A stretch of DNA of 64,000 nt from an uncultured Prevotellaceae bacterium (GTDB lineage: Bacteria; Bacteroidota; Bacteroidia; Bacteroidales; Muribaculaceae). Each line of letters begins with the position of its first letter. Within the stretch, counting starts at the first letter, position 1. Positions 1 to 64,000 of the stretch are shown here, piece by piece. The notes under the pieces are model-generated. The model saw only the letters and a list, made by a program, of their open reading frames with translations, was not told the origin of the DNA and did no database searches. The stretch is from the NCBI GenBank assembly GCA_900318645.1, contig ONLH01000004.1:1-64000 (forward strand), in the 5' to 3' direction. The translations under genes and the position numbers were made by a program.

Positions 1-1725
1 GGAATACCTGAACACCAGCAACGTGGGCTATATGGGGTACATGTTCTATGACTGCATGACATTGACTGCTCTCGACCTGAGCAACTTCAACACGGCCGAC
101 GTGGTCCGCACAGATTACATGTTCTATAACTGCAATAATCTGAGAACCATCTTTGGGGGCGATGGCTGGAACACCAATCGAGTGGCGTTATCCACCAATA
201 TGTTCTATAATTGCACCCAGCTGACGGGCGACCAGGGCACCACTTACGATGCCAGCCATGTGAATAAGGCCTATGCCCACCTCGACGGCGGCACGAGCAA
301 CCCGGGCTACTTCAGCCGATTTAAAGAAGCCTATGCCTGCTACACGCCTGGCAACACTACGCTGACCTATGACCTGAACACGACCAGCTCTCCCGGTTGG
401 GGCACCGACGGCACCAATGCCAATGTGACCAAGGTGGTCTTTGACCCCTCGTTCGCCGGTACCTACCCGACGTCCACCTTCAGTTGGTTCAGTAGTATGA
501 CAAATCTTGAATCCATCACGGGCATGGAGTACCTGAACACCGACTTTGTGTACTATATGGGGTATATGTTCTGTCGGTGCAACAAGCTGACGAGCATTGA
601 CCTGAGCCATTTCAACACATCCAGGGTGAACCAACTGGATTACATGTTCTATAAGTGCTCCCAGCTGACAGTCCTCGACTTGAGCAGTTTCAACACGTCC
701 AAGGTGGCTTACATGAATTTAATGTTCGCTGACTGCAGCAACCTGACGACCATCTATGCAGGCGAGGGTTGGACCACATCTGCTGTGGAGTATGCCGATT
801 ATATGTTCAGAAACTGCACCAGCCTGGTGGGCGGCAAGGGCACGACCTATAATGTCCACAATATTGGCAAGGCCTACGCCCACATCGACGGCGGCCCCAT
901 CAACCCGGGCTACTTCACCGACAAGAGCGCTATGCCCGAGGCCTATGCCTGCTACACGCCGTCGAACACGACGCTGACGTTCTACTACGACAACCAGCGC
1001 AGCTCCCGCACGGGCACGACCTACGACCTGAACACGGGCAACACCGATGTCGCTTGGGACACTGACGGCACCAATGCCAGCGTGACCAAGGTGGTCTTTG
1101 ACCCCTCGTTCGCTGGCGCCCGCCCGACGACCACCTACGATTGGTTTTATGGCATGCAGAATCTTGAATCCATCACGGGCATGAGTTACCTGAACACCAG
1201 CGAGGTGACCAATATGGCTACACGTCCAAGGTGATAAATATGGATCAACTGTTCTCTAGCTGCAATCGTTTAACAAGCCTTGACTTAAGCAATTTCAACA
1301 CGGCCAACGTGACCGATATGCGCGCCATGTTCTATAACAGCACTAATTTGCGGACCATCTATGTGGGCAGTGGCTGGAGCACCGTTGCTGTGACAAACTC
1401 CTCATATATGTTCCTGTACTGCATCAGCCTGGTAGGCGGCCAGGGCACGACCTATGATGACAACCACATTGACAAGGCCTATGCCCACATTGACGGCGGC
1501 CCCAGCAACCCGGGCTACTTCACCGACAAGAACGCAGGCCTGCGTGGCGACGTGAACGGCGACGGCCAAGTGAAGATCAGCGATGTGACTGCCCTCATCA
1601 ACTACCTGCTCAGCAGCAACGCCACGGGCGTCAACCTGCAGGCTGCCGACTGTAACCAGGACGGCAACGTCAAGATCGGCGACGTGACCGCACTGATCAA
1701 CTACCTGCTCAGCGGCACTTGGTGA
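1..1725 (+). pseudogene. BspA-like DUF285 repeat protein with C-terminal dockerin pair, 5' partial and frame-broken
   Basis: The reading frame is open at the window edge, so the start lies upstream. The protein is built of units of about 200 residues. Each unit begins near AYACYTP and contains short repeats of the type LDLSNFNTSKV followed by MFxxC, as in the DUF285/BspA family of surface proteins, and closes with AYAHIDGGxxNPGYFTD. The frame is lost near 1213-1234: the first frame runs EVTNM, then reads into a stop, and the repeat resumes in another frame as TSKVINMDQLF. About one short repeat seems to be missing there, so a deletion between near-identical repeats is the likely cause, with assembly error as the alternative. 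The second segment (1231-1725) ends with two dockerin-like EF-hand repeats, GDVNGDGQVKISDV and ADCNQDGNVKIGDV. Probable surface or secreted protein; ligand unknown. Confidence 0.5.
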
Positions 1726-1746
1726 GTATGCTCGCTGACGCTCGCA

Positions 1747-1767
1747 GTTTAAAGTTTAGAGTTTAGA
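1747..1767 (+). repeat. 7-bp array, 3 units
   Basis: Units GTTTAAA, GTTTAGA, GTTTAGA. Each carries TAA or TAG on this strand and TAA or TTTAAAC-type stops on the other. Confidence 0.7.
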
Positions 1768-1861
1768 GGGGCATCCGCGTTGTAGGGCCTCGCCTTGGCG
1801 TGGCCGTCCCATGACGTAAAAATCTCACGCTAAGCCGCATTGATGCTCGCTGGCGCTCGCA

Positions 1862-1889
1862 GATTAGTGATTAGAGATTAGTGATTAGT
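1862..1889 (+). repeat. 7-bp array, 4 units
   Basis: Units GATTAGT, GATTAGA, GATTAGT, GATTAGT, directly before a GCATCCGC hairpin. Confidence 0.8.
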
Positions 1890-1892
1890 GAA

Positions 1893-1926
1893 GCATCCGC
1901 GTTCCGTTTGACTGGAAAGCGGATGC
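1893..1926. repeat. GCATCCGC hairpin
   Basis: Inverted repeat GCATCCGCGTTCC / GGAAAGCGGATGC, 13-bp arms with one mismatch and an 8-nt loop. It belongs to a hairpin family also present at 4881, 7104 and 11579. It could act as a transcription terminator or a REP-like element. Confidence 0.75.
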
Positions 1927-1927
1927 T

Positions 1928-1969
1928 CTTTAAACTTTAAACATTAAACTTTAAACATTAAACTTTAAT
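1928..1969 (+). repeat. 7-bp array, 6 units
   Basis: Units CTTTAAA and CATTAAA alternate and the last is CTTTAAT. The TTAA core is palindromic, so TAA appears on both strands. Confidence 0.85.
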
Positions 1970-2100
1970 CTGCGAGCAACGCGAGCCTCTTTGCGAGCCT
2001 CTTGCGAGCAATAATAATAAACTTAGCGACTTGGCGGCTTAGCGTGAGATGTATCAATGCGTCAGCCACATTGTTTTCGTAGTTTTTTCTCGGTATTTCT

Positions 2101-2130
2101 TTTGGTTTTGTATTGTTTTTCGTATTTTTG
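2101..2130 (+). promoter_or_regulatory. Bacteroidota promoter of the LRR_5/dockerin gene
   Basis: TTTG at 2101-2104, 18 bp, then TATTTTTG at 2123-2130 (consensus TAnnTTTG). The start codon follows about 40 bp downstream. Confidence 0.6.
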
Positions 2131-2168
2131 CAACAAAATAACAATAATGACTTAATTTTTTACTGCTT

Positions 2169-4502
2169 ATGAAAAGAATCTATCTCTTTAAGGCAATAGC
2201 CCTGGTAGCGTTCCTCGCGTGCGCCTTGTGTGCCAGCGCTGCTACAGCGACATTCTCAAAAGATGGCATTTACTACCAGTTGACGACTTACTCTGACGGG
2301 AGAGGAGTGCTCACTGTACAGAACAGTGGGAGTTTCAACACCTATTCGGGCGTTGTGCACATTCCGGATAGTGTTACTTACAACGATGTGTCCTATCCTG
2401 TTACGGGTATTGGTTACCAAGCGTTCAAGGACTGTACAAGGCTTACGGGCGTCACGATACCCGAGGGCGTGACGATGTTGTTGAACGAGAGCTTTGCCGG
2501 GTGTACCTCGCTGACGAAAATCACCTTGCCCAGCACCATGTACAGCATTTACAACTATGCCTTTACGGGGTGCACCAGCTTGACGAGCGTCACCTGCTTG
2601 AGTGAAACGGCCAGGTCGTTCAATGCCAACAACTTTGATGAGACTACCTATGCCAACGCCACACTTTATGTCCCTCAAGGCTCAAAGAGCAGCTACCAGA
2701 GCACCGCAGCCTGGTCACAGTTCTCCAACATCGAGGAAATCAACAAGTTTGTGGTTGACGGCATCTATTACACGGTGACCAGCGGCAACAACGTCAGTGT
2801 GACCTACAGGGACTCGCCCAATTTTCGCAGCTACTATGGCAAAGTGCATGTTCCTGAAACCGTGACCTATCACGGCGTGACCTATACCGTGACCGGGATT
2901 GGCGAATCGGCATTCAGGGAATGTCACACAGCTGACAGGAAATTGTACGTCACGCTTCCCAACACAGTACAGACCATCGAGACCTTTGGTTTCTATATGT
3001 CTAATCTTACTTACATCGAGTTGGGAACAGGGCTTAGGTCTATTGGCGGACTTGCCTTTGCGGGAACCGAGACCACCCTTAATATCATTAACTGTCATGC
3101 GATGAATACCCCCACGGTACAATTAAACACTTTTGCCGAAGAGCACTATGAAAATACCATCCTGTGGATACCCCGCATGGCCTATGGTAGATACACGAGC
3201 GCATACTATTGGAAGAACTTTAACCAGAATCACCTGTTCTACGGTTATGATTTCATTAAGGACGGCGTCTATTACGGAATCAACTCCTATTCAAATACCG
3301 TGGAGGTATCGGCTTATGCCATTTCTGTCGATTCCACAAGACTGTACTTTGCCTCTTCCGAATTAGAGGATGTTACCATTCCTCACACTATTAATTACGA
3401 AGGGGTTGATTATACTGTCAATCGTATTGGCATGGCTGCGTTCTATAATTGGAGAATAAATAACGTCACATTGCCCAATACTATCCAGAGCATCGAGAGA
3501 AACGCATTTACTGATGTTGCAAATTTGGAACACATCAAGATCAATGAAGGTGTGACCAGTATCGGAAGAATGGCATTTGCTTATTGCAGCAGTCTGCAGT
3601 CGGTTAAGATACCCAATACTGTGAAATCCCTCGATTATGGTGCTTTCAGTGGCTGTACTGCTCTCGATACCCTGGTTTTAGGCGCTGGCGTGGAACAGAT
3701 TGGCATGTATGCATTCAGTTCATGTACCAATCTCAGTATTGTGCTTAGTTTTCCGCTCATTCCGCCTGTGATAACTGAGAATGTTTTTACCAGTGAAACC
3801 TATAATGAGGCTAACTTGTATGCTGCGGTTTCGGCACTTCCTGCCTATCAGACCGCTGTGGGGTGGCGCAATTTCAATCATATCGTGAACATGCACACAC
3901 TTGACGAAGCCTTGAATGCGCCAGGTGGAAACATCCACTTTGTAGAAAGCGACTATTCCTGGATCGTGTGGGACGATGGCGAGAGGCTCTTTGCCATGTC
4001 AGGCAATGCCGGTGTGCATAATAGTTCTTCGACGCTGTCGACCACTGTCAAGGTTTCTGAACCGTCCATCTTGTCGTTTGATTTTAAGGCCTGGGGTGAA
4101 AGTGATATGTACGCCACAAACACCCACTATGATGAGTGCGTGTTTATGGTGAACGGCACTTCGATATTCCGTTACGGAGCCCGTGACAACGATTGGGAGA
4201 CCTTCACTTATGAACTGCAGCCCAATGTCAACTACCAACTGCGTTGGTACTATCACAAGGACGTCAGTGACAATGGCGTGGGCGACTACTTCGCCTTGGA
4301 CAATATCAAGATTGCACCCAAGACCCAGCGCGGCGATGTGAGCGGCGACGGCAAGGTGAACATCAGCGACGTCACGGCCCTGATCAATCTGCTGCTCTCT
4401 GGCGACACTTCAACGTCTGCAGCCGACTGCAACCAGGATACCAAGGTGAACATCAGCGACGTGACCACCTTGATTAACTACTTGCTGAACGGCACTTGGT
4501 AA
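2169..4502 (+). CDS. Secreted LRR_5 (BspA-like) protein with C-terminal module and dockerin pair
   Basis: A signal peptide covers about residues 1-25 (MKRIYLF..., cleavage near CASA). Residues about 30-570 hold three similar segments, each opening near DGIYY and followed by leucine-rich repeats of the TpLRR/LRR_5 type (GIGYQAFKDCTRLTGVTIPE and relatives). Residues about 581-715 form a module with the signature SFDFKAWGE...YGARDNDWET...GDYFALDN, the same module found three times in the next gene. The last 57 residues are a dockerin-like EF-hand pair (GDVSGDGKVNISDV, ADCNQDTKVNISDV), in which the second loop has T where the others have G. BspA-family proteins are known surface adhesins; the ligand here is unknown. 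The start fits the promoter upstream. Confidence 0.85.
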   Translation: MKRIYLFKAIALVAFLACALCASAATATFSKDGIYYQLTTYSDGRGVLTVQNSGSFNTYSGVVHIPDSVTYNDVSYPVTGIGYQAFKDCTRLTGVTIPEGVTMLLNESFAGCTSLTKITLPSTMYSIYNYAFTGCTSLTSVTCLSETARSFNANNFDETTYANATLYVPQGSKSSYQSTAAWSQFSNIEEINKFVVDGIYYTVTSGNNVSVTYRDSPNFRSYYGKVHVPETVTYHGVTYTVTGIGESAFRECHTADRKLYVTLPNTVQTIETFGFYMSNLTYIELGTGLRSIGGLAFAGTETTLNIINCHAMNTPTVQLNTFAEEHYENTILWIPRMAYGRYTSAYYWKNFNQNHLFYGYDFIKDGVYYGINSYSNTVEVSAYAISVDSTRLYFASSELEDVTIPHTINYEGVDYTVNRIGMAAFYNWRINNVTLPNTIQSIERNAFTDVANLEHIKINEGVTSIGRMAFAYCSSLQSVKIPNTVKSLDYGAFSGCTALDTLVLGAGVEQIGMYAFSSCTNLSIVLSFPLIPPVITENVFTSETYNEANLYAAVSALPAYQTAVGWRNFNHIVNMHTLDEALNAPGGNIHFVESDYSWIVWDDGERLFAMSGNAGVHNSSSTLSTTVKVSEPSILSFDFKAWGESDMYATNTHYDECVFMVNGTSIFRYGARDNDWETFTYELQPNVNYQLRWYYHKDVSDNGVGDYFALDNIKIAPKTQRGDVSGDGKVNISDVTALINLLLSGDTSTSAADCNQDTKVNISDVTTLINYLLNGTW

Positions 4503-4518
4503 TGCGAGCAAGCTCGCA

Positions 4519-4539
4519 GTTTAAAGTTTAGAGTTTAGA
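4519..4539 (+). repeat. 7-bp array, 3 units
   Basis: Units GTTTAAA, GTTTAGA, GTTTAGA, identical to the array at 1747-1767, and like it placed after a GCTCGC motif. Confidence 0.7.
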
Positions 4540-4633
4540 GGGGCATCCGCATTGTAGGACCTCGCCTTGGCGTGGCCGCCCTACGACGGATAAACCACAC
4601 GCCAAGCCGCGTTGATGCTCGCTGCGTTCGCAG

Positions 4634-4661
4634 GCTTTAGGCGTTAGGTTTTAGGCTTTAG
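4634..4661 (+). repeat. 7-bp array, 4 units
   Basis: Units GCTTTAG, GCGTTAG, GTTTTAG, GCTTTAG inside the first full 123-bp unit. Confidence 0.75.
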
Positions 4662-4756
4662 AGGGGCATCCGCATTGTAGGGCCTCGCCTTGGCGTGGCC
4701 GCCCCACGACGGATAACCCTCACGCCAAGCCGCGTTGATGCTCGCTGCGTTCGCAG

Positions 4757-4784
4757 GCTTTAGGCGTTAGGTTTTAGGCTTTAG
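4757..4784 (+). repeat. 7-bp array, 4 units
   Basis: The same four units as at 4634-4661, carried in the second 123-bp unit. Confidence 0.75.
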
Positions 4785-4880
4785 AGGGGTATCCGCATTG
4801 TAGGGCCTCGCCTTGGCGTGGCCACCCCACGACGGATAAACCACACGCCAAGCCGCCAAGTCGCAAAGATTTTTAAGCTA

Positions 4881-4914
4881 GCATCCGCGTTTCGGTCAAA
4901 CGGAACGCGGATGC
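4881..4914. repeat. GCATCCGC hairpin
   Basis: Arms GCATCCGCGTTTCG / CGGAACGCGGATGC, 14 bp with one mismatch and a 6-nt loop, followed by CTCTTTAA. Best-formed member of this hairpin family. Confidence 0.8.
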
Positions 4915-4915
4915 T

Positions 4916-4978
4916 CTTTAACCACAAAACACTAACCATTAACCATTAACCATTAAACTTTAACCATTAACCACAAAA
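4916..4978 (+). repeat. 7-bp array, 9 units
   Basis: CTTTAAC, CACAAAA, CACTAAC, CATTAAC, CATTAAC, CATTAAA, CTTTAAC, CATTAAC, CACAAAA. This is the longest array in the window, with two units that have lost the TAA core. Confidence 0.85.
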
Positions 4979-5043
4979 CGCCCTAAAACTGTTAATTAGA
5001 TATAAAATAGTAAAAAAGATAAAGATTTTAACAGATTATTGAT

Positions 5044-5051
5044 TATATTTG
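5044..5051 (+). promoter_or_regulatory. -7 box (TATATTTG)
   Basis: It matches TAnnTTTG, 70 bp before the start at 5122. No clear TTTG box lies at the right distance upstream. Confidence 0.45.
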
Positions 5052-5121
5052 CAAATAAAATTGTGAGTTAATTCTTGAGGACCCCCCTCTTTATTTGTTT
5101 ATCTTTTAACTTTTTACTATT

Positions 5122-7059
5122 ATGAAAAAATTATTATTTATTTTGGCTGCGCTGTTGATGGCAAGCAATGTCATGGCTATGCGCACAGTAGTTTTTAGGC
5201 CATCCGTTGACAAGAATGAGGCAACTGGCGGAAATGTTACTAACGGATCCTATACCTTGAGCAAGCATGGCGTGACAATTACAGTCGATTTGGGTTCCAT
5301 TACCAATGACCAGTATCGCTTTTCCGCATATAACGAGTCATCCAATAACACCATCGAAGTAGCTCCATCAATTGATTGGGATGTCCTCTATGAAGGGGAG
5401 TATGGTGTGTTCTATGGACGCCTCCAGAAGATTGAGTTCGTCTGTGTGGACTCAGGCACTTATGGGCCAGGAAATTTGGATGCTTTAGGCAATATGCCTG
5501 GCGGTGATTATTCTTCCTCTGGAAATGTAGGTGTATTTGATGCCGAAGGTTACAATACCCGAGAATACTATTATTTCAAAGCTAATAGTGAGGTGCGTTG
5601 TACTGAAATCAGGGTGACCGTTTATGCCGATCCGGTTGCACCTGAGTACAATTATTCTGATGCCTTGAATGTTTCTGGTGGCGATATTCAGTTCACGAGT
5701 AGTGGTACCTATCCCTGGATTACTGTTGAGAGTGGTGGCCGCACCTATGCCCAGTCTGGCAACCAAGGCGTTGCTAGCAGCTCATCGGAGTTGACGGCTA
5801 CGGTTAATTTATCACAAACCTACACTTTGTCGTTTGATTTTAAGGCATGGGGCGAAGGCACATCTTATGACAGGTGCATTTTCTCTATAGATGGCGTGGA
5901 GAAGTTCTCCTATGGAGCCCGTGATAACGACTGGGAGACCTATATGGTGGACATTCCAGCAGGTAACCACACACTGAAGTGGTCCTATGTTAAAGACAGT
6001 AGTGTCAACCCCGAAGGCGACTATTTCGCTGTGGACAACGTGGCATTAAGGATACCTCTGGATAAGGCCTTGAATGTGACAGGCGGAAACATACATTTCA
6101 CGAGTACTGGCACCTATCCCTGGATTACTATTGAAAGTGGCGACCGCATCTATGCCCAGTCTGGCAACCAGGGTATTGCTAGCAGCACGTCGGAGCTGAC
6201 GGCTACTGTTTCTTTATCACAAGCCTACACCTTGGTGTTTGATTTTAAGGCGTGGGGCGAAGGCACATCTTATGACAGGTGCATTTTCTCAATAGATGGC
6301 GTGGAGAAGTTCTCCTATGGAGCCCGTGATAACGACTGGGAGACCTATATGGTGGACATTCCAGCAGGCAACCACACACTGACGTGGTCCTATACTAAGG
6401 ACAGCAGCGTCAACCCCGTAGGCGACTATTTCGCTGTGGACAATGTGGCATTAAGGATTCCTCTGGATAGGGCATTGAATGTGTCTGGCGGAAATATTCA
6501 TTTCACGAGCAGTGGTTCCTATGCCTGGTATACTATATCGAGTGGCAGCCGTACCTATGCCCAATCGGGCAACCAGGGCATTGCTAGCAGCTCATCGGAG
6601 TTGACGGCAACCGTCAATTTAAGTCAATTCTCTAGTCTGTCGTTTGATTTCAAGGCGTGGGGAGAAGGCACATCTTATGACAGGTGCATTTTCTCAGTAG
6701 ATGGTGTGCAGAAGTTCGCCTATGGAGCACGTGATAACGACTGGGAAACCTATAAGGTAGATATTCCTGCAGGCAATCACACACTGTCTTGGATCTATAT
6801 TAAAGACAGTAGTGTCAATCCCGATGGCGACTATTTCGCTGTGGATAATGTGTCTATCACAACCAAACCCGTGATACGTGGTGATGTCGACGGTGACGGC
6901 ACTGTGTCAATCAATGATGTGACAGAATTGATCAATGTCTTGTTGAATGGCAATACGGCTTCGCTCAATCTCAGTGCTGCTGATTGCGACCGTGACGGCA
7001 AAGTGAACATCGGCGATGTAACAGTCCTGATAAACTACCTCATAACTGGTCACTGGTGA
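5122..7059 (+). CDS. Secreted protein with three tandem 135-residue modules and a dockerin pair
   Basis: A signal peptide covers about residues 1-19. Residues about 20-175 form an N-terminal domain I do not recognise. Residues 181-315, 316-450 and 451-585 are three near-identical modules. Each runs ALNVxGGxIxFTS...YAQSGNQGxASSxSELTATV...SFDFKAWGEGTSYDRCIFSxDG...YGARDNDWETYxVDIPAGNHTLxWxYxKDSS...GDYFAVDN. The all-beta, jelly-roll-like look suggests a binding module (inference). The last 55 or so residues are a dockerin-like pair (GDVDGDGTVSINDV, ADCDRDGKVNIGDV) ending GHW, like the GTW ends of the two genes upstream. Probably cell-surface or secreted. No catalytic motif is seen. Confidence 0.85.
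   Translation: MKKLLFILAALLMASNVMAMRTVVFRPSVDKNEATGGNVTNGSYTLSKHGVTITVDLGSITNDQYRFSAYNESSNNTIEVAPSIDWDVLYEGEYGVFYGRLQKIEFVCVDSGTYGPGNLDALGNMPGGDYSSSGNVGVFDAEGYNTREYYYFKANSEVRCTEIRVTVYADPVAPEYNYSDALNVSGGDIQFTSSGTYPWITVESGGRTYAQSGNQGVASSSSELTATVNLSQTYTLSFDFKAWGEGTSYDRCIFSIDGVEKFSYGARDNDWETYMVDIPAGNHTLKWSYVKDSSVNPEGDYFAVDNVALRIPLDKALNVTGGNIHFTSTGTYPWITIESGDRIYAQSGNQGIASSTSELTATVSLSQAYTLVFDFKAWGEGTSYDRCIFSIDGVEKFSYGARDNDWETYMVDIPAGNHTLTWSYTKDSSVNPVGDYFAVDNVALRIPLDRALNVSGGNIHFTSSGSYAWYTISSGSRTYAQSGNQGIASSSSELTATVNLSQFSSLSFDFKAWGEGTSYDRCIFSVDGVQKFAYGARDNDWETYKVDIPAGNHTLSWIYIKDSSVNPDGDYFAVDNVSITTKPVIRGDVDGDGTVSINDVTELINVLLNGNTASLNLSAADCDRDGKVNIGDVTVLINYLITGHW
5662..6876 (+). repeat. 405-bp coding tandem repeat, three copies
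   Basis: Equivalent codons (gcc/gcc/gca of the ALN motif) fall at 5662, 6067 and 6472, exactly 405 bp apart, so each module is 135 codons. Long stretches are identical between copies at the DNA level, which points to recent duplication or gene conversion. Confidence 0.9.
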
Positions 7060-7103
7060 TTTTAAACAGCCGGTTTCCCAATAAAGGTTAATGTATAAAA
7101 TGG

Positions 7104-7137
7104 CATCCGTGCTCCGAGTATGGCTGGAGCGCGGATG
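7104..7137. repeat. GCATCCGC-family hairpin
   Basis: Arms CATCCGTGCTCC / GGAGCGCGGATG, 12 bp with one mismatch, just after the gene ending at 7059. Possible terminator. Confidence 0.6.
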
Positions 7138-7178
7138 TCTTCGCATTAGCGCCGCAGGCCAATGGAATGCGGATTTCT

Positions 7179-7206
7179 CTCTAAACATTAAATTCTAAAT
7201 TCTAAA
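7179..7206 (+). repeat. 7-bp array, 4 units
   Basis: CTCTAAA, CATTAAA, TTCTAAA, TTCTAAA, then a GCGAGC-type motif at about 7207-7228. Confidence 0.8.
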
Positions 7207-7230
7207 CAGTACGAGCGTTAGCGAGCACAT

Positions 7231-7261
7231 TTTGTCATGTCAGCAATAATTACTACCTTTG
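7231..7261 (+). promoter_or_regulatory. Promoter of fabG
   Basis: TTTG at 7231-7234, 19 bp, TACCTTTG at 7254-7261: a full match to the Bacteroidota consensus, 52 bp before the start codon. Confidence 0.75.
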
Positions 7262-7313
7262 CAGGCCAATTAATTGAAGGAAACATCATTAATAACATAT
7301 AATTGAAAAAGAC

Positions 7314-8060
7314 ATGAAATTGTTAGAAGGAAAAGTGGCGCTCATTACTGGAGCCGCCAGGGGCATCGGCAAGGCCATCGCACTGAAGTATGCTGCCGAG
7401 GGTGCCGACATCGCATTCACCGACCTCGTCATTGACGAAATGGGCAAACAGACCGAGCAGGAAATTGCAGCGCTCGGCGTCAAGGCTAAGGGCTATGCCA
7501 GCAATGCAGCCAGCTTTGAGGAGACCGAGGCCGTGGTAAAGCAGGTCCACGAGGACTTTGGCCACATCGATATCCTGGTTAACAACGCCGGTATCACCAA
7601 GGACGGTATCATGCTCCGCATGACCGAGCAGCAGTGGGATGCCGTTATCGCCGTTAACCTCAAGAGTGCGTTCAACTTCATCCACGCCCTGGTGCCCATC
7701 ATGATGCGCCAGCGCAGTGGTTCCATCATCAACATGGCATCGGTAGTCGGTGTTCACGGCAACGCCGGTCAGGCCAACTACGCAGCCAGCAAGGCCGGCC
7801 TTATCGCCCTGGCCAAGAGCATCGCCCAGGAGATGGGTAGCCGCGGCATCCGCGCCAACGCCATCGCTCCCGGCTTCATTGACACCGATATGACTAAGGC
7901 TCTGCCCGAGGAAGTTCGCAAGGAGTGGTGCCAGCGCATCCCTCTGCGCCGTGGAGGCACCGTCGAGGACATTGCCAACGTGGCTACCTTCCTCGCCAGC
8001 GATATGTCAAGTTACGTTTCTGGCCAGGTCATCCAGGTGGATGGCGGCATGAACATGTAA
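7314..8060 (+). CDS. fabG: 3-oxoacyl-[acyl-carrier-protein] reductase
   Basis: Classical short-chain dehydrogenase of 248 residues, the usual FabG length. Visible motifs are the NAD(P)-binding TGAARGIG (12-19), NNAG (90-93), the catalytic Ser143, and Tyr156/Lys160 in YAASK, with the FabG-like PGFIDTDMT segment and the C-terminal VDGGMNM. It reduces 3-oxoacyl-ACP with NADPH in fatty-acid elongation in the cytosol. It stands alone with its own promoter and terminator, between secreted-protein genes. Confidence 0.93.
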   Translation: MKLLEGKVALITGAARGIGKAIALKYAAEGADIAFTDLVIDEMGKQTEQEIAALGVKAKGYASNAASFEETEAVVKQVHEDFGHIDILVNNAGITKDGIMLRMTEQQWDAVIAVNLKSAFNFIHALVPIMMRQRSGSIINMASVVGVHGNAGQANYAASKAGLIALAKSIAQEMGSRGIRANAIAPGFIDTDMTKALPEEVRKEWCQRIPLRRGGTVEDIANVATFLASDMSSYVSGQVIQVDGGMNM

Positions 8061-8106
8061 TCACCATCGTTGACCATCTCTCCATTTCCCCTATTGGAAA
8101 GTATAT

Positions 8107-8135
8107 ATGCCGTAGCTATGCTGCGGCATTTTTTT
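8107..8135 (+). terminator. Terminator after fabG
   Basis: Stem ATGCCGTAGC / GCTGCGGCAT (10 bp, one G-T pair), loop TAT, followed by seven Ts. Confidence 0.85.
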
Positions 8136-8233
8136 AATATTTTACGAAAAATACTTGGAAAATCTATATAATTGTGTTTAATTTGCGAAAAATTAGATTA
8201 AAGTATCATTGTTATATTTAAAATTTAAACATC

Positions 8234-10117
8234 ATGATGAAGTCTTTACTCGTTACTGTGGCAGCACTCACGGTGTTGAGTGCGTCAGCCCAATTGAAGA
8301 ATGCTAATGCTGGTGTGCTGCGGCAGGATCAGTTCGTGTCCAAAACCCGTTCTCAGGCGTTGAAGCAGGAAATGCACCAGGCTTCAGAAGCCGAGTTATT
8401 CCAAAAAGCTCCGAAGAAAGAGGACGGCAGTATTTCATTTCGCTACGTGCGTCCTGCTGGCGCTTTCTCGGGCTCTATCGTGCTCGAACATGATGCTTAT
8501 GGCTATGAGTTCTTGGCTCCATACATCATGTTGAAGCCTTATGTCCCTTATACTTTCAAATCAGTAACTGAGGGTCTTGACAATTCTTACAGCCTGGTTT
8601 GGGGCTATCAGCTTTGGGTGACTAACCAGGATGGTGAATGGGAACAGCAATGGTTTTATGAAATTGGGCCAGAGAATCTTGATGTCAAGTATGGATGTGA
8701 GCTCGATGAAGTTCCTATCCTGTATGTTGCCAAAGGCGATGAAGAGGTGGCATCCTATCAGATGGGCAACTACAAGAATAGTGTAGTCGATGACGGCGTC
8801 TCCATGACTGATGAGTTGATTCCATGTCATGTGTTTGCCACTCCCACCTATGAAGATCCATGGCAAAATGCCCCTGATTTGCTCTTGTCGAGCAAGACAT
8901 TTTGCACTAATGGCAGCCAATACATGACAAACTTCTACGATGGCGCTATTCCATGGGCAGACAACATGAGCGGTTGGTGGTTTGGTAAGAACGGTGGCCT
9001 TCCCAGTGGAGGACGTATTGATGGTATCGCTCAGGCCTTTGAGAAACCCACGTCTCCTTACGTGCTCAGGAAGGTGGTTCTTTGGACCACACATCTCTCG
9101 GTTGACGCTCCTGTTGATTTGACTTGTAAGGTGTATCGTCTCTCAGACGGTATTCCTGCTTATGATCCTGCAGTATATGTTACTCTTCCCGAGGAGCCCG
9201 GTGAACTCCTTGCCATTGGCCATGCCACAGTGACACCCGAGACTGCCGAGGAGAATGACGGCTTTATCGTTTTCACACTCTACGGTGAGGATGATGGTCT
9301 CGAGTATGAGATTACTCCTGAGATTGATGACAATATCTTGATTGCTATTGATGGCTATAATGACGCGGACATGGAGAACCTGCGTGATTTCACGGCGATG
9401 ATCAGCAGTGATTACCATGTTGATGAAGGTTATGGCGAGTTGGCTTACCTCAAGTACGGTGCACCTGACGCCGAGGGGAATTTCAGCGGTGACTATGTGT
9501 GGGCTGGTCTGAACAACTTTTTCTCAATTGGTGAGATGAAGACAGGCCTGACCATCTTTATGGTTGCCGATTATCCCTATTTGACATTCAACCGGCCCGA
9601 CATAGAAAACGGGGAATATACCTTTGGCCGAGTGGGTGGCATGATGTACCGACAAGTCTTTGGCGGGTTCATTCTTGGCATCGAGTTCAAGGCCTGGAAG
9701 CCGAGTGCTGATGATGAATGGGAGATGACCTGCAACGGGGAAGAAATACCCGACTGGCTGGAAATTGAGCTCATCGATGGCGAGGAAGAAGGCGAGTTCA
9801 ACAACATTGTCACAGCCCAGGTGTTTGCCGAGCCGCTCCCCGAGGGTTTGTCCTATCGTGAGACGATCGTCCGGTTCTCATTCGCTGGTGCCTACATCGA
9901 CTACAAGTTCATCCAGGGTGAGAAAATTGGGCCTACACCTCCTTGTCCTTGCTCCGGTGATTATGGGTATGAGGGCGAAGTCACCATTGCCAATCTTAAC
10001 TGCATGATTGATTACATGATAGAGGGTATGTATGACGACTGTCTGGACTTGAATGTGGACGGAGAATTCACTATCGCTGACATCAACGTCCTGATTGATT
10101 ACATTTTATTATATTAG
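8234..10117 (+). CDS. Large secreted protein of unknown function with C-terminal dockerin-like pair
   Basis: A signal peptide covers about residues 1-20 (cleavage near SASAQ). The body has no family I recognise. It is a clear paralogue of the protein at 41483-43390: both share YVRPAGAF/YKRPAGAF near residue 75, a region around GWWFGKNxG, the segment GIAQAFEKPTxPYVL, SDGIPAYD/ADGIPAYD, EPGELxAxGxATVTPET, and GYGELAYxKYG. The C-terminus is a dockerin-like pair whose first loop (YGYEGEVTIANL) has lost most calcium ligands, while the second (LNVDGEFTIADI) keeps some. Two ATG codons start the frame. The GH29 gene follows 43 bp later, so the two may share a transcript. Confidence 0.75.
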   Translation: MMKSLLVTVAALTVLSASAQLKNANAGVLRQDQFVSKTRSQALKQEMHQASEAELFQKAPKKEDGSISFRYVRPAGAFSGSIVLEHDAYGYEFLAPYIMLKPYVPYTFKSVTEGLDNSYSLVWGYQLWVTNQDGEWEQQWFYEIGPENLDVKYGCELDEVPILYVAKGDEEVASYQMGNYKNSVVDDGVSMTDELIPCHVFATPTYEDPWQNAPDLLLSSKTFCTNGSQYMTNFYDGAIPWADNMSGWWFGKNGGLPSGGRIDGIAQAFEKPTSPYVLRKVVLWTTHLSVDAPVDLTCKVYRLSDGIPAYDPAVYVTLPEEPGELLAIGHATVTPETAEENDGFIVFTLYGEDDGLEYEITPEIDDNILIAIDGYNDADMENLRDFTAMISSDYHVDEGYGELAYLKYGAPDAEGNFSGDYVWAGLNNFFSIGEMKTGLTIFMVADYPYLTFNRPDIENGEYTFGRVGGMMYRQVFGGFILGIEFKAWKPSADDEWEMTCNGEEIPDWLEIELIDGEEEGEFNNIVTAQVFAEPLPEGLSYRETIVRFSFAGAYIDYKFIQGEKIGPTPPCPCSGDYGYEGEVTIANLNCMIDYMIEGMYDDCLDLNVDGEFTIADINVLIDYILLY

Positions 10118-10160
10118 TTTTTCAGGCTAATACAGAGAATCATTTTATCAGTAAATAACG

Positions 10161-11537
10161 ATGAAAAAAGTTGTCTTAACCATTTTGACCGTCTTGATGG
10201 GCTTGCCGATGTGGGCTCAGGGCGGTGACGTGTATGAGCGTTCCAAGGAGTATGAATGGCCCACCGACCCACTGGTTGTTGAAAAGCTGCATCAGTGGCA
10301 GGACCTGAAGTTCGGCGTCCTGTTCCATTGGGGAGTGTATGCCGTGCCGGGTATGGTCGAGAGTTGGGCTATCTGTGACGAGGACTGGGTGACGCGTGAC
10401 ACGACCATGACCTACCAGCAGTATAAAGACTGGTACTGGGGACTGGCCGACAAGTTCAATCCTGTCAAGTTTGACCCAGCACAGTGGGCCGAGGCTGCCA
10501 AGCAGGCTGGTATGAAGTACATGATCTTCACGACCAAGCATCACGATGGCTTTTGCATGTTTGACTCAGAGTACACCGACTACAGTATCGCCCATCATGC
10601 CTTCAAGGACAACCCCAAGCGCGACGTGCTGCGCTATGTCCTGGATGCCTTCCGCGACAAGCAGTTCATGATAGGAACCTATTTCTCCAAGCCTGATTGG
10701 CATTGTCAGGACTACTGGTGGGACGTGTATCCAACCAAGCGTGGCCGCAATGTGAACTATGATATCAAGAAGTGGCCCCACCGTTGGGAGAGCTTCAAGC
10801 GATATACCCACAACCAGATGGAGGAAATCCTCTCCAATTACGGTAAAGTGGACATCTTGTGGATGGATGGCGGCTGGGTATGCCCCGAGAACAATCAGGA
10901 CATCGACATGCCTGCAATCGCTACCATGGCACGCGGTCACCAGCCTGGCCTCATCATGGTGGACCGCACCATCCATGGCCCCTACGAGAATTATCAGACA
11001 CCTGAACGTACAATACCCGTGACTCAGCTCAATTTCCCATGGGAGAGCTGTATCCCCTTGAGTGACGATTGGGGATGGGTGCCCCGTCCTCGCTGGAAAA
11101 GCCCCGAGCGTGTTGTGAATACCCTTGTTGAGATTGTTGCCAAGGGTGGTAACCTCGTCCTGGGCGTGGGCCCCACACCCGAGGGACTCATTCAGCCCGA
11201 AGCCGTCGAGCGTCTGCAAGGCATCGGCGACTGGCTCAAGCGTAATGGCAAGGCGATTTACAACACGGTGGCTACCCCCGACTACCACGATGGCAACATG
11301 TGGTTCACCGCCTCCAAGGACGGTCGCACCATCTATGCCATCTATATGCTCAAGGAGGGCGAACAGCTGCCGGCCACCATCAGCTGGAACAAGAACCTGC
11401 CCAAGAAGGGCCAGAGCGTGAGACTCGTGAGCAACGGCAAGAAAGTCAAGAGCAAAGTGACCAACGGCACCATCGAGGTCCAGCTCCCCGCTGGCCTAAA
11501 GCAACAGTCTGTTGCCCTGGAGTACAGGGTGAAATGA
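10161..11537 (+). CDS. Alpha-L-fucosidase, GH29, exported
   Basis: A signal peptide covers about residues 1-20 (cleavage near MWAQ). The GH29 barrel is recognisable from LKFGVLFHWGVYAVPG, KYMIFTTKHHDGFCMFDSEYTDYS-type sequence near 119-142, and DILWMDGGWV, in which Asp236 is the expected nucleophile. A beta-sandwich tail covers about residues 370-458. The enzyme removes L-fucose from glycans, probably in the periplasm. It fits host mucin or plant fucoside use together with the GH2 enzyme at 44.5 kb. Its stop codon is the first TGA of the repeat element that follows. Confidence 0.92.
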   Translation: MKKVVLTILTVLMGLPMWAQGGDVYERSKEYEWPTDPLVVEKLHQWQDLKFGVLFHWGVYAVPGMVESWAICDEDWVTRDTTMTYQQYKDWYWGLADKFNPVKFDPAQWAEAAKQAGMKYMIFTTKHHDGFCMFDSEYTDYSIAHHAFKDNPKRDVLRYVLDAFRDKQFMIGTYFSKPDWHCQDYWWDVYPTKRGRNVNYDIKKWPHRWESFKRYTHNQMEEILSNYGKVDILWMDGGWVCPENNQDIDMPAIATMARGHQPGLIMVDRTIHGPYENYQTPERTIPVTQLNFPWESCIPLSDDWGWVPRPRWKSPERVVNTLVEIVAKGGNLVLGVGPTPEGLIQPEAVERLQGIGDWLKRNGKAIYNTVATPDYHDGNMWFTASKDGRTIYAIYMLKEGEQLPATISWNKNLPKKGQSVRLVSNGKKVKSKVTNGTIEVQLPAGLKQQSVALEYRVK

Positions 11538-11554
11538 TGCTCGCTGCGCTCGCA

Positions 11555-11575
11555 GATGAGTGATTAGAGATTAGT
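11555..11575 (+). repeat. 7-bp array, 3 units
   Basis: GATGAGT, GATTAGA, GATTAGT inside the composite element. Confidence 0.7.
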
Positions 11576-11578
11576 GAT

Positions 11579-11616
11579 GCATCCGCATTCAGGTCAAGCG
11601 GCCGGAATGCGGATGC
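11579..11616. repeat. GCATCCGC hairpin
   Basis: Perfect 12-bp arms GCATCCGCATTC / GAATGCGGATGC with a 14-nt loop; possible bidirectional terminator. Confidence 0.75.
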
Positions 11617-11715
11617 ATTGTGTTTATTGTCTTCCTTTTATAACTTGGCGGCTTAGTGGCTTAGCATGAGATTATGTATGCGGATGCCCCAATTAAAAAA
11701 AGGAGCGCGTAGCCC

Positions 11716-11743
11716 CTATAAACTTTAAACCCTAAACTCTAAA
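11716..11743 (+). repeat. 7-bp array, 4 units
   Basis: CTATAAA, CTTTAAA, CCCTAAA, CTCTAAA, directly before the right end of the composite element. Confidence 0.8.
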
Positions 11744-11762
11744 CTGCGAGCGCCAGCGAGCA

Positions 11763-12212
11763 TCAGTCTTCGCCTTCGGCGACTTCACACTGGCACATCT
11801 CACGGTATTCCTCCCAGTCGGGGTCTTCATCTGCCTCAAATTGTAGGGGTAGGGCAGGGAAGGGTGCCATCACCTCGTTGAACTTGCGCTGGAAAATGTG
11901 CAGCGAACGTGTGTAGAATACCCAGTTGCGTTGTCCGTCACCCGTGTAGATGCCCGTCATCACGGCCACTGGATCTCGGTCAAAACACCCGTTCAAGGCG
12001 TCGGTGACCTCTTCCATAACCTTGCTGTCGGCATAGCTTGGCAGGCCCTTGGCATCGCCCTCATAGGGCCACGTCACCTCCACGCGATAGCGGTACACAC
12101 CAGTGGCGATGACGTTATCCATAGCACGCCTTCCTGTCACCAGAATCAGGCTGCCATTGTCTCCCTCGGCTGGTGCGGTCCACCAGTCATCGCTGATTTT
12201 TAACTTTGCCAT
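11763..12212 (-). CDS. DUF695-like hypothetical protein
   Basis: A 149-residue protein without signal peptide or membrane segment. The segment MDNVIATGVYRYRVEVTWPY near residue 30 and the acidic tail with DPDWEEYREM resemble DUF695 proteins of Bacteroidota, whose function is unknown; the match is from memory and moderate. It lies 23 bp after the lipoprotein gene at 12236-12715 on the same strand, so they may be cotranscribed. Its stop codon falls in the inverted end of the composite element. Confidence 0.65.
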   Translation of the reverse strand: MAKLKISDDWWTAPAEGDNGSLILVTGRRAMDNVIATGVYRYRVEVTWPYEGDAKGLPSYADSKVMEEVTDALNGCFDRDPVAVMTGIYTGDGQRNWVFYTRSLHIFQRKFNEVMAPFPALPLQFEADEDPDWEEYREMCQCEVAEGED

Positions 12213-12235
12213 TGACGATAATGATTGCTGTCAAG

Positions 12236-12715
12236 TTAGGGATAGGTAAACTTTACTTCCTCATACTTGAGCTTGCCCTGTTGGCCCTGAGCACGCGTAG
12301 CTGATATGTAAAAGATGGCTTGAACTGTCGCTTTTGTGCCTGCCTCGGCATCATCATATTTTCCTGCCTTCAGGCTGTTTGTCATGTCTTCTTCAAGACA
12401 TTTTTTGAACTTAGTAGCAAATTCCTCATACTTCTTTACGGCTTCGGCATCGGTTTTCTCAAACTCTGATGCTTCGCCCGTAGTATAGTTGACAGATTTG
12501 TCGTAGAAGGTCTGGTTAGCATTGATCCATGTCTGGATATCTGTCAACAACTGATCGGGACCGGTGAAGGATACAGAGCCGGCCGTAATGGAGTAGGTGA
12601 CGTAGAGGGGGTATTCTTCTGGTTCGGGACTGGCATCCCAATCACATGAAGAGAATCCTGTGACTGTGAAAACCAGAGTCAAGAGTACCAATGAAATGGT
12701 CCTGAAAATCTTCAT
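12236..12715 (-). CDS. Small lipoprotein, unknown function
   Basis: A signal sequence with lipobox-like GFSSC (Cys24) predicts a lipoprotein of about 135 mature residues. The rest is polar and rich in Lys and Glu, with helical segments around residues 70-140 (DAEAVKKYEEFATKFKKCLE) and no motif I recognise. First gene of a probable two-gene unit with the DUF695-like gene. Confidence 0.7.
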   Translation of the reverse strand: MKIFRTISLVLLTLVFTVTGFSSCDWDASPEPEEYPLYVTYSITAGSVSFTGPDQLLTDIQTWINANQTFYDKSVNYTTGEASEFEKTDAEAVKKYEEFATKFKKCLEEDMTNSLKAGKYDDAEAGTKATVQAIFYISATRAQGQQGKLKYEEVKFTYP

Positions 12716-12751
12716 AAACGATGTTTCTTTGAGGATGAATTATATTTTTTG

Positions 12752-12759
12752 CAAAATTA
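12752..12759 (-). promoter_or_regulatory. -7 box (TAATTTTG on the minus strand)
   Basis: Matches TAnnTTTG, 37 bp before the lipoprotein start. A weak TTCG stands at the place of the TTTG box. Confidence 0.45.
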
Positions 12760-12896
12760 GTCATTTTTCTGCAATTACCGAAAAATTAAAGGATGATTCT
12801 TAACCATCAAATGCCGTTTATGGGGCCCTGATAAAGGCAAAAACAGGGAAAAAAGCCAAAAAACTGGCTGAAAATGGCATTTCTTGACTCAAATGA

Positions 12897-12927
12897 CTTG
12901 TTAATAACTTTTTTCTAACTATCTTTG
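12897..12927 (+). promoter_or_regulatory. Promoter of the TlpA-like gene
   Basis: CTTG at 12897-12900 (3 of 4 to TTTG), 19 bp, TATCTTTG at 12920-12927. Confidence 0.6.
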
Positions 12928-13047
12928 CAGACCCTATCAGAACGAGTCGTTTGTTCCGATTGGGGGAATGGCCTGTTTGGGTCATGGCATCGCGTCTGTT
13001 GTGTGACACCCGTGATGTCAATAAATATGAACCAATGCTAAGAAAGA

Positions 13048-13530
13048 ATGAATAAGACATTATTGGCGATAGCCACGTTGGCACTGTTGACCTTGTTCTC
13101 ATCGGCATATTATTCGGCACCTGCCGATAGCCGCATCGGTTACAAGGCTCCTTCACTTGTCCTGGGCAACAGCAATGGCTTGTCCCCGCTGCAGCAGCAT
13201 CGTGGCGAGAACGTCTTGCTCACCTTCTGGGATTCATCTGATGCCCAGTCGCGTCTCGAGAACATGCGCTATGACCGATTGGCGCGTCAGTCGGGCGCTG
13301 CCTATACCCATGTGTCAGTAAATCTGGATCGCAGTGTCAATGTATTTAACAGCATTGTCGCCCTCGATAACCTCAATCGCTCTGCACAGTTCAGCACCTC
13401 TGTTGACGTGCAGGAAGGCATCATCAAGAGTTGGCGCCTCAACGAGGGTTATCACTCGTTCCTGCTTGATGCTGACGGCACAATCATTGCCGTTGACCCT
13501 GATGAGCGAACGCTCGCTCAGGTCAAATAA
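13048..13530 (+). CDS. Thioredoxin/TlpA-fold protein without active-site cysteines
   Basis: An N-terminal signal segment covers about residues 1-20. The remainder follows the TlpA/AhpC pattern: a GYKAPSLVL start, GENVLLTFWDSS where a redox TlpA has FWxxxCxxC, and a late HSFLLDADGTIIAVDP strand-turn-strand. The position of CxxC reads WDSSDAQS and the mature protein has no cysteine, so disulphide chemistry is excluded on the sequence. Role unknown, perhaps a binding or structural periplasmic protein. AAGAAAG lies 8 bp before the start codon. Confidence 0.7.
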   Translation: MNKTLLAIATLALLTLFSSAYYSAPADSRIGYKAPSLVLGNSNGLSPLQQHRGENVLLTFWDSSDAQSRLENMRYDRLARQSGAAYTHVSVNLDRSVNVFNSIVALDNLNRSAQFSTSVDVQEGIIKSWRLNEGYHSFLLDADGTIIAVDPDERTLAQVK

Positions 13531-13578
13531 ACTCAGTTAGAATCTTATTTTCTGAAAGATACCTCAAGGTCGGTGACA

Positions 13579-14562
13579 TTAATCACTGGCCTTGTTTTTG
13601 CGTGGTCGCTTTTTAAACGTTGGGTGCAAGAGCCATCTGAACAGGGGAATTTTACTCATCCCTATTAGGATTGCCAGCGTGATAGCAGTATAGAGGACGA
13701 TAAACGGGAAGGTGCTGGGCCAGCCGTGATTCCTGACGAGAGGAATGAAAACCATACTGATGATGAACATGTGGTACATATAGTAGAACAGGCTGTCCTT
13801 GCCGATGGGGCGCAATGGCTTCCAGTCCTTAATGATATTGAACACAAACAGCGATACAGAGATGGAGCAGGTAAGGATGAGTATCTTCTCTGGCAGGTCA
13901 CTCCAGGTGTAGCGGTCAGCACCGTTCATGAAGTTCCCGCAACGGGGATAGAGAACGAAAATGATGGGTAGAAGTACCACGGCAGTAACGGCATGCAACT
14001 TGTTGTTTTTCCACCAGCGTGTGTCGAGTACTCCCTGGCGATAATAGAATCCCAGCAGGAAGAAGATGAAAAAGTTGAGTGTTCGCTGCAAAGATAAGAA
14101 CTTGCCCAGGTGGGTGAAACCACTAAAGATTGACAACGCTAGCGCTATGCCTAGGTAAAGCCAAGGCCTACGGAATAAGGATTTTGGGGTGTAGAAGAGG
14201 ATGATTCTCCAATAGATAAGACTCAGCAGGTACCATAAAACTCCGTAGGGGAATGCCTTCATCGCCTCGATGAAATCACGACCGGCATATATTACCCAAA
14301 GGCCGTTCAGCAATTGGAATATTACAAGGGTGATGGCCAGGTTGAGAATGCCTCGCCACATTTCGCGGGCAGACTGTTGCTCAGGTGATTTAGTGAAGTA
14401 ACCTGAGATGAGAATGAACAACGGCATGTGGAAAATATAAATCATTCCCATAACCGCATGGTTGACGATATTGACATTATTCATCGAAGTGATGAAGTGA
14501 CCTAACACCACCAGGATGATGAGGAAACCTTTGAGGGTATCTATTCTATTATCTCGTGCCAT
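13579..14562 (-). CDS. Acyltransferase family 3 membrane protein
   Basis: 327 residues with about ten hydrophobic segments. The start RIDTLKGFLIILVVLGHF and the segment IFHMPLFILISGYF near residue 45-55 are typical of the acyltransferase 3 family (fucose 4-O-acetylase-like, COG3936). Members move acetyl or other acyl groups onto envelope sugars across the inner membrane. It is the last gene of a tight minus-strand cluster with a GT2 and a GNAT gene, 7 bp after the GNAT gene, which fits surface polysaccharide modification; the acceptor is unknown. Confidence 0.85.
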   Translation of the reverse strand: MARDNRIDTLKGFLIILVVLGHFITSMNNVNIVNHAVMGMIYIFHMPLFILISGYFTKSPEQQSAREMWRGILNLAITLVIFQLLNGLWVIYAGRDFIEAMKAFPYGVLWYLLSLIYWRIILFYTPKSLFRRPWLYLGIALALSIFSGFTHLGKFLSLQRTLNFFIFFLLGFYYRQGVLDTRWWKNNKLHAVTAVVLLPIIFVLYPRCGNFMNGADRYTWSDLPEKILILTCSISVSLFVFNIIKDWKPLRPIGKDSLFYYMYHMFIISMVFIPLVRNHGWPSTFPFIVLYTAITLAILIGMSKIPLFRWLLHPTFKKRPRKNKASD

Positions 14563-14569
14563 TGGTTTC

Positions 14570-15100
14570 TTAAAGAATCATTTGCAATAAGGCAACATCA
14601 CGGTAGGTGTTGCCGCGTTTTACCCAGGACTGAAGCACGCCGGCACGACGATAGCCAAAATCCTCAAACAGTGTGAGACACACCTCGTTGTCAAGGGCTA
14701 TAAATACATAGATTTGTCGCAGGCCCAAGTGCTCGCGAGCGTAAGCCGTGAGGCGCTCCAGTGCCTGTCGTCCCAGCCCCATTCCACGGTGTTCTGGCGC
14801 AATGAACAAGCCCAACTCGGCTCTGTTGTTCAATGGATCGAAGTTGAGAAAATCGACAGTGCCAACGGGTGTGCCGTCATCGGACAGCGTGATCATCAGG
14901 CGCAATTGGCGCTGGGCATAGATGTCACCGGTATATTGCTGCAGGTAGCTCCACAATGCCTCGCGGGAATAGGGAGCGATGGTGTCGCTCACTGCCCATA
15001 GTGCCGTGTCGTTCTCCCAAAGGTAGAGCGTGTCGAGGTCTGTGGGCTCGAGCGCTCTTAATGTCACGATATCGTTTCTCAATAATTGGCTCATAATCAT
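14570..15100 (-). CDS. GNAT N-acetyltransferase
   Basis: 176 residues of the RimJ/RimL/SpeG type: LRNDIVTLRALEPTDLDTLYLWEND at the start, the acetyl-CoA-binding HRGMGLGRQAL near residue 105, and IALDNEVCLTLFEDFGYRRAG near the end. The substrate (amine, protein N-terminus or polyamine) cannot be told. The start codon overlaps the GT2 stop as ATGA, which indicates translational coupling. Confidence 0.85.
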   Translation of the reverse strand: MIMSQLLRNDIVTLRALEPTDLDTLYLWENDTALWAVSDTIAPYSREALWSYLQQYTGDIYAQRQLRLMITLSDDGTPVGTVDFLNFDPLNNRAELGLFIAPEHRGMGLGRQALERLTAYAREHLGLRQIYVFIALDNEVCLTLFEDFGYRRAGVLQSWVKRGNTYRDVALLQMIL

Positions 15101-16218
15101 GACATTTTAGGGGAAATAACGATACCGTGGCGGTCGGCGAAGATATGGAATGCCAAGCGACTGCTGTCGCTGTGCTCGCGGATGTAATCCACCACTTGGG
15201 CACAGGTGTGACAACCGTCATCAATGAGCACATTGCAGTTGCCGTCGGCAGGGATGCTTTCGACAAAGGTGTTGATACCTGCACGCCGTGCCACCTCATC
15301 GGCATGGTCGCTGATGATGACCCATGGCCAAGCTTCAGTGACTGGTTTTCCTCCGCTGGGCAATATGCGCTTAACAAGCCGACGTGCCATTGCCAGTCCT
15401 GCACGGATGATGACGCCTAGCTTGACGATGGGATAAAAGATGAGGTTGAACCGCGGGAAATGCTTGCGGTAGAAAATGAGCATCGCGTCATAAAACACCC
15501 TGACGTAACGCATAGAATCTTTGTGGGTACTCTCGCCCTTGTAATGCACCATAGGCGTGGGGAGGAACCAGTTCTCGTAGCCCGCCTTGACGATGCGGTA
15601 ACTCAAGTCGATGTCCTCGCCGTACATGAAGAAATCCTCATCAAAACCGCCCAACTGCTGCAACACGTTTGTGCGGCACAGCATGTAGGCTCCAGACAAG
15701 ATGTCGATGCACTGGGGTTCCAGGTCGCTCAGATAACGCAGGTGATACTTGGCGAACCATGGCGAGCGCGGGAACAGTTTTGACAGGCCGAAGATTTTGC
15801 AGAACGAAACCCACGGCGTTGGGAATGAGCGTTTGCTTTCAGGAAGGAAGACACCGTTGCCGTCCATCATACGAGCACCGATGGCACCACACTTGGGGTG
15901 AGACCGCATCCATGCGATGCCTTCTTGCAGGCAGCGTGGAGTGATGATGGTGTCAGGATTGAGGATGAGCGTGAACTCGCCCCGTGCCTGCATGATTGCT
16001 TGGTTGTTAGCGCGGGCGAATCCCACGTTCTCTTGGTTTTCTATGAAGGTCACGTCTGGATGACGCTCACGTGAGAAGGCAATACTGTCGTCGCCCGACA
16101 GGTTATCTACAACAATAACCTCGCCTGCCATGCCTTGAATGGCCTGCTCCACCGAGCGCAAAGTCTGTTCCAACAAGTACTTCACGCGGTAGTTGACGAT
16201 GACAACGGTCAGTTCCAT
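15097..16218 (-). CDS. Glycosyltransferase family 2 (rhamnosyltransferase-like)
   Basis: The GT-A fold reads from TVVIVNYRVKYLLEQTLRSV, with VIVVDNLSGDDS and the NPD motif (LILNPDTII) for nucleotide-sugar and metal binding, then GGFDEDFFMYGEDIDLSYR as the acceptor/base region, as in WbbL-like enzymes. Residues about 295-373 form an extra C-terminal domain (WPWVIISDHADEVARRAG... to the end) outside the catalytic core; its role is unknown. It probably adds a sugar to a lipid-linked surface glycan at the inner membrane. Gene lies 19 bp after the pantothenate kinase gene. Confidence 0.88.
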   Translation of the reverse strand: MELTVVIVNYRVKYLLEQTLRSVEQAIQGMAGEVIVVDNLSGDDSIAFSRERHPDVTFIENQENVGFARANNQAIMQARGEFTLILNPDTIITPRCLQEGIAWMRSHPKCGAIGARMMDGNGVFLPESKRSFPTPWVSFCKIFGLSKLFPRSPWFAKYHLRYLSDLEPQCIDILSGAYMLCRTNVLQQLGGFDEDFFMYGEDIDLSYRIVKAGYENWFLPTPMVHYKGESTHKDSMRYVRVFYDAMLIFYRKHFPRFNLIFYPIVKLGVIIRAGLAMARRLVKRILPSGGKPVTEAWPWVIISDHADEVARRAGINTFVESIPADGNCNVLIDDGCHTCAQVVDYIREHSDSSRLAFHIFADRHGIVISPKMS

Positions 16219-16237
16219 TTCTTATTATAACGAGAGA

Positions 16238-17071
16238 TTAATCGTTTTCGTATTTATAACTCAGAGCAGCGCCCAGTGCCGTGCAGTAGGGGGCATACTT
16301 GGGTATATGGAAACGCACGCCATAGAGCTTTTCCATGAGCGGGAACACTTCTCGGCAGAGGCTAAGTTCGGTAAGGCCGCCAACGAGGACAAAATCCTTG
16401 AAACCGCCATTGAGCTGTGACAACACTGCTGCAGAACCGATTGTTTCCAGTACCATATGGATGATTCCGGCAGCAATGTCTTTTTGGTCGGGATTGTGCT
16501 GCAATACCTTAGCAAACAAGGATGCCGTGGCATCACCTGTCAGATTGCCTAGTTCTTTTTCACAGATGTCTCCAATCAACAGGTTGACATTCGCAGGATT
16601 ACCTTTTTCGGCAATGCTGCTGATTTCCTTTACGTCACTAGTGCCAAGCAGCAGGCGCGCCAGACCATGCAGGGTGCCGCCGCCCATACCGATGCCACCG
16701 ATGTGACTGATCTCCTCACCATCGACGCGCACCAGAGAGGTGCCTGTACCCATCGATACGACAATCATGTGATCCAATCCACTGTCAAAGCGGGCCCCTA
16801 GGCCATTAGCCATAAATTCATCCACTCTCAGAGTCGGGCACCCGAGGATGGTCGTTTTATGGTTCTTTGCTCCGATTCCCGTCAATACGACTTTTTTGAC
16901 GCTTTCCAGTGGAATGTTGTTGTCGTTAAGGTATTTGCCGAGGACATCATCGATTGCCGTTGTCGCGTCGCTGTTTTTCACCGCCATGGGCACCATGATA
17001 TGCTTGCTGTTTTCAATGCCGATAACCTTGGTGGAACTAATGCCCGCGTCTATGCCGATGATGATGCTCAT
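16238..17071 (-). CDS. coaW: Type II pantothenate kinase-like protein
   Basis: An ASKHA-fold kinase: MSIIIGIDAGISSTK at the start (phosphate 1), VLTGIGAKNH, VSMGTGTSLVRV (phosphate 2), GGIGMGGGTLHGLARLL, and FVLVGGLTELSL. This pattern is that of type II (eukaryote/staphylococcus-like) pantothenate kinase, the first step of coenzyme A synthesis. I chose Met at 17071 because the kinase motif begins there; the frame is open 14 codons further upstream (17113). It lies in the cluster with yqgE, GT2, GNAT and acyltransferase. Confidence 0.82.
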   Translation of the reverse strand: MSIIIGIDAGISSTKVIGIENSKHIMVPMAVKNSDATTAIDDVLGKYLNDNNIPLESVKKVVLTGIGAKNHKTTILGCPTLRVDEFMANGLGARFDSGLDHMIVVSMGTGTSLVRVDGEEISHIGGIGMGGGTLHGLARLLLGTSDVKEISSIAEKGNPANVNLLIGDICEKELGNLTGDATASLFAKVLQHNPDQKDIAAGIIHMVLETIGSAAVLSQLNGGFKDFVLVGGLTELSLCREVFPLMEKLYGVRFHIPKYAPYCTALGAALSYKYEND

Positions 17072-17127
17072 TATTCTGTTTCTAATCACTAAACTCAAAT
17101 TATTAATCTGCAATCAGTTGGCAGCAA

Positions 17128-17733
17128 CTAATTGCAACTCGGATCATTAGGCAGGTTGAGCCACAGGCGGTAACGGTCACCGAAGCGTGACACGGCATCA
17201 CGCCACTGGTTATCATCCCCGTCGCCCATGAGCAGGTCTCGGCTGCCGTTGTGGAGTACTGCCCAGTCGTGACGTTGAAGCTCGCTGGCAATCTGATCTT
17301 TCTCCCAACCACTGTAACCCAAGATGAACTTGATGCGCCCTTCGACAGGTGCCCCAAGTTCCACATAACGCTTGATGGCCTCAAAGTCACCGCCAAACCA
17401 TACGCCGTCGCCCACGTCAATCGCTTCGGGGACAACTTCGGGACCTAGCGTGTGCATGTAGAAGAGCATCTGGGTGCCTACAGGACCACCCAGATACAAG
17501 GGTATCTCCTCCACGGTCTCGATGTCGGGCATGATGTCGCGCAGGTTGTAGCCCATGTAGTGGTTGACCACAACGCCCATGGCACCTTCGCCTTCATCGG
17601 GATCCACGATGAGAATCAGCGACCGTTTAAAAAAGAAGTCGCCGACTGTGGGCTTTGCCACTAAAATGGAGCCACGTTTGGGCTGCGGCTGTTCGTCGTT
17701 GAGGTGAAAGATGTCCTGATCCCAGTCATTCAT
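17128..17733 (-). CDS. yqgE: YqgE/AlgH family protein
   Basis: 201 residues. Motifs typical of the UPF0301/YqgE family are RGSILVAKPTVGDFFFKRSLILIVDPDEGEGAMGVVVN-type sequence near residues 20-57, PLYLGGPVG near 78, and the FILGYSGWEKDQIASEL segment. The family is conserved but its biochemical role is not settled; AlgH is a regulator name from Pseudomonas. It is the first gene of the minus-strand cluster. Confidence 0.92.
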   Translation of the reverse strand: MNDWDQDIFHLNDEQPQPKRGSILVAKPTVGDFFFKRSLILIVDPDEGEGAMGVVVNHYMGYNLRDIMPDIETVEEIPLYLGGPVGTQMLFYMHTLGPEVVPEAIDVGDGVWFGGDFEAIKRYVELGAPVEGRIKFILGYSGWEKDQIASELQRHDWAVLHNGSRDLLMGDGDDNQWRDAVSRFGDRYRLWLNLPNDPSCN

Positions 17734-17738
17734 GCTTG

Positions 17739-17746
17739 CAAAGATA
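17739..17746 (-). promoter_or_regulatory. -7 box (TATCTTTG) very close to the yqgE start
   Basis: The box ends 6 bp before the ATG, so transcription would begin at about the start codon. No TTTG box is seen at 19 bp. Confidence 0.4.
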
Positions 17747-17853
17747 GTGCAAGTTTGTGAATTCTACTTTTTTTGGCGATTATTTTTCTCGTTTCCGCTC
17801 TAATAAATCGCCAGTTTTCACGTTATATCATAAAACACAATAATTTGATAGCA

Positions 17854-18747
17854 ATGAAAGTGATGAAATTTGGCGGTACCTCGGTAGGATCAGTCGAGAG
17901 TCTGCTTAACCTCAGGAATATAGTCAATGCCGAGCCCAAGCCTGTGCTTGTAGTCGTTTCAGCAATGGGTGGCTTCACCAATCAACTGCTGCAGATGTGC
18001 GAGCAGGCACAACAGCGAGACATCTCCTGTCTGGAGACGCTTGAGGCAGCACGCAAGCGGCACCACGATGCCATCGATGGTGTGGTTATTGAGCCTATGC
18101 GCGGCGAGGTTCATGCAACCATCGACCGCTTCATTGACGAGAGTCTCAAGCCCTATTACTTGACCCTCGCTACCAATCCTCACATGTCGGTGAAGGAAAT
18201 TGAGCGCATCTGTGATGCCATAGTCGCCCATGGAGAAATTCTCTCGTCGGCCATTGTAGCGGGGATGTTTGAGGACGGTGTGCCTCATCTCTCGCTCAAC
18301 TATATGCGCACGGTCCCCGATGCTGCTGGACGCATTCTTGACTGGCAGGAGACCGAACGGCTTGTCAAGGAGGACTTTGCCGATATGAACGAAGGCGTGC
18401 ATGTCGCACAGGGCTTTATCTCCCGCGATAAGGAAACGGGCGACGTGACCAATCTGGGCCGAGGCGGAAGCGACTACACTGCTGCCATTTTGGCTACGTT
18501 GTTGGATGCCGAGGCGTTAGAAATCTGGACCGACGTGGACGGCTTTATGACAGCCGACCCGCGTACCCATCCCGATGCTACCGTCATTCCCCACATGACC
18601 TACGCCCAGGCCCAAGAAATGTGTGACGCCGGTGCCAAGGTGATTTACCCGCCCACCATTGCTCCCGTTGCAATGAAGCACATCCCCGTTTGGGTAAAAA
18701 ATACCTTCAATCCCTCCGCCCCGGGAACCGTTATCCTTGACAGTTAA
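17854..18747 (+). CDS. Aspartate kinase, catalytic domain only (no ACT domains)
   Basis: Met at 17854 opens the family signature MKVMKFGGTSVGSVES; the frame is open 27 codons further upstream but this start matches the family. VLVVVSAMGG, FISRDKETGDVTNLGRGGSDYTA and EIWTDVDGFMTADPR are the kinase motifs. The protein stops right after VKNTFNPSAPGTVIL, the end of the kinase domain. Normal monofunctional enzymes are over 400 residues with two ACT domains and ThrA is over 800; this one is 297. It phosphorylates aspartate in the Thr/Met/Lys pathway and should lack ACT-based feedback control. Threonine synthase follows 103 bp later, so the pair probably serves threonine supply. Confidence 0.88.
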   Translation: MKVMKFGGTSVGSVESLLNLRNIVNAEPKPVLVVVSAMGGFTNQLLQMCEQAQQRDISCLETLEAARKRHHDAIDGVVIEPMRGEVHATIDRFIDESLKPYYLTLATNPHMSVKEIERICDAIVAHGEILSSAIVAGMFEDGVPHLSLNYMRTVPDAAGRILDWQETERLVKEDFADMNEGVHVAQGFISRDKETGDVTNLGRGGSDYTAAILATLLDAEALEIWTDVDGFMTADPRTHPDATVIPHMTYAQAQEMCDAGAKVIYPPTIAPVAMKHIPVWVKNTFNPSAPGTVILDS

Positions 18748-18793
18748 GTTATTAGAATAGTTAATAGTAGTAGATGTTACATCATCCAAAGCT

Positions 18794-18842
18794 CCTAACT
18801 TCTAACTTCTAACTCCTAACTTCTAACTCCTAACTCCTAACT
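18794..18842 (+). repeat. 7-bp array, 7 units
   Basis: TCCTAAC and TTCTAAC units without interruption in the gap between the aspartate kinase and threonine synthase genes, ending 8 bp before the thrC ATG. Each unit has TAA on this strand and TAG on the other. Confidence 0.95.
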
Positions 18843-18850
18843 AAATAGAG

Positions 18851-20158
18851 ATGCTATATCACAGCTCTAATAACCATCAAAACACAGCCACGCTTGAGCA
18901 GGCTGTTACCAAGGGACTTGCGCCCGATGGTGGCCTGTACATGCCTGATAGCGTGCCTCGCTTGCCCAAGGCGTTCATGCGCAACATGAGTGCGATGACG
19001 TTACAAGACGTGGCTTATGCGGTTGCATCCTATGCCCTCCAGGGTGATGTGCCCACCGATGTGTTGCACGATATCGTCTTTGATGCTTTCAATTTTGACA
19101 TCCCGTTGGTCAAGACACCTGGCGGACACTATGTGCTTGAACTCTTCCATGGACCTACGATGGCGTTTAAGGATGTTGGCACGCGATTCATGTCACGCCT
19201 GCTTGACCATTACCGTACCCGCCATCCCGAGTGGAGTACGCTTAACGTGCTGGTGCCTACTAGCGGTGACACGGGAAGCGCAGTGGCTAACAGTTTCCAT
19301 AAGATGTCTGGTGTCAATGTCTATGTGCTCTATCCACGCGGGGCTGTCAGCAAGATACAGAAGGCACAGTTTGCTTCACTGGGCTCAAATGTGACGGCCA
19401 TCGAGGTTAACGGCACATATGACGACTGTAAATCGTTGGTCGAGGAAGCCTTCATGGATGCCGAACTCAACCAGGCGATGCGCCTCACAAGTGCCATGTC
19501 CATTAACTATGCCCGCATCGTACCCCAGATGGTCTATTATTTCTGGGCTTATGCCCAGCTCGTCAAAATGCAGGAAGATGTCAGCAAACTGGTGTTTGCT
19601 GTACCGTGTTCCAACTTGGGTAATCTGGCCAGTGGACTGATGGCCCAGGCGATGGGTTTGCCTGTAAAGCGTTTCATCAGTGTGGAGAACCAGAACAACA
19701 TCTTCTACAATTATGTCAAGACTGGCGTTTTCAAGCCCAAGCCCACTCAGTACAGTATCGCTCCCGCTCTTGATGCTGGTTGCCCCAATAACTTCGGCCG
19801 CATTGTCGAAATTTTGGGCTCTTACGAAAACATCTGCCGTCATATCCATGCCTATAGCTACGACGACAATCAAATCATCGAGACAATCTTGAATACCTAC
19901 GATGACGAGGGCTATCTGCTTGATCCTCATAGCGCGGTTGCTTATCGTGCCATGGCCGAGGACTTGCAGCCGGGAGAGACCGGTGTAGCCTTGGCTACAG
20001 CTCATCCCGCTAAACTCAAGCACTTGATGGAAAACATTATCGAGGAACCTGTGATACTTCCCGAGCAACTGGCTCGTTTTGTTAGCAGTGACCTCCACAT
20101 CAAGAAGATGCCTAACGGCTTCACCGCCTTCAAGCGTCTCCTTCTCTCCAACCAGTAA
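18851..20158 (+). CDS. thrC: Threonine synthase
   Basis: 435 residues, typical of the long ThrC form. It has the N-terminal signature LAPDGGLYMPDSVPRL, the PLP lysine in HGPTMAFKDVGTRF (Lys107), the SGDTGSAVANSF phosphate-binding loop, and a late GVALATAHPAK motif. It converts O-phosphohomoserine to threonine in the cytosol. It lies downstream of the ACT-less aspartate kinase; homoserine dehydrogenase and homoserine kinase are not in this window. Confidence 0.95.
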   Translation: MLYHSSNNHQNTATLEQAVTKGLAPDGGLYMPDSVPRLPKAFMRNMSAMTLQDVAYAVASYALQGDVPTDVLHDIVFDAFNFDIPLVKTPGGHYVLELFHGPTMAFKDVGTRFMSRLLDHYRTRHPEWSTLNVLVPTSGDTGSAVANSFHKMSGVNVYVLYPRGAVSKIQKAQFASLGSNVTAIEVNGTYDDCKSLVEEAFMDAELNQAMRLTSAMSINYARIVPQMVYYFWAYAQLVKMQEDVSKLVFAVPCSNLGNLASGLMAQAMGLPVKRFISVENQNNIFYNYVKTGVFKPKPTQYSIAPALDAGCPNNFGRIVEILGSYENICRHIHAYSYDDNQIIETILNTYDDEGYLLDPHSAVAYRAMAEDLQPGETGVALATAHPAKLKHLMENIIEEPVILPEQLARFVSSDLHIKKMPNGFTAFKRLLLSNQ

Positions 20159-20200
20159 TCCCTGGACTTTTAAATAGGGTGTCGTCACCCGGTTGATGTA

Positions 20201-20221
20201 GTGCGAGCCATCGGCTCGTAC
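20201..20221. terminator. Hairpin between convergent thrC and EamA genes
   Basis: GTGCGAGCC / GGCTCGTAC, 9-bp arms with one mismatch and a 3-nt loop; no strong T run. It resembles the GCGAGC motifs of the repeat elements. Confidence 0.4.
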
Positions 20222-20236
20222 AACCTCTGCCTGTAG

Positions 20237-21163
20237 CTACAGTAGGAAGAACAACGACACGCCGATGACCGAGATCAGTGCTCCCAGCAGGCTCTTAGCT
20301 GTGATGGGTTGCTTGAACAGCCACCAGGCGGGTAGAATGATGATAATAGGTGTCAAGGCCATCAGTGTGCTGGCGATGCCCGCCGCAGTATATTGTACCG
20401 CAAGTAGCGATGCCCCAACTCCGACAAAAGGCCCGAAGATAGTCGTCAACAAGGCCGTCATGACACCCTTGCGATCGCGTACGCCCTTTCCCAGCGGTGC
20501 GAAACCTTCACGCAGGGCCATTAGCACAGTAAATCCAATAGTTCCCGCAATGCAGCGGAAGAAGTTGGCATGGAACGGCAGCATCCATCCCGCCAGGTCG
20601 GTCGTGAGCGATGCTTCGTAGTGGTCCATGCCTATCTTGCTCAATACCAGTCCAACGCCCTGGCACACGGCGGCGCCAATGGCGAACAGTACACCAGCCA
20701 AGGGCAGCTTGAGCGATAGTTTGTGGTCATCTCCACGGCCCAGGACGCTGATGGCGATACCTGCAAGCGTGACGAGCATGGCCAGCATCGCAGTGGGGCG
20801 AATCTGCTGGCCTAGTGTGAACCAGGCCATGATGGCAGCGGTGATGGGGGCTAAGGTCATGAACAACTGCCCGAACTTGGATCCGATGATGATGTAGCAC
20901 TGGAATAGGCAGAAGTCACCGATGACATACCCCACCAGTCCCGACAGCATCATCCACAGATAAGCCTCGTTACTCGCTTGGGCGGGCAGGGGAGAACCTG
21001 TCATCACCCAGAACAGGATACCCGAGAATACAAGCGTAATCACCATGCGCATCAGGTTGAGCGTCAAGTTGCCTAAACGCTTGCTGCCATACTCGCTCAA
21101 CAACGCCGTCGCTGTCCACGAGAACGCTACCCCTATTGAAATCAGTTCACCGACGTATTGCAT
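20237..21163 (-). CDS. EamA/DMT-family transporter
   Basis: 308 residues with about ten membrane helices in two EamA halves (for example WMMLSGLVGYVIGDFCLFQCYIIIG-type sequence near 70-95, and STLMALTPIIIILPAWWLF near the end). The family exports or takes up small metabolites; the substrate cannot be predicted. It is convergent with thrC and appears as a single gene. Confidence 0.88.
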   Translation of the reverse strand: MQYVGELISIGVAFSWTATALLSEYGSKRLGNLTLNLMRMVITLVFSGILFWVMTGSPLPAQASNEAYLWMMLSGLVGYVIGDFCLFQCYIIIGSKFGQLFMTLAPITAAIMAWFTLGQQIRPTAMLAMLVTLAGIAISVLGRGDDHKLSLKLPLAGVLFAIGAAVCQGVGLVLSKIGMDHYEASLTTDLAGWMLPFHANFFRCIAGTIGFTVLMALREGFAPLGKGVRDRKGVMTALLTTIFGPFVGVGASLLAVQYTAAGIASTLMALTPIIIILPAWWLFKQPITAKSLLGALISVIGVSLFFLL

Positions 21164-21168
21164 GACTG

Positions 21169-21176
21169 CAAAGGTA
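21169..21176 (-). promoter_or_regulatory. -7 box (TACCTTTG) very close to the EamA gene start
   Basis: It ends 6 bp before the ATG, the same spacing as at yqgE. No TTTG box at the usual distance. Confidence 0.4.
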
Positions 21177-21344
21177 CTACATTTAGTTGATAGAGAACAG
21201 TTTTTTCAGTCCTGATGCAATAATTGATGTCGCTTTCGGCTTGAAGCATCAGTGCCGATGCAGTGTTAGCAGCCACTTTTATCTTTTATCTGCTTCTTTT
21301 CTATAAAAACTTAATGCAGGCAACTGAAAACTGAAAAGTTTTAG

Positions 21345-21352
21345 TATATTTG
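21345..21352 (+). promoter_or_regulatory. -7 box (TATATTTG) of the PBP1A gene
   Basis: Matches TAnnTTTG, about 85 bp before the ATG. No good TTTG box 19 bp upstream. The rest of 21177-21436 holds no gene. Confidence 0.45.
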
Positions 21353-21436
21353 CAGATTGTAAACTACCGTTTGGCCTATTGGATTTGTTCAATGGGTTGA
21401 ATGATAATATGTTAAAGTCAATAACTAGAAAAAGAT

Positions 21437-23893
21437 ATGAGCGAAAAAACTATTGGAAAGAAGAAAAAGAAACGCAGCAACGTTGTTCGCAAGATGTGGA
21501 CAATATTTGCCATTGTCATGGCTCTGCTGGTTGCGTTGTTTGTGCTGATTTACAATGGCGTGATTGGCTACATGCCGCCCATCGACCAGTTGAAGAATCC
21601 CACCGACAAGTTCGCATCGACCATCTACAGCTCTGATGGCGTGGAGATGGGCCGCTACTACCGTAGCCGCAGCAACCGCATCTATGTGGACTTTGACGAA
21701 ATGTCGCCGCACTTGACCGACGCCCTGATCGCCACCGAGGATTCACGTTTTTACGATCACTCGGGTGTTGACCTCAAGGCTATCGGCCGTGCCGTCATCA
21801 AGCGTATCATTATGGGTCAGAAGAGTGCCGGTGGTGGTAGTACCATTACCCAGCAGCTCGCTAAGCAGTTGTATTCGCCTGAATCCCACAATATCTTTGA
21901 GCGCGCCCTTAAGAAACCCGTCGAGTGGGTTATCGCTGTCAAACTTGAGCGTTATTACACCAAGGACGAGATTGTCAAGATGTACTTCAACCAGTTTGAC
22001 TTCCTCAACAATGCTGTGGGTATCAAGATGGCTTCGGAGGTCTATTTCGACAAGGATCCCAAGGACTTGAATATTCAGGAGGCCGCCACTCTGGTGGGCA
22101 TGTGTAAGAATCCTTCCTATTACAACCCTGTACGCTATGGTGAGCGCACACGTCAGCGCCGCAATGTGGTGTTTGAGCAGATGGTCAAGGCTGGTTTCCT
22201 GAGCGAGGCCGAGTGTGAACAGCTCAAGCAGCTGCCGCTGATTATCAAATTCAAGAAATTGGACCACAACGACGGCCCCGCACCTTACTTCCGCGAGGAA
22301 CTGCGCCGCGTGATGACGGCCAAGAAGCCCAAGCGCAGCGACTATCCATCCTGGAACCAGCAAGCCTTCATCGACGACTCGGTAGCTTGGGAGGTGAATC
22401 CCCTCTTCGGCTGGTGCAACAAGAACACCAAGCCCGATGGTTCACATTATGACATTTATACTGACGGCCTGAAGATTTACACCACGATTGACTCACGCAT
22501 GCAGGAGTATGCCGAGAAGGCTGTTCACAAGCACATGAGCAAGACCCTGCAGCCCGCGTTCCTGCGTGAGCGCGGTGGTACCAAGAATCCTTACACCAAC
22601 AACAAGCAGGAGCTTTCCAGTGCCGGCAAGCAGGCTCTTATCAATGCCGCTATCCGTCACAGTGAGCGCTACCGTGTCCTCAAGAATCAAGGCAAGAGCG
22701 ATGCTGAGATTATGGACAACTTCAAGAAGCCGGTACAGATGCATCTGTTCAACTATGAAGGTGGATTTGATGCTCAGATGACCCCGCTCGACTCGTTGCT
22801 CTACACTAAGTCGTTCCTGCGCTGTGCCATGATGTCGATGGATCCCGTTACGGGATTTGTCAAGGCTTACGTCGGCGGTCCCAACTTCCGCTTCTTCAAG
22901 TACGACATGGTATCGACTGGCCGTCGTCAGATCGGTTCTACCGTAAAACCCTTCGTCTATTCACAAGCCATTGAATTTGGCGGTTTGACGCCTTGTTCTA
23001 CCCGTCCCGGTGGTGCGCCCAACATCATCTGGCACAATGAGGTTTACAATCCGGCCAATGAGGGTAGTGGCGGCGGAATGTCGCTGAAGCAGGCGTTGAC
23101 CTACTCTAAGAACTGGATCTCGGCAGGCTTCATGCGAGGCACGCGTGAGAACTGGATTGAGCGCAACGGTTATTACACCATGACGCCCGAGGAGTTGGCT
23201 AAGTGGATGCACAGCTTCGGTATCACGAGTTATCTTGACCCTGTGCCTGCATTGAGCTTGGGCTCATGCGAGGTTTCCCTGCGTGAGATGGTAGCTGCCT
23301 ATTCGGCTTTTGCCAACGGTGGTATGCGTGTGGAACCCGTCTATGTTTCGCGCATCACCGACAACCGCGGTAACGTGGTAGCAGAGTTTACTGGCAGCCA
23401 GACCGAGATTATGAGCGAGGACACCTACTTGAAGATGCTCTCCATGTTGCTCGAGGTAGTGAATAGCGGTACGGGTGCGCGCCTGCGCTATGCTTACGGT
23501 ATCACTGCCGACATGGGTGGCAAGACCGGTACCACCAACTTCCACAGCGATGGTTGGTTCATGGGCTTCACGCCCGAACTGGTGACCGGCGTCTGGGTTG
23601 GCGGCGAGGAGCGCTACATCCACTTCAACAGCATGGCGATGGGTCAGGGTGCTGAGGCGGCATTGCCTATCCTGGGTTATTATATGAAGTGGCTCTACGA
23701 CGACAAGCAACTGCCCTACAAACAGAGCACCAAGTTTGAGTTCCCCAAGGACTTCAACGCCTGCGGCGATGAGTTGGGCGGCTATGCCGGCAGCGGTGGC
23801 GGTTGGCACGGCGGCGGAGGCGGCGGTGAATCCGGCGGCGACGGCGGTGGAGGCGGCGGCAACGACGACGCCACCGAAGGCCTCTTCGACTAA
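21437..23893 (+). CDS. Penicillin-binding protein 1A-type glycosyltransferase/transpeptidase
   Basis: Class A PBP, 818 residues. A basic cytoplasmic start is followed by one membrane helix (about 21-44). The GT51 domain shows Glu101 in IATEDSRFYDHSG and GGSTITQQLAKQLY. The transpeptidase domain has Ser501 in GSTVK, SKN at 557-559, and KTGTTN at 696-701. It polymerises and crosslinks peptidoglycan at the inner membrane. The last 40 or so residues are a Gly-rich tail (GGGWHGGGGGGESGGDGG), not part of the core family. A strong terminator begins at the stop codon. Confidence 0.93.
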   Translation: MSEKTIGKKKKKRSNVVRKMWTIFAIVMALLVALFVLIYNGVIGYMPPIDQLKNPTDKFASTIYSSDGVEMGRYYRSRSNRIYVDFDEMSPHLTDALIATEDSRFYDHSGVDLKAIGRAVIKRIIMGQKSAGGGSTITQQLAKQLYSPESHNIFERALKKPVEWVIAVKLERYYTKDEIVKMYFNQFDFLNNAVGIKMASEVYFDKDPKDLNIQEAATLVGMCKNPSYYNPVRYGERTRQRRNVVFEQMVKAGFLSEAECEQLKQLPLIIKFKKLDHNDGPAPYFREELRRVMTAKKPKRSDYPSWNQQAFIDDSVAWEVNPLFGWCNKNTKPDGSHYDIYTDGLKIYTTIDSRMQEYAEKAVHKHMSKTLQPAFLRERGGTKNPYTNNKQELSSAGKQALINAAIRHSERYRVLKNQGKSDAEIMDNFKKPVQMHLFNYEGGFDAQMTPLDSLLYTKSFLRCAMMSMDPVTGFVKAYVGGPNFRFFKYDMVSTGRRQIGSTVKPFVYSQAIEFGGLTPCSTRPGGAPNIIWHNEVYNPANEGSGGGMSLKQALTYSKNWISAGFMRGTRENWIERNGYYTMTPEELAKWMHSFGITSYLDPVPALSLGSCEVSLREMVAAYSAFANGGMRVEPVYVSRITDNRGNVVAEFTGSQTEIMSEDTYLKMLSMLLEVVNSGTGARLRYAYGITADMGGKTGTTNFHSDGWFMGFTPELVTGVWVGGEERYIHFNSMAMGQGAEAALPILGYYMKWLYDDKQLPYKQSTKFEFPKDFNACGDELGGYAGSGGGWHGGGGGGESGGDGGGGGGNDDATEGLFD

Positions 23894-23931
23894 ACAAGAA
23901 AGGCGAGCGTTACGCTCGCCTTTCTTGTTTA
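23891..23931 (+). terminator. Terminator of the PBP1A gene
   Basis: A perfect 19-bp stem with a 3-nt loop (core GAAAGGCGAGCG / CGCTCGCCTTTC). The 5' arm starts at the TAA stop codon itself. Confidence 0.9.
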
Positions 23932-23966
23932 ATTAGATATTAGATCCTAGATATTAGATATTAGGT
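23932..23966 (+). repeat. 7-bp array, 5 units
   Basis: ATTAGAT, ATTAGAT, CCTAGAT, ATTAGAT, ATTAGGT, directly after the terminator stem and 20 bp past the end of the four-helix-bundle gene (minus strand). Confidence 0.9.
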
Positions 23967-23986
23967 GGTATAGTTTCTCTAATACC

Positions 23987-24352
23987 TTATAGGTCTTTGT
24001 CATTCTGGCGGGTAGTTTTTGCAGTACTGGTCAATAGTTTTATTAATTCGGTGCAGTCCTCATCAATGCTTGTATATTCATTGTCGGACAGGTAGCCGGT
24101 TCTATATAAAATTTCCAACCAGTATTTAGTCTCAGCACATTCCTTCAAGGAAATGTAAACTTTTGCAAGAAAGTCATTACGGCTGATTCCGTAGATGGCC
24201 TCTGACAAGTTTGCTCCAATAGAAGTTCCAGAACGAAGCAGTTGCTTTGACAAGATAAATTCATGTTTATCTTTCAAGTATTTGTAAAGCTTTACAATTC
24301 TTATCGCAAAATCCTTGCTTTTTTCTAGAGTCAAGCTTTCAACTGCCATCAC
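23987..24352 (-). CDS. Four-helix bundle protein (23S rRNA IVS / S23 family)
   Basis: 121 residues, all helical. LRSGTSIGANLSEAIYG (about 41-57) and FLAKVYISLKECAETKYWLEIL (about 62-83) are the hallmarks of the family first named from 23S rRNA intervening sequences and related in fold to Avd of diversity-generating retroelements. The function of free-standing members is unknown. It is bracketed by 7-bp arrays with the same ATTAGAT-like unit on both sides, in inverted orientation, unlike other single genes here; this suggests insertion as a cassette (inference). Confidence 0.85.
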   Translation of the reverse strand: MMAVESLTLEKSKDFAIRIVKLYKYLKDKHEFILSKQLLRSGTSIGANLSEAIYGISRNDFLAKVYISLKECAETKYWLEILYRTGYLSDNEYTSIDEDCTELIKLLTSTAKTTRQNDKDL

Positions 24353-24360
24353 ATTGGTGT

Positions 24361-24409
24361 CTAATAAATATCTATTATTTATTATCTAATATCTATTATC
24401 TATATATAG
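24361..24409 (+). repeat. 7-bp array, 7 units
   Basis: CTAATAA, ATATCTA, TTATTTA, TTATCTA, ATATCTA, TTATCTA, TATATAG. It overlaps the 3' end of folD and supplies its TAA stop (complement of 24396-24398). Confidence 0.85.
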
Positions 24410-25274
24410 ACTTCTGTGCAGCCGCTAAGGTGTTCTTCATCAGCGAGCAGATGGTCATGGGACCTACGCCGCCGGGGACGGGGGTGATGTATTCGCACTT
24501 GGGTGCTACCTCGTCAAACTTCACGTCGCCGTTCAGGCGGAATCCCGTTTTGCTGTTGGCATCAGGGACGCGGGTGGTACCCACATCAATGATTACGGCA
24601 CCATCCTTCACCATATCAGCGGTGACAAAGTCGGGGCGGCCGATGGCAGCGATGATGATATCGGCAGCGCGGCACTCTTCCTTCAGCGTCTTGGAGTGGC
24701 TGTGGCAGACGGTTACAGTAGCGTCGCCGTGTTCCTTCTGGAGCATCAGTTGTGCCATGGGCTTGCCCACGATGTTGCTGCGGCCCAGCACTACGCACTT
24801 CTTGCCCGAGGTGGGAATCTGGTAGCGCTGCAGCAGGGTGATGATGCCAAGGGGTGTTGCCGAGATAAAGCACGGCAGACCCAGTGCCATACGGCCGGCA
24901 TTTACGGGATGGATACCGTCAACGTCCTTGCGGTAGTCAATGACGTTAATGACCTTCTGCTCATCGATGTGCTTGGGCAGAGGCAGCTGCACGATGAAGC
25001 CGTCAACGTCAGGGTCATTGTTCAGGCCGCGGATGCAGTCGAGCAGCTCTTCCTCGGTCGTGTTCTCCTCCAGACGGATGAGCGACGACTTAAACCCGCA
25101 CTTTTCGCAGGCGATGACCTTGTTTTTTACGTATGCTTCCGAGCCACCGTCGTGACCCACCAGCACGGCAGCCAGGTGCGGACGCTTCTGGCCCGATGCT
25201 ATCATCTGCTCCACCTCGGCTTTGATTTCTTCCTTGATGGTAGCAGCAGTCATTTTTCCGTCTATTAATTTCAT
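24396..25274 (-). CDS. folD: Bifunctional methylenetetrahydrofolate dehydrogenase/cyclohydrolase
   Basis: 292 residues, the usual FolD length. It shows SEAYVKNK with the catalytic lysine, [38 protein letters not shown] for NADP binding, and the C-terminal [10 protein letters not shown]. It interconverts 5,10-methylene- and 10-formyl-tetrahydrofolate in the cytosol. The final codons (after AAAQKS) run into a 7-bp array, so the last residues may be specific to this strain. Confidence 0.95.
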
Positions 25275-25323
25275 TATCGTCTCTTTATCAATTGTTTACT
25301 AATTGTCGCTTAAAATCAAGCCA

Positions 25324-25331
25324 CAAAATTA
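25324..25331 (-). promoter_or_regulatory. -7 box (TAATTTTG) of folD
   Basis: Matches TAnnTTTG, 50 bp before the start codon. No TTTG at 19 bp upstream. Confidence 0.45.
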
Positions 25332-25419
25332 CTCATTTTTTGTGAATTAGGACGGCTTTATGGCCAACTTTTCAATAATGCAGTTGGTTTTGTTGTTAAA
25401 TGTCGGCTACGGATAGTCC

Positions 25420-26499
25420 TTATTGTTTCACAACCCCACGAACGACGGGCCACCCCATCACTCCTTGGCGCCAGTCCACAATACAAGTGTCACCGACTTG
25501 GAGTGGATCATCGATGTCATCATCACTCATGACAAATGTACTGTTGTCGTCAGTATATTTCCATTCGACCCAGGCCCAGGTGTTGTCTCCGTCAACGGTT
25601 TTGTCGGTGATGATAGCCATTCGCTCACGTTGCACTGGTGTGATATAATAATTCGCCAAAATAGAGAAGACAAACGGGGAACCAATGATTGCTAGTATGG
25701 TGAATGGTCCGAACTTGATGTATCCCTTTCCCTTCAAGATAAAGCCTATCCCGAAAAAGGCGAATACGATAATTACGCCTGGTACCGAATCAAATAAAAA
25801 ATCATCTAAAAAATTAAAAAGTTTGGGCAGCTCCATCCGTTGTGATAGTCCTCCTGAAGCGAAGAATGCAATCCAGAATGCTAGTTGTAAAAGGATGCAC
25901 CATCCAGGTTCATCGCCGTCCTCGTCATGGGTGTCACCATGGAAGAATGCCCCCACGAACGTCCGAAACTTGAATTTTAAGCGCCTGATTAGTCCTGGTT
26001 TTGAGGCTGTCACGGTAATACTTTCTTTTTCAACCGTTCCAGTCCTGGGGCATGATTTGTAACGAGTAGTCTTGTTCGTTAATTTGTAGTTAAGGAATTT
26101 GCTCTCATCGTCAATGATATAGACGTGATCTTGATTGTCGACGGCTATAGCTTCATATTCTGAGATTTTTTCATTCATGCATAACATGGCGTTAGCCGGA
26201 AGGCCATAGCGGTTACAGTTGGTGTAGGCTATGACCGTTTGCTTGTCGTTGCCACAATTTTGCAATTCCCAGACTAAATCAGTTAGGGATTCAAGAGGCA
26301 TTTTGCCGTGGAATGTAACCAGATATTCTTCATTTTTTTGCAACTCGTGAATAGTGGCACAATAGTCTAGTCCATAGCCACTTTCCCAGAGAGCAAACCT
26401 GTTAATGTGCTCAATCAGTTGCCAGTAATCTAATCCTTGAACGTGCAGTTTGCCATCGCTGATTAGATATTGCTCATTGTCGTTATTATTCATGTCCAT
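25420..26499 (-). CDS. Membrane protein of unknown function, downstream of priA
   Basis: 359 residues. Residues about 1-165 are soluble (DGKLHVQGLDYWQLIEHINRF...), followed by a basic stretch, then three or four hydrophobic segments (about 200-220, 238-256, 264-285), then a soluble C-terminal part (WAWVEWKYTDDNST... VGDTCIVDWRQGVMGWPVVRG). I do not recognise a family. It begins 8 bp after the priA stop on the same strand, so it is probably cotranscribed. Its AT content is somewhat higher than priA's. Confidence 0.7.
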   Translation of the reverse strand: MDMNNNDNEQYLISDGKLHVQGLDYWQLIEHINRFALWESGYGLDYCATIHELQKNEEYLVTFHGKMPLESLTDLVWELQNCGNDKQTVIAYTNCNRYGLPANAMLCMNEKISEYEAIAVDNQDHVYIIDDESKFLNYKLTNKTTRYKSCPRTGTVEKESITVTASKPGLIRRLKFKFRTFVGAFFHGDTHDEDGDEPGWCILLQLAFWIAFFASGGLSQRMELPKLFNFLDDFLFDSVPGVIIVFAFFGIGFILKGKGYIKFGPFTILAIIGSPFVFSILANYYITPVQRERMAIITDKTVDGDNTWAWVEWKYTDDNSTFVMSDDDIDDPLQVGDTCIVDWRQGVMGWPVVRGVVKQ

Positions 26500-26507
26500 T
26501 TGAGTGT

Positions 26508-28970
26508 TTACACGGGATCGACGTCGTAGTAGAGGCGTACCGACTTCATGCGGGCGTCGGCGGCAATCATCTGCTCGTAGAGGTCGCGCAGAATCTTCTT
26601 GACCTTGACCATCGAGGCCGCGGTCTCCATTTTGAGGGTGATCTGGCGGATGTAAAGATTCTGAACCCTAGAGACGAAGGGTGCCATCGGGCCCAGCACG
26701 CGTGTGCCGAACACCTGCCGCAGCAGGCCGCTGTAACGCACGGCCAACTCGCCCAGTGTGGCGTCCTCGCGGTGCTTAAGATAGATATTGATGACCTTGG
26801 TGAATGGTGGGTAACCGAATTGACGGCGGTCAGCCAGTTCATGCTCGTAAAATCCCTCGTAGTCATGTGATTGTACATATTTGATGACGTCATGGTCGGG
26901 CTGACTGGTCTGGATGATGACCTGTCCCTGCTTGTGGGCACGCCCGGCGCGGCCGGATACCTGCTCCAGCATGTCGAAGGCGCGCTCATGGCTGCGGAAA
27001 TCGGGGAAGTTGATCATTGTGTCGGCATTGAGGATGCCCACAATGCTCACGGCGTCAAAGTCCAACCCTTTGGTCACCATTTGGGTGCCCACCAGGATGT
27101 TGGTGCGATGGGCTGAGAACTCGTCGATGATGCGGTCATAGCTGTTCTTGCTGCGCGTGGTGTCCAGGTCCATGCGGGATATTTTCTCGCCAGGGAACAC
27201 CGCATCGATGTCGTCCTCGATACGTTCAGTGCCGTAACCGATGATTTCAATGCCAGGCAGTTGGCAGGCGGGGCACAGGTCGGGCAACGGGATGGTATAG
27301 CCGCAATAGTGGCACACCAGGCTGCGGTTATGCTTGTGATAGGTGAGCGACACGTCACAGTTCTCGCACTTGGGCACCCAGCCGCACTCCTTGCAGCGTA
27401 CCATCGGGGAATAACCACGGCGGTTTTGGAACAGGATGACCTGCTCGCCGCCCTGTAATGCTTTGCGGCATTCGGCGATGAGTTCGTTGCTGAACATGCC
27501 GTTCATCTCACGGTGCTTGCGGGCCTCAAGGGTGTTGATGACCTTGACTTTGGGCATCTGGATGTCACCGTAGCGTGTCATCAGCTTCACAAGACCGTAT
27601 CGCCCTTCAAGAGCAAGATGATAGACCTCAATAGCTGGTGTTGCCGACCCTAATACGGTTTTGGCGCCATGCATCTGTGCTAGCACCAAAGCGGCATTGC
27701 GGCCATTGTAACGGGGTGCGGGATCCTGCTGCTTGTAGCTGCTGTCGTGCTCTTCATCAACGATAACAAGTCCCAAGTTGGAGTAGGGGAGGAACACCGA
27801 CGAACGGACGCCGATAACCACACATGGATCACTGCTCTCTAATAGCCGTTTCCAGATATCTACACGCTCATTGTCGCTGAACTTGGAGTGGTAGATGAGC
27901 AGACGGTCTCCGAAAACACGTCTCAGACGGCGTGTCAACTGGGTTGTCAGCGCAATCTCGGGAACGAGATACAACACCTGTTTGCCCAGTTGCAGGGCAT
28001 CGTTGATGAGATGCATATAAACTGACGTTTTGCCGCTGCTAGTCACGCCATGCAGCAGCGTGATGGCGTGTTGGCGCATCGATTGATGGATTTCGCTGTA
28101 GGCGCGCTTTTGTTCGTCGCTCAGCGTCGGTGGCTCTTCCAGCACACTGCCCAGTTCGGCAAAACGGTTGATTTCCTTCTTGTAGATTTCAAGCATGCCG
28201 CGTTTCACCGCTTCATGCAACACAGCACTGCTTACTCCTGCCCGTTTCAGCAGGTTTTCCTTGCTCACTTCCTTGATCTCACCGCCCTGTAGCCACCGTG
28301 ACATGTCCAGATAGGCCAGCAGCAGGGATTCCTGTTTAGGTGCTCGTTTTAATTGATCAAAAAAATGATGCAGTTTTTCCTCGTCTTCGTGTGCTATGGC
28401 AAGACGCACACATGCCTCAGTCTTAGGACGATAGTTGTCTACTACACGTTCGCTCACGTGTAGCGCATCCAGGTCCAACAAGTGGCTGACATTTCGTTCT
28501 ACGGTCTTGAATCCTGTTGCGTGTGCAATTTCGGCAATCTGGACGCGTCCACGCTGAGCCGTGAAATCCAATATGACGCGTTCGCGGTCGGTGAGCTGTC
28601 CGGGTTCGCTTTCTTCAAAGTCAGGATTGACACTGATGGTCGTCTCGCTCTCTACCTTTAGTCCCGACGGAACGGCTGCCTTATAGACCTCGCCCATGGA
28701 GCAGAGGTAATAATCGGCGATCCATTGCCAGAAGTCTAATTGGGGATGTCGCACAATAGGTCTCTCGTCAAGGGGACCTAAAATCTCTTTCACGTCATAG
28801 CCTTTGGGCTCTCTGTCATGAAGAGACATTACGATAGCCGTGAAGATTTTCTTGCGCCCGAAGGGTACTAAAACACGCATGCCGATAGATAGCCTCATCC
28901 CGTCAGGAACGCGGTAAGTATAGGTGCCAGGAATGGCTAGTGGCAGCAATGTTTCAGCGAATTTCGGCAT
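26508..28970 (-). CDS. priA: Primosomal protein N' (replication restart helicase)
   Basis: 820 residues. An N-terminal DNA-binding domain is followed by a helicase core with Walker A GVTSSGKTSVY, Walker B VDEEHDSSYKQ, GSATPAIE (motif III), and QVSGRAGRAHKQG (motif VI). Eight cysteines in the segment CKECGWVPKCENC ... CHYCG ... CPAC make the zinc sites known in PriA. It reloads the replisome at stalled forks. Confidence 0.95.
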   Translation of the reverse strand: MPKFAETLLPLAIPGTYTYRVPDGMRLSIGMRVLVPFGRKKIFTAIVMSLHDREPKGYDVKEILGPLDERPIVRHPQLDFWQWIADYYLCSMGEVYKAAVPSGLKVESETTISVNPDFEESEPGQLTDRERVILDFTAQRGRVQIAEIAHATGFKTVERNVSHLLDLDALHVSERVVDNYRPKTEACVRLAIAHEDEEKLHHFFDQLKRAPKQESLLLAYLDMSRWLQGGEIKEVSKENLLKRAGVSSAVLHEAVKRGMLEIYKKEINRFAELGSVLEEPPTLSDEQKRAYSEIHQSMRQHAITLLHGVTSSGKTSVYMHLINDALQLGKQVLYLVPEIALTTQLTRRLRRVFGDRLLIYHSKFSDNERVDIWKRLLESSDPCVVIGVRSSVFLPYSNLGLVIVDEEHDSSYKQQDPAPRYNGRNAALVLAQMHGAKTVLGSATPAIEVYHLALEGRYGLVKLMTRYGDIQMPKVKVINTLEARKHREMNGMFSNELIAECRKALQGGEQVILFQNRRGYSPMVRCKECGWVPKCENCDVSLTYHKHNRSLVCHYCGYTIPLPDLCPACQLPGIEIIGYGTERIEDDIDAVFPGEKISRMDLDTTRSKNSYDRIIDEFSAHRTNILVGTQMVTKGLDFDAVSIVGILNADTMINFPDFRSHERAFDMLEQVSGRAGRAHKQGQVIIQTSQPDHDVIKYVQSHDYEGFYEHELADRRQFGYPPFTKVINIYLKHREDATLGELAVRYSGLLRQVFGTRVLGPMAPFVSRVQNLYIRQITLKMETAASMVKVKKILRDLYEQMIAADARMKSVRLYYDVDPV

Positions 28971-29117
28971 AAAAACCTAAAGTTTAATATTTACTTTATA
29001 TATGAATGTTTAATATATTGAATATAAAATAGTTGAAGTAACTATTGCTATAAAATATTAAAGTTTAAATTATTGCTTTAAATATTTGTTTGTAATTTAT
29101 TGATTAATTGGTTGTTC

Positions 29118-30299
29118 TTAATTTTTGTTAAGATATTTCTGGTAAATGCGGTTTTCCTTTTCGGCAGTGGCTGTCCAACTGACTTCGGGCGGCAGCTTTT
29201 GGTCGATTCCGCCATGCAGTAGTTGCACGGCGCGGTCGGTGAATCGGTCCACGAAATTCTCGCCTAGGTCTATGGCGTTTTCACGGCCAACGGCCTCGGC
29301 GGTGCCGATAACATTGGTGGCAACGACGTGAGCTCCGCATGACAGGGCCTCAATGACGACAAGTGGGAGGCCTTCTAGACTGCTGGGCAATACGAGCAGG
29401 TCAACGCAGTTGAGCATATCTGGAATCTCGCTATGTGGCACTCTTCCGGTGAATAGGCACTCAATGCCCTTGTCTTTCATCATCTGGGCGGTTTCCTCGA
29501 GTTGGAATCCTAAGCCGATGGCCCAGAAAACCAGGTCTTTACCATATTTGCGGAGGATCTCGCTGTAGATTTCGGGCAGCATGGTCACGTTTTTCACGGG
29601 TTCAAAGCGACCTAGGTAAGCGACGACCTTTCTGCCTTCCGGAATGTTGTATTTTTTGCGGAGTTGTGCTCGTCGGTCCTCGCTGTAACGTTGAAACTCG
29701 GCACTGGCGCCATTACGCAACACCTCGGCGGGAAAGCCGTCGGTAAGGTCGGCATGCGCTCTGTCGAGCAGTCCTTGACTAACAAAGAAGTTACAGTCGG
29801 CTTGGTGCAACAGCTTGATGGTCATCTCTTTGATCATCGGGTCGCGTGGCGGCTCGGTGTAGATGGTGGCACCATGCCAGGTGATGAAACATGGGATGTG
29901 CAGGTGCTCTTGTGCGAATACGGCAGCGTGGCCAGCCATGCGGTCATGTGCACTCACCAGGTCATAACCTCGCATTTCCCATCCCAGTTTGTGGAGACGC
30001 TTCAACAGAGCGCGAGGCGGCTTGTGGAAAAAGCGATGCAGGATTACGTCGCTCCACCGGCGGCGGTACCATGTGATGTGCACCTTCATGCCTAGATCCT
30101 CGATTTCATCGGGGCGTGAGGTCAGTTTCTGACTCTTGCGGAAGAGCCTCATCAGCCATCCGTCATAGAGCTGAAACATGTGAACATCAACCTTGTAGTC
30201 ACTGATCTGCTGCAGGTGCTTGGCGCGGTTGAGCACGGCGTTGAACACTCCGAGCCTCCAGTTGATATCGCCCTCAAAGAGTACTGCAATCTTTTTCAT
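29118..30299 (-). CDS. Glycosyltransferase family 4
   Basis: GT-B fold: N-terminal Rossmann start KKIAVLFEGDINWRLGVFNAVLNRAKHL, a linker, then GRKVVAYLGRFEPVKNVTMLPEIY and the nucleotide-sugar site VLPSSLEGLPLVVIEALSCGAHVVAT (E-x7-E motif). It probably acts in surface polysaccharide or glycolipid synthesis on the cytoplasmic side. I chose Met at 30299 because a -7 box at 30328-30335 would place the transcript start downstream of the more upstream Met (30326). Confidence 0.88.
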   Translation of the reverse strand: MKKIAVLFEGDINWRLGVFNAVLNRAKHLQQISDYKVDVHMFQLYDGWLMRLFRKSQKLTSRPDEIEDLGMKVHITWYRRRWSDVILHRFFHKPPRALLKRLHKLGWEMRGYDLVSAHDRMAGHAAVFAQEHLHIPCFITWHGATIYTEPPRDPMIKEMTIKLLHQADCNFFVSQGLLDRAHADLTDGFPAEVLRNGASAEFQRYSEDRRAQLRKKYNIPEGRKVVAYLGRFEPVKNVTMLPEIYSEILRKYGKDLVFWAIGLGFQLEETAQMMKDKGIECLFTGRVPHSEIPDMLNCVDLLVLPSSLEGLPLVVIEALSCGAHVVATNVIGTAEAVGRENAIDLGENFVDRFTDRAVQLLHGGIDQKLPPEVSWTATAEKENRIYQKYLNKN

Positions 30300-30327
30300 A
30301 GCTTGTCTTGTGATGAGTTTAACCAAG

Positions 30328-30335
30328 CAAATTTA
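30328..30335 (-). promoter_or_regulatory. -7 box (TAAATTTG) of the GT4 gene
   Basis: Matches TAnnTTTG. GTTG lies 20 bp further upstream (partial TTTG). It decides the start codon of the GT4 gene. Confidence 0.5.
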
Positions 30336-30431
30336 GGCATTTTTCCCCACGTGTGCAACAACTCGCATTGAAAAATGATTGCTGCATGACGAAAAAAGAG
30401 GCTAAGCGATATCGCTTAACCTCCTTCTTAG

Positions 30432-30503
30432 TAGCGGGAGCCAGACTCGAACTGACGACCTTTGGGTTATGAGCCCAACGAGCTGCCACTGCTCCATCCC
30501 GCA
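30432..30503 (-). tRNA. tRNA-Met (CAT), initiator-like
   Basis: A cloverleaf folds on the minus strand with anticodon CAT. The anticodon stem carries GGG/CCC next to the loop and positions 1 and 72 do not pair (T-T), both features of initiator tRNA. The TTCGAGT loop is present. The 3' CCA is not encoded. Confidence 0.88.
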
Positions 30504-30610
30504 ATTTGCGAGTGCAAAATTACTGCTTTTTCTTGAACTGGCAAGCAAGAAACGGTAAAAAATGTGTTTTTTAACATATTTTTACTGAAAACGGTAGGAA
30601 TTTGGGCTTA

Positions 30611-30657
30611 AAAAGACCCGTTGAGGAATCCATTTGACGTGGAAAACCTCAACGGGT
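30611..30657 (-). terminator. Terminator of the fumarase gene
   Basis: 11-bp perfect arms ACCCGTTGAGG / CCTCAACGGGT with a 20-nt loop, followed on the minus strand by CTTTTT. Confidence 0.75.
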
Positions 30658-30687
30658 GATGTAAATGCGGCTATCGCTCAAGGTGAT

Positions 30688-32313
30688 TTACAGGCCGATT
30701 TTCTTGAAGAAATCGTTGCCCTTGTTGTCCACGAGGATGAAGGCGGGGAAGTCCACGACGCGGATTTTCCAAACGGCCTCCATGCCCAGCTCGGGATACT
30801 CGATGCACTCGATGCTCTTGATGCTCTCCTGCGAGAGGATGGCAGCGGGTCCACCGATGCTGCCCAGATAGAAACCGCCATGCTTCTTGCAGGCATCGGT
30901 CACCTCTTGGCTGCGGTTACCCTTGGCAATCATTACCATGCTGCCGCCTTGGCTCTGGAACAGGTCAACGTAGGGATCCATGCGATTGGCAGTCGTCGGG
31001 CCCATTGAGCCACAAGGCATGCCTTTCGGGGTCTTGGCGGGGCCTGCGTAGAGCACGGGGTGATCCTTGATGTACTGGGGGATGCCCTCACCGCGGTCAT
31101 AGCGCTCTTTCCACTTGGCATGGGCGATGTCGCGGCCAACGATAATGGTGCCGCTCAGCGATACGCGGGTCGATACGGGATACTTGTCAAGGATGGCAAG
31201 TGTCTCGCTCATGGGGCGGTCAAGGTCAATCTTGATGCCGTCGCCCTCGCCAGCCTGGCGCAGTTCCTCGGGAATCAGCTCGGTGGGTTTGTCGTCAAGT
31301 TTCTCGATCCACACGCCGTCCTTGTTGATCTTGGCCTTGATGTTGCGGTCGGCACTGCAGCTCACACCGAGGCCGATGGGGCAGGATGCTCCGTGGCGCG
31401 GCAGGCGAACGATGCGTACGTCATGGGCCATGTACTTGCCGCCGAACTGAGCGCCGAGGCCGATCTTATAAGCTTCCTCGAGCACCTGTTTCTCCAGTTC
31501 CACGTCGCGGAAGGCGCGGCCGGTCTCGTCACCCGTTGTGGGCAGGTTATCATAGTAGTGGGTAGAAGCCAGCTTGACAGTCAGCAGGTTCTTCTCGGCA
31601 CTGGTGCCGCCGATGACAAAGGCAATGTGATAGGGTGGGCAAGCTGCCGTGCCCAGGGTGCGCATCTTGTCAACCAGGAAGGGCACCAGCGTGCCGGGGT
31701 TGAGGACGGCCTTGGTCATCTGGTAGAGGTAAGTCTTGTTGGCACTGCCGCCACCCTTGGTGACGCACAGGAAATGATATTCCATGCCTTCGGTGCATTC
31801 CAGATCGATCTGTGCGGGCAAGTTGCAACGGGTGTTCACTTCCTCATACATACTCAGCGGGGCATTCTGTGAGTAGCGCAGGTTCTCCTGGGTGTAGGTG
31901 TTGTAGACACCGCGGGCGAGGGCTTCCTCGTCACAGAAGCCGGTCCACACCTGCTGGCCCTTCTCGCCATGGATGATGGCGGTGCCGGTGTCCTGGCACA
32001 AGGGCAACTGACCCTTGGCGGCCACCTCGGCGTTGCGCAGGAACGTCAAGGCGACATACTTGTCGTTGTCGCTGGCTTCGGGGTCACGCAGGATCTTGGC
32101 TACCTGCTCATTGTGGGAGCGACGCAACAGGAAGTTCACGTCGCGGAAGGCCTGCTGGGCCAGCATCGTCAGTGCCTCGGGCTCGATCTTGAGGATGGGT
32201 TTGCCCTCAAACTCGCCGACCGACACATAGTCGCTGGTCAGTTTGTAGTATTCAGTGTCATCTTTGCCCAATTGGAACATGGGCGCATAACGGAATTCAG
32301 GATTGTTTGCCAT
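30688..32313 (-). CDS. Fumarate hydratase, class I (iron-sulphur)
   Basis: 541 residues, as in FumA/FumB-type single-chain enzymes. Cys106 in [11 protein letters not shown], Cys in [16 protein letters not shown] and Cys in [14 protein letters not shown] are candidate ligands of the [4Fe-4S] cluster. The C-terminal beta domain holds [20 protein letters not shown] and [23 protein letters not shown]. It interconverts fumarate and malate in the cytosol, here probably in the reductive branch towards succinate. It has its own full promoter and terminator. Confidence 0.94.
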
Positions 32314-32358
32314 AATTTTTGTTAGTTATTGATGTGATAATGGTTGATTCCAATGCTG

Positions 32359-32389
32359 CAAAATTAGTGAAAATTCTTTACATGTCAAA
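32359..32389 (-). promoter_or_regulatory. Promoter of the fumarase gene
   Basis: On the minus strand: TTTG (32386-32389), 19 bp, TAATTTTG (32359-32366). Full consensus match. Confidence 0.75.
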
Positions 32390-33046
32390 CCCCAGACGCT
32401 TGAAGTCGTCAGGCGTGGGCGCTGTAATGTCGATTTCATTGCCGCTGACGGGGTGGGTGAAGCGGATGCGATGGGCTTGCAGGGAGATGCCGCCGTCAGG
32501 GTTGCTGCGTGGCGCGCCATACTTGAGGTCCCCTTTAATGGGGCATCCGATGGCTGACAGCTGCGCCCTGATCTGATGCTTGCGCCCTGTGATCAATTCC
32601 ACCTCAAGTAGCCAGTAACGCTGGCTGGCGGCGATCACGCGATAGTTGAGCACCGCCTTCTGGTGTCCCTCACGTGGCACGATGCTCACGTGGGTCTTGT
32701 TGTTGCTCTCCACGCTCTTGAGGTAATGGGTGAGCGTGTCCTCGTCCTTGGGTGGCTTGTTGCCGACGACAGCCCAGTAGGTCTTGTGGACCTCCCCCTT
32801 GCGGAACAGTTCGTTCATGCGCGACAGGCCCTTGCTGGTCTTGGCCATGACCACCAGGCCGCACGTGGGGCGGTCAATGCGGTGAGTCACGCCGAGGAAC
32901 ACGTTTCCGGGCTTCTGATATTTCTCTTTGATCCATGCCTTCACCGAGTCGATGAGCGTGGGGTCACCGGTGCGGTCTCCCTGCACCAGCTCGCCGGCAC
33001 TCTTGTTGACGATGATGAGATGGTTGTCGTCGTACACTATTTCCAT
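32378..33046 (-). CDS. RluA-family pseudouridine synthase
   Basis: From Met at 33046 the protein has 222 residues: MEIVYDDNHLIIVNKSAG at the start, the catalytic Asp58 in HRIDRPTCGLVV, and LITGRKHQIRAQLSAIGCPI near the end, typical of RluA-type enzymes without an S4 domain. It isomerises uridine in rRNA or tRNA; the site cannot be told. The frame is open for 106 more codons upstream, but that part has no family likeness and a -7 box (33085-33092) lies inside it. Confidence 0.88.
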   Translation of the reverse strand: MEIVYDDNHLIIVNKSAGELVQGDRTGDPTLIDSVKAWIKEKYQKPGNVFLGVTHRIDRPTCGLVVMAKTSKGLSRMNELFRKGEVHKTYWAVVGNKPPKDEDTLTHYLKSVESNNKTHVSIVPREGHQKAVLNYRVIAASQRYWLLEVELITGRKHQIRAQLSAIGCPIKGDLKYGAPRSNPDGGISLQAHRIRFTHPVSGNEIDITAPTPDDFKRLGFDM

Positions 33047-33084
33047 GTCATGGTTGCCGCCACCGTTGATGGCCAGCGGCAGTG

Positions 33085-33092
33085 CAAAGTTA
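33085..33092 (-). promoter_or_regulatory. -7 box (TAACTTTG) of the pseudouridine synthase gene
   Basis: Matches TAnnTTTG, 39 bp before the chosen start codon; supports the short form. Confidence 0.5.
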
Positions 33093-33510
33093 CATTTTTT
33101 CCTGCATTTGACCATCTGTTGTTGCAAAAAACTGGTAAAAGATGCTGAAGTGGGCCCAAACCCTGTCGGCCGAATGCGAAATACACCGATTTGGCATGAA
33201 AAAATGAGGATAAGATCAGTTGAAAATGTTGTTGCACAAAAAGCATCCTGGGACCATATAAATACTGGGTTCAGGAAGTGCCGTTTCTGCGGGAAATGGG
33301 TGTTCAAAAATAGTCTTTTTCGGTAGTCAAATGTTAAAATAATGGTAGAAATGTATATAAACAACTGATAATCAGATAAATAAGTTAAAAATCGAGTAAT
33401 TTGTTTTTTATTATGTTGATTTTGAATAGATTATGGCTAAAATGCTGACAGAAAGTCAAAAAAAAATAAAAACTTTTTGACAAAATTACATTATTTATAA
33501 AAAAAATCAC
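33093..33510. other. Intergenic region upstream of the SusC/SusD operon
   Basis: No gene that I can support in this AT-rich stretch of over 400 bp. It contains GTTGTTGCAAAAA (33118) and GTTGTTGCACAAAAA (33227), two similar 13-15-mers, and an inverted repeat GTCAAAAA / TTTTTGAC at 33455-33481 placed 30 bp before the susC -7 box, a possible operator. Confidence 0.5.
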
Positions 33511-33518
33511 TAATTTTG
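33511..33518 (+). promoter_or_regulatory. -7 box (TAATTTTG) of the SusC/SusD operon
   Basis: Matches TAnnTTTG; implies a leader of about 215 nt before the start at 33742. No TTTG at 19 bp. Confidence 0.5.
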
Positions 33519-33741
33519 CAAGCCTGTCTTTTATAGATGTGGAGTTAAGAAACTAGAGAAACTGTAGATTGGCAATTCAAGTATGAATTGTGGATAAATT
33601 TCTAAAGTATGACCAGGAATGTCGCGGTTCCTGGATTGTGAAAAGTTTGTAGTTTTGAAGCCGAATTGAAGTAGGAGACAGCCGACCACAAGTAAAGTAA
33701 ACTTATAAAACATTTATAAATAATTAATTAAACTAAAATTT

Positions 33742-36700
33742 ATGAGTCTAAAACATTTACTCTTGTTCCTCGTCATGGCTCTGACCACGCTTGGTGTTAC
33801 CGCCCAAGTCAGTGGTACGGTGTTGGACGAGAACAATGAACCGGTCATCGGTGCATCGGTCGTTCAGCAGAGCAATCCTAAGAACGGCGTCGCAACCGAC
33901 TTTGACGGTCATTTCACATTGAATGTGCCGGTAGGCACAAAGATTAAAGTCACCTATGTGGGTTATGAAGACGCTATCGTCGCAGCCAAGGCTGGCATGA
34001 CCATAGTCCTCAAGCCCAAGGGTGAGATGCTTAGCGAAGTTGTTGTCACTGGTTACCAGAAGGTGGACAAACGCCTCTTCACCGGTGCTACCCAGAGCGT
34101 CGATGCCGAGAAGACAAAACTCTCGGGTGTCGCCGACGTCAGCCGTGGTCTTGAAGGCCGCGTCTCGGGTGTGCAGGTGCAGAACGTGTCTGGTACCTTC
34201 GGTACGGCTCCGAAAATCCGCGTGCGCGGTGCTACCTCTATCTATGGTAGCTCCAAGCCGCTGTGGGTTGTGGACGGTGTGATTCTGGAGGACAACGTGG
34301 ACATCAGCGCCGACGACCTCTCGTCTGGTGATGCTACCACGCTGATTGCCTCGGCTGTTGCCGGTCTGAATGCCGACGATATCGAGAGCTTCCAGATCCT
34401 GAAGGATGGTTCAGCTACCTCCATCTACGGTGCTAAGGCTAACGCTGGTGTGATCGTTATCACCACCAAGACTGGCCGCAAGGGCTCGACTTCGATCAAC
34501 TACACTGGCGAGTTTACCTATCGCCTGAAACCCAACTACCGCGACTTCAACATCTGCAACTCTCAGGAGCAGATGAGTATCTTGCGCGAGATGGAGCAGA
34601 AGGGCTGGCTTGAGTATGCAAGCTTGGTCAACAGCACCACCTCGGGTATTTATGGTCAGATGTACACGTTGATGGATACCTATGATCCAGCGACCGGCAC
34701 ATACGCTCTGCCCAATACACAGAACGCGCGCAACCAATATCTGCGTGAGGCTGAGATGCGTAACACCGATTGGTTCGACCTGTTGTTTAACAACAACGTG
34801 ATGCAGAACCACGCTGTTAGCGTTTCGGGTGGTACCGACAAGGGCTCCTTCTACACCTCGGCTTCGGTAATGACCGATCCGGGCTGGTACAAGAGCAGCC
34901 GTGTTGAGCGTTACACCTTTAACGCCAACGCTATTTACAACCTGACCGATAAGATCAGGATCAAGCTGTTGAACAGCAACAGTTTCCGTGACCAGAAGGC
35001 TCCTGGTACCTTGAGCCAGAACGTGGACGTCGTTTACGGTGAAGTAAGGCGTGACTTCGATATCAACCCCTATAGCTTCGCGTTGAACACGGCCCGTACG
35101 CTTGACCCCAATAGGCGTTATGTCCGCAACTACACCACCTTCAACATCTTTGACGAGTTGGAGAGCAACTACATTGATGTAGAGGTTACCGACCTCAAGT
35201 TCCAGGGTGAGTTGAACATCAAGCCGATTATCAAGCAGGACCAGTCTCTGGAATTCAACCTGCTGGGTTCTATGCGTTCAGTAAACTCTGAGCAGAATCA
35301 CTACGTTCTCGACAACAGTAACCAGGCCAACGCTTACCGTGCCGGTATCAACCCCGAGAACGCATCGATCCGCGCATCCAACACTTACCTCTATACCGAC
35401 CCCGATGTGAAGAACGCTCTTCCCGAGACTGTTCTGCCCAAGGGTGGTATGTTGTTCTTCTCCAAGAACAGCCTGAAGACCTTCGACATCCGTGTCACTG
35501 GTCAGTACATGAAGGATTTCAATAACGGCCAGCACCTCTTGAACCTCTATGCAGGTATGGAGGCCAGCCGCGTTGACCGCTTCTATCAGTCCTTCGAGGG
35601 CTGGGGTATCGTTTATGACAACGGTAACCTTCCCTTCCTGGATTACAAGCTCTTCAAGCAGATGGTTGAGGAGAACGGTGCTTACTACAGCATGGGCAAG
35701 ACCCATCGTCGCAACATGGCTTACTTCGCCAATGCAAACTATGCATTGCTCGGCCGCTACATCTTGAACGGTACCGTACGCTATGAGGGTTCTAACCTCA
35801 TGGGTCAGACCAAGCAGAGCCGCTGGCTCCCCACCTGGAACGTTTCGGCTGCATGGAACGTCTATGACGAGCCCTTCTTCCAGAATACTGCCCTTTATAA
35901 TAAAGGTATTCTGTCTTATGCAAAGATTCGTTTGAGCTATTCGTTGACTGGTGAAAGTGGTCCTTCGGGCTACGCCAATGCCGAGGCTCTGTATTATCCC
36001 ACTCGTCTGTGGCGTCAGGAGACCGAAGCCATGGAGATGGGTCTGGGTCTGTCCGGTCTGGGCAACAGCGAGCTGTCTTACGAGAAGAAGCATGAGTTCG
36101 ACCTTGGTGTTGACCTCGGTTTCCTCTACAACCGCATCAACCTGGTATTTGACTGGTACTTCCGTAACAACTTCGACCTGATCGGTCTGATCCGTACCCA
36201 GGGTGTCGGTGGTATTACCCAGAAGTATGGTAACGTTGCTGAGATGAAGTCTCACGGTATTGAGTTCACCATCTCTTCTCGCAACATTGAGCCCAAGCGT
36301 CCCGGTGGCTTCGCATGGAGCACCGACTGGACCTTCTCATATGTAAATACTGAGATTACCAAGCTGCAGTCGCGTTCACGCGTTATCGACCTGGTAACCG
36401 GTGGTGGTTTCCCCTTGGTGAACTATCCTCACCGTGCCATCTTCTCAATCCCGTTTGCTGGTCTTGATGCCCATGGTCTGCCCCTCGTTATTGACGAGAC
36501 TGGTAGCATCTCCAATGTCGGTGTCAACTTCCAGGAATACGAGGCACTGGACTTCCTGAAGTATGAAGGTCCCGTAGATCCCGTTTACACTGGTGGTCTG
36601 GGTAACAACTTCGACTTCAAGGGCTTCCACCTGAATGTCTTCATGACCTACTCCTTCGGTAACAAGCTGCGCCTTGACCCCGTCTTCGCAGCAGGTTACA

Positions 36701-37095
36701 GTGACTTGACCTCCTTCACCAAGGACTTCAAGAACCGCTGGGTAATCCCCGGAGATGAGGCCTATACCGATATCCCCGCTATTGCATCACGCCGTCAGGT
36801 TTACAACAACAATTACCTGAGCATGGCTTACAATGCCTTTAACTATAGCACTGCACGCATTGCTAATGGCGACTTCATCCGTCTGAAAGAGGTTTCCTTG
36901 ACCTATGACGTTCCCAAGTCGGTGATTTCTCACCTTCGCCTGAACACTGCGTCTGTCAAACTTGCTGCCACCAACATCTGCTTGCTCTATGCCGACAAGA
37001 AGTTGAATGGCCAGGATCCCGAGTTCTTTAACAGTGGTGGTGTGGCTTCGCCTAACCCCAAGCAGTTTACCCTTACCGTGCGTTTGGGCATGTAA
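33742..37095 (+). CDS. SusC/RagA-type TonB-dependent outer-membrane transporter
   Basis: 1117 residues. Signal peptide 1-21 (cleavage near GVTAQ), then a carboxypeptidase-regulatory-like domain (VSGTVLDENNEPVIGASVVQQ, about 23-92), the TonB-box region EVVVTGYQKV, the plug with GLEGRVSGVQV and PKIRVRGATSIYGSSKPLWVVDGVI, and a long beta-barrel ending in an aromatic-type FTLTVRLGM. It pairs with the SusD protein downstream to import glycan or peptide fragments using TonB energy. First gene of a four-gene operon ending at 41392. Confidence 0.95.
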   Translation: MSLKHLLLFLVMALTTLGVTAQVSGTVLDENNEPVIGASVVQQSNPKNGVATDFDGHFTLNVPVGTKIKVTYVGYEDAIVAAKAGMTIVLKPKGEMLSEVVVTGYQKVDKRLFTGATQSVDAEKTKLSGVADVSRGLEGRVSGVQVQNVSGTFGTAPKIRVRGATSIYGSSKPLWVVDGVILEDNVDISADDLSSGDATTLIASAVAGLNADDIESFQILKDGSATSIYGAKANAGVIVITTKTGRKGSTSINYTGEFTYRLKPNYRDFNICNSQEQMSILREMEQKGWLEYASLVNSTTSGIYGQMYTLMDTYDPATGTYALPNTQNARNQYLREAEMRNTDWFDLLFNNNVMQNHAVSVSGGTDKGSFYTSASVMTDPGWYKSSRVERYTFNANAIYNLTDKIRIKLLNSNSFRDQKAPGTLSQNVDVVYGEVRRDFDINPYSFALNTARTLDPNRRYVRNYTTFNIFDELESNYIDVEVTDLKFQGELNIKPIIKQDQSLEFNLLGSMRSVNSEQNHYVLDNSNQANAYRAGINPENASIRASNTYLYTDPDVKNALPETVLPKGGMLFFSKNSLKTFDIRVTGQYMKDFNNGQHLLNLYAGMEASRVDRFYQSFEGWGIVYDNGNLPFLDYKLFKQMVEENGAYYSMGKTHRRNMAYFANANYALLGRYILNGTVRYEGSNLMGQTKQSRWLPTWNVSAAWNVYDEPFFQNTALYNKGILSYAKIRLSYSLTGESGPSGYANAEALYYPTRLWRQETEAMEMGLGLSGLGNSELSYEKKHEFDLGVDLGFLYNRINLVFDWYFRNNFDLIGLIRTQGVGGITQKYGNVAEMKSHGIEFTISSRNIEPKRPGGFAWSTDWTFSYVNTEITKLQSRSRVIDLVTGGGFPLVNYPHRAIFSIPFAGLDAHGLPLVIDETGSISNVGVNFQEYEALDFLKYEGPVDPVYTGGLGNNFDFKGFHLNVFMTYSFGNKLRLDPVFAAGYSDLTSFTKDFKNRWVIPGDEAYTDIPAIASRRQVYNNNYLSMAYNAFNYSTARIANGDFIRLKEVSLTYDVPKSVISHLRLNTASVKLAATNICLLYADKKLNGQDPEFFNSGGVASPNPKQFTLTVRLGM

Positions 37096-37129
37096 TTGAT
37101 GTTACACATTATATATAATATTAAAGATT

Positions 37130-38884
37130 ATGAAATTACGATATAAAATCTTATTCATTGCAGTAGCGCTAATAGGCCTGAGCTCTTGCAAGGACTTCCT
37201 TGACAAAGTGCCTGACACACGCGTTTATCTGGTGAACCTGGACCAGTTGCAGCAGTTGCTCGTTACGGGTTACATGGATTCCAACTATGCCCTGGTGGGC
37301 GAGCTCTCGAGCGACAACGTCATCGATAACAACTCTCCCAGTGATGAGGGTGTCCGCTATAACCTTGGTTTCTACAGTCAGGCCGACGAGCAGGTTTATG
37401 CCTGGGAAGATGTGGACCTTGACATTACCAACAGTGATACCCCCTCGGGTGTATGGAATGGTTGCTACGGTGCCATCGCCTGTGCCAACGCTGTATTGGA
37501 AAAGGCTGCCGAGTTTGAAGAGACCGGTATGATTGGTGGTGAGGAAATGACTGCTGCCGACAGGGAGCGTCTTAACGCCATCAAGGGTGAGGCCTACATG
37601 ATCCGTGCTTATCACCACTTTATTCTGGCCCAGATCTTCTGTATGCCTTGGCGTGGTGAGACCCTCAGCCTTCAATATCCCGGTATCCCCTATGCTACCG
37701 ATCCCGAGACTGAGCTGGATCCCAAGTACGATCGTGGTAACTTGGTTGAGACCTACTCGAATATTGAGGAGGACCTCCAGCTGGGTCTGAAGTATATCAC
37801 CGAGAGCTTCTATGAAGTTCCCAAATATCACTTCAACGTTGCTTCGTCCAATTCGTTTGCCGCACGCTTCTATCTTATTAAGCGTGACTACGAGAAGGTG
37901 GTACAATATGCTACTGCAGCATTCAAGGGTTCCGACCCCGCTACCATGCTCAACGATGGCTGGTGGCAGGATGACTTCTACTACATCAGCGATATCGGTC
38001 GCTACTTCACTAGCATTGAGCGTCCCGGCAACTTCCAGTTGTTCTCCAGCTATAGCACCTGGTGGCGTCGCTTCCTGGGCTACCGCTTCACCTGTAACCG
38101 TGACGCAAAGCGCGGTACCATTCAGGGTCCTGGTCCGTCTTGGGATAAGTGCCGTTACAAGAACCAGGTGACCAAGGAGACCTTCGCTATGATGCCTTGC
38201 TTCAATGGCGTCTGCGGTTCGGCCGGTGGTTCAGAGTATGGTGCATACTTCGCTGGTAACTGCTTCGAGCAGTTCGAGTACACCGATAAGATTTCAGGTA
38301 TCGGTTATTGCCACGAGATCCGTCCCGAGTTTACCGTCGAGGAGACTCTGTTGATGCGTGCCGAGGCTAACCTGTTCTTGGGTAATATCGACGCTGCGTT
38401 CGATGACCTGTATCTCTGGAACCACGAGCACCTGTCAGAGAAGGAGTCCGACAACTACAACATGACCGAGCTCACCAAGGAACAGATCGAGAAATTCTAC
38501 AGCTACTATGACAATCCCAGCCGCAAGGATCCGGGTTACAATATTGTCATGAAGTTCCACATCGACGAGGTTTGCCCGAGTGACAAGTACAAACTCACCG
38601 ATGAGATTGAGCCCTACCTGCAGTGCGTGCAGCACTTCCGCCGCATTCAGTTGGTTCACCTGGGTAACCGCTGGTTTGACATCAAGCGCTATGGCTTCAC
38701 CATCAAGCACAAGATGGGCATCAGCAATGTCTATACCCTCGATGTTCTTGACCCGCGTTATGCTATCCAGATTCCTAACGAGGTAATCGGTGCAGGTCTG
38801 GAGCCCAACGAGCGTGTGACTACCACGGCCGAGAACAGTGCCGTTGTCATCAACAGCAATGTAATTGTACGTTCCCAAGATTAA
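37130..38884 (+). CDS. SusD/RagB-type surface lipoprotein
   Basis: 584 residues with lipobox LSSC (Cys20) and the SusD-like start CKDFLDKVPDTRV. TPR-like helices lie around KGEAYMIRAYHHFILAQIFC (about 145-165), with the SusD family region near FTVEETLLMRAEANLFLG, and HLGNRWFDIKRYGFTIKH near the end. It forms the lid of the SusC transporter and binds the substrate at the cell surface. The gene starts 34 bp after susC. Confidence 0.94.
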   Translation: MKLRYKILFIAVALIGLSSCKDFLDKVPDTRVYLVNLDQLQQLLVTGYMDSNYALVGELSSDNVIDNNSPSDEGVRYNLGFYSQADEQVYAWEDVDLDITNSDTPSGVWNGCYGAIACANAVLEKAAEFEETGMIGGEEMTAADRERLNAIKGEAYMIRAYHHFILAQIFCMPWRGETLSLQYPGIPYATDPETELDPKYDRGNLVETYSNIEEDLQLGLKYITESFYEVPKYHFNVASSNSFAARFYLIKRDYEKVVQYATAAFKGSDPATMLNDGWWQDDFYYISDIGRYFTSIERPGNFQLFSSYSTWWRRFLGYRFTCNRDAKRGTIQGPGPSWDKCRYKNQVTKETFAMMPCFNGVCGSAGGSEYGAYFAGNCFEQFEYTDKISGIGYCHEIRPEFTVEETLLMRAEANLFLGNIDAAFDDLYLWNHEHLSEKESDNYNMTELTKEQIEKFYSYYDNPSRKDPGYNIVMKFHIDEVCPSDKYKLTDEIEPYLQCVQHFRRIQLVHLGNRWFDIKRYGFTIKHKMGISNVYTLDVLDPRYAIQIPNEVIGAGLEPNERVTTTAENSAVVINSNVIVRSQD

Positions 38885-38901
38885 AGCAACACAATTAAAC
38901 T

Positions 38902-40035
38902 ATGAAAAAGATTCAATATTATATTTCTGCATTGCTGCTTGTGGCAGTGGCTGCCATGTCACTCTCGTCTTGCAGCGAGGATAAGTTGGGACCGAGCATT
39001 TTCCCTGATGTGGACGAGACACTTGATCCTTCATCCTACACCTATAAGTTGGATAAGTTCCTCAAGGAGAACTATCTTGAAAAGTATAACTTGACGTTCC
39101 TCTATAGGATGCCGGATATCAGCACCAATATGAACTATAACTTGGTGCCCGCCACCTACGAGAACTCCATCGACTTGGCAGTGCTCTGCAAGCACTTGTG
39201 GTTCGATGTATATGACAAGGTTGCAGGTGATGACTTCCTCAAGAAGTATGGTCCCCGCATCATCCTTCTGGTGGGTTCTCCCGCCTATGACCCGACTGCA
39301 GGTACCGAGACCGTCGGTCTTGCCGAGGGTGGTATCAAGATCTCGTTGTTCAAGGTCAACGCGATGCAGATCAACAACTTCTACATGATGAATGAGTACT
39401 ACTTCAAGACCATGCACCATGAGTTTGCTCACATTCTGCACCAGACCAAGTCCTATCCCACCGAGTTCAATACCATCTCGGTAGGTCACTATGACAGCAA
39501 CAACTGGCAGTATCGTGGCGATGAGGTTCACTCGATGGGCTTTGTGACCACCTATGCTTCCAGTGAGTTCCGTGAGGACTTTGCCGAGACGATTGCCAAC
39601 TATATCGTACAAACTGATAAGGACTGGAACCGTATCCTCGAACTTGCCGCTCGCGGCTGGGCCACTTCGGCCGAGGAGGATGACCTGGAGGCCAGGTACT
39701 TCTGCTACTACTACTATCCCAAGAACGATGCTACACAGGATCTCGTGTATTGCGAGGAGCGCTATGTTGTCACCGAGGTTGATGAGGATGGTGTAAAACA
39801 CATGTACTATCGCAATGATAAGGATCCCGACGGCAACCGCATCGTTGTCTATGACGTTGAGGACAAGGACGGCATCGATGGTGCCGAGGCTATCCTGAAG
39901 AAAGTTCAGATTGCCCGCGATTGGCTCAAGAATGAATGGGGTGTAGATCTGGATGCCCTGCGCCAGGAGGTACAGGAGCGTCAGGCAACCTACAATATCG
40001 TTGAGTTGCGCAAGCAGGTCACCGAAATCCAGTAA
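38902..40035 (+). CDS. SusD-associated zinc-binding metallopeptidase, lipoprotein
   Basis: Lipobox LSSC (Cys24). The zinc motif HEFAH at residues 173-177 lies in KTMHHEFAHILHQTK, the pattern of the putative zinc-binding metallopeptidases encoded next to SusC/SusD genes in Bacteroidales. SSEFREDFAETIANYIV (about 215-230) may give the third ligand (gluzincin-like glutamate; inference). It points to a proteinaceous or glycoprotein substrate for this locus. 17 bp after susD. Confidence 0.85.
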   Translation: MKKIQYYISALLLVAVAAMSLSSCSEDKLGPSIFPDVDETLDPSSYTYKLDKFLKENYLEKYNLTFLYRMPDISTNMNYNLVPATYENSIDLAVLCKHLWFDVYDKVAGDDFLKKYGPRIILLVGSPAYDPTAGTETVGLAEGGIKISLFKVNAMQINNFYMMNEYYFKTMHHEFAHILHQTKSYPTEFNTISVGHYDSNNWQYRGDEVHSMGFVTTYASSEFREDFAETIANYIVQTDKDWNRILELAARGWATSAEEDDLEARYFCYYYYPKNDATQDLVYCEERYVVTEVDEDGVKHMYYRNDKDPDGNRIVVYDVEDKDGIDGAEAILKKVQIARDWLKNEWGVDLDALRQEVQERQATYNIVELRKQVTEIQ

Positions 40036-40062
40036 TGTTTCACCATTAATCAAGATGAAAAA

Positions 40063-41382
40063 ATGAAGAAATTTTTAAATATCTCTTTAGTGGTGCTCAT
40101 TGCAATGTCATCAGTATCGCTGGTGTCCTGCAAGAATGAGACCGAAGAAATTTTTGACGAGGATGCCGTAGCTCGCCTGGAAAAGGCCAAAGCCGAATAT
40201 GCTGACATCCTGGTTGACAAGGGCGGAAAATGGCAGATGGAGTATTTTTCCAATGATGAGGAGCCCGGCTACATCTACGTGATGACTTTCAAGAAAGACG
40301 GTTCAGTGACCATCTCGGGTGAGAACAAGTGGCTTGGTACCCTGGGTTCAATGGCCTATGGCAGCGCTACTTCACTGTGGGAGGTGATTGCCGACAACGG
40401 ACCTGTCCTGTCATTCAACAGCTTCAACAAGTACTTCCACGTCTTCGCCGATCCTGAGGATATCCCCAGCACCGATGACGAGGCCGACAACGAGCAGGGT
40501 TATGGTCACCGTGGTGACTATGAGTTCAACCTGATGAAGTATTCCAATGATACCCTCTACATCTCGGGCAAGAAGCACGGCATTGACATGATCATGACCC
40601 GCATCGACCCGAACTATGACGATAAGGTGTATATGGATGAGGTCGTTGCTATGGCCGACTCCTTCTTCAATGCCAAGATTCCTCAGGTCTATATCAACCT
40701 GCCGAACGATGTAAGGTATGTGGTTAAGAATGGTGCCTCCAGCATCCTCTCGATGTACAAGGAGGGTGAAGACGAGATTTCCACCTCGTTTACCCACAAC
40801 ATCATCATTACCCACGATGGTCTGTCATTCATGACTCCGATCACCCTTGATGGCTATGTCATCCAGAACTTCATCCGTCAGGCCGATGGCTCTCTGCTGT
40901 GCCGTGATGACCAGCAGACGACGATAACTGCCGATGACCTGAGTGTTGTCTTCGGTTACCAGTCGCTCTTATGGCGTCTGAACAACGGTCAATTTGGTGG
41001 CCTGTACGCTGAGTATCTGAGTCAGTTGGCTGAGGAGTTGAAGGCTTATAACAAATCGACCTTCGTCTTTGCTCAGATCAACTATGACCTGAACAAGGAA
41101 TCTTATGTACTGACCTTCAACGTGAAGAAGGGTGCCAATACCTTTAAGCCCACCTTCACTTTGAATGAGATTCCTGTTGATGAGAACCACATCGAGTTCG
41201 ACATCACTGGTGCCGACAATACCGGTACAGTATATGCTCAGCGTTGCCCGGCTATGCAGGCTCTGGTTGATGCTATCGGCAGCACTACCTTTATGCTGAC
41301 CACGCCTTCCTTGCTTGCTCCGGTTAACATGACGCTGACCGACAGCGGCAATGCTGCTAACTTCATTAATGTGACTCTCTAA
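40063..41382 (+). CDS. DUF4302-like lipoprotein
   Basis: 439 residues, lipobox LVSC, then a conserved start (IFDEDAVARLEKAKAEYADILVDKGGKWQMEYF). DUF4302 proteins are usually found after a SusC/SusD/zinc peptidase set, as here; their role is unknown. The start is the second ATG of the AUGAAAAAAUGA string: the first opens a three-codon frame that ends at once (40055-40066), so a short upstream reading could affect translation. A hairpin terminator follows. Confidence 0.8.
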   Translation: MKKFLNISLVVLIAMSSVSLVSCKNETEEIFDEDAVARLEKAKAEYADILVDKGGKWQMEYFSNDEEPGYIYVMTFKKDGSVTISGENKWLGTLGSMAYGSATSLWEVIADNGPVLSFNSFNKYFHVFADPEDIPSTDDEADNEQGYGHRGDYEFNLMKYSNDTLYISGKKHGIDMIMTRIDPNYDDKVYMDEVVAMADSFFNAKIPQVYINLPNDVRYVVKNGASSILSMYKEGEDEISTSFTHNIIITHDGLSFMTPITLDGYVIQNFIRQADGSLLCRDDQQTTITADDLSVVFGYQSLLWRLNNGQFGGLYAEYLSQLAEELKAYNKSTFVFAQINYDLNKESYVLTFNVKKGANTFKPTFTLNEIPVDENHIEFDITGADNTGTVYAQRCPAMQALVDAIGSTTFMLTTPSLLAPVNMTLTDSGNAANFINVTL

Positions 41383-41391
41383 TGTTTAATC

Positions 41392-41430
41392 CGGTCGGGG
41401 TATTGAATCGCCAATACCCCCGACCGTTTC
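41392..41430 (+). terminator. Terminator of the SusC/SusD operon
   Basis: CGGTCGGGGTATTG / CAATACCCCCGACCG, 14-bp stem with one bulged C, then TTTCCTC. Confidence 0.75.
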
Positions 41431-41482
41431 CTCTATAGAAGAAATCATTTTTTATTAATAATAATTAAATTTTTAAGCGTTT

Positions 41483-43390
41483 ATGAAAAAGATCTTACTT
41501 TTGGCTGTAGCCGCATTGATGGTCACTAGTGCCAGTGCGCAACTCCAGCGTTCAGCTTCTAAAAAGGCTCACTATGCCAAGTCTGAGATGACTGTTAAGC
41601 CTCAGGCTTTGATGAAGGAAATGCATATGGCCGATGCTGCTAATCCCATCGTTAGGGCCCCCAAGAAGGCTTCCTACATTGATGGTTACTACAAGCGTCC
41701 CGCCGGTGCTTTTGTGGGTTCATCGACTGTGATTGATAATGCACCCGATGGCTCTTACTATATTCCCTTCATGATGATGAGGCCGTTTGCTCCTTACACC
41801 TTTGTACCTGTTATCGAGGGTATGAATGAGAACCACAACTATGTTTGGGGTTATGAGCACTTTAATTATTATCCCGAGCTGGGTGGCTGGAAACAGGATA
41901 CAACCTTTGTCTTTGGACAGAAAGATCTGGAAATCCAGTACGATGGTGAGTTTGATGATATTCCCCGTGTATTTATCGCTGAGGGTGATGATGAGGTCTT
42001 CTCATATCAGATGAGCGGCTATAAGGTGGGTGGTACCGATGAGAACCCCGTTATCGAACAGGTTTTCCCGGGTACTGTTCTTGCCTATCCGACTTTTGCT
42101 GAAGGTTGGGGTGAAGAAGGTGTCGATCTGCTCGTGTCCAGTAAGAGTTTCGTCGTTGGTGGACGAAATGGTGACCAGCGCTATATGATGACCTATTACA
42201 GTGGTGCTGATCCCTGGGGCGACAACGAGAGTGGCTGGTGGTTTGGTAAGAACAGTGGTGCCAGGGGCACCCGTCTTGACGGTATCGCTCAGGCCTTTGA
42301 GAAGCCGACCTATCCTTACGTGTTGAAGCAGGTGGTTGTTGAGACCGCTGTCCTGGTTGTTGATGCTCCCGTCGAGATGACCTGTAAGGTTTATCGCCTT
42401 GCCGATGGTATTCCCGCTTACGATTCCGAAAGCTCTGTCGCTCTTCCCGATGAGCCGGGTGAGCTGATTGCCATGGGTCGTGCTACCGTTACCCCCGAGA
42501 CACAAGGGGCTACCGACGGTACTATCTTCTTCACTCTCTTCGGTGAGGAGGATGGCCTGCAGTATGAGATCACTCCGACTATCGATGACGCTATCCTGAT
42601 TGTTGTTGATGGCTATAACGACGAGGGCATGGAGAACCTGCGCGACTTCTCTGCTCTGGTCTGCTCTGACGACAAGTCCGATGAGGGCTATGGTGAGCTG
42701 GCATACATCAAGTATGGTGTTACCGATGAAGATGGCAATTTTGACCACTATGTATGGGCTGGTCTGAACAACTTCTTTGTTAATAGTAGTGGTGGCAGAG
42801 AAACGATGATGACCGGTATGAGTATCTTCATCACCATTGACACCCCGTTCCTGACCTATAACTGGAGCAATGAGGACGGTGAGTTCGTCTTCCCCGATGA
42901 GGGTGGTTTGATGGAGAAGGATCTGGGTATGGGTCCTGATGGTGAAGAAGTAATCACCAGGAGCATTGAGTTCTATTCGTCAATGCCCAGCGTAGATGAG
43001 GGTTGGACCCTGACCTGCGACGGTGACGACGTTCCCGAGTGGTTGAGCATTGAGTTGACCGACGGCGAAGACGAGGAAGGTAACTTCAGTGGCATGGTAA
43101 ATGCCGAGGTTGTTGCCGAGGCTCTGCCCGAGGGCGTTACTTATCGTGAGGCTATCGTTCGCTTCGAGTTCCCCGGTGCTTACCTCGATTATAAGTTCAT
43201 GCAAGGTAAGAAGCCTGACTTCAACATCTTTGACGTTAACCGTGACGGTGAGGTGAACATTGCTGACGTCAATGCTCTGCTCGCTATGATTCTCGATAAC
43301 GAGTTTGATGCTGCTGGTGACGTGAACCAGGATGGTGAGGTGAACATTGCTGACGTGAATGCTGTTAGTGACTACATCCTGACCCATTAA
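41483..43390 (+). CDS. Large secreted protein of unknown function with dockerin pair (paralogue of 8234-10117)
   Basis: 635 residues with a signal peptide (cleavage near SASAQ). It matches the protein at 8234-10117 over its whole length: ALMKEMHMADAANPI/ALKQEMHQASEAELF, KNSGARGTRLDGIAQAFEKPTYPYVL, the DGIPAYD segment, and MENLRDFSALV. The C-terminus has two well-kept dockerin-like loops (DVNRDGEVNIADV and DVNQDGEVNIADV), better preserved than in the paralogue. No enzyme motif is seen; an extracellular binding or structural role is a guess. It follows the SusC/SusD operon but behind a terminator. Confidence 0.78.
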   Translation: MKKILLLAVAALMVTSASAQLQRSASKKAHYAKSEMTVKPQALMKEMHMADAANPIVRAPKKASYIDGYYKRPAGAFVGSSTVIDNAPDGSYYIPFMMMRPFAPYTFVPVIEGMNENHNYVWGYEHFNYYPELGGWKQDTTFVFGQKDLEIQYDGEFDDIPRVFIAEGDDEVFSYQMSGYKVGGTDENPVIEQVFPGTVLAYPTFAEGWGEEGVDLLVSSKSFVVGGRNGDQRYMMTYYSGADPWGDNESGWWFGKNSGARGTRLDGIAQAFEKPTYPYVLKQVVVETAVLVVDAPVEMTCKVYRLADGIPAYDSESSVALPDEPGELIAMGRATVTPETQGATDGTIFFTLFGEEDGLQYEITPTIDDAILIVVDGYNDEGMENLRDFSALVCSDDKSDEGYGELAYIKYGVTDEDGNFDHYVWAGLNNFFVNSSGGRETMMTGMSIFITIDTPFLTYNWSNEDGEFVFPDEGGLMEKDLGMGPDGEEVITRSIEFYSSMPSVDEGWTLTCDGDDVPEWLSIELTDGEDEEGNFSGMVNAEVVAEALPEGVTYREAIVRFEFPGAYLDYKFMQGKKPDFNIFDVNRDGEVNIADVNALLAMILDNEFDAAGDVNQDGEVNIADVNAVSDYILTH

Positions 43391-43450
43391 TATGTCATTC
43401 CACCACAATAGATAATACAGTTTCTTAACATATCATCTATTACCTCAAGA

Positions 43451-43486
43451 GACGGGGCGCCTGATAGAAGGCTCCCCGTCTTGTTT
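43451..43486 (+). terminator. Terminator after the dockerin protein gene
   Basis: GACGGGG / CCCCGTC plus GCCT / AGGC around one mismatch, then TTGTTT. Confidence 0.7.
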
Positions 43487-43504
43487 ACATCCAGCTGACG
43501 AAGG

Positions 43505-43537
43505 ATTTGGTTTTTTGGGGGAATTATAGTAACTTTG
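43505..43537 (+). promoter_or_regulatory. Promoter of the TIGR04076-like gene
   Basis: TTTG at 43505-43508, 21 bp, TAACTTTG at 43530-43537. Predicted transcript start near 43544. Confidence 0.55.
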
Positions 43538-43569
43538 CCATCATGAATGAGAATCGAGACAACCGACCT

Positions 43570-43881
43570 ATGAAACGCGTTCGCATCACTGCGATGCGCC
43601 AAACCGTCTATCATGACCTGATGCAGCAGTTCGAGAATCCTATCGAGCACGCTTGTGATATCTGCTTGGGGCAGTCATTCATTTCGATTGACGGACAACG
43701 CCCCGAGGGCATGTGTGAGAGTGCCTGGGGCTCAATGCAGCCCTTTGTCGAAGCATTGGCACGAGGGGAGGGCAACTTCTATGACGGCTGGATGCAGAAC
43801 CCCTATTCTGCGATGATCTCATGCAACGACGGTTTCCGTCCCGTCTCGTTCTATTTGGAAACGATTGAGACCGACAACTGA
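43570..43881 (+). CDS. TIGR04076-like small protein
   Basis: 103 residues from Met 43570: KRVRITAMRQTVYHDLMQQFENPIEHACDICLGQ at the start and AMISCNDGFRPVSFYLE at the end fit the TIGR04076 family of unknown function, with cysteines at ACDIC, MCES and SCND. The frame is open further upstream, but the predicted transcript start and the family start favour 43570. Its stop codon is the TGA of the first 7-bp unit that follows; engB starts 23 bp downstream. Confidence 0.8.
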   Translation: MKRVRITAMRQTVYHDLMQQFENPIEHACDICLGQSFISIDGQRPEGMCESAWGSMQPFVEALARGEGNFYDGWMQNPYSAMISCNDGFRPVSFYLETIETDN

Positions 43882-43901
43882 CAACTAAAAACTGACAACT
43901 A
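43874..43901 (+). repeat. 7-bp array, 4 units
   Basis: ACAACTG, ACAACTA, AAAACTG, ACAACTA in the gap between the TIGR04076-like gene and engB. It supplies the upstream stop codon. Confidence 0.85.
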
Positions 43902-43904
43902 AAT

Positions 43905-44510
43905 ATGAACATCAAATCCGCCCAATTCCAGATTAGCAACAGCGACTACCGTAAGTGTCCGGATACAGCGTTGCCCGAGTATGCCTTTATCGGTCGTAGT
44001 AATGTGGGTAAGTCTTCGCTTATCAATATGCTCACCGGGCGTAAGGCTCTAGCTAAAACTAGTGCCACGCCTGGCAAAACCATGCTCATCAATCATTTCA
44101 TCATCAACGGTGAGTGGTTTATCGTCGATCTGCCGGGCTATGGCTATGCCAAGCGCAGCAAGGAGGACCGCGATAAACTGTGGAACATGATCCAAGGTTA
44201 TGTCTTGGGACGTGAGCAGATGACCAACCTCTTCGTCCTGGTGGATAGCCGCATCAAGCCGCAGAAGATCGATCTCGAGTTCATGGAGTGGCTGGGCGAA
44301 CACGGTGTGCCGTTCTCCATTGTGTTCACCAAGATGGATAAGCTCGGCAAGGTCGCCGGTCCCGCTGCAGTCGAGGACTACAAGAAAGTGTTGCGTAAGA
44401 CTTGGGAGGAACTGCCGCCCATCTTCATGACCTCGAGCGAGGATGCCCGCGGCCGCGACGAGCTGTTGAACTACATCGACAGCATCAACCAGCAACTGAA
44501 ACAACAGTAA
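43905..44510 (+). CDS. engB: Ribosome biogenesis GTPase EngB/YsxC
   Basis: 201 residues with all G motifs: G1 [11 protein letters not shown]2 TPGKT, G3 DLPGYGYA, G4 TKMDK, G5 TSS. It takes part in late assembly of the large ribosomal subunit. It follows the TIGR04076-like gene across a 7-bp array, probably in one transcript. Confidence 0.95.
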
Positions 44511-44546
44511 TAACTATAGGAACTATAGCATCTATCATATCTAGCA

Positions 44547-46961
44547 ATGATGAAAAAGATATTTATTCTTCTAGCAGCGATGTCGCTTGCCATGATTGCG
44601 GTGGCTCAGAGCCATCAAGAGGTAACCTTAAGCGAGGGCTGGCAGTTCTCACGCGACAAGCAAAATTGGGAAACGGTGACGGTGCCCCACGATTGGGCCA
44701 TCAGTGGACCCTTTGACAAGAAATGGGACCTTCAGGTTGTCGCCATCAAGGAGAACGGCGAGAACGTTGCCACCGAGAAGTCTGGACGTTCTGGCGCGCT
44801 CCCTTGGATCGGCAAAGGGTACTACAAGACCACGTTCAATGTCCCTCAAGGCTACAGCAATGCGAAACTCATATTTGATGGCGCTATGGCAGATCCCTAT
44901 GTCTATATCAATGGCAAGCTTGCGGGGCATTGGGCCTATGGCTATAATGCCTTCATTGTCGATGTCACCCCCTATATGAACACCGATGGCTCTGCCAACA
45001 CGCTGGAAGTGAGCCTTGAGAACAAGGAGGAGAGCAATCGCTGGTATCCCGGCGGCGGTATCTACCGACCGGTCAAGCTGGTGATGACCCGCGAAAAGGA
45101 TGCGGCACTTGACACATGGGGCTTGTATGTGCGTACATTAAGCATTGAGGGCGAAAAGGCTTCTTTGCAGGTTGAGCATCAGCTGGATGCCGCTACTGTC
45201 ATCGACAATGACTTTGAATTGGAAATCTTGCTCACCGATGCTCGCGGAGTGAAAGTGCTCTCCAGTAAAACCCGCCCCGATGGTATGGGACATTTCTCTG
45301 CTCGCCTTGACGTGTATGCTCCCTCGTTGTGGTCGCCCGAGCGCCCTTATCTCTATAACGTCACCGCGACATTGCGCCACAAAGGCATTGAGGTGGATTG
45401 CCAGAGCACCAAGGTCGGCATCCGCACCGTCTCCTTCAGCAAGGAGGGCGGTTTCCAGCTCAACGGCGTGCGCCGCAGCATCAAGGGCGTGTGCCTGCAT
45501 CATGACCTCGGTCCCTTGGGTGCCGCTATCAACAAGACGGCACTCATTCGTCAGATTGAGATGATGAAGGCCATGGGCGCCGATGCCATCCGCACCAGCC
45601 ACAATATGCCCTCAACGATGCAGATGGAAATCTGCGACAGCCTGGGTATGATGGTGATGGCCGAGAGCTTTGACGGCTGGAAGGAGCCCAAGGTACGCAA
45701 CGGCTACGGCAGCTATTGGGACGAGTGGTGGCAGAAGGACATCCGCAACCTGGTGCTCAATCACCGCAACCATCCCAGCATCATCCTGTGGAGTGTGGGC
45801 AACGAGATTCCCGAGCAGTGGAAACCCGAGGGCGTGAAGCGCTACAAGGACCTCATCGCTCTGTGCCACCAGTATGATCCCAGTCGCATGGTGACCTGCG
45901 GCATGGACCAGGCCGACGGCGCCATCTACTGTGGCTTTGCTCAGGTGGCCGACGTGCCTGGCTACAATTACCGCTTACACAAATACGAGGAAATGATTCA
46001 GCGACTGCCGCAGGGCTTTATCCTGGGTAGTGAGACGGCTTCGACTGTCAGCACGCGTGGTCACTACTGCTTCCCTGACACCGTCGCCACCAACAAGGCT
46101 TGGCCCGATGGCCAGTGCTCCGGCTATGACGTGGAATATTGCTGGTGGAGCAACGTGCCAGACGACGATTGGAAGATGCAGGATGACTTTGATTGGACCG
46201 TCGGTGAGTTCGTGTGGACTGGCTACGACTACTTGGGCGAACCGACCCCTTACGATGAATACTGGCCCTCGCGCAGCAGCTACTTCGGCATCTGCGACCT
46301 CGCAGGCCTGCCCAAGGATCGCTACTACCTGTATCGCAGTCATTGGAATAAGAATGAACATACCATCCACCTGCTGCCGCACTGGACGTGGCCCGACCGC
46401 AAGGGCAAAGTGACGCCCGTCTATTGCTATACCGACTATCCCAGCGCCGAGCTGTTCGTCAACGGTAAGAGCCAGGGACGCATCACCAAGAGCGACACCG
46501 CCCGCTTGGACCGTTTCCGCCTGCGTTGGCGCAATGTCATCTATCAACCAGGTGAGTTAAAGGTGGTTGTCTATGATGAAAATGGTAATAAGGCAGGACA
46601 GCAGATTGTACGCACAGCAGGTAAGCCTAAACGCCTCGTGCTGGAGCCCGAACGCAAGACCATCAAGGCCGATGGTAACGACCTGGCATACATTACCGTT
46701 AGCCTCGTAGATAAAAATGGCACTCTGTGCCCCGATGCTGCCAATCGTTTGCAGTTTACTGTGACGGGCGCGGGTTCCTACAAGGCTTCATGCAATGGTG
46801 ATGCAACCTCGCTGGAGCCCTTTACCGAGCCGCAGATGAGCCTCTTCCATGGCCAGTTGGTAGTCGTTTGTCAGGCTGGTAAAAAACCTGGTGTGATGAC
46901 CCTCACCGTCAAGGACCCCGCCACTGGCATGAAATCCAGCGTTAACATCAACGTCAAGTGA
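44547..46961 (+). CDS. Beta-galactosidase-type glycoside hydrolase, GH2, exported
   Basis: 804 residues with a signal peptide (cleavage near IAVAQ). In order: sugar-binding jelly roll (about 25-190), Ig-like domain, TIM barrel with the acid/base Glu420 in SVGNEIPEQW and the nucleophile Glu496 in LGSETAS, a DUF4982-type domain (about 640-700), and an Ig-like tail. It probably cleaves beta-galactosides (or a related hexoside) in the periplasm. The next gene starts 1 bp after its stop. Confidence 0.9.
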   Translation: MMKKIFILLAAMSLAMIAVAQSHQEVTLSEGWQFSRDKQNWETVTVPHDWAISGPFDKKWDLQVVAIKENGENVATEKSGRSGALPWIGKGYYKTTFNVPQGYSNAKLIFDGAMADPYVYINGKLAGHWAYGYNAFIVDVTPYMNTDGSANTLEVSLENKEESNRWYPGGGIYRPVKLVMTREKDAALDTWGLYVRTLSIEGEKASLQVEHQLDAATVIDNDFELEILLTDARGVKVLSSKTRPDGMGHFSARLDVYAPSLWSPERPYLYNVTATLRHKGIEVDCQSTKVGIRTVSFSKEGGFQLNGVRRSIKGVCLHHDLGPLGAAINKTALIRQIEMMKAMGADAIRTSHNMPSTMQMEICDSLGMMVMAESFDGWKEPKVRNGYGSYWDEWWQKDIRNLVLNHRNHPSIILWSVGNEIPEQWKPEGVKRYKDLIALCHQYDPSRMVTCGMDQADGAIYCGFAQVADVPGYNYRLHKYEEMIQRLPQGFILGSETASTVSTRGHYCFPDTVATNKAWPDGQCSGYDVEYCWWSNVPDDDWKMQDDFDWTVGEFVWTGYDYLGEPTPYDEYWPSRSSYFGICDLAGLPKDRYYLYRSHWNKNEHTIHLLPHWTWPDRKGKVTPVYCYTDYPSAELFVNGKSQGRITKSDTARLDRFRLRWRNVIYQPGELKVVVYDENGNKAGQQIVRTAGKPKRLVLEPERKTIKADGNDLAYITVSLVDKNGTLCPDAANRLQFTVTGAGSYKASCNGDATSLEPFTEPQMSLFHGQLVVVCQAGKKPGVMTLTVKDPATGMKSSVNINVK

Positions 46962-46962
46962 G

Positions 46963-48138
46963 ATGGATAATACCGAATACAGTCGCCTGAAAAATCTTGC
47001 TGACACGGGCATTAAGGACCACAGTAAGGCCAGCGAAGCCTACGAGGCGCTCTATCCCGTGTGGAAAGAGGGTAATTTGCCCAAACGCCTCAACAACTCC
47101 TTTGCTTGGGTCATTTATTACCATGTGCGCCACGAGCAGGAGACGATGCCCTCATTGGAGATGCGACAGGCCTTGGCTGCCTATCTGTCGCTTGACAATG
47201 AGCGCCCGTCGCGTCTGCACTCGCGCATCCTGTTGATGGCGACACGCCTCAAGGCGCGCGATGCCGAGTTCAAGTTCGGCAAATTCTTCGAGATGTGGGG
47301 CATGAACAACCTCACCGACGAGGAGTGGCAGCAGGACAAAAAAGAGGGTAGGGAAGGCACAGTGACGTTTATATCTGTCGCAGAACATGCCATCCGTCTT
47401 TATGTCAAAGAGTTGCATGAGACCCGAGCCAAGCAATTCAATCCCGACTTTGAGCCATTGTTGGTCAAAGCCGTCAAGGAGTATCCTACCCAGAGCCTGT
47501 ACAAGTACTACCTTGCTCGCCTGTATGCCGCCACTGGTCGCAAAGCCAAAGCGGTGAAGGCCTACAAGAAATTGGCACTGATTACGGGACAGTCCTATAT
47601 CTGGAGCGACCTAGCAACCCTGCTGACGGACCCCGTCCAGCGCAAGGCCGCCCTGTGCAAGGCCTTGTTGTTGCAACGTGACGAGAATAAGACAGGACGC
47701 CTGCATCTGGGCCTCGCCCAACTGCTTATCAAGGAGAAAAAGTTTCCCGAGGCGGCATGTGAGCTGCGCCAGTACCGTGACATCTACACCCGCAACGGCT
47801 GGCACCTGAGCGATTTTTATCAGCGCCTGCGCCAGAGCGTTCCTGCCGACACGCAGCCTGTCCGTGATAACCGTTCCCTCTACCAGGCCTCGCTTGCTGC
47901 TCTCGACGATTTCCTCTACGGCGACTTGCCCGAGGTGTCCCTAACGCTCACCACCGAGTTCAAGGACCGTCGTGGCAATATGTCGGCACGGCTTGTGACT
48001 GAAGATAACAAGGCTATCTTCCTGCCCGCATCACGCCTCTTGACTGATGCCCAAGGCGTCCGTGTCCGCCACTACCTCGCCCGCATCGCCAACCCCGACG
48101 ACCGCCCCAAGGTCGTCACCCTCCGCCCTTATTCATGA
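46963..48138 (+). CDS. TPR-like helical repeat protein, unknown function
   Basis: 391 residues without signal peptide. Helical repeats of the TPR type cover about residues 130-290 (LYKYYLARLYAATGRKAKAVKAYKKLALITG; TGRLHLGLAQLLIKEKKFPEAACELRQY). The C-terminal part (about 310-391) looks like beta structure (PEVSLTLTTEFKDRRGNMSARLV). I do not recognise a named family. The start lies 1 bp past the GH2 stop, so the genes are coupled, although a cytosolic TPR protein has no obvious link to the hydrolase. Confidence 0.7.
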   Translation: MDNTEYSRLKNLADTGIKDHSKASEAYEALYPVWKEGNLPKRLNNSFAWVIYYHVRHEQETMPSLEMRQALAAYLSLDNERPSRLHSRILLMATRLKARDAEFKFGKFFEMWGMNNLTDEEWQQDKKEGREGTVTFISVAEHAIRLYVKELHETRAKQFNPDFEPLLVKAVKEYPTQSLYKYYLARLYAATGRKAKAVKAYKKLALITGQSYIWSDLATLLTDPVQRKAALCKALLLQRDENKTGRLHLGLAQLLIKEKKFPEAACELRQYRDIYTRNGWHLSDFYQRLRQSVPADTQPVRDNRSLYQASLAALDDFLYGDLPEVSLTLTTEFKDRRGNMSARLVTEDNKAIFLPASRLLTDAQGVRVRHYLARIANPDDRPKVVTLRPYS

Positions 48139-48165
48139 GAAATCATTATTGATGGCCTGAGGACT

Positions 48166-49209
48166 ATGACGAAGGACGTTTATCTTTTCAATCCCGAGCA
48201 TGACTTGGCACTGGCTCATGGGGCGCACAACTACACCGCACCGCCATTTGCCCGCCAGTTCCGCCATGACCTGCGATTGCTGCCCGCGTGGGTGGCACCC
48301 GCCGGTGCCTATATCGCCATCCCTGACGATTGCTCGGTTGAAGAGGACCTCCGCTGGCTCCATGACCATCATCTCGATATCACGCCCATTCCCATTAGCA
48401 CAATCGCCGATTTCGGCGATTGCCGCATTCACCCCTGGGGCTGGGATGCCACATTGCGCCACCAGTTATTGCAAGCGGGCGTTTCTCCCGACAATCTGCC
48501 GACAAATGAGCAGCTAGATTGTATCCGCCGCCTATCTCACCGTCGCACCAGCATTGCGATTCATCAAGCCCTGGGAAACGCTTTTTCGCCCTGCCCCGTG
48601 GAACTCGTCAATTATGATGATGTGATGGCATTTGCAGCGTCTCATCCAGGTTGTTACCTCAAGATGCCGTGGTCGGGCAGTGGCAAGGGCATCTACCGCG
48701 TCATCGACCCCTCGGGCGACAACCATGTGCCCCGTTGGATTGAAGGCGCGCTGCGTCGGCAAGGCTCACTCTTGTGTGAGGTTGGACTAGACCGAGTGCA
48801 GGACTTTGCCATTGAGTGCATGTGTAATGACGGCAACACCATGTTGATGGGCTATTCGGTGTTCGACAGCGATTTCCATAGCCAGTTCGGGACGGGTAGG
48901 GTAGCCCCGATGGAAGAACTGCACGAACTGCTACTCGGCATGTATCCCGATCTTGATCCAGTGATAGGCCAAGTGCTGATGGCCATAGATGATATTGTCG
49001 CCCCACATTACAACGGACCTTTAGGCGTTGACATGATGATGTATCGTGATAAGAACGGCAAGATAGCAGTCAACCCATGTGTGGAGTTGAACCTGCGCAT
49101 GACCATGGGAATGGTCACTGCCGCCATGGGTAGCCGTCACAACCTACGCGGCGACTTCTCAATAGCAAATTTCGTACAGGGGGACGGTTCTTTTGTACGA
49201 AAATTTTAG
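48166..49209 (+). CDS. ATP-grasp-like protein, Bacteroidales conserved
   Basis: 347 residues. It opens with VYLFNPEHDLALAHG. Residues about 160-185 (CYLKMPWSGSGKGIYRV) look like the ATP-grasp lysine and glycine-rich loop, and NPCVELNLRMTMG (about 305-317) matches the metal-binding ExNxR of that fold. The likely activity is ATP-dependent ligation, but the substrate is unknown; the assignment is from motifs alone. Its last ten or so residues are coded inside one arm of the inverted repeat at 49169-49246, so the tail was probably supplied by that repeat. Confidence 0.65.
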   Translation: MTKDVYLFNPEHDLALAHGAHNYTAPPFARQFRHDLRLLPAWVAPAGAYIAIPDDCSVEEDLRWLHDHHLDITPIPISTIADFGDCRIHPWGWDATLRHQLLQAGVSPDNLPTNEQLDCIRRLSHRRTSIAIHQALGNAFSPCPVELVNYDDVMAFAASHPGCYLKMPWSGSGKGIYRVIDPSGDNHVPRWIEGALRRQGSLLCEVGLDRVQDFAIECMCNDGNTMLMGYSVFDSDFHSQFGTGRVAPMEELHELLLGMYPDLDPVIGQVLMAIDDIVAPHYNGPLGVDMMMYRDKNGKIAVNPCVELNLRMTMGMVTAAMGSRHNLRGDFSIANFVQGDGSFVRKF

Positions 49210-49246
49210 CATTTTCGTACAAAAGAACCGTCCCCCCGTACGAAAA
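49169..49246. repeat. REP-like long inverted repeat between convergent genes
   Basis: Two 36-bp arms with two or three mismatches and a 6-nt loop (TTTAGC). The arm core is GGGGGACGGTTCTTTTGTAC and each arm is itself flanked by TTCGTAC / GTACGAA, so a cruciform with sub-hairpins can form. It holds the end of the ATP-grasp-like gene and abuts the stop of the VanY-like gene. The core resembles repeats often seen with REP-associated (IS200-like) transposases; no transposase is in this window. Confidence 0.85.
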
Positions 49247-50230
49247 TCAATTTCTGTTAAGGTAGTAGGCGTAGTATTCGTCGAAGGTGATGTCCTCGTC
49301 GTGGATGCGACGTGCCACATCCTTGCCCACGTAGCGTAGATGCCATGGCTCGTAGGCGAAGCCGAAGATTTGTGATTGCTTCTTGGGATAGCGCAGAATG
49401 AATCCGTATTCATGGCAATGCTCCCGCATCCAGATACCTTCCTTGGAAGTATCAAAAGGCCATCTCATGGGATGCTCCCGCGACGTGACGTCGATGGCGA
49501 ATCCTGTCTGATGCTCGCTGTGGCCGGGAGTAGCGGCATATCCCTTGATACTGTGCTTGTAGGTTCCTTTCTGGTCATTAAAGGAGCGGTAGGCCGAGTT
49601 GACCATGAGTTGGGCATCGGTCTGTTCTTTGCAGGCTTTTTGCATTGCCATGAATGCATCAACTACGGCACGTTGTGCCTTTTGCTCCTCATAGCAGTAA
49701 GTCTTGCTGAACTTCACTAGACTGTCTGGCTTGTAGTTTTGATCCAAGTAATGGCGGCCGTTGACCAGCATCAGTTGACCTTTGGTGGTGTCGCAGGGTG
49801 CCGCACTTGATTCTCGGTCTTGGTCGGCTCCAATGTTGACCAACGCTATGATGACGTCGATACTGTTGACAGTCGTATCTACCTTGTGATAAGCAAGATA
49901 ACGATCAAAATTGTCGGCGATAAAGTAGCGTGCATTGATGACGGGAATGGCAATGGTATCGTGCTCGTTGCGGGCTACGAGTGAGTCAACTTGAGCGTCA
50001 TTCAGTGCGGTAGCCAGGGCACGGGCTTCCTCCATAGGATAGCCCAACTTGTAGATTCGGCACTCGTTGGTGTAGTTATAGGCGATGCCTTGGCAACTCT
50101 TGACCAGTACCAGCAGCACGAATAGGGCGGCAATAGTGCAAGGCCTTGACAGCCAGCGGTTGTCACGGTCGGCGCATGCGGTCCACAACCGCTTGAGCCA
50201 TTGCTTGATGGCATTTGGGTCCAGTTGCAT
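49247..50230 (-). CDS. VanY-type D-alanyl-D-alanine carboxypeptidase
   Basis: 327 residues with one N-terminal membrane segment (about 32-48). The M15B peptidase domain has SAYRSFNDQ, PGHSEHQTGFAIDV (His and Asp zinc ligands) and EPWHLRYVG (catalytic Glu and third His). It trims the terminal D-Ala of peptidoglycan stems in the periplasm. Residues about 50-170 are an N-terminal region of unknown role. It starts 18 bp after msrA, in one unit with it. Confidence 0.9.
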   Translation of the reverse strand: MQLDPNAIKQWLKRLWTACADRDNRWLSRPCTIAALFVLLVLVKSCQGIAYNYTNECRIYKLGYPMEEARALATALNDAQVDSLVARNEHDTIAIPVINARYFIADNFDRYLAYHKVDTTVNSIDVIIALVNIGADQDRESSAAPCDTTKGQLMLVNGRHYLDQNYKPDSLVKFSKTYCYEEQKAQRAVVDAFMAMQKACKEQTDAQLMVNSAYRSFNDQKGTYKHSIKGYAATPGHSEHQTGFAIDVTSREHPMRWPFDTSKEGIWMREHCHEYGFILRYPKKQSQIFGFAYEPWHLRYVGKDVARRIHDEDITFDEYYAYYLNRN

Positions 50231-50248
50231 GGGGTAAGAGCTGGAGAC

Positions 50249-50752
50249 TTATCGGTTGGCGCGTTTCGCCATCTCAAATAGTTCCAGCGGCAGGTGGCAA
50301 TAGCCGTCGGGGTTCTTGTCAAGGTAGTCCTGGTGGTACTCCTCGGCGTCATAGAAGTTCTTGAGCGGCAGCAGCTCCACCGCGAGACGCAGCTTCACCT
50401 GGGCCTGCACTCGGTCATATACCGCCTGCAGCGTCGGCACATCCTCCTCGTCGGTATAGTAGATGCCCGTGCGGTACTGCGTGCCCTTGTCATGCCCTTG
50501 CTGATTGACGCTCACTGGGTCGATGGCCTTGAAATACATCTCGGTCAGGAATTCCAGCGAGATGACTTCCGGATCATAGACCACACGCACCGTCTCGGCA
50601 AATCCCGTCTTGTCGGTGCACACATCCTGGTAGGTCGGGTTCTCGGTGTGCCCGTTGGCATAGCCTACCTGAGTCTCAACTACTCCTTTAACCATCTTAA
50701 AGTAATGCTCTGTTCCCCAGAAACATCCACCTGCAAAATATATCTCTTTCAT
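50249..50752 (-). CDS. msrA: Peptide methionine sulfoxide reductase MsrA
   Basis: 167 residues from Met 50752: KEIYFAGGCFWGTEHYF with the catalytic Cys of GCFWGTE, then GYANGHTENPTYQDVCT. It repairs methionine-S-sulfoxide. The promoter at 50801-50831 places the transcript start near 50794, which favours this start over the Met 13 codons upstream. No signal peptide; probably cytosolic. Confidence 0.94.
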   Translation of the reverse strand: MKEIYFAGGCFWGTEHYFKMVKGVVETQVGYANGHTENPTYQDVCTDKTGFAETVRVVYDPEVISLEFLTEMYFKAIDPVSVNQQGHDKGTQYRTGIYYTDEEDVPTLQAVYDRVQAQVKLRLAVELLPLKNFYDAEEYHQDYLDKNPDGYCHLPLELFEMAKRANR

Positions 50753-50800
50753 AACAATAAAGCAAAATACTATTGCAACTTGTAGCAACAAATTTCAATG

Positions 50801-50831
50801 CAAAGATAATCCCTACTACTGAATTATCAAA
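50801..50831 (-). promoter_or_regulatory. Promoter of msrA-vanY
   Basis: On the minus strand TTTG (50828-50831), 19 bp, TATCTTTG (50801-50808). Full consensus match. Confidence 0.75.
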
Positions 50832-50980
50832 GTGAATGGAGATAAAGATTAATCGGCCACTCCTGTTATTTAATCACCACTTGAGGAAAACAGCTGCCTC
50901 ATGACCAATAACAATCGTGATATGGTATTGAGCAATACAACAAAATCACCGAAAAAGATGAAAAACACAGAAATATTGCC

Positions 50981-50988
50981 TATCTTTG
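50981..50988 (+). promoter_or_regulatory. -7 box (TATCTTTG) of the SUMF1/dockerin gene
   Basis: Matches TAnnTTTG, 65 bp before the start at 51053. No TTTG at 19 bp. The rest of 50832-51052 holds no gene. Confidence 0.5.
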
Positions 50989-51052
50989 TAGGTCAAGAAT
51001 CTGATGAAAGGCTATTATGTTCACTGAATGATAAACCAAAAAATATGAGCGT

Positions 51053-52600
51053 ATGAAAAAGATCTTACTATTATTACTCACTTCTATCTTGGTGGCCATG
51101 TGCGCTAGTGCACAGGTGCTGGTGTGTGGATCTTATCTCGAGGACGGCCAAGTCAACAGTCCTTATATCATGAGCGGTACTGTCACTTGGAATTCAGCCA
51201 GTCACACCCTCACGCTGGACAATGCCGTTATTGATTACAGTAGCAACAATCCCCAAGATGGCATCAGACCCATTCGTGTAACCGGCGATGCAACCATCGT
51301 TGTTAGAGGAAACTGCAGATTATCCACCACTGGCTATGTGGCTATCGCAGCAGATAGTTATAATTCCAAGAATGTGACCATCAAGGGCAATGGCACCCTT
51401 ACCACGTCCAGTTCGTGGATTGATATTTTCCTCGTTGCCGCCCATTTGAACATCCAGGACATCACGTTGAGTACAGTCAATGGTATAGGTAATAATGCTG
51501 AAGGCACAGGTGTAGGGCTCTCATTTGATAACGTACAGGCCACCATCAGGGGTTCCATTTCCAGAATCGGCGATGGCATCACCTTTAAGGATTGCGCCAT
51601 CACTTATCCTGAGGATGCCTATATCGAAAAAACTGACTATGGTTATAGCATCTATTATGGCAATCACAAGACTCCTGATACGATCATCATCTCTCGCATG
51701 GGTAGCATTCAGGGCGATGTGAACGGCGACGGTGAGGTCAACATCGCCGACGTGAATGCTGTCGTTGACGTCGTCCTGGGAGGTGCCAGCAATCCGAGAG
51801 CTGATGTCAACAATGACAATGAAATCAATATTGCCGACATAAACGCCCTCATTGACATTATCCTCAGTGGTGTGCAGGCTCAGTCAATCACTGAAACGAT
51901 CACGGTGGGTGGCGTGAGCTTCAAGATGGTGAAGGTCAATGGTGGAACCTATACCATGGGTGCACGTGATAATGACACCGAAGCTTTCAATTCCGAGAAG
52001 CCAGCCCATCAAGTGACAGTCTCATCATTCTACATTGGCGAGACCGAGGTTACCCAGGCGTTGTGGGTGGCCGTGATGGGTAGCAATAACAACCCGAGCC
52101 ACTTCACTGGAGACTTGAACCGTCCTGTTGATCAGGTGTCATGGAATCAATGCCAGGAGTTCATCACTAAACTGAACCAGATGACGGGTAAGCAATTTCG
52201 CTTGCCTACCGAGGCCGAGTGGGAGTATGCTGCCCGTGGTGGCAAAATGAGCAAAGGCTACAAATATGCAGGTAGCAACGATATCAATGAGGTGGCATGG
52301 TGGGGATATGAGAAGGGTGGTACTTGTGTGACTTATGGCACATGCCCTGTCGCTTCCTTCAAACCCAACGAACTGGGTCTTTATGACATGACGGGCAACT
52401 TATTTGAGTGGTGCCAAGATTGGTATGGCGGTTACAGCAGTGAACCACAGACTAACCCTACGGGTCCCGAGACGGGTACGGACCGCATCGTTCGTGGTGG
52501 CAGTTGGGACTTTGACGCCAAGTTCTGCCGTTTGTCGTACAGGAGAGACTATGCGCCTAATGGTAATTATGTCTGCAACGGCTTGCGCCTCGCCATGTAG
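51053..52600 (+). CDS. Exported protein: beta-rich domain, internal dockerin pair, SUMF1/FGE-like domain
   Basis: 515 residues. A signal peptide (cleavage near CASAQ) is followed by a beta-rich domain (about 22-215; VTIKGNGTLTTSSSW... suggests a right-handed helix-like repeat), then a dockerin-like pair at about 221-282 (GDVNGDGEVNIADV, ADVNNDNEINIADI), then a formylglycine-generating-enzyme-like domain (about 290-515: YTMGARDNDTEAFNSEKPAHQV, RLPTEAEWEYAARGG, GLYDMTGNLFEWCQDWYGG, RGGSWDFDAKFCRLSYR). Only the first of the two FGE catalytic cysteines is seen (FCRLSYRR in place of CYRYRC), so true FGE activity is unlikely; such domains often bind ligands. The dockerin pair is in the middle, not at the end as in the other proteins here. 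Confidence 0.85.
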   Translation: MKKILLLLLTSILVAMCASAQVLVCGSYLEDGQVNSPYIMSGTVTWNSASHTLTLDNAVIDYSSNNPQDGIRPIRVTGDATIVVRGNCRLSTTGYVAIAADSYNSKNVTIKGNGTLTTSSSWIDIFLVAAHLNIQDITLSTVNGIGNNAEGTGVGLSFDNVQATIRGSISRIGDGITFKDCAITYPEDAYIEKTDYGYSIYYGNHKTPDTIIISRMGSIQGDVNGDGEVNIADVNAVVDVVLGGASNPRADVNNDNEINIADINALIDIILSGVQAQSITETITVGGVSFKMVKVNGGTYTMGARDNDTEAFNSEKPAHQVTVSSFYIGETEVTQALWVAVMGSNNNPSHFTGDLNRPVDQVSWNQCQEFITKLNQMTGKQFRLPTEAEWEYAARGGKMSKGYKYAGSNDINEVAWWGYEKGGTCVTYGTCPVASFKPNELGLYDMTGNLFEWCQDWYGGYSSEPQTNPTGPETGTDRIVRGGSWDFDAKFCRLSYRRDYAPNGNYVCNGLRLAM

Positions 52601-52673
52601 TTCAATCATTTGTTTATTAAAAACATGCAAAACAACTAGATATTGGCGACTTTTGCATAAATGATTAAATCTT

Positions 52674-53948
52674 ATGGCGATGAGAACAACGTTAATTGGA
52701 GTCGTTTTATTGTTACTGGGACTATTGGTTGGTTGTAATTCAGGCAATAACAACAAGAGCGCATCTGATAAGCCCATTAAAATTGATCGAGCCCTGGCAG
52801 ATTCGTTGGGAAAAAAGCATCTTGATGCACTTGCCCTGGATAGCGCCGATAGGCATTGTGTTGATAAAGTCAATGAGTTCGCCTTCACTTTATTGCACCA
52901 GGTCGTTAAAGACCGGGATAGTTCCGTTGTAGTGGCCCCATTGAGTCTGGCTAGTGCGATTGCTGTGGCAGCTAATGGCGCAGTGGGCGAAGTTCGCGAT
53001 AGTCTTGAGCAGGTGTTCGGTCCGATCATCAATGCCAATGCATTTTATAAGAAGTATATGGCGGCCCTGCCTCACAATGACTATACTGATTGTCTAATAT
53101 TGAATTACCTGGCTGCCAACACAGATGCTCCTATCTTAGACGCTTTCTCCAAAACGGTTTCCACTAGTTACAATGCCTGTGTCAAAAAACACGATTTTGG
53201 CGATAAGAAAGTTGTCAAAAAGATCAATGACTGGTTCCACCAGAAATCACTTGATGACAAGATTAAAGTCATTGAAAAGCTGGATCCAAAATCGTCACTT
53301 TGCTTGATTAACGCCCTTGAATTTAATGCGTTATGGCCCCCTTTCAGTGAAGAATACACTGATTTAGATGCTTTTGAAACCGCATGGGGAGAATATTTGA
53401 AGATTCCAATTATGTATAACGGCGAGGCATATCTTCCATATGTTGACAGAGAAGAATTCCAGGCGGTATCTATACCATATTACGGCAGTTGCTATAGAAT
53501 GCTGATTGTTTTGCCTAAAACTGAAAAACTGGCGACCTTCAGTCAATCGATGACACTTGAATCATTCCACGAAATTCTTGATTCGATAACTGAGCCTCAT
53601 GAAATAGTATTAGGGTTGCCGCGTTTCAAGTGTGAAAGCGACTTGTCATTGATGAGTTTGTTAAAGAAATCGTTCCCAGGTGTTTTCAACCAAAATGACG
53701 TTACTTTTAATGCTATCGTTGATGATCCCATCAATTCTCTCAAACTTGAAGAAATCGACCACAAGACTAGTATAGAAGTCAACGAAAAAGGGACAAAAGC
53801 CTTTAGTGTAACAGAAGTATTGATGGTTACAATATCGATGAAGCCTGAGTTTATAGCTAATCATCCGTTCTTGTATTTTGTGTATGACGATGCAACCCGA
53901 GCCATCCTGCTGATGGGGCAATTCTGCGGTGATGGCGCCATCTTCTAA
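52674..53948 (+). CDS. Serpin, lipoprotein
   Basis: 424 residues. Lipobox LLVGC (about residue 21) predicts membrane anchoring. The serpin core shows VVVAPLSLASAIAVAANGA, a hinge IEVNEKGTKAFSVTE, and HPFLYFVYDDATRAILLMGQF at the end. From the P15 Gly to HPF the reactive loop is 27 residues, the same as antitrypsin by my count, which places P1-P1' at Ile-Ser. P13 Lys and P11 Phe are larger than is usual in inhibitory hinges, so inhibition is plausible but not certain. It could protect the cell from host or rival serine proteases. It follows the SUMF1/dockerin gene by 73 bp. Confidence 0.9.
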   Translation: MAMRTTLIGVVLLLLGLLVGCNSGNNNKSASDKPIKIDRALADSLGKKHLDALALDSADRHCVDKVNEFAFTLLHQVVKDRDSSVVVAPLSLASAIAVAANGAVGEVRDSLEQVFGPIINANAFYKKYMAALPHNDYTDCLILNYLAANTDAPILDAFSKTVSTSYNACVKKHDFGDKKVVKKINDWFHQKSLDDKIKVIEKLDPKSSLCLINALEFNALWPPFSEEYTDLDAFETAWGEYLKIPIMYNGEAYLPYVDREEFQAVSIPYYGSCYRMLIVLPKTEKLATFSQSMTLESFHEILDSITEPHEIVLGLPRFKCESDLSLMSLLKKSFPGVFNQNDVTFNAIVDDPINSLKLEEIDHKTSIEVNEKGTKAFSVTEVLMVTISMKPEFIANHPFLYFVYDDATRAILLMGQFCGDGAIF

Positions 53949-54041
53949 GAAGGGGAACAATAAAGCTGACGACTCCCCTGAATAATAGAAATTGCTGAAA
54001 GCATCTCGCTTACCGAATTTACCACTCAATTCAGTAATAAA

Positions 54042-54075
54042 TGAAAAAAGAAGTCCACAAGGGACTTCTTTTTCA
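54042..54075 (+). terminator. Terminator after the serpin gene
   Basis: GAAGTCC / GGACTTC with a 5-nt loop, flanked by A and T runs that lengthen the stem; five Ts follow. Confidence 0.8.
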
Positions 54076-54077
54076 TT

Positions 54078-54096
54078 TTGCGGAAAGGGAGGGATT
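54078..54096. repeat. Att-like copy of the tRNA-Ser 3' end (left)
   Basis: TTGCGGAAAGGGAGGGATT is identical to 56109-56127, the end of the tRNA-Ser gene (minus strand) with a few bases beyond it. Confidence 0.75.
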
Positions 54097-54178
54097 TAAT
54101 ACTTGAAAATCAGAAATATTACCCATCTGATACACAAAAACTTACATTTTCGTAAAAGAGGGAAAATCCATGGTTAGT

Positions 54179-54195
54179 GTCCCTATACTGTCCCT
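54179..54195 (+). repeat. GTCCCTATACTGTCCC motif
   Basis: First of three related 16-mers (others at 55939 and 56040), all on the same strand and all near the ends of the tRNA-Ser insert. Each pairs two GTCCC half-sites 11 bp apart. Confidence 0.6.
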
Positions 54196-54255
54196 GAAAA
54201 ATAGCTTATAAGCGACTTATAGACAGTTAATTAATCTTTATTTCGCGTTCGATTG

Positions 54256-54600
54256 TTATACGACCATTTCTGATTCTGCCTTTTCTTCAAGCGTCTTTCG
54301 GATAAAAGCGTTGATGGTAAGACCAGCTTGCTTGGCCAGCATAGCAATTCTGCGATGGATGGCAGGTGTCAATCTCACATTCAGAGCGCCCGAATAACTC
54401 TTATCCGGTTCGATGCCCTCATCGGCGCAGTAGGCGAGGTAATCATCCACCGCCTCATGAAATGCCTCGGTCAGTTCCTTCACGCTTTCGCCCTCGAAGT
54501 TCACCAAACCGTTGATGCCTTCCACTTTTCCGTAGAAAACACCGTCCTGTTCGCTAAAAGCGACTGAGCCTAAATAGCCCTTATAATTCATTGTATTCAT
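54256..54600 (-). CDS. hicB: HicB-family antitoxin
   Basis: 114 residues. A HicB partial RNase-H-like fold occupies the first part (MNYKGYLGSVAFSEQDGVFYGKVEGI... EAFHEAVDDYLAYCADEG). A ribbon-helix-helix domain follows at the end (GALNVRLTPAIHRRIAMLAKQAGLTINAFIRKTLEE). It should neutralise HicA and repress its own promoter. It starts 7 bp after hicA; the order toxin then antitoxin is usual for hicAB. A second Met three codons later is an equally possible start. Confidence 0.9.
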   Translation of the reverse strand: MNTMNYKGYLGSVAFSEQDGVFYGKVEGINGLVNFEGESVKELTEAFHEAVDDYLAYCADEGIEPDKSYSGALNVRLTPAIHRRIAMLAKQAGLTINAFIRKTLEEKAESEMVV

Positions 54601-54607
54601 ATCTTTC

Positions 54608-54865
54608 TTATTTAATAAACCCTGCTTCTTTCAAATCTTCCAATACTTGCTGCATCGCATATCGCTTGACGATATTGCCTGGATGCGGTTTGTGCAACAT
54701 TATGGGCCGTTCGTCACCGTTCTTGAAAATCACTCGAGAGCCAGATGTGTGCCCTTTCTCACCACGCACATAGCCATAACCAGCCAAGAGTTGCTGCATC
54801 TCATCGAATGTAAAATCCGATGGCATAGACAGAAATCGCTTACGTAGTTTATCCTTTGTACTCAT
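54608..54865 (-). CDS. hicA: HicA-family mRNA interferase toxin
   Basis: 85 residues with a HicA double-stranded-RNA-binding fold: FTFDEMQQLLAGYGYVRGEKGHTSGSRVIFKN and IMLHKPHPGNIVKRYAMQQVLEDLKEAGFIK. In this subfamily GSR stands where classical HicA has GSH with the catalytic His; His59 and His61 of LHKPHPG are other candidates. It would cleave mRNA when free of HicB. First gene of the minus-strand pair. Confidence 0.9.
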   Translation of the reverse strand: MSTKDKLRKRFLSMPSDFTFDEMQQLLAGYGYVRGEKGHTSGSRVIFKNGDERPIMLHKPHPGNIVKRYAMQQVLEDLKEAGFIK

Positions 54866-54885
54866 GACCTAGTGTTTTGTCGCCG

Positions 54886-54917
54886 CAAATGTAACTAAAA
54901 AATAGTTACCACCCAAA
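54886..54917 (-). promoter_or_regulatory. hicAB promoter with overlapping palindromic operator
   Basis: Minus strand: TTTG (54914-54917), 20 bp, TACATTTG (54886-54893). The spacer contains the palindrome GTAACTA AAAAA TAGTTAC (54891-54909), which overlaps the -7 box. Likely binding site of the HicB ribbon-helix-helix domain (inference). Confidence 0.7.
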
Positions 54918-55054
54918 TACTATTACAAAAATCTTGCCAAAAAACATTTTTGTACTTAAATGGCGTTAACATTTCTATCATGACTCTGATTGGTATCCAA
55001 AGGTTAATTAAAAATAAAACTTCCAAAAACAATAGTTAATCAAGAGAAAGTCTA

Positions 55055-55062
55055 TATCTTTG
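55055..55062 (+). promoter_or_regulatory. -7 box (TATCTTTG) of the thioredoxin-like gene
   Basis: Matches TAnnTTTG; transcript start predicted near 55069, which supports the start at 55088. Confidence 0.5.
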
Positions 55063-55087
55063 CCTGCTGATTTCAATGAGGTATAAA

Positions 55088-55849
55088 ATGAAGCTTAATA
55101 TGAGATATTTAGTATTTTTTATTGTGGCTATCTTTTCTGTTCTTGGCACAACGGCTCGAGAAGATGGCTCGATTCAGGCGAAAATGATAGTAAACGGGTA
55201 TTTTTTCAAGGACGACATCAAATTGCCTGAAGATGTAAGTCCTAACATTACCATGGTTAGTGATGGGCAGAAGAATCGCTTGCTTGCTTATACTTATGAC
55301 ATGACTTTGCCTGAGGAGATGATTAAGTATGCAATTCCAGTTGAGAAGGTCTTTCACGGGAAACTGTTTCTTGAAAAATATCAAGAGCAGACCGAAATGA
55401 TGCGTATAACAACACTGTCAAGTGAGTTATCAAAGCCAGTAGTAGGAGAGCCGTTCCCTCAATTCTGTGAAACTGATATTGATGGTAACAAGTGGACCAA
55501 CGAGGATGTAAAGGGTAAGGTAATGGTAGTGAATTTATGGTACTCAGGATGTGGACCTTGCCGCAAGGAAATGCCGATCTTATCTACATGGAAAGAAATG
55601 TATCCAAATGTTCAGTTCTTTTCAGCAACATATCACGATGAAACTTTAACTCGCAAGATAACTGAACAGCATAATTTCACCTGGACTCACTTAATTGAAG
55701 CTAAAGACATGATGTCGTGGATTCAAGGTGAGGGTTTCCCATTAACGATTGTTGTTGATAAGAACGGAATAGTTCGTCATCTTGTTCATGGGACAAGTGA
55801 AGAGATACGTGCATCTATTCTCGAATGCATCCAACAGTTAGAACAATAA
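55088..55849 (+). CDS. TlpA/AhpC-type thioredoxin-fold protein, exported
   Basis: 253 residues from Met 55088, which has GAGG 6 bp upstream; a Met 4 codons earlier would leave almost no leader. A signal peptide or anchor is at about 1-25. Residues about 25-110 form an unrecognised domain. The C-terminal thioredoxin fold has NLWYSGCGPCRKEMPIL with the redox pair Cys155/Cys158, and GEGFPLTIVVDKNGIV with the cis-Pro. It probably reduces disulphides in the periplasm. It lies in the AT-rich insert and has more AT-rich codons than its neighbours, a sign of transfer. Confidence 0.85.
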   Translation: MKLNMRYLVFFIVAIFSVLGTTAREDGSIQAKMIVNGYFFKDDIKLPEDVSPNITMVSDGQKNRLLAYTYDMTLPEEMIKYAIPVEKVFHGKLFLEKYQEQTEMMRITTLSSELSKPVVGEPFPQFCETDIDGNKWTNEDVKGKVMVVNLWYSGCGPCRKEMPILSTWKEMYPNVQFFSATYHDETLTRKITEQHNFTWTHLIEAKDMMSWIQGEGFPLTIVVDKNGIVRHLVHGTSEEIRASILECIQQLEQ

Positions 55850-55880
55850 TGGAATAGGCGTACTTTTTATTAAGACATCT

Positions 55881-55913
55881 GCGGTTGATTTGCCTTTGTG
55901 GCAAATCAACCGC
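55881..55913 (+). terminator. Terminator of the thioredoxin-like gene
   Basis: Perfect 14-bp stem GCGGTTGATTTGCC / GGCAAATCAACCGC with a 5-nt loop; only a loose T-rich tail. Confidence 0.75.
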
Positions 55914-55938
55914 TTGTATTATGTTTTTGTGATTTTTC

Positions 55939-55954
55939 GTCCCTATAGCGTCCC
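55939..55954 (+). repeat. GTCCCTATAGCGTCCC motif
   Basis: Second of the three 16-mers, 155 bp before the tRNA-side repeat. Confidence 0.6.
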
Positions 55955-56039
55955 AAAAGTTCGAAATTTGAACTATAGTTAACAGATTGGGATTTAGTAA
56001 ATTAAAAAGTGTACTTTGCTAGAGATGAGTGTGGGAATC

Positions 56040-56055
56040 GTCCCTATGGCGTCCC
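56040..56055 (+). repeat. GTCCCTATGGCGTCCC motif
   Basis: Third 16-mer, one base different from the copy at 55939, 54 bp before the tRNA-side repeat. Confidence 0.6.
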
Positions 56056-56111
56056 AGTATGTATAAAAAGATAATGTAATAAATTGAAAATCAATTTATT
56101 ACATTATCTTG

Positions 56112-56197
56112 CGGAAAGGGAGGGATTCGAACCCACGGTACGCAAAGCGTACAACGGTTTTCGAGACCGCCCCGATCGACCACTCCGGCACCTTTCC
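56112..56197 (-). tRNA. tRNA-Ser (CGA)
   Basis: 86-nt cloverleaf with a long variable arm (TACGCTTTGCGTA hairpin), anticodon CGA in loop CTCGAAA, and acceptor GGAAAGG / CCTTTCC. CCA is not fully encoded. Its 3' end is the target of the att-like duplication. Confidence 0.93.
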
Positions 56198-56271
56198 AGT
56201 CATGCCCTCGGGATTTATTCCCCAAAAGCGGGTGCAAAGTTAGGGCAAATTTTCCACCCGACAAAATATTT

Positions 56272-56916
56272 TCACAGATTTTTCAGTCCCTCAATCGTCT
56301 TGATGGGGTCCTCGGCGCCAAAGACGTAGCTGCCGGCGACGAGGATATCGGCGCCTGCCTCAGCCAGTTGGGCTCCGGTGATAGCGTTCACGCCACCGTC
56401 AATCTCGATCTGGGCGTTGGAACCGCTAAGGGTGATGAGTTGGCGCAGCTCACGCACTTTGTTGAGCGTCTGGACGATGAACTTTTGACCGCCAAAGCCG
56501 GGATTGACCGACATCAGCAGCACGAGGTCCACGTCGCAGATGATGTCGCGCAGCATCATCACGGGCGTTGCGGGATTGAGGGCTACACCTGCCAGCATGC
56601 CGGCATCATGGATCTGCTGCACGACGCGGTTGAGGTGGATGCAGGCTTCCTGGTGCACGGTCATGATGCGTGTGCCGCAGTCGCGCACCTGGGGAATGAA
56701 CTTCTGCGGCTCGACAATCATCAGGTGGACATCAAGGGGTTTCTGGCACAGACGCTGCACATGCTTGATGACGGGGAAACCGAACGAGATGTTGGGGACG
56801 AACACGCCGTCCATCACGTCGAGATGCAGCAACTCGGCATCGCTGCGGTTAATCATGTCGATGTCCTTGGCGAGGTTGCCAAAGTCGGCTGACAATAATG
56901 AGGGTGAAACTATCAT
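56272..56916 (-). CDS. rpe: Ribulose-phosphate 3-epimerase
   Basis: 214 residues, TIM barrel: VSPSLLSADFGNL, the metal-binding LHLDVMDGVFVPN, KPLDVHLMI, LLMSVNPGFGGQKF, and IEIDGGVN. It interconverts ribulose-5-phosphate and xylulose-5-phosphate in the pentose phosphate pathway. A 7-bp array fills the gap to dedA upstream and ends a few bases before the start codon. Confidence 0.95.
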   Translation of the reverse strand: MIVSPSLLSADFGNLAKDIDMINRSDAELLHLDVMDGVFVPNISFGFPVIKHVQRLCQKPLDVHLMIVEPQKFIPQVRDCGTRIMTVHQEACIHLNRVVQQIHDAGMLAGVALNPATPVMMLRDIICDVDLVLLMSVNPGFGGQKFIVQTLNKVRELRQLITLSGSNAQIEIDGGVNAITGAQLAEAGADILVAGSYVFGAEDPIKTIEGLKNL

Positions 56917-56918
56917 AT

Positions 56919-56960
56919 TATTAGACGTTAGATTTTAGACGTTAGATTTTAGACTTTAGA
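56919..56960 (+). repeat. 7-bp array, 6 units
   Basis: TATTAGA, CGTTAGA, TTTTAGA, CGTTAGA, TTTTAGA, CTTTAGA. It spans the dedA/rpe gap and encodes the last codons and the TAA stop of dedA (minus strand). Confidence 0.92.
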
Positions 56961-57674
56961 TGCTGGTTTCTTCTTGATGGCCTGGTAGGCGAGGAAGAGG
57001 ACGATGGCGATGGCCAGCGCATAGCCCGCCCACGACAGGTAGTGGTTGTAGTGCTCAAGTTGTACCAGCAGTTCTTCCTCGGGGAAGTGCTGACTTAACC
57101 AGTATCCCAGGCCGGCCAACACTACGTTCCAGATGCCGGCGCCCAGCGAGGTGAACAGGACGAACGTGCCGAAGTTCATGCGCGACAGGCCGGCGGGAAT
57201 GGAGATGAGTTGGCGGATGGCGGGAATTAGGCGGCCCAGGAAGGTCGAGATGGCACCGTGACGGTCAAAGTAGGCCTCGGCCTTTTCCACCTTTTCGGCA
57301 TCGATGAGGCACATGTGGCCGATGCGGCTATTGGCGAAGGCATAGACCACGGGACGCCCGATGAGCAGTGACAGCACATAGTTGATGACAGCCCCGATGA
57401 GTGCCCCCAGGGTTGCAATGACAACAATCATGATGATGTTCATGTCGCCGTTGCGTGCAGCAAAGTAGGCGGCAGGCGGAATGACGACCTCGCTCGGGAA
57501 GGGGATGAACGAACTCTCGATGGCCATCAGCAGCAGGATGGTGCCATAGGTCAGATGTTCCTTGTACCAGTTGTAGATGGTGACAATGTCGTGAGGCATA
57601 TACACGAGAATACCAACCACCACAGCAGCCAGTACCACCAGTATTATAATCAGTTGTATCGTATCCTTTTTCAT
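56949..57674 (-). CDS. DedA-family inner-membrane protein
   Basis: 241 residues with five or six hydrophobic segments. Family motifs are ESSFIPFPSEVVIPPAAYFAARNG (about 53-76), FLGRLIPAIRQLISIPAGLSRM (about 145-166), and GAGIWNVVLAGLGYWLSQ. DedA proteins act in membrane lipid homeostasis; recent work links them to undecaprenyl-phosphate or phospholipid flipping. The final residues after KKPA come from the 7-bp array. Confidence 0.92.
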   Translation of the reverse strand: MKKDTIQLIIILVVLAAVVVGILVYMPHDIVTIYNWYKEHLTYGTILLLMAIESSFIPFPSEVVIPPAAYFAARNGDMNIIMIVVIATLGALIGAVINYVLSLLIGRPVVYAFANSRIGHMCLIDAEKVEKAEAYFDRHGAISTFLGRLIPAIRQLISIPAGLSRMNFGTFVLFTSLGAGIWNVVLAGLGYWLSQHFPEEELLVQLEHYNHYLSWAGYALAIAIVLFLAYQAIKKKPASKV

Positions 57675-57683
57675 ATCAAGCTA

Positions 57684-57691
57684 CAAAGGTA
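57684..57691 (-). promoter_or_regulatory. -7 box (TACCTTTG) close to the dedA start
   Basis: Ends 10 bp before the ATG, so the leader would be about 3 nt or none. Confidence 0.4.
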
Positions 57692-57737
57692 GTGAAAAGT
57701 TTTGAGTTTTAGGTGTAAAGTGTTTTAGCAAACTTGA

Positions 57738-59579
57738 CTATCGGTCGGGGAGGGTGAGGGTCATCTCGCAGGATTTGCAGTCGCAGGTAACTTTTAGCAA
57801 TGTGGAACCGGTTTTCAGATACAGGTCCCGAGGCAGGCGGTTGGCGTTTTTGCCCTTGAGGCAGGCTCCCAGCTGACGGCGGATGCAGTAGCGGGTGTGC
57901 ATCAATGGTGTGGCTTTGGTGACGGGTGCACCGACCTCAAGAGCCGGTGTGATGTCGATGACGCCATGGTCGCGATAGAGCTGCTCGGCAAGGCGGTTGG
58001 CGACGTTGTCGGCAGGCTCCAATGCCGTTACAGGGCAAGGGAAGGACTTGTCTTCCTTGCGACGCATGTCGATGGAACGGGTGATGCTGTGGGTGCGGTC
58101 AAGCAGGTCAATGGTCTCGCGGCGCAGGCGTGCCAGCAACGATGCCGGAATGAAGATGTCGCCCGGCACTTGAGCTTCACCGAGGCGGTAGATGGTCCCG
58201 CCCAGCTTACTCAACTCTGCAATTTGGCGATCGCCCTGAGGCTTTGCGGCAGGTTGCAGTTCACTCTCAACGGTATGTGTCACCCGGTTGCCGCGTTCGT
58301 CGTCCAGGGTAAGCGTTAACCTGCCGCCCGTGTAGCGCAGTTCGGCATTCACAGCGATGGTGCGGGTTGCTGACGGCTTGGCGAGCAGGTCGTTAAATGC
58401 TTTGTCGGCAGTGCGGAAGATCATGGCGCCACGTGGAATCGCGGCGCGATCGCGCAGCAGTACGGTTCCGTTGCCCAATGCGCGGTTGACACGGGCGCCC
58501 GAGAAGATGTCCTCGGCATCATAGTAGCTCAGGCCGTCACCGTTAGCAAGTGTGGCACGGGTGCCAATAGTCAATGTGTTGCCGTTGCAGCGGGTGACAC
58601 GGCCCAGGAATTCGCCTTGCGACTTGGGCGTGTCGATCGATGCGATGGCGGTGCCGTCCTTAGGACGACGCTCATCTAGGAAATAATGAGTAAAACCGCG
58701 GTTGAAACTCTTTTCCAGAGCAGGCTCAAAGGTCAGTTCCACCTTGCCGAACGATGCACGGCGGTAGCGCTCGGGTTGGCGGTCGATGACTTTGTCGAGG
58801 GCTCGGCGGTAGTAGGCCACAACGTTCTTGACATAGCCGATATCCTTGAGTCGTCCTTCAATCTTAAACGAAGATACCCCTGCTGCCATCATCTGCTCCA
58901 AGCGGTCGTGACGTGCCATGTCGCGTAACGATAACAGGTGTTTGCCCTCGACGAGGGACAGTCCTTGGCCATCCACCAGATCATAGGGCAGGCGGCACAG
59001 CTGAGCGCACTCGCCACGGTTGGCGCTACGCCCCTTTAATGCCTGGCTGATGGCGCAGCGTCCACTGTAACTCACGCACAGAGCGCCGTGGACAAAGGCT
59101 TCAAGCGGCATGGTCGTAACCTTGCGGATGGCGGCAATCTCATTGAGGGTGAGTTCGCGAGCCATGACCAGTTGGGAGAAACCCAATGCTTCGAGAAACC
59201 GTGCCTTCTCAGGTGTGCGCAGGTCGCATTGTGTGCTGGCATGCAAGGCGATGGGCGGCAGGTCGAGGCGCAACAGCCCCAGGTCCTGGACAATGAGGGC
59301 ATCTACACCGATTCGGTACAGGTCATGAACCAAGTGTTCCACCTCTTTTAACTCGTCGTCATAGATGAGCGTATTGACCGTAGCATAGATGCGAGCCCCG
59401 AACTGATGGGCGTAGTCGCAGGCACGCCGTACGTCGTCGAGTGTGTTGGTCGCATCGGCGCGTGCACCATGGTGGGAGGCGCCCATATAGACGGCATCGG
59501 CGCCATGGTCGATGGCGGCGATGGCAATCTCGGCGTCACGGGCGGGCGCCAGCAGTTCTATGAAGGTGGGCTTGGCCAT
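57738..59579 (-). CDS. U32-family peptidase-like protein (RlhA-like)
   Basis: 613 residues. The N-terminal U32 domain reads ELLAPARDAEIAIAAIDHGADAVYMG and EAFVHGALCVSYSGRCAISQ, the family signature, with further cysteines at GECAQLCRLPY. The long form with a C-terminal DUF3656-like region matches RlhA, which makes 5-hydroxycytidine in 23S rRNA; so an RNA-modifying role is more likely than proteolysis (inference from length and domain). It lies 43 bp after the nitrilase gene on the same strand. Confidence 0.85.
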   Translation of the reverse strand: MAKPTFIELLAPARDAEIAIAAIDHGADAVYMGASHHGARADATNTLDDVRRACDYAHQFGARIYATVNTLIYDDELKEVEHLVHDLYRIGVDALIVQDLGLLRLDLPPIALHASTQCDLRTPEKARFLEALGFSQLVMARELTLNEIAAIRKVTTMPLEAFVHGALCVSYSGRCAISQALKGRSANRGECAQLCRLPYDLVDGQGLSLVEGKHLLSLRDMARHDRLEQMMAAGVSSFKIEGRLKDIGYVKNVVAYYRRALDKVIDRQPERYRRASFGKVELTFEPALEKSFNRGFTHYFLDERRPKDGTAIASIDTPKSQGEFLGRVTRCNGNTLTIGTRATLANGDGLSYYDAEDIFSGARVNRALGNGTVLLRDRAAIPRGAMIFRTADKAFNDLLAKPSATRTIAVNAELRYTGGRLTLTLDDERGNRVTHTVESELQPAAKPQGDRQIAELSKLGGTIYRLGEAQVPGDIFIPASLLARLRRETIDLLDRTHSITRSIDMRRKEDKSFPCPVTALEPADNVANRLAEQLYRDHGVIDITPALEVGAPVTKATPLMHTRYCIRRQLGACLKGKNANRLPRDLYLKTGSTLLKVTCDCKSCEMTLTLPDR

Positions 59580-59622
59580 GTGAGGTGGTTGTGTGGGCTG
59601 CGGCTCGGCCGCAGTAATGGAA

Positions 59623-60423
59623 TCAAATGTTGAGTGTGAAGTCGTCGGCGTCGCGCCAGGCAGGGAACTTCTCCCTAAATTGTGCCAGTTGGGCAGGGGA
59701 GAGGTCGGCTGTGATGACCGGGCTGGTCATGCGCTGGGCGATGACCTTGCCCTTGAAGTCGATGACCAGTGACGAGCCCTCGGGGTATTCTACGCCAGCG
59801 GGATCAGTGCCGATGCGGTTCACGCCACAGACGTAGCACTCGTTCTCCATAGCTCGTGCTGCCAGTAGCGTGCGCCACACTTTCTCGCGTGACTTGGGCC
59901 AGTTGGCGATTACCACGAGCAGGTCATAGTTGTTCTTCACGTTACGGCAGAAGACCGGGAACCTGAGGTCATAGCAGACGATAAACTTGATGTTGAACCC
60001 ACGGAAACGCACAATCGGCGCTGCCGTCAGTCCATGGTTAAACACCTTGTCCTCGCCACCGAACGAGAACAGATGGCGCTTGTCGTAGTAGGTTTCGTCG
60101 CCATTAGGCTCAATAAAGAAGGCACGGTTGTAGAGCTGTGCTGCCGTGTTGGCAAGAAAACTGCCAACGATGCCCACGTGGTATTCAGCGGCCAGCTTGC
60201 GCAGGGTGTGCAACGTGTCGCCGCTGTTCCACTCGGCGACGGCGGCAGCCTGCTCGCGGTCTCCGGTCATAAAGCCCGTAGTGAATAACTCCGGCAGGAT
60301 AACCAGGTCGGTGTCATCGGGCATATTGCGCAGGTTGCGCTTCAGTTGCTGGATGTTGGCTTCACGGTCGCCCCAGACGATATCGTCCTCGATGAGCGTG
60401 ACCCTCAGATTACGTGAAATCAT
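59623..60423 (-). CDS. Carbon-nitrogen hydrolase (omega-amidase/YafV-like)
   Basis: 266 residues of the nitrilase superfamily with the Glu-Lys-Cys triad: Glu in LVILPELFTTGFM, Lys in TYYDKRHLFSFGGE, Cys in FIVCYDLRFPVF. The pattern fits omega-amidase, which hydrolyses 2-oxoglutaramate or 2-oxosuccinamate in metabolite repair. Cytosolic. Confidence 0.88.
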   Translation of the reverse strand: MISRNLRVTLIEDDIVWGDREANIQQLKRNLRNMPDDTDLVILPELFTTGFMTGDREQAAAVAEWNSGDTLHTLRKLAAEYHVGIVGSFLANTAAQLYNRAFFIEPNGDETYYDKRHLFSFGGEDKVFNHGLTAAPIVRFRGFNIKFIVCYDLRFPVFCRNVKNNYDLLVVIANWPKSREKVWRTLLAARAMENECYVCGVNRIGTDPAGVEYPEGSSLVIDFKGKVIAQRMTSPVITADLSPAQLAQFREKFPAWRDADDFTLNI

Positions 60424-60498
60424 TTTTTCTCAGTTAATAGTTGATAGTAATAGCGAATGGCTGGAAAAGCGAGCGAAAGATGCCTGCAGGGCAACTCG

Positions 60499-60526
60499 CT
60501 AATCTCTAATCATTCATTCCTAATCA
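60499..60526 (+). repeat. 7-bp array, 4 units
   Basis: CTAATCT, CTAATCA, TTCATTC, CTAATCA between the acyltransferase and nitrilase genes, next to a hairpin; the third unit has lost the core. Confidence 0.7.
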
Positions 60527-60555
60527 TGAAATGGCGGTTATGACCGCCATTTCAT
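60526..60555 (-). terminator. Hairpin directly after the acyltransferase gene
   Basis: Perfect 13-bp stem ATGAAATGGCGGT / ACCGCCATTTCAT with a 4-nt loop, starting at the stop codon; no T run on the minus strand. Confidence 0.6.
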
Positions 60556-61104
60556 TTATTCCAGTCCTGTAACGAACTTCTCTGGATATTTGCCGCAGCC
60601 GTGTTGCTCAAAGTAACGCTTGATGCGCACCAGATCGGCCTCGGCATCGTCGCTGAGTTCAAACTCCCTGTCAATGCATACCACCTTATCCTTGTAATCA
60701 AAGTAGGCCAGTACCAGTGGTACCTGGGCATCGCGTGCCATGAAGATGGCGCCCTTGTGCCAATGAGGATTGGCGCTGCGGGTGCCCTCGGGGGTCACGC
60801 CGATGGCCAGCTTGGGAGTCGTGGCGAACGCCTCGACAATTGATTGGGTGAGATTACCGTGCTGGCGGCGGTTGACGGGGATGCCTCCCAGGCTACGCAA
60901 CAGGCTACCCATCGGGAAGAAGAACCAGGTGTCCTTCATCAGGAAGCCAGCCTTCATGCCCACCGAGTGGATGCCCAGTTCACCGAGGATGAAATCCCAG
61001 TTGCTGGTGTGCGGGGCGATGACGATGATGCACTTGTCGGGCATCGTCAGGTTGACCTTGAAGGTCCATCCCGCCTTCTTCAATATCCAACCAGAGAGGT
61101 TCAT
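60556..61104 (-). CDS. PlsC-like 1-acyl-glycerol-3-phosphate acyltransferase
   Basis: 182 residues, short for the family. The catalytic HxxxxD motif is APHTSNWDF, with FLMKDTWFFFPMGSLLRSLGGIPVNR and GVTPEGTRS as acceptor-binding blocks. It probably acylates lysophosphatidic acid or another lysolipid at the inner membrane. Confidence 0.85.
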   Translation of the reverse strand: MNLSGWILKKAGWTFKVNLTMPDKCIIVIAPHTSNWDFILGELGIHSVGMKAGFLMKDTWFFFPMGSLLRSLGGIPVNRRQHGNLTQSIVEAFATTPKLAIGVTPEGTRSANPHWHKGAIFMARDAQVPLVLAYFDYKDKVVCIDREFELSDDAEADLVRIKRYFEQHGCGKYPEKFVTGLE

Positions 61105-61136
61105 AGAGTATTGATCTCTAAACCTTAAAATCTATA

Positions 61137-61472
61137 TTATTTCTTATTGGAAGGCATGAGAGCGTTCATGCGCTTGGCGATGTTCTCCACCTCGGTGCGG
61201 AAGTACTCGCTCAGTTCCTTCTCGCACTGCTTGAAGAATGCGCGACGGGCCTTGTTGTACTCCTTGCGGTTAGCGAAGTCTTTCACCTTCTTGCCGAACT
61301 GGTTGCTCACGCGGTTGATGGCCTCCTGTTGCAGCAGGGCAGTGTCAATGATGATGCTGTCCCACTCTGCAATCTTACCCTCACCGAATGCGGATTCTGC
61401 AAAGATGCACTCGCCTGCGATGTCGCCACAGGCATTCATGATAGCTTTCTTGATTTGTCTTTTACTTGCCAT
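61137..61472 (-). CDS. Conserved hypothetical protein
   Basis: 111 residues from Met 61472 (MASKRQIKKAIMNACGDIAGECIF). Mostly helical and basic, with KEYNKARRAFFKQCEKELSEYFRTEVENIAKRMN near the end, and no signal peptide. The frame is open for 21 more codons upstream, but those are hydrophobic and unlike the rest. I do not know the function. Confidence 0.65.
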   Translation of the reverse strand: MASKRQIKKAIMNACGDIAGECIFAESAFGEGKIAEWDSIIIDTALLQQEAINRVSNQFGKKVKDFANRKEYNKARRAFFKQCEKELSEYFRTEVENIAKRMNALMPSNKK

Positions 61473-61622
61473 AATGATTAGGTTAATACAAATTAATGTT
61501 TGTAATATTGCGCTAAGGTACGAATTATATCTCATCTAGCCTTGCTTTTTGACCTAAAAAATGCCGAAAACAGCCAAAAATGGTGCTTTTGTGATTTTTT
61601 TTGAAAAAAAGTGCTCAAAAAT

Positions 61623-61653
61623 TTTGCCAGTATCAAAAATGGCAGTAATTTTG
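61623..61653 (+). promoter_or_regulatory. Promoter of the tRNA-Glu pair
   Basis: TTTG (61623-61626), 19 bp, TAATTTTG (61646-61653). Full consensus; the first tRNA starts 15 bp downstream. Confidence 0.8.
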
Positions 61654-61667
61654 CATCGCTTTTCTAC

Positions 61668-61743
61668 GGAGATATCGTCTAGTGGTCTAGGACGCCGCCC
61701 TCTCACGGCGGAAACCAGGGTTCGAGTCCCTGTTTCTCTACCA
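61668..61743 (+). tRNA. tRNA-Glu (CTC), copy 1
   Basis: Cloverleaf with anticodon CTC in loop CTCTCAC and a T loop TTCGAGT. CCA (61741-61743) is encoded, unlike the tRNA-Met and tRNA-Ser here. Confidence 0.93.
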
Positions 61744-61787
61744 GCAAAGCCTTCACCCGACCATGAGCGAGGGCTTTATTTATCGAC

Positions 61788-61863
61788 GGAGATATCGTCT
61801 AGCGGTCTAGGACGCCGCCCTCTCACGGCGGAAACCAGGGTTCGAGTCCCTGTTTCTCTACCA
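61788..61863 (+). tRNA. tRNA-Glu (CTC), copy 2
   Basis: One base different from copy 1 (C for T at 61803, in the D loop), CCA encoded (61861-61863). Between the copies AAAGCC...GGCTTT can form a stem. Confidence 0.93.
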
Positions 61864-61868
61864 AACGA

Positions 61869-61900
61869 AGCCTTCAGCCAATTTCGGCTGAGGGCTTTTG
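61869..61900 (+). terminator. Terminator of the tRNA-Glu pair
   Basis: AGCCTTCAGCC / GGCTGAGGGCT, 11 bp with one G-T pair and a 6-nt loop, then TTTTGTTTTG. Confidence 0.85.
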
Positions 61901-61971
61901 TTTTGTTTGTACTTGTGATTGAGATTGTTTAGTCACAGTTGCCTGTGCCGCGACTCAGTCGCGGCCCCGTT

Positions 61972-63165
61972 TCAAGCTTTCTTGCAGAGGTACAGCAGCC
62001 GCTGGCCCGTAGTAGTCGTGGTCCCGAAGATATAGCAGTCGCCGCCGTCCTGCAAGCGCAGTCGTTGCCGCAGCTGCTGAGCTGTCATCGGGAAGTTGCG
62101 CGTGGCGATATTGGCTCGGGTGATACCGTTGAGAGCATGAGCCAGTTCCTTCTTGTTCATTGTTGTGATGGCGACGATGGTGAAACGGCGGCCAGGAAAC
62201 TCCACAATTTCCTTTCTTGACACAAACAGGTGACTATCCGTTGCCAGGGCCTTGATAGGGAAACGATCAGTCAACAGGCCGAAGCATCCCGCTTTCATCA
62301 CCGATGCGTTGGGCTCGTAGAGGTATGCAGCATCGTCGCTATCGGCAATCAGCAGGGGCTTGTCGTCTTGAGAAGGCTTGTAAATGAGCGATTGGTCGTC
62401 ATTCACACAATAGATGGTGGGTTCGCCCTCATGTTCGGCACTCAGCAGTATCAACAATTCCTTGCACTCGTTGCCCGTGCTGACGATGTGGATTTCGTCG
62501 ACGCGGCTGCCCAGGTCGCTCACAGCCTTGTGCCAGTCGAGCATGGGCGACAGTTTTAACAAGATATGGTCTGCTGCCTTGAAGAGTTGGTCTTTCAGCT
62601 CCAGCACGTTAGGTGTGCAGTCGGCGATGGCATAGGTGCGGCTGCTGTTGCTGTCACGACGTGCCGGGTCAAGGTAAATCACCGTAGTGGCGGGATTGGT
62701 TTCCAAGTCATTTAATACGGTCTCGGCCTCACCATGGATGACGCGGGCATGATGTAGCTCCAATAACTCAAAATTGTGTCGAGCTGTCTCGCACAGGTGT
62801 TCTTGCCGCTCAACATAGGTGGCTTGCTTGGCGCATTTTGCCATGAAGGCAAAGTCCACGCCGAATCCCCCCGTCAGGTCAATCAGCGTCTCGCGGCACG
62901 CCTGTGGCAGTCGCTCGATGATGCCACATTTATATATAGCGGTCTGTTGGCTGCTGCATTGCTCCATCGACAGATGGGGAGGATAGACGATGCCGTCAGT
63001 GGCTGCCCAGGCAGGCAGTTTGCGACGTGCCGTTTGCCAGCCCTGTATCTGGTCGAGCGCCCACGACAAGTCAATGTCTCCGTCGCGCCGCGCCTGTAGC
63101 GCCAACGCCCTCACATCCTCCTCGCGATGCTCCCTTACAAACCCTATCGTCTCCTCGTTCCTCAT
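61972..63165 (-). CDS. THUMP-like domain class I SAM-dependent methyltransferase
   Basis: 397 residues. The Rossmann part has LIDLTGGFGVDFAFMAKCA (motif I), ATYVERQEHLCETARHNFELL, and VIYLDPARRDSNSSR (DPxR-like motif IV). The C-terminal part (about 300-397) is the THUMP-like domain common in Bacteroidales members. RNA is the likely substrate but the site is unknown. A 7-bp array fills the gap to the regulator gene upstream and ends at the start codon. Confidence 0.85.
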   Translation of the reverse strand: MRNEETIGFVREHREEDVRALALQARRDGDIDLSWALDQIQGWQTARRKLPAWAATDGIVYPPHLSMEQCSSQQTAIYKCGIIERLPQACRETLIDLTGGFGVDFAFMAKCAKQATYVERQEHLCETARHNFELLELHHARVIHGEAETVLNDLETNPATTVIYLDPARRDSNSSRTYAIADCTPNVLELKDQLFKAADHILLKLSPMLDWHKAVSDLGSRVDEIHIVSTGNECKELLILLSAEHEGEPTIYCVNDDQSLIYKPSQDDKPLLIADSDDAAYLYEPNASVMKAGCFGLLTDRFPIKALATDSHLFVSRKEIVEFPGRRFTIVAITTMNKKELAHALNGITRANIATRNFPMTAQQLRQRLRLQDGGDCYIFGTTTTTGQRLLYLCKKA

Positions 63166-63207
63166 CCTAACTCCTAACTCCTAACTCCTCACTTCTCACT
63201 TCTAACT
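63166..63207 (+). repeat. 7-bp array, 6 units
   Basis: CCTAACT, CCTAACT, CCTAACT, CCTCACT, TCTCACT, TCTAACT. It encodes the last six codons and the TGA stop of the regulator gene on the minus strand. Confidence 0.92.
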
Positions 63208-64000
63208 CCCAGATAGGGTTGTAGGAATTCGTCAAGCGAATTGACTCCGAGTTTGTGGGCAATCTGGATTTTTTTGTTTGAGACGGTCCTCAGGTTTCTG
63301 TAGCGCATACAGATCATGATAACCGTCCTTGAGAAGCCGTGGCACTGCAGGGCTATCAGATTGATTTCGTCCTCGCGCAATGTGCCGTTTGCAGCCTGTT
63401 GCGCCTTAACCAATACGTTGTCATACAACTCATTGGCCAGCGATTGCAGGTTGTCCCAGTAGGAAGCTCCCACCTCGTCGGGTCCACGCATCGTCATCAG
63501 CTTATTAAATCGTTTGGCAAAGGTCGTCTCATTACATTCGTAGGACCACTGCAGCAGTTGATGAACGACCTGAATCTGGTTGTCCACAATGGTTTTCAGC
63601 TCGTCGGATTGCTTTTTGGTCGATTCCCGTTCGTTGAGCAGGGTCTGCATCTGCTTCAGACTGCTGATGGAATGGTCCAAGTCGGCCTTTTGCAGCTCAT
63701 ATTCCGTCTGCTGGATTTTCAGGCGGTTGCGATAGCGCCACACCAGGAAAGCCAGCGCCCCGGCAACGAGTGCCAGCAAGGCAAGGCCCAGCAGCGTGCC
63801 CTTGAAGCGTGAACTCAGCAGGGCATTCTCCAATGCAGCTTGTTGCATGTCATATTTTTTCTCTGCCTCTATCAGCTTGTCGTTCATGCCGTTGATGGTC
63901 ACCGAGTCGGCCAGGTTGTGGGTCGTGTTCAGGTAGTTGATGGCGTCGTCCACCCTGTTTTCCCGGCGTGCAAGGTCAGCAAGCAGCTGATAGTACATGA
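63189..64000 (-). CDS. TPR / coiled-coil / HTH-type regulator, 5' partial
   Basis: The frame reaches the window edge, so the N-terminus is missing. What remains: the end of a TPR array (DLARRENRVDDAINYLNTTHNLAD), one membrane helix (about TLLGLALLALVAGALAFLVW), a coiled coil (QTEYELQKADLDHSISSLKQMQTLL), and a C-terminal domain with INLIALQCHGFSRTVIMICMRYRNLRTVSNKKIQIAHKLGV that looks like a helix-turn-helix. This layout is known in Bacteroidales membrane-bound regulators. The final residues GVRSEK come from the 7-bp array. Confidence 0.75.
   Translation of the reverse strand, partial: MYYQLLADLARRENRVDDAINYLNTTHNLADSVTINGMNDKLIEAEKKYDMQQAALENALLSSRFKGTLLGLALLALVAGALAFLVWRYRNRLKIQQTEYELQKADLDHSISSLKQMQTLLNERESTKKQSDELKTIVDNQIQVVHQLLQWSYECNETTFAKRFNKLMTMRGPDEVGASYWDNLQSLANELYDNVLVKAQQAANGTLREDEINLIALQCHGFSRTVIMICMRYRNLRTVSNKKIQIAHKLGVNSLDEFLQPYLGVRSEK

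Follow-up and report, generated by a model that had tools for sequence, protein, structure and literature searches.

Described heptamer repeats and S23 intervening sequences

The STRR of cyanobacteria are tandem heptanucleotide repeats. Heptanucleotides are also reported to be the commonest long simple repeats in most genomes of a single survey (Mrazek 2007, as quoted in passages of PMC4679880 and PMC4692102). The passages of MacGregor 2015 (PMC4679880) that deal with one such unit, TAACTGA, describe intergenic arrays in Beggiatoaceae, Cyanobacteria and five Bacteroidetes, which place stops in three frames, lie mostly a few nucleotides ahead of start codons and overlap the ends of ORFs. (The term S23 is absent from the main text of that paper.) By this account heptamer repeats are already known in Bacteroidota, and the statement of a first-pass annotation of the DNA considered here, that no such element had been described in that phylum, is wrong. 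Passages of Rehm 2015 (PMC4692102) concern the heptamers GGGAATC of Xanthomonas and GGGGATT of Nostoc, which are read there as quadruplex repeats, and cite heptanucleotides of Calothrix. A different line of work, in the parts of PMC4990558 on this subject, concerns the intervening sequences (IVS) with an S23 ORF in 23S rRNA genes of Coxiella, Leptospira and others. The Coxiella IVS has its S23 ORF, terminal inverted repeats and, upstream of the ORF, three tandem GACAGAT heptamers whose number varies by strain; the structure of the X. campestris S23p has been solved (PMC4990558).

The DNA analysed here is a 64,000-nt stretch of the genome of an uncultured Prevotellaceae bacterium (the window). 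Its arrays are like the TAACTGA repeats of PMC4679880 in being intergenic heptamers that lie a few nucleotides before starts, provide three-frame stops and overlap ORF ends; unlike the repeats in those passages, they are of many unit types, and neither a link to S23 genes nor inverted arms are brought up in that paper. (The TAACTGA-related classes AACTGAC and AACTGAA are present; most units differ. The forward-orientation position a few nucleotides upstream of starts is seen for 51 arrays; the genome itself favors stops.) The likeness to STRR is that both are tandem heptanucleotides. As with GGGAATC and GGGGATT in the relevant passages of PMC4692102, the G strand points outward (it is the coding strand past stops and the non-coding strand before starts), inverted pairs occur (in Xanthomonas), and sequence and length vary at conserved places. 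With the 23S rRNA IVS, as described in passages of PMC4990558, the window shares a PF05635 gene flanked by terminal inverted repeats able to form a long stem. Unlike the IVS, the elements found here lie in gaps of ordinary genes and operons instead of 23S rRNA, are several to a genome, have heptamer arrays on both arms, and are accompanied by many gene-less copies. No report of a general link between S23 genes and inverted heptamer arrays appeared in titles, abstract openings and passages drawn mostly from outside subscription journals.

Period-7 arrays in the window and the genome

The first-pass annotation named 17 short arrays of 7-bp period in gaps between genes. In a period-7 scan scored +1/-2, with a score of at least 10 used within the window, 14 of these sites stand; 11555 (score 8) and 43874 (score 9) are weaker, and 60499 is just 13 bp long (score 6). 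At that threshold the window contains 14 tracts of period 7 and 0-1 of any other period from 2 to 24, the multiples 14 and 21 excepted. A larger sample of 935,726 bases (the window and 60 further stretches of the same genome; score at least 12) contains 70 tracts of period 7, 49 of period 14 and 30 of period 21, with 0-14 for each of the remaining periods from 2 to 25. Sixty-eight of these 70 tracts are chiefly intergenic. Among tracts without N, 65 fall in 167,386 bp of intergenic sequence as against 1 in 750,103 bp of coding sequence, and dinucleotide-shuffled gaps (50 shuffles) give a mean of 0.08 and a maximum of 1. (Chromosomal genes were called with a home-made hexamer model, and start positions are approximate.) The arrays were thus rightly perceived as a genuine class, at 70 tracts in 0.94 Mb. 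Their location between genes is not strict, since 11 of the 70 (including those at 24369, 56921 and 63165) contain the stop codon of an adjacent ORF.

Several window arrays (all given on the + strand) belong to composites. The G-strand array 1746..1768 stands behind a GCTCGC head, itself downstream of the stop codon at 1725; that at 4518..4540 has the same composite head and lies 1 nt past a stop codon, and those at 4632..4661 and 4755..4784 lie in two successive 123-bp tandem copies of this composite. The sample contains 31 such GC-rich heads, and an array follows in 26. A C-strand array of unit TTAACCA (4923..4973) is downstream of a hairpin at 4880-4915, and the scan places a short TAAATTC array at 7189..7206. 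C-strand arrays also precede genes: 18795..18842 ends 8 nt upstream of the thrC start codon and 43873..43900 (score 9) is directly ahead of the ysxC/engB start. The array 56921..56960, between rpe and a DedA-type gene, contains the DedA stop codon and reads TCTAACG toward rpe; 63165..63207 (TCCTAAC) provides the last codons and the stop of the upstream ORF. Two gene-less elements have inverted repeats. The first, 1855..1977, consists in order of GCTCGCAG, array 1862-1891, hairpin 1892-1927, array 1928-1968 and CTGCGAGC (z is -6.5 for segment 1862-1968); the second, 11535..11765, occupies the whole interval separating two convergent stop codons and has inner arrays at 11555-11578 (weak) and 11719-11745 and a central hairpin at 11577-11618.

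A stop-bearing CTAA, TTAG or TTAA core, also claimed for these units, is present in 57 of the 69 units of the 17 named tracts, and 58 of the 69 have a stop on both strands. Both-strand stops occur in 82% of 68 arrays of this genome and 73% of 44 arrays from relatives, as compared with 14% of background heptamers, 23% of A+T-matched heptamers and 36% of letter-permuted units (own-genome controls). That a stop falls in every frame is true of 12 of the 17 arrays for both strands (15 for the + strand, 13 for the - strand), but array 24369 closes only one frame on the + strand and array 43873 only one on the - strand.

The sister species G080 differs in several arrays by whole units: the thrC-leader array 18795..18842 has ~7 units here and 2-3 in G080, and 63165..63207 has ~6 here and 4 in G080. 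Selection on the period, which the first-pass annotation had proposed, is not needed in view of this orthologous-gap comparison.

S23 genes and their flanking arrays

The 472-bp segment 23932..24403 is a complete S23 (IVS-like) element. Its left heptamer arm, found by the period-7 scan, is 23932..23964 (+ strand, unit ATTAGAT) and its right arm 24369..24403 (+ strand, unit TATCTAT), which is nearly the inverted complement of its left counterpart and holds the folD stop codon. Between them, S23 is the sole gene seen: a 121-aa ORF at 23987..24352 (- strand) that matches PF05635 (23S_rRNA_IVP, S23) with E 1.8e-29 (102.5 bits, cut-off 33.8) and PDB 2rld with E 1.7e-33. The RNA fold predicted for 23932..24403 has -122 kcal/mol (z -5.4, 100 shuffles), with both arms paired. 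The insertion site is not a 23S rRNA gene: the flanks are a long + strand ORF (21437-23893) and folD (24396-25274), and curated RNA families in the window are limited to tRNAs. (The first-pass annotation, which lists arrays at 23932 and 24361, is silent on their flanking one gene.)

Matched inverted arrays flank S23 genes in this genus. In a set made up of the best-scoring match from each of 30 genomes, less three short loci (hence 27 loci that are not a random draw), arrays lie within 200 bp on both sides of 20 PF05635 loci and on at least one side of 22, and the inverted unit match is at least 6/7 in 15. Among 1124 called control genes, 18 have arrays on both sides and 3 an inverted match of at least 6 (Fisher 5e-27 and 2e-24, respectively). 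One or both arrays are missing at 7 of the 27 S23 loci, and both at L277, L283, L284, L285 and L290. (L151, one of the three control genes with an inverted match, is itself 76.5% identical to the window S23.) The element is present or absent between close species: the gap between the 21437-23893 gene and folD has, in three species, S23 genes of ~75% identity with three different units and arms inverted in each, and is without an S23 gene in five relatives, including G080 (flanking proteins 98% identical). Across 101 genomes of the genus, CTAA-array counts correlate with S23 counts (rho 0.41, p 2e-5, for a single array pattern and statistics that ignore genome completeness and kinship); they are 0-15 in the 10 genomes without S23 and have a median of 46 in those with it.

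The same arrangement is found on cyanobacterial plasmids, and in single cases elsewhere. Twenty of 58 tblastn match rows were picked for taxonomic spread before their flanks were viewed (15 cyanobacterial and one each from Gemmatimonadota, Bacillota, Spirochaetota, Bacteroidota and Chloroflexota). Arrays are on both sides of 16 of these 20 S23 loci (14 among the 15 cyanobacterial ones and 2 among the 5 others) and an inverted match of at least 5 is found at 13 (12 cyanobacterial, 1 other); S23 genes on Calothrix and Nostoc plasmids have tandem heptanucleotide arrays at their flanks. At the Bacillota locus, L317, the ORF is broken and the right flank was placed within it, so that the count there is weak. 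Two-sided arrays are not seen at 4 of the 20 loci, 3 of which are non-cyanobacterial; the Gemmatimonadota and Bacteroidota loci are below threshold on at least one side, and their flanks share 37-nt inverted repeats. Control CDS on three of the plasmids have no such arrays (0 of 101; Fisher 1e-16). Of 112 listed rows, 101 serve as these controls, after removal of those for S23 and Avd, of 3 end-cut rows and of 6 short ones. (Avd is the four-helix accessory protein of diversity-generating retroelements, and its fold resembles that of S23.)

The two arms of a locus co-vary. In 19 of the 20 pairs from the genus, and in 13 of the 16 from plasmids, the units are inverted complements at 5/7 or more positions. 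Random re-pairing of arms equals the observed match in 0 of 2000 trials (genus and plasmids alike); L291, L313, L315 and L319 have direct or unmatched arms. The arms are also polar, G exceeding C in the left arm in 15 cases versus 3 (genus) and 13 versus 2 (plasmids). Among 25 pairs of gene-less neighboring arrays, 14 have the order G-then-C and none C-then-G, and the latter order is likewise not found in 27 further pairs from motif-selected loci. Solitary arrays retain polarity when a gene edge is no more than 30 bp away (40 of 44 in this genome, 25 of 33 in relatives, and 29 of 36 in a test set from which 50 arrays overlapping the search motif, 5 duplicates and 4 contig-end arrays had been dropped). 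At start edges relatives have 4 versus 4 and the test set 11 of 15; farther than 30 bp from an edge polarity is lost (11 versus 10 in this genome, 11 of 20 for the test set). Base skew of the gaps was rejected as its source, array-free gaps being hardly skewed (C 0.193/G 0.208 toward stops, 0.172/0.160 toward starts). Telomere-like growth by end addition, suggested by the TTAG units and outward polarity, was dropped upon seeing the inverted S23 arms.

Origin of the arrays

The heptamer arrays probably form the inverted arms at the ends of small S23 (PF05635) elements and of their gene-less derivatives; as part of this arm reading, the S23 elements are likely to be relatives of the intervening sequences of 23S rRNA genes. 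A full element would consist of an array (mostly the G-rich strand), a ~120-aa four-helix S23 gene and an inverted-complement array (the C-rich strand), and would occupy gaps, often within operons or abutting a stop codon. Upon transcription, its two arms could pair as one long stem. Arrays may lengthen through 7-bp slippage or duplication, unit and unit number being free to vary; since the arms change together, complementarity rather than unit sequence would be what is retained. The S23 protein, we infer, moves the elements; it may bind the arm stem and act in mobilising or maintaining them. Most arrays have no adjacent S23 gene (the source genome has 5 PF05635 matches, whereas a quarter of it already contains 70 arrays), so that most solitary or paired gene-less arrays are inferred to descend from S23 elements. 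Stop-richness, and the unstructured leaders that downstream genes gain, would be consequences that render insertions tolerable rather than what gave rise to the arrays. A wider reading, less likely than not and made slightly less so because just 2 of 5 non-cyanobacterial plasmid loci pass the two-sided test, makes S23 the mobility factor of widespread transposase-less elements marked by paired inverted heptamer arrays, perhaps by way of hairpin RNA; the heptamers of Cyanobacteria, Xanthomonas, Beggiatoaceae, Bacteroidota and the Coxiella IVS would then be arms or gene-less derivatives.

That the arrays are ordinary slippage-born microsatellites is unlikely. The polymerase would favor a 7-nt step, coding sequence would purge the products, base composition and gene-edge constraints would shape the units, and S23 genes would lie nearby since both collect in gaps. 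The prevalence of heptanucleotides among long simple repeats (Mrazek 2007, as quoted in the passages of PMC4679880 and PMC4692102 already mentioned), the whole-unit differences between sister species and the near absence of arrays from genes agree with this, but slippage predicts neither two-sided arrays at S23 alone (20/27 versus 18/1124; 16/20 versus 0/101) nor inverted co-varying arms and G-then-C polarity (14 versus 0); for S23-adjacent arrays slippage alone is hard to hold. A translational barrier, in which the 7-bp period and stop core are retained for closing all frames on both strands, is very improbable as the explanation. The both-strand stop excess (82% of 68 versus 14-36%) and the 11 of 70 arrays that supply a neighbor's stop are in keeping with it, and of 71 array-holding leaders 77.5% have every frame closed, versus 33.9% after shuffling. 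To this extent the proposed function is partly supported, but array-free leaders (n=1030) show only a small excess over shuffles, 18.9% versus 14.5%, on which account a general need for stops ahead of starts was rejected, and the inverted arms and S23 are left unexplained. Stops are, moreover, not a class property of heptamer arrays, 11 of 32 plasmid S23 arm units having none (16 have them on one strand, 5 on both); for 40 genus arm units the counts are 6, 12 and 22.

A leader function, with G-poor unstructured tracts serving as ribosome landing sites, perhaps bound by S1 or Csp as MacGregor proposed for TAACTGA, is decidedly unlikely as the origin of the arrays, even though 51 array-led starts have properties that suit it: the commonest array end is 4 nt upstream of the ATG, C exceeds G in 40 and G exceeds C in 9, and the median fold energy is -0.8 kcal/mol versus -3.4 for 1200 other sampled starts (p 4e-10). 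The dedA-rpe gap, too, has arrays at one place in 15 of 30 genomes despite differing units. Gene-edge arrays of this genome, on the other hand, are mostly at stops (34 versus 10 at starts, within 30 bp), and the thrC gap is short and array-free in 16 of 19 genomes (19 of 30 thrC loci were covered). REP/BIME-type repeats mobilised by a REP-associated tyrosine transposase (PF01797) would account for the composite heads (26 of 31 followed by an array), and PF01797 is present in 92 of 101 genomes of the genus; array counts track it weakly (rho 0.21, p 0.04; rho 0.22, p 0.13 over 47 of 48 good genomes, G096 left out), G052, which lacks PF01797, has 179 array matches, and this transposase was rejected as the driver, leaving the proposal with a very slight chance. 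To the idea that S23 elements insert into existing arrays as a mere target we give hardly any credence. The direct repeats of some arms (L291, L313, L319) speak for it; insertion into a single array leaves the same strand on both sides, and the inverted matches of at least 5/7 (19/20 and 13/16 pairs) thus mostly refute it.

If the arrays do belong to S23 elements as their arms, any PF05635 gene provides a handle on the ends of an element, and two questions, the preference for heptamers in many bacteria and the role of S23 proteins and the IVS of 23S rRNA, merge into one that is testable. Co-variation of the arms gives experiment a direct target, which is pairing and not unit sequence. The gene-less arrays would then amount to a mobile-like layer of change in the gaps, one that can be traced and that modifies leaders, stop codons and the spacing within operons, and the puzzle of seven-base repeats in bacteria would gain a concrete suspect in elements built around an S23 gene.

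Period-7 arrays and their units

Period 7 stands apart in this DNA: a scan for maximal tracts of each period (score at least 10; gene calls and score thresholds are our own) finds 14 period-7 tracts in the window and 0-1 at other periods, bar 14 and 21. The first-pass annotation had placed arrays at 17 sites, of which 14 reach this score, two are weaker and one (60499) is marginal. A 935,726-base sample of the 3.60-Mb source genome yields 70 period-7 tracts (score at least 12) against 0-14 at other periods, again except 14 and 21. The placement of arrays between genes is borne out, 68 of these 70 tracts lying mainly there, and the shuffled-gap comparison that had been proposed gives 0.08 tracts per shuffle. 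(Among periods 4-13, period 9 is second commonest in gaps of the sample, with 10 tracts versus 65 at period 7, and in one stretch of a congener, G022, periods 9 and 18 outnumber period 7. About three 405-bp tandem repeats at 5692-6852 lie within a dockerin-bearing ORF, 5122-7059.)

AACT and CTAA are the chief 4-mers recurring at distance 7. Of 101 genomes in the genus, 89 contain the unit motif CTAANNNCTAANNNCTAA, and matches per genome range from 0 to 710; the source genome has 359, against 40 for a reversed control. Phylum-wide, 142 of 296 genomes contain the motif. There, however, its count is often no higher than that of the reversed control, implying that other units prevail. The composite motif GAGTTTAGAGRGGCATCCGC was found in 59 stretches, every one from a record titled uncultured Bacteroidales, Prevotellaceae or Muribaculaceae; some are ruminant gut records, judging by their titles.

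The stop-bearing unit core from which stops in every frame had been proposed is real. Both strands carry stops in 82% of 68 consensus units of the source genome, compared with 14% of heptamers from array-free gaps, 23% of A+T-matched ones and 36% of letter-permuted units. The corresponding figure for arrays of relatives is 73% of 44, and among 58 test-set arrays stops lie on both strands in 44, on one in 14 and on none in 0. Of the 70 sampled arrays, 11 enclose a neighbouring ORF's stop codon. The dedA-rpe gap contains arrays, with units of several different kinds, in 15 of 30 genomes, and across these 30 the upstream protein differs in its C-terminal tail, which often extends into the array.

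Strand polarity and paired arrays

Arrays no more than 30 bp from a gene edge mostly have the C-rich strand running toward the gene: 40 of 44 in the source genome, 25 of 33 in relatives and 29 of 36 in a later test set. Beyond 30 bp, strand bias is absent. Of 25 pairs of neighbouring arrays that share a gap, 14 run from a G-rich to a C-rich array and none in the opposite order, the remaining 11 being same-strand or without skew. Loci selected by motif contribute 8 G-then-C, 19 same-strand and 0 C-then-G pairs. Some such gaps, in the window 1855-1977 and 11535-11765, form long inverted repeats about a short hairpin. The outward polarity of the arrays is that of unrelated heptamers of Xanthomonas and Nostoc, as described by Rehm et al. 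(PMC4692102).

Some arrays belong to a recurring composite (in the window, 1729-1768, 4503-4661 and 11538-11578) comprising a stop codon, a TGCTCGC..GCTCGCAG head, a TTTAGAG-type array and GCATCCGC. An array follows 26 of the 31 GCTCGC heads in the sample, and GCATCCGC lies within 70 nt of 20; 14 heads begin at most 6 nt downstream of a stop codon, and 10 of these at exactly one nt.

S23 genes between arrays

The small ORF flanked by arrays at 23932 and 24369 encodes a 23S rRNA intervening-sequence (IVS) protein (PF05635, here S23) related to PDB 2rld; the complete element spans 23932-24403. Two congeners (G007 and G017) have S23 genes, ~75% identical, in the same gap, with arms (the flanking arrays) that are inverted as in the window and built of other units (AGATAAG and AGTTAAT types); the G007 gene is reversed relative to its neighbours. 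The gap is without an S23 gene in G009, G024, G053, G078 and the sister species G080.

PF05635 is found in 91 of the 101 genus genomes. At 27 loci, each the best-scoring hit of its genome, arrays lie on both sides within 200 bp in 20, and one or both arms are lacking at 7; arm units match inverted at 6 or more of 7 positions in 15, and one pair is direct. Among control genes 18 of 1124 have arrays on both sides and 3 of 1124 an inverted match. Arm units vary widely and include TTAGTCC, GTGGAAC and AGGGAAG. CTAA-array counts track S23 counts (rho 0.41, 101 genomes), and the ten genomes lacking S23 have 0, 0, 0, 0, 0, 0, 1, 2, 7 and 15 CTAA-array matches.

Outside the genus, 20 plasmid loci were examined (15 from Cyanobacteriota, one each from Gemmatimonadota, Bacillota, Spirochaetota, Bacteroidota and Chloroflexota). 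An array lies within 150 bp of the S23 gene in 17 and on both sides in 16 (14 of 15 cyanobacterial, 2 of 5 other loci), with one arm or both not seen at 4; none of 101 control plasmid CDS has arrays on both sides. Arms are inverted at 13 loci, 12 of them from Cyanobacteriota and one from Chloroflexota. In the Gemmatimonadota and Bacteroidota loci at least one flank falls below the array threshold, yet 37-nt inverted repeats are shared by the two flanks; at the Spirochaetota locus the arrays' best units lack an inverted match, yet a 16-nt inverted repeat is present. The Bacillota ORF is broken and its flanks were poorly examined. Plasmid S23 genes lie inside operons, between cas6/cas4 (L304, L313), nrd genes (L305), cas10/cmr3 (L312) and hsdS/hsdR (L317), the last two loci being below array threshold; they thus look like passengers within operons. 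On one plasmid with an S23 element, a gene annotated as reverse transcriptase adjoins an Avd gene (L324, 9043-10539).

The arms of an element match each other far more closely than they match those of other elements: mean arm match is 6.15 within elements versus 4.37 re-paired in the genus, and 5.69 versus 3.85 on plasmids, the observed match being reached in 0 of 2000 random re-pairings in either set. Left arms are G-rich (15 vs 3 in the genus, 13 vs 2 on plasmids) and right arms C-rich (17 vs 2, 13 vs 0), which is also the polarity of pairs without an S23 gene between them.

Turnover and origin of the arrays

The orthologous-gap comparison that had been suggested between strains, made here with the sister species G080, does reveal whole-unit differences: about 7 units in the window's thrC leader versus 2-3 in that of G080, four versus three at 11719, and six versus four at 63165. 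At 56921 length is equal and two alternate units carry an identical change. The thrC leader is without an array in 16 of the 19 genomes listed. (Copies of the 51-bp thrC array, 18792-18842, 100% and 98% identical, occur elsewhere in two other species, at G102:C6:51196-51246 and G101:C9:61494-61546, through either array exchange or chance among two-letter units.) The median predicted fold energy is -0.8 kcal/mol at array-led starts (n=51) and -3.4 kcal/mol at other starts, a much weaker structure for the former, whose commonest array end is 4 nt upstream of the ATG. At 21163-21437, upstream of the gene at 21437, a AACTGAAAACT-like sequence lies beside a promoter-like TATATTTGCAG, an arrangement that recurs in several of six relatives listed.

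The simplest account, and in our judgment a fairly probable one, is that the heptamer arrays are arms, both of S23 elements and of derivatives without the gene, which would stand to the elements as MITEs do to transposons, though evidence from phyla other than Bacteroidota and Cyanobacteria is thin. That solitary arrays descend from S23 elements we infer from shared period, polarity and the genome-level correlation; no target duplication was found in the present analysis of elements and arrays. S23 is related to Avd proteins and on that ground probably binds nucleic acid; an RNA step in its action is conceivable. The Coxiella IVS (PMC4990558) has terminal inverted repeats, an S23 ORF, RNase III processing and three tandem GACAGAT heptamers, varying in number, before the ORF, and fits the reading of arrays as arms.

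Selection would then see pairing between the two arms rather than unit sequence, which may be why unit letters drift between arrays while the period stays. The stop-rich units of the genus, like its open leaders, are best viewed as traits that allow such insertions to survive at gene edges; among plasmid arm units, 11 of 32 are free of stops on both strands.
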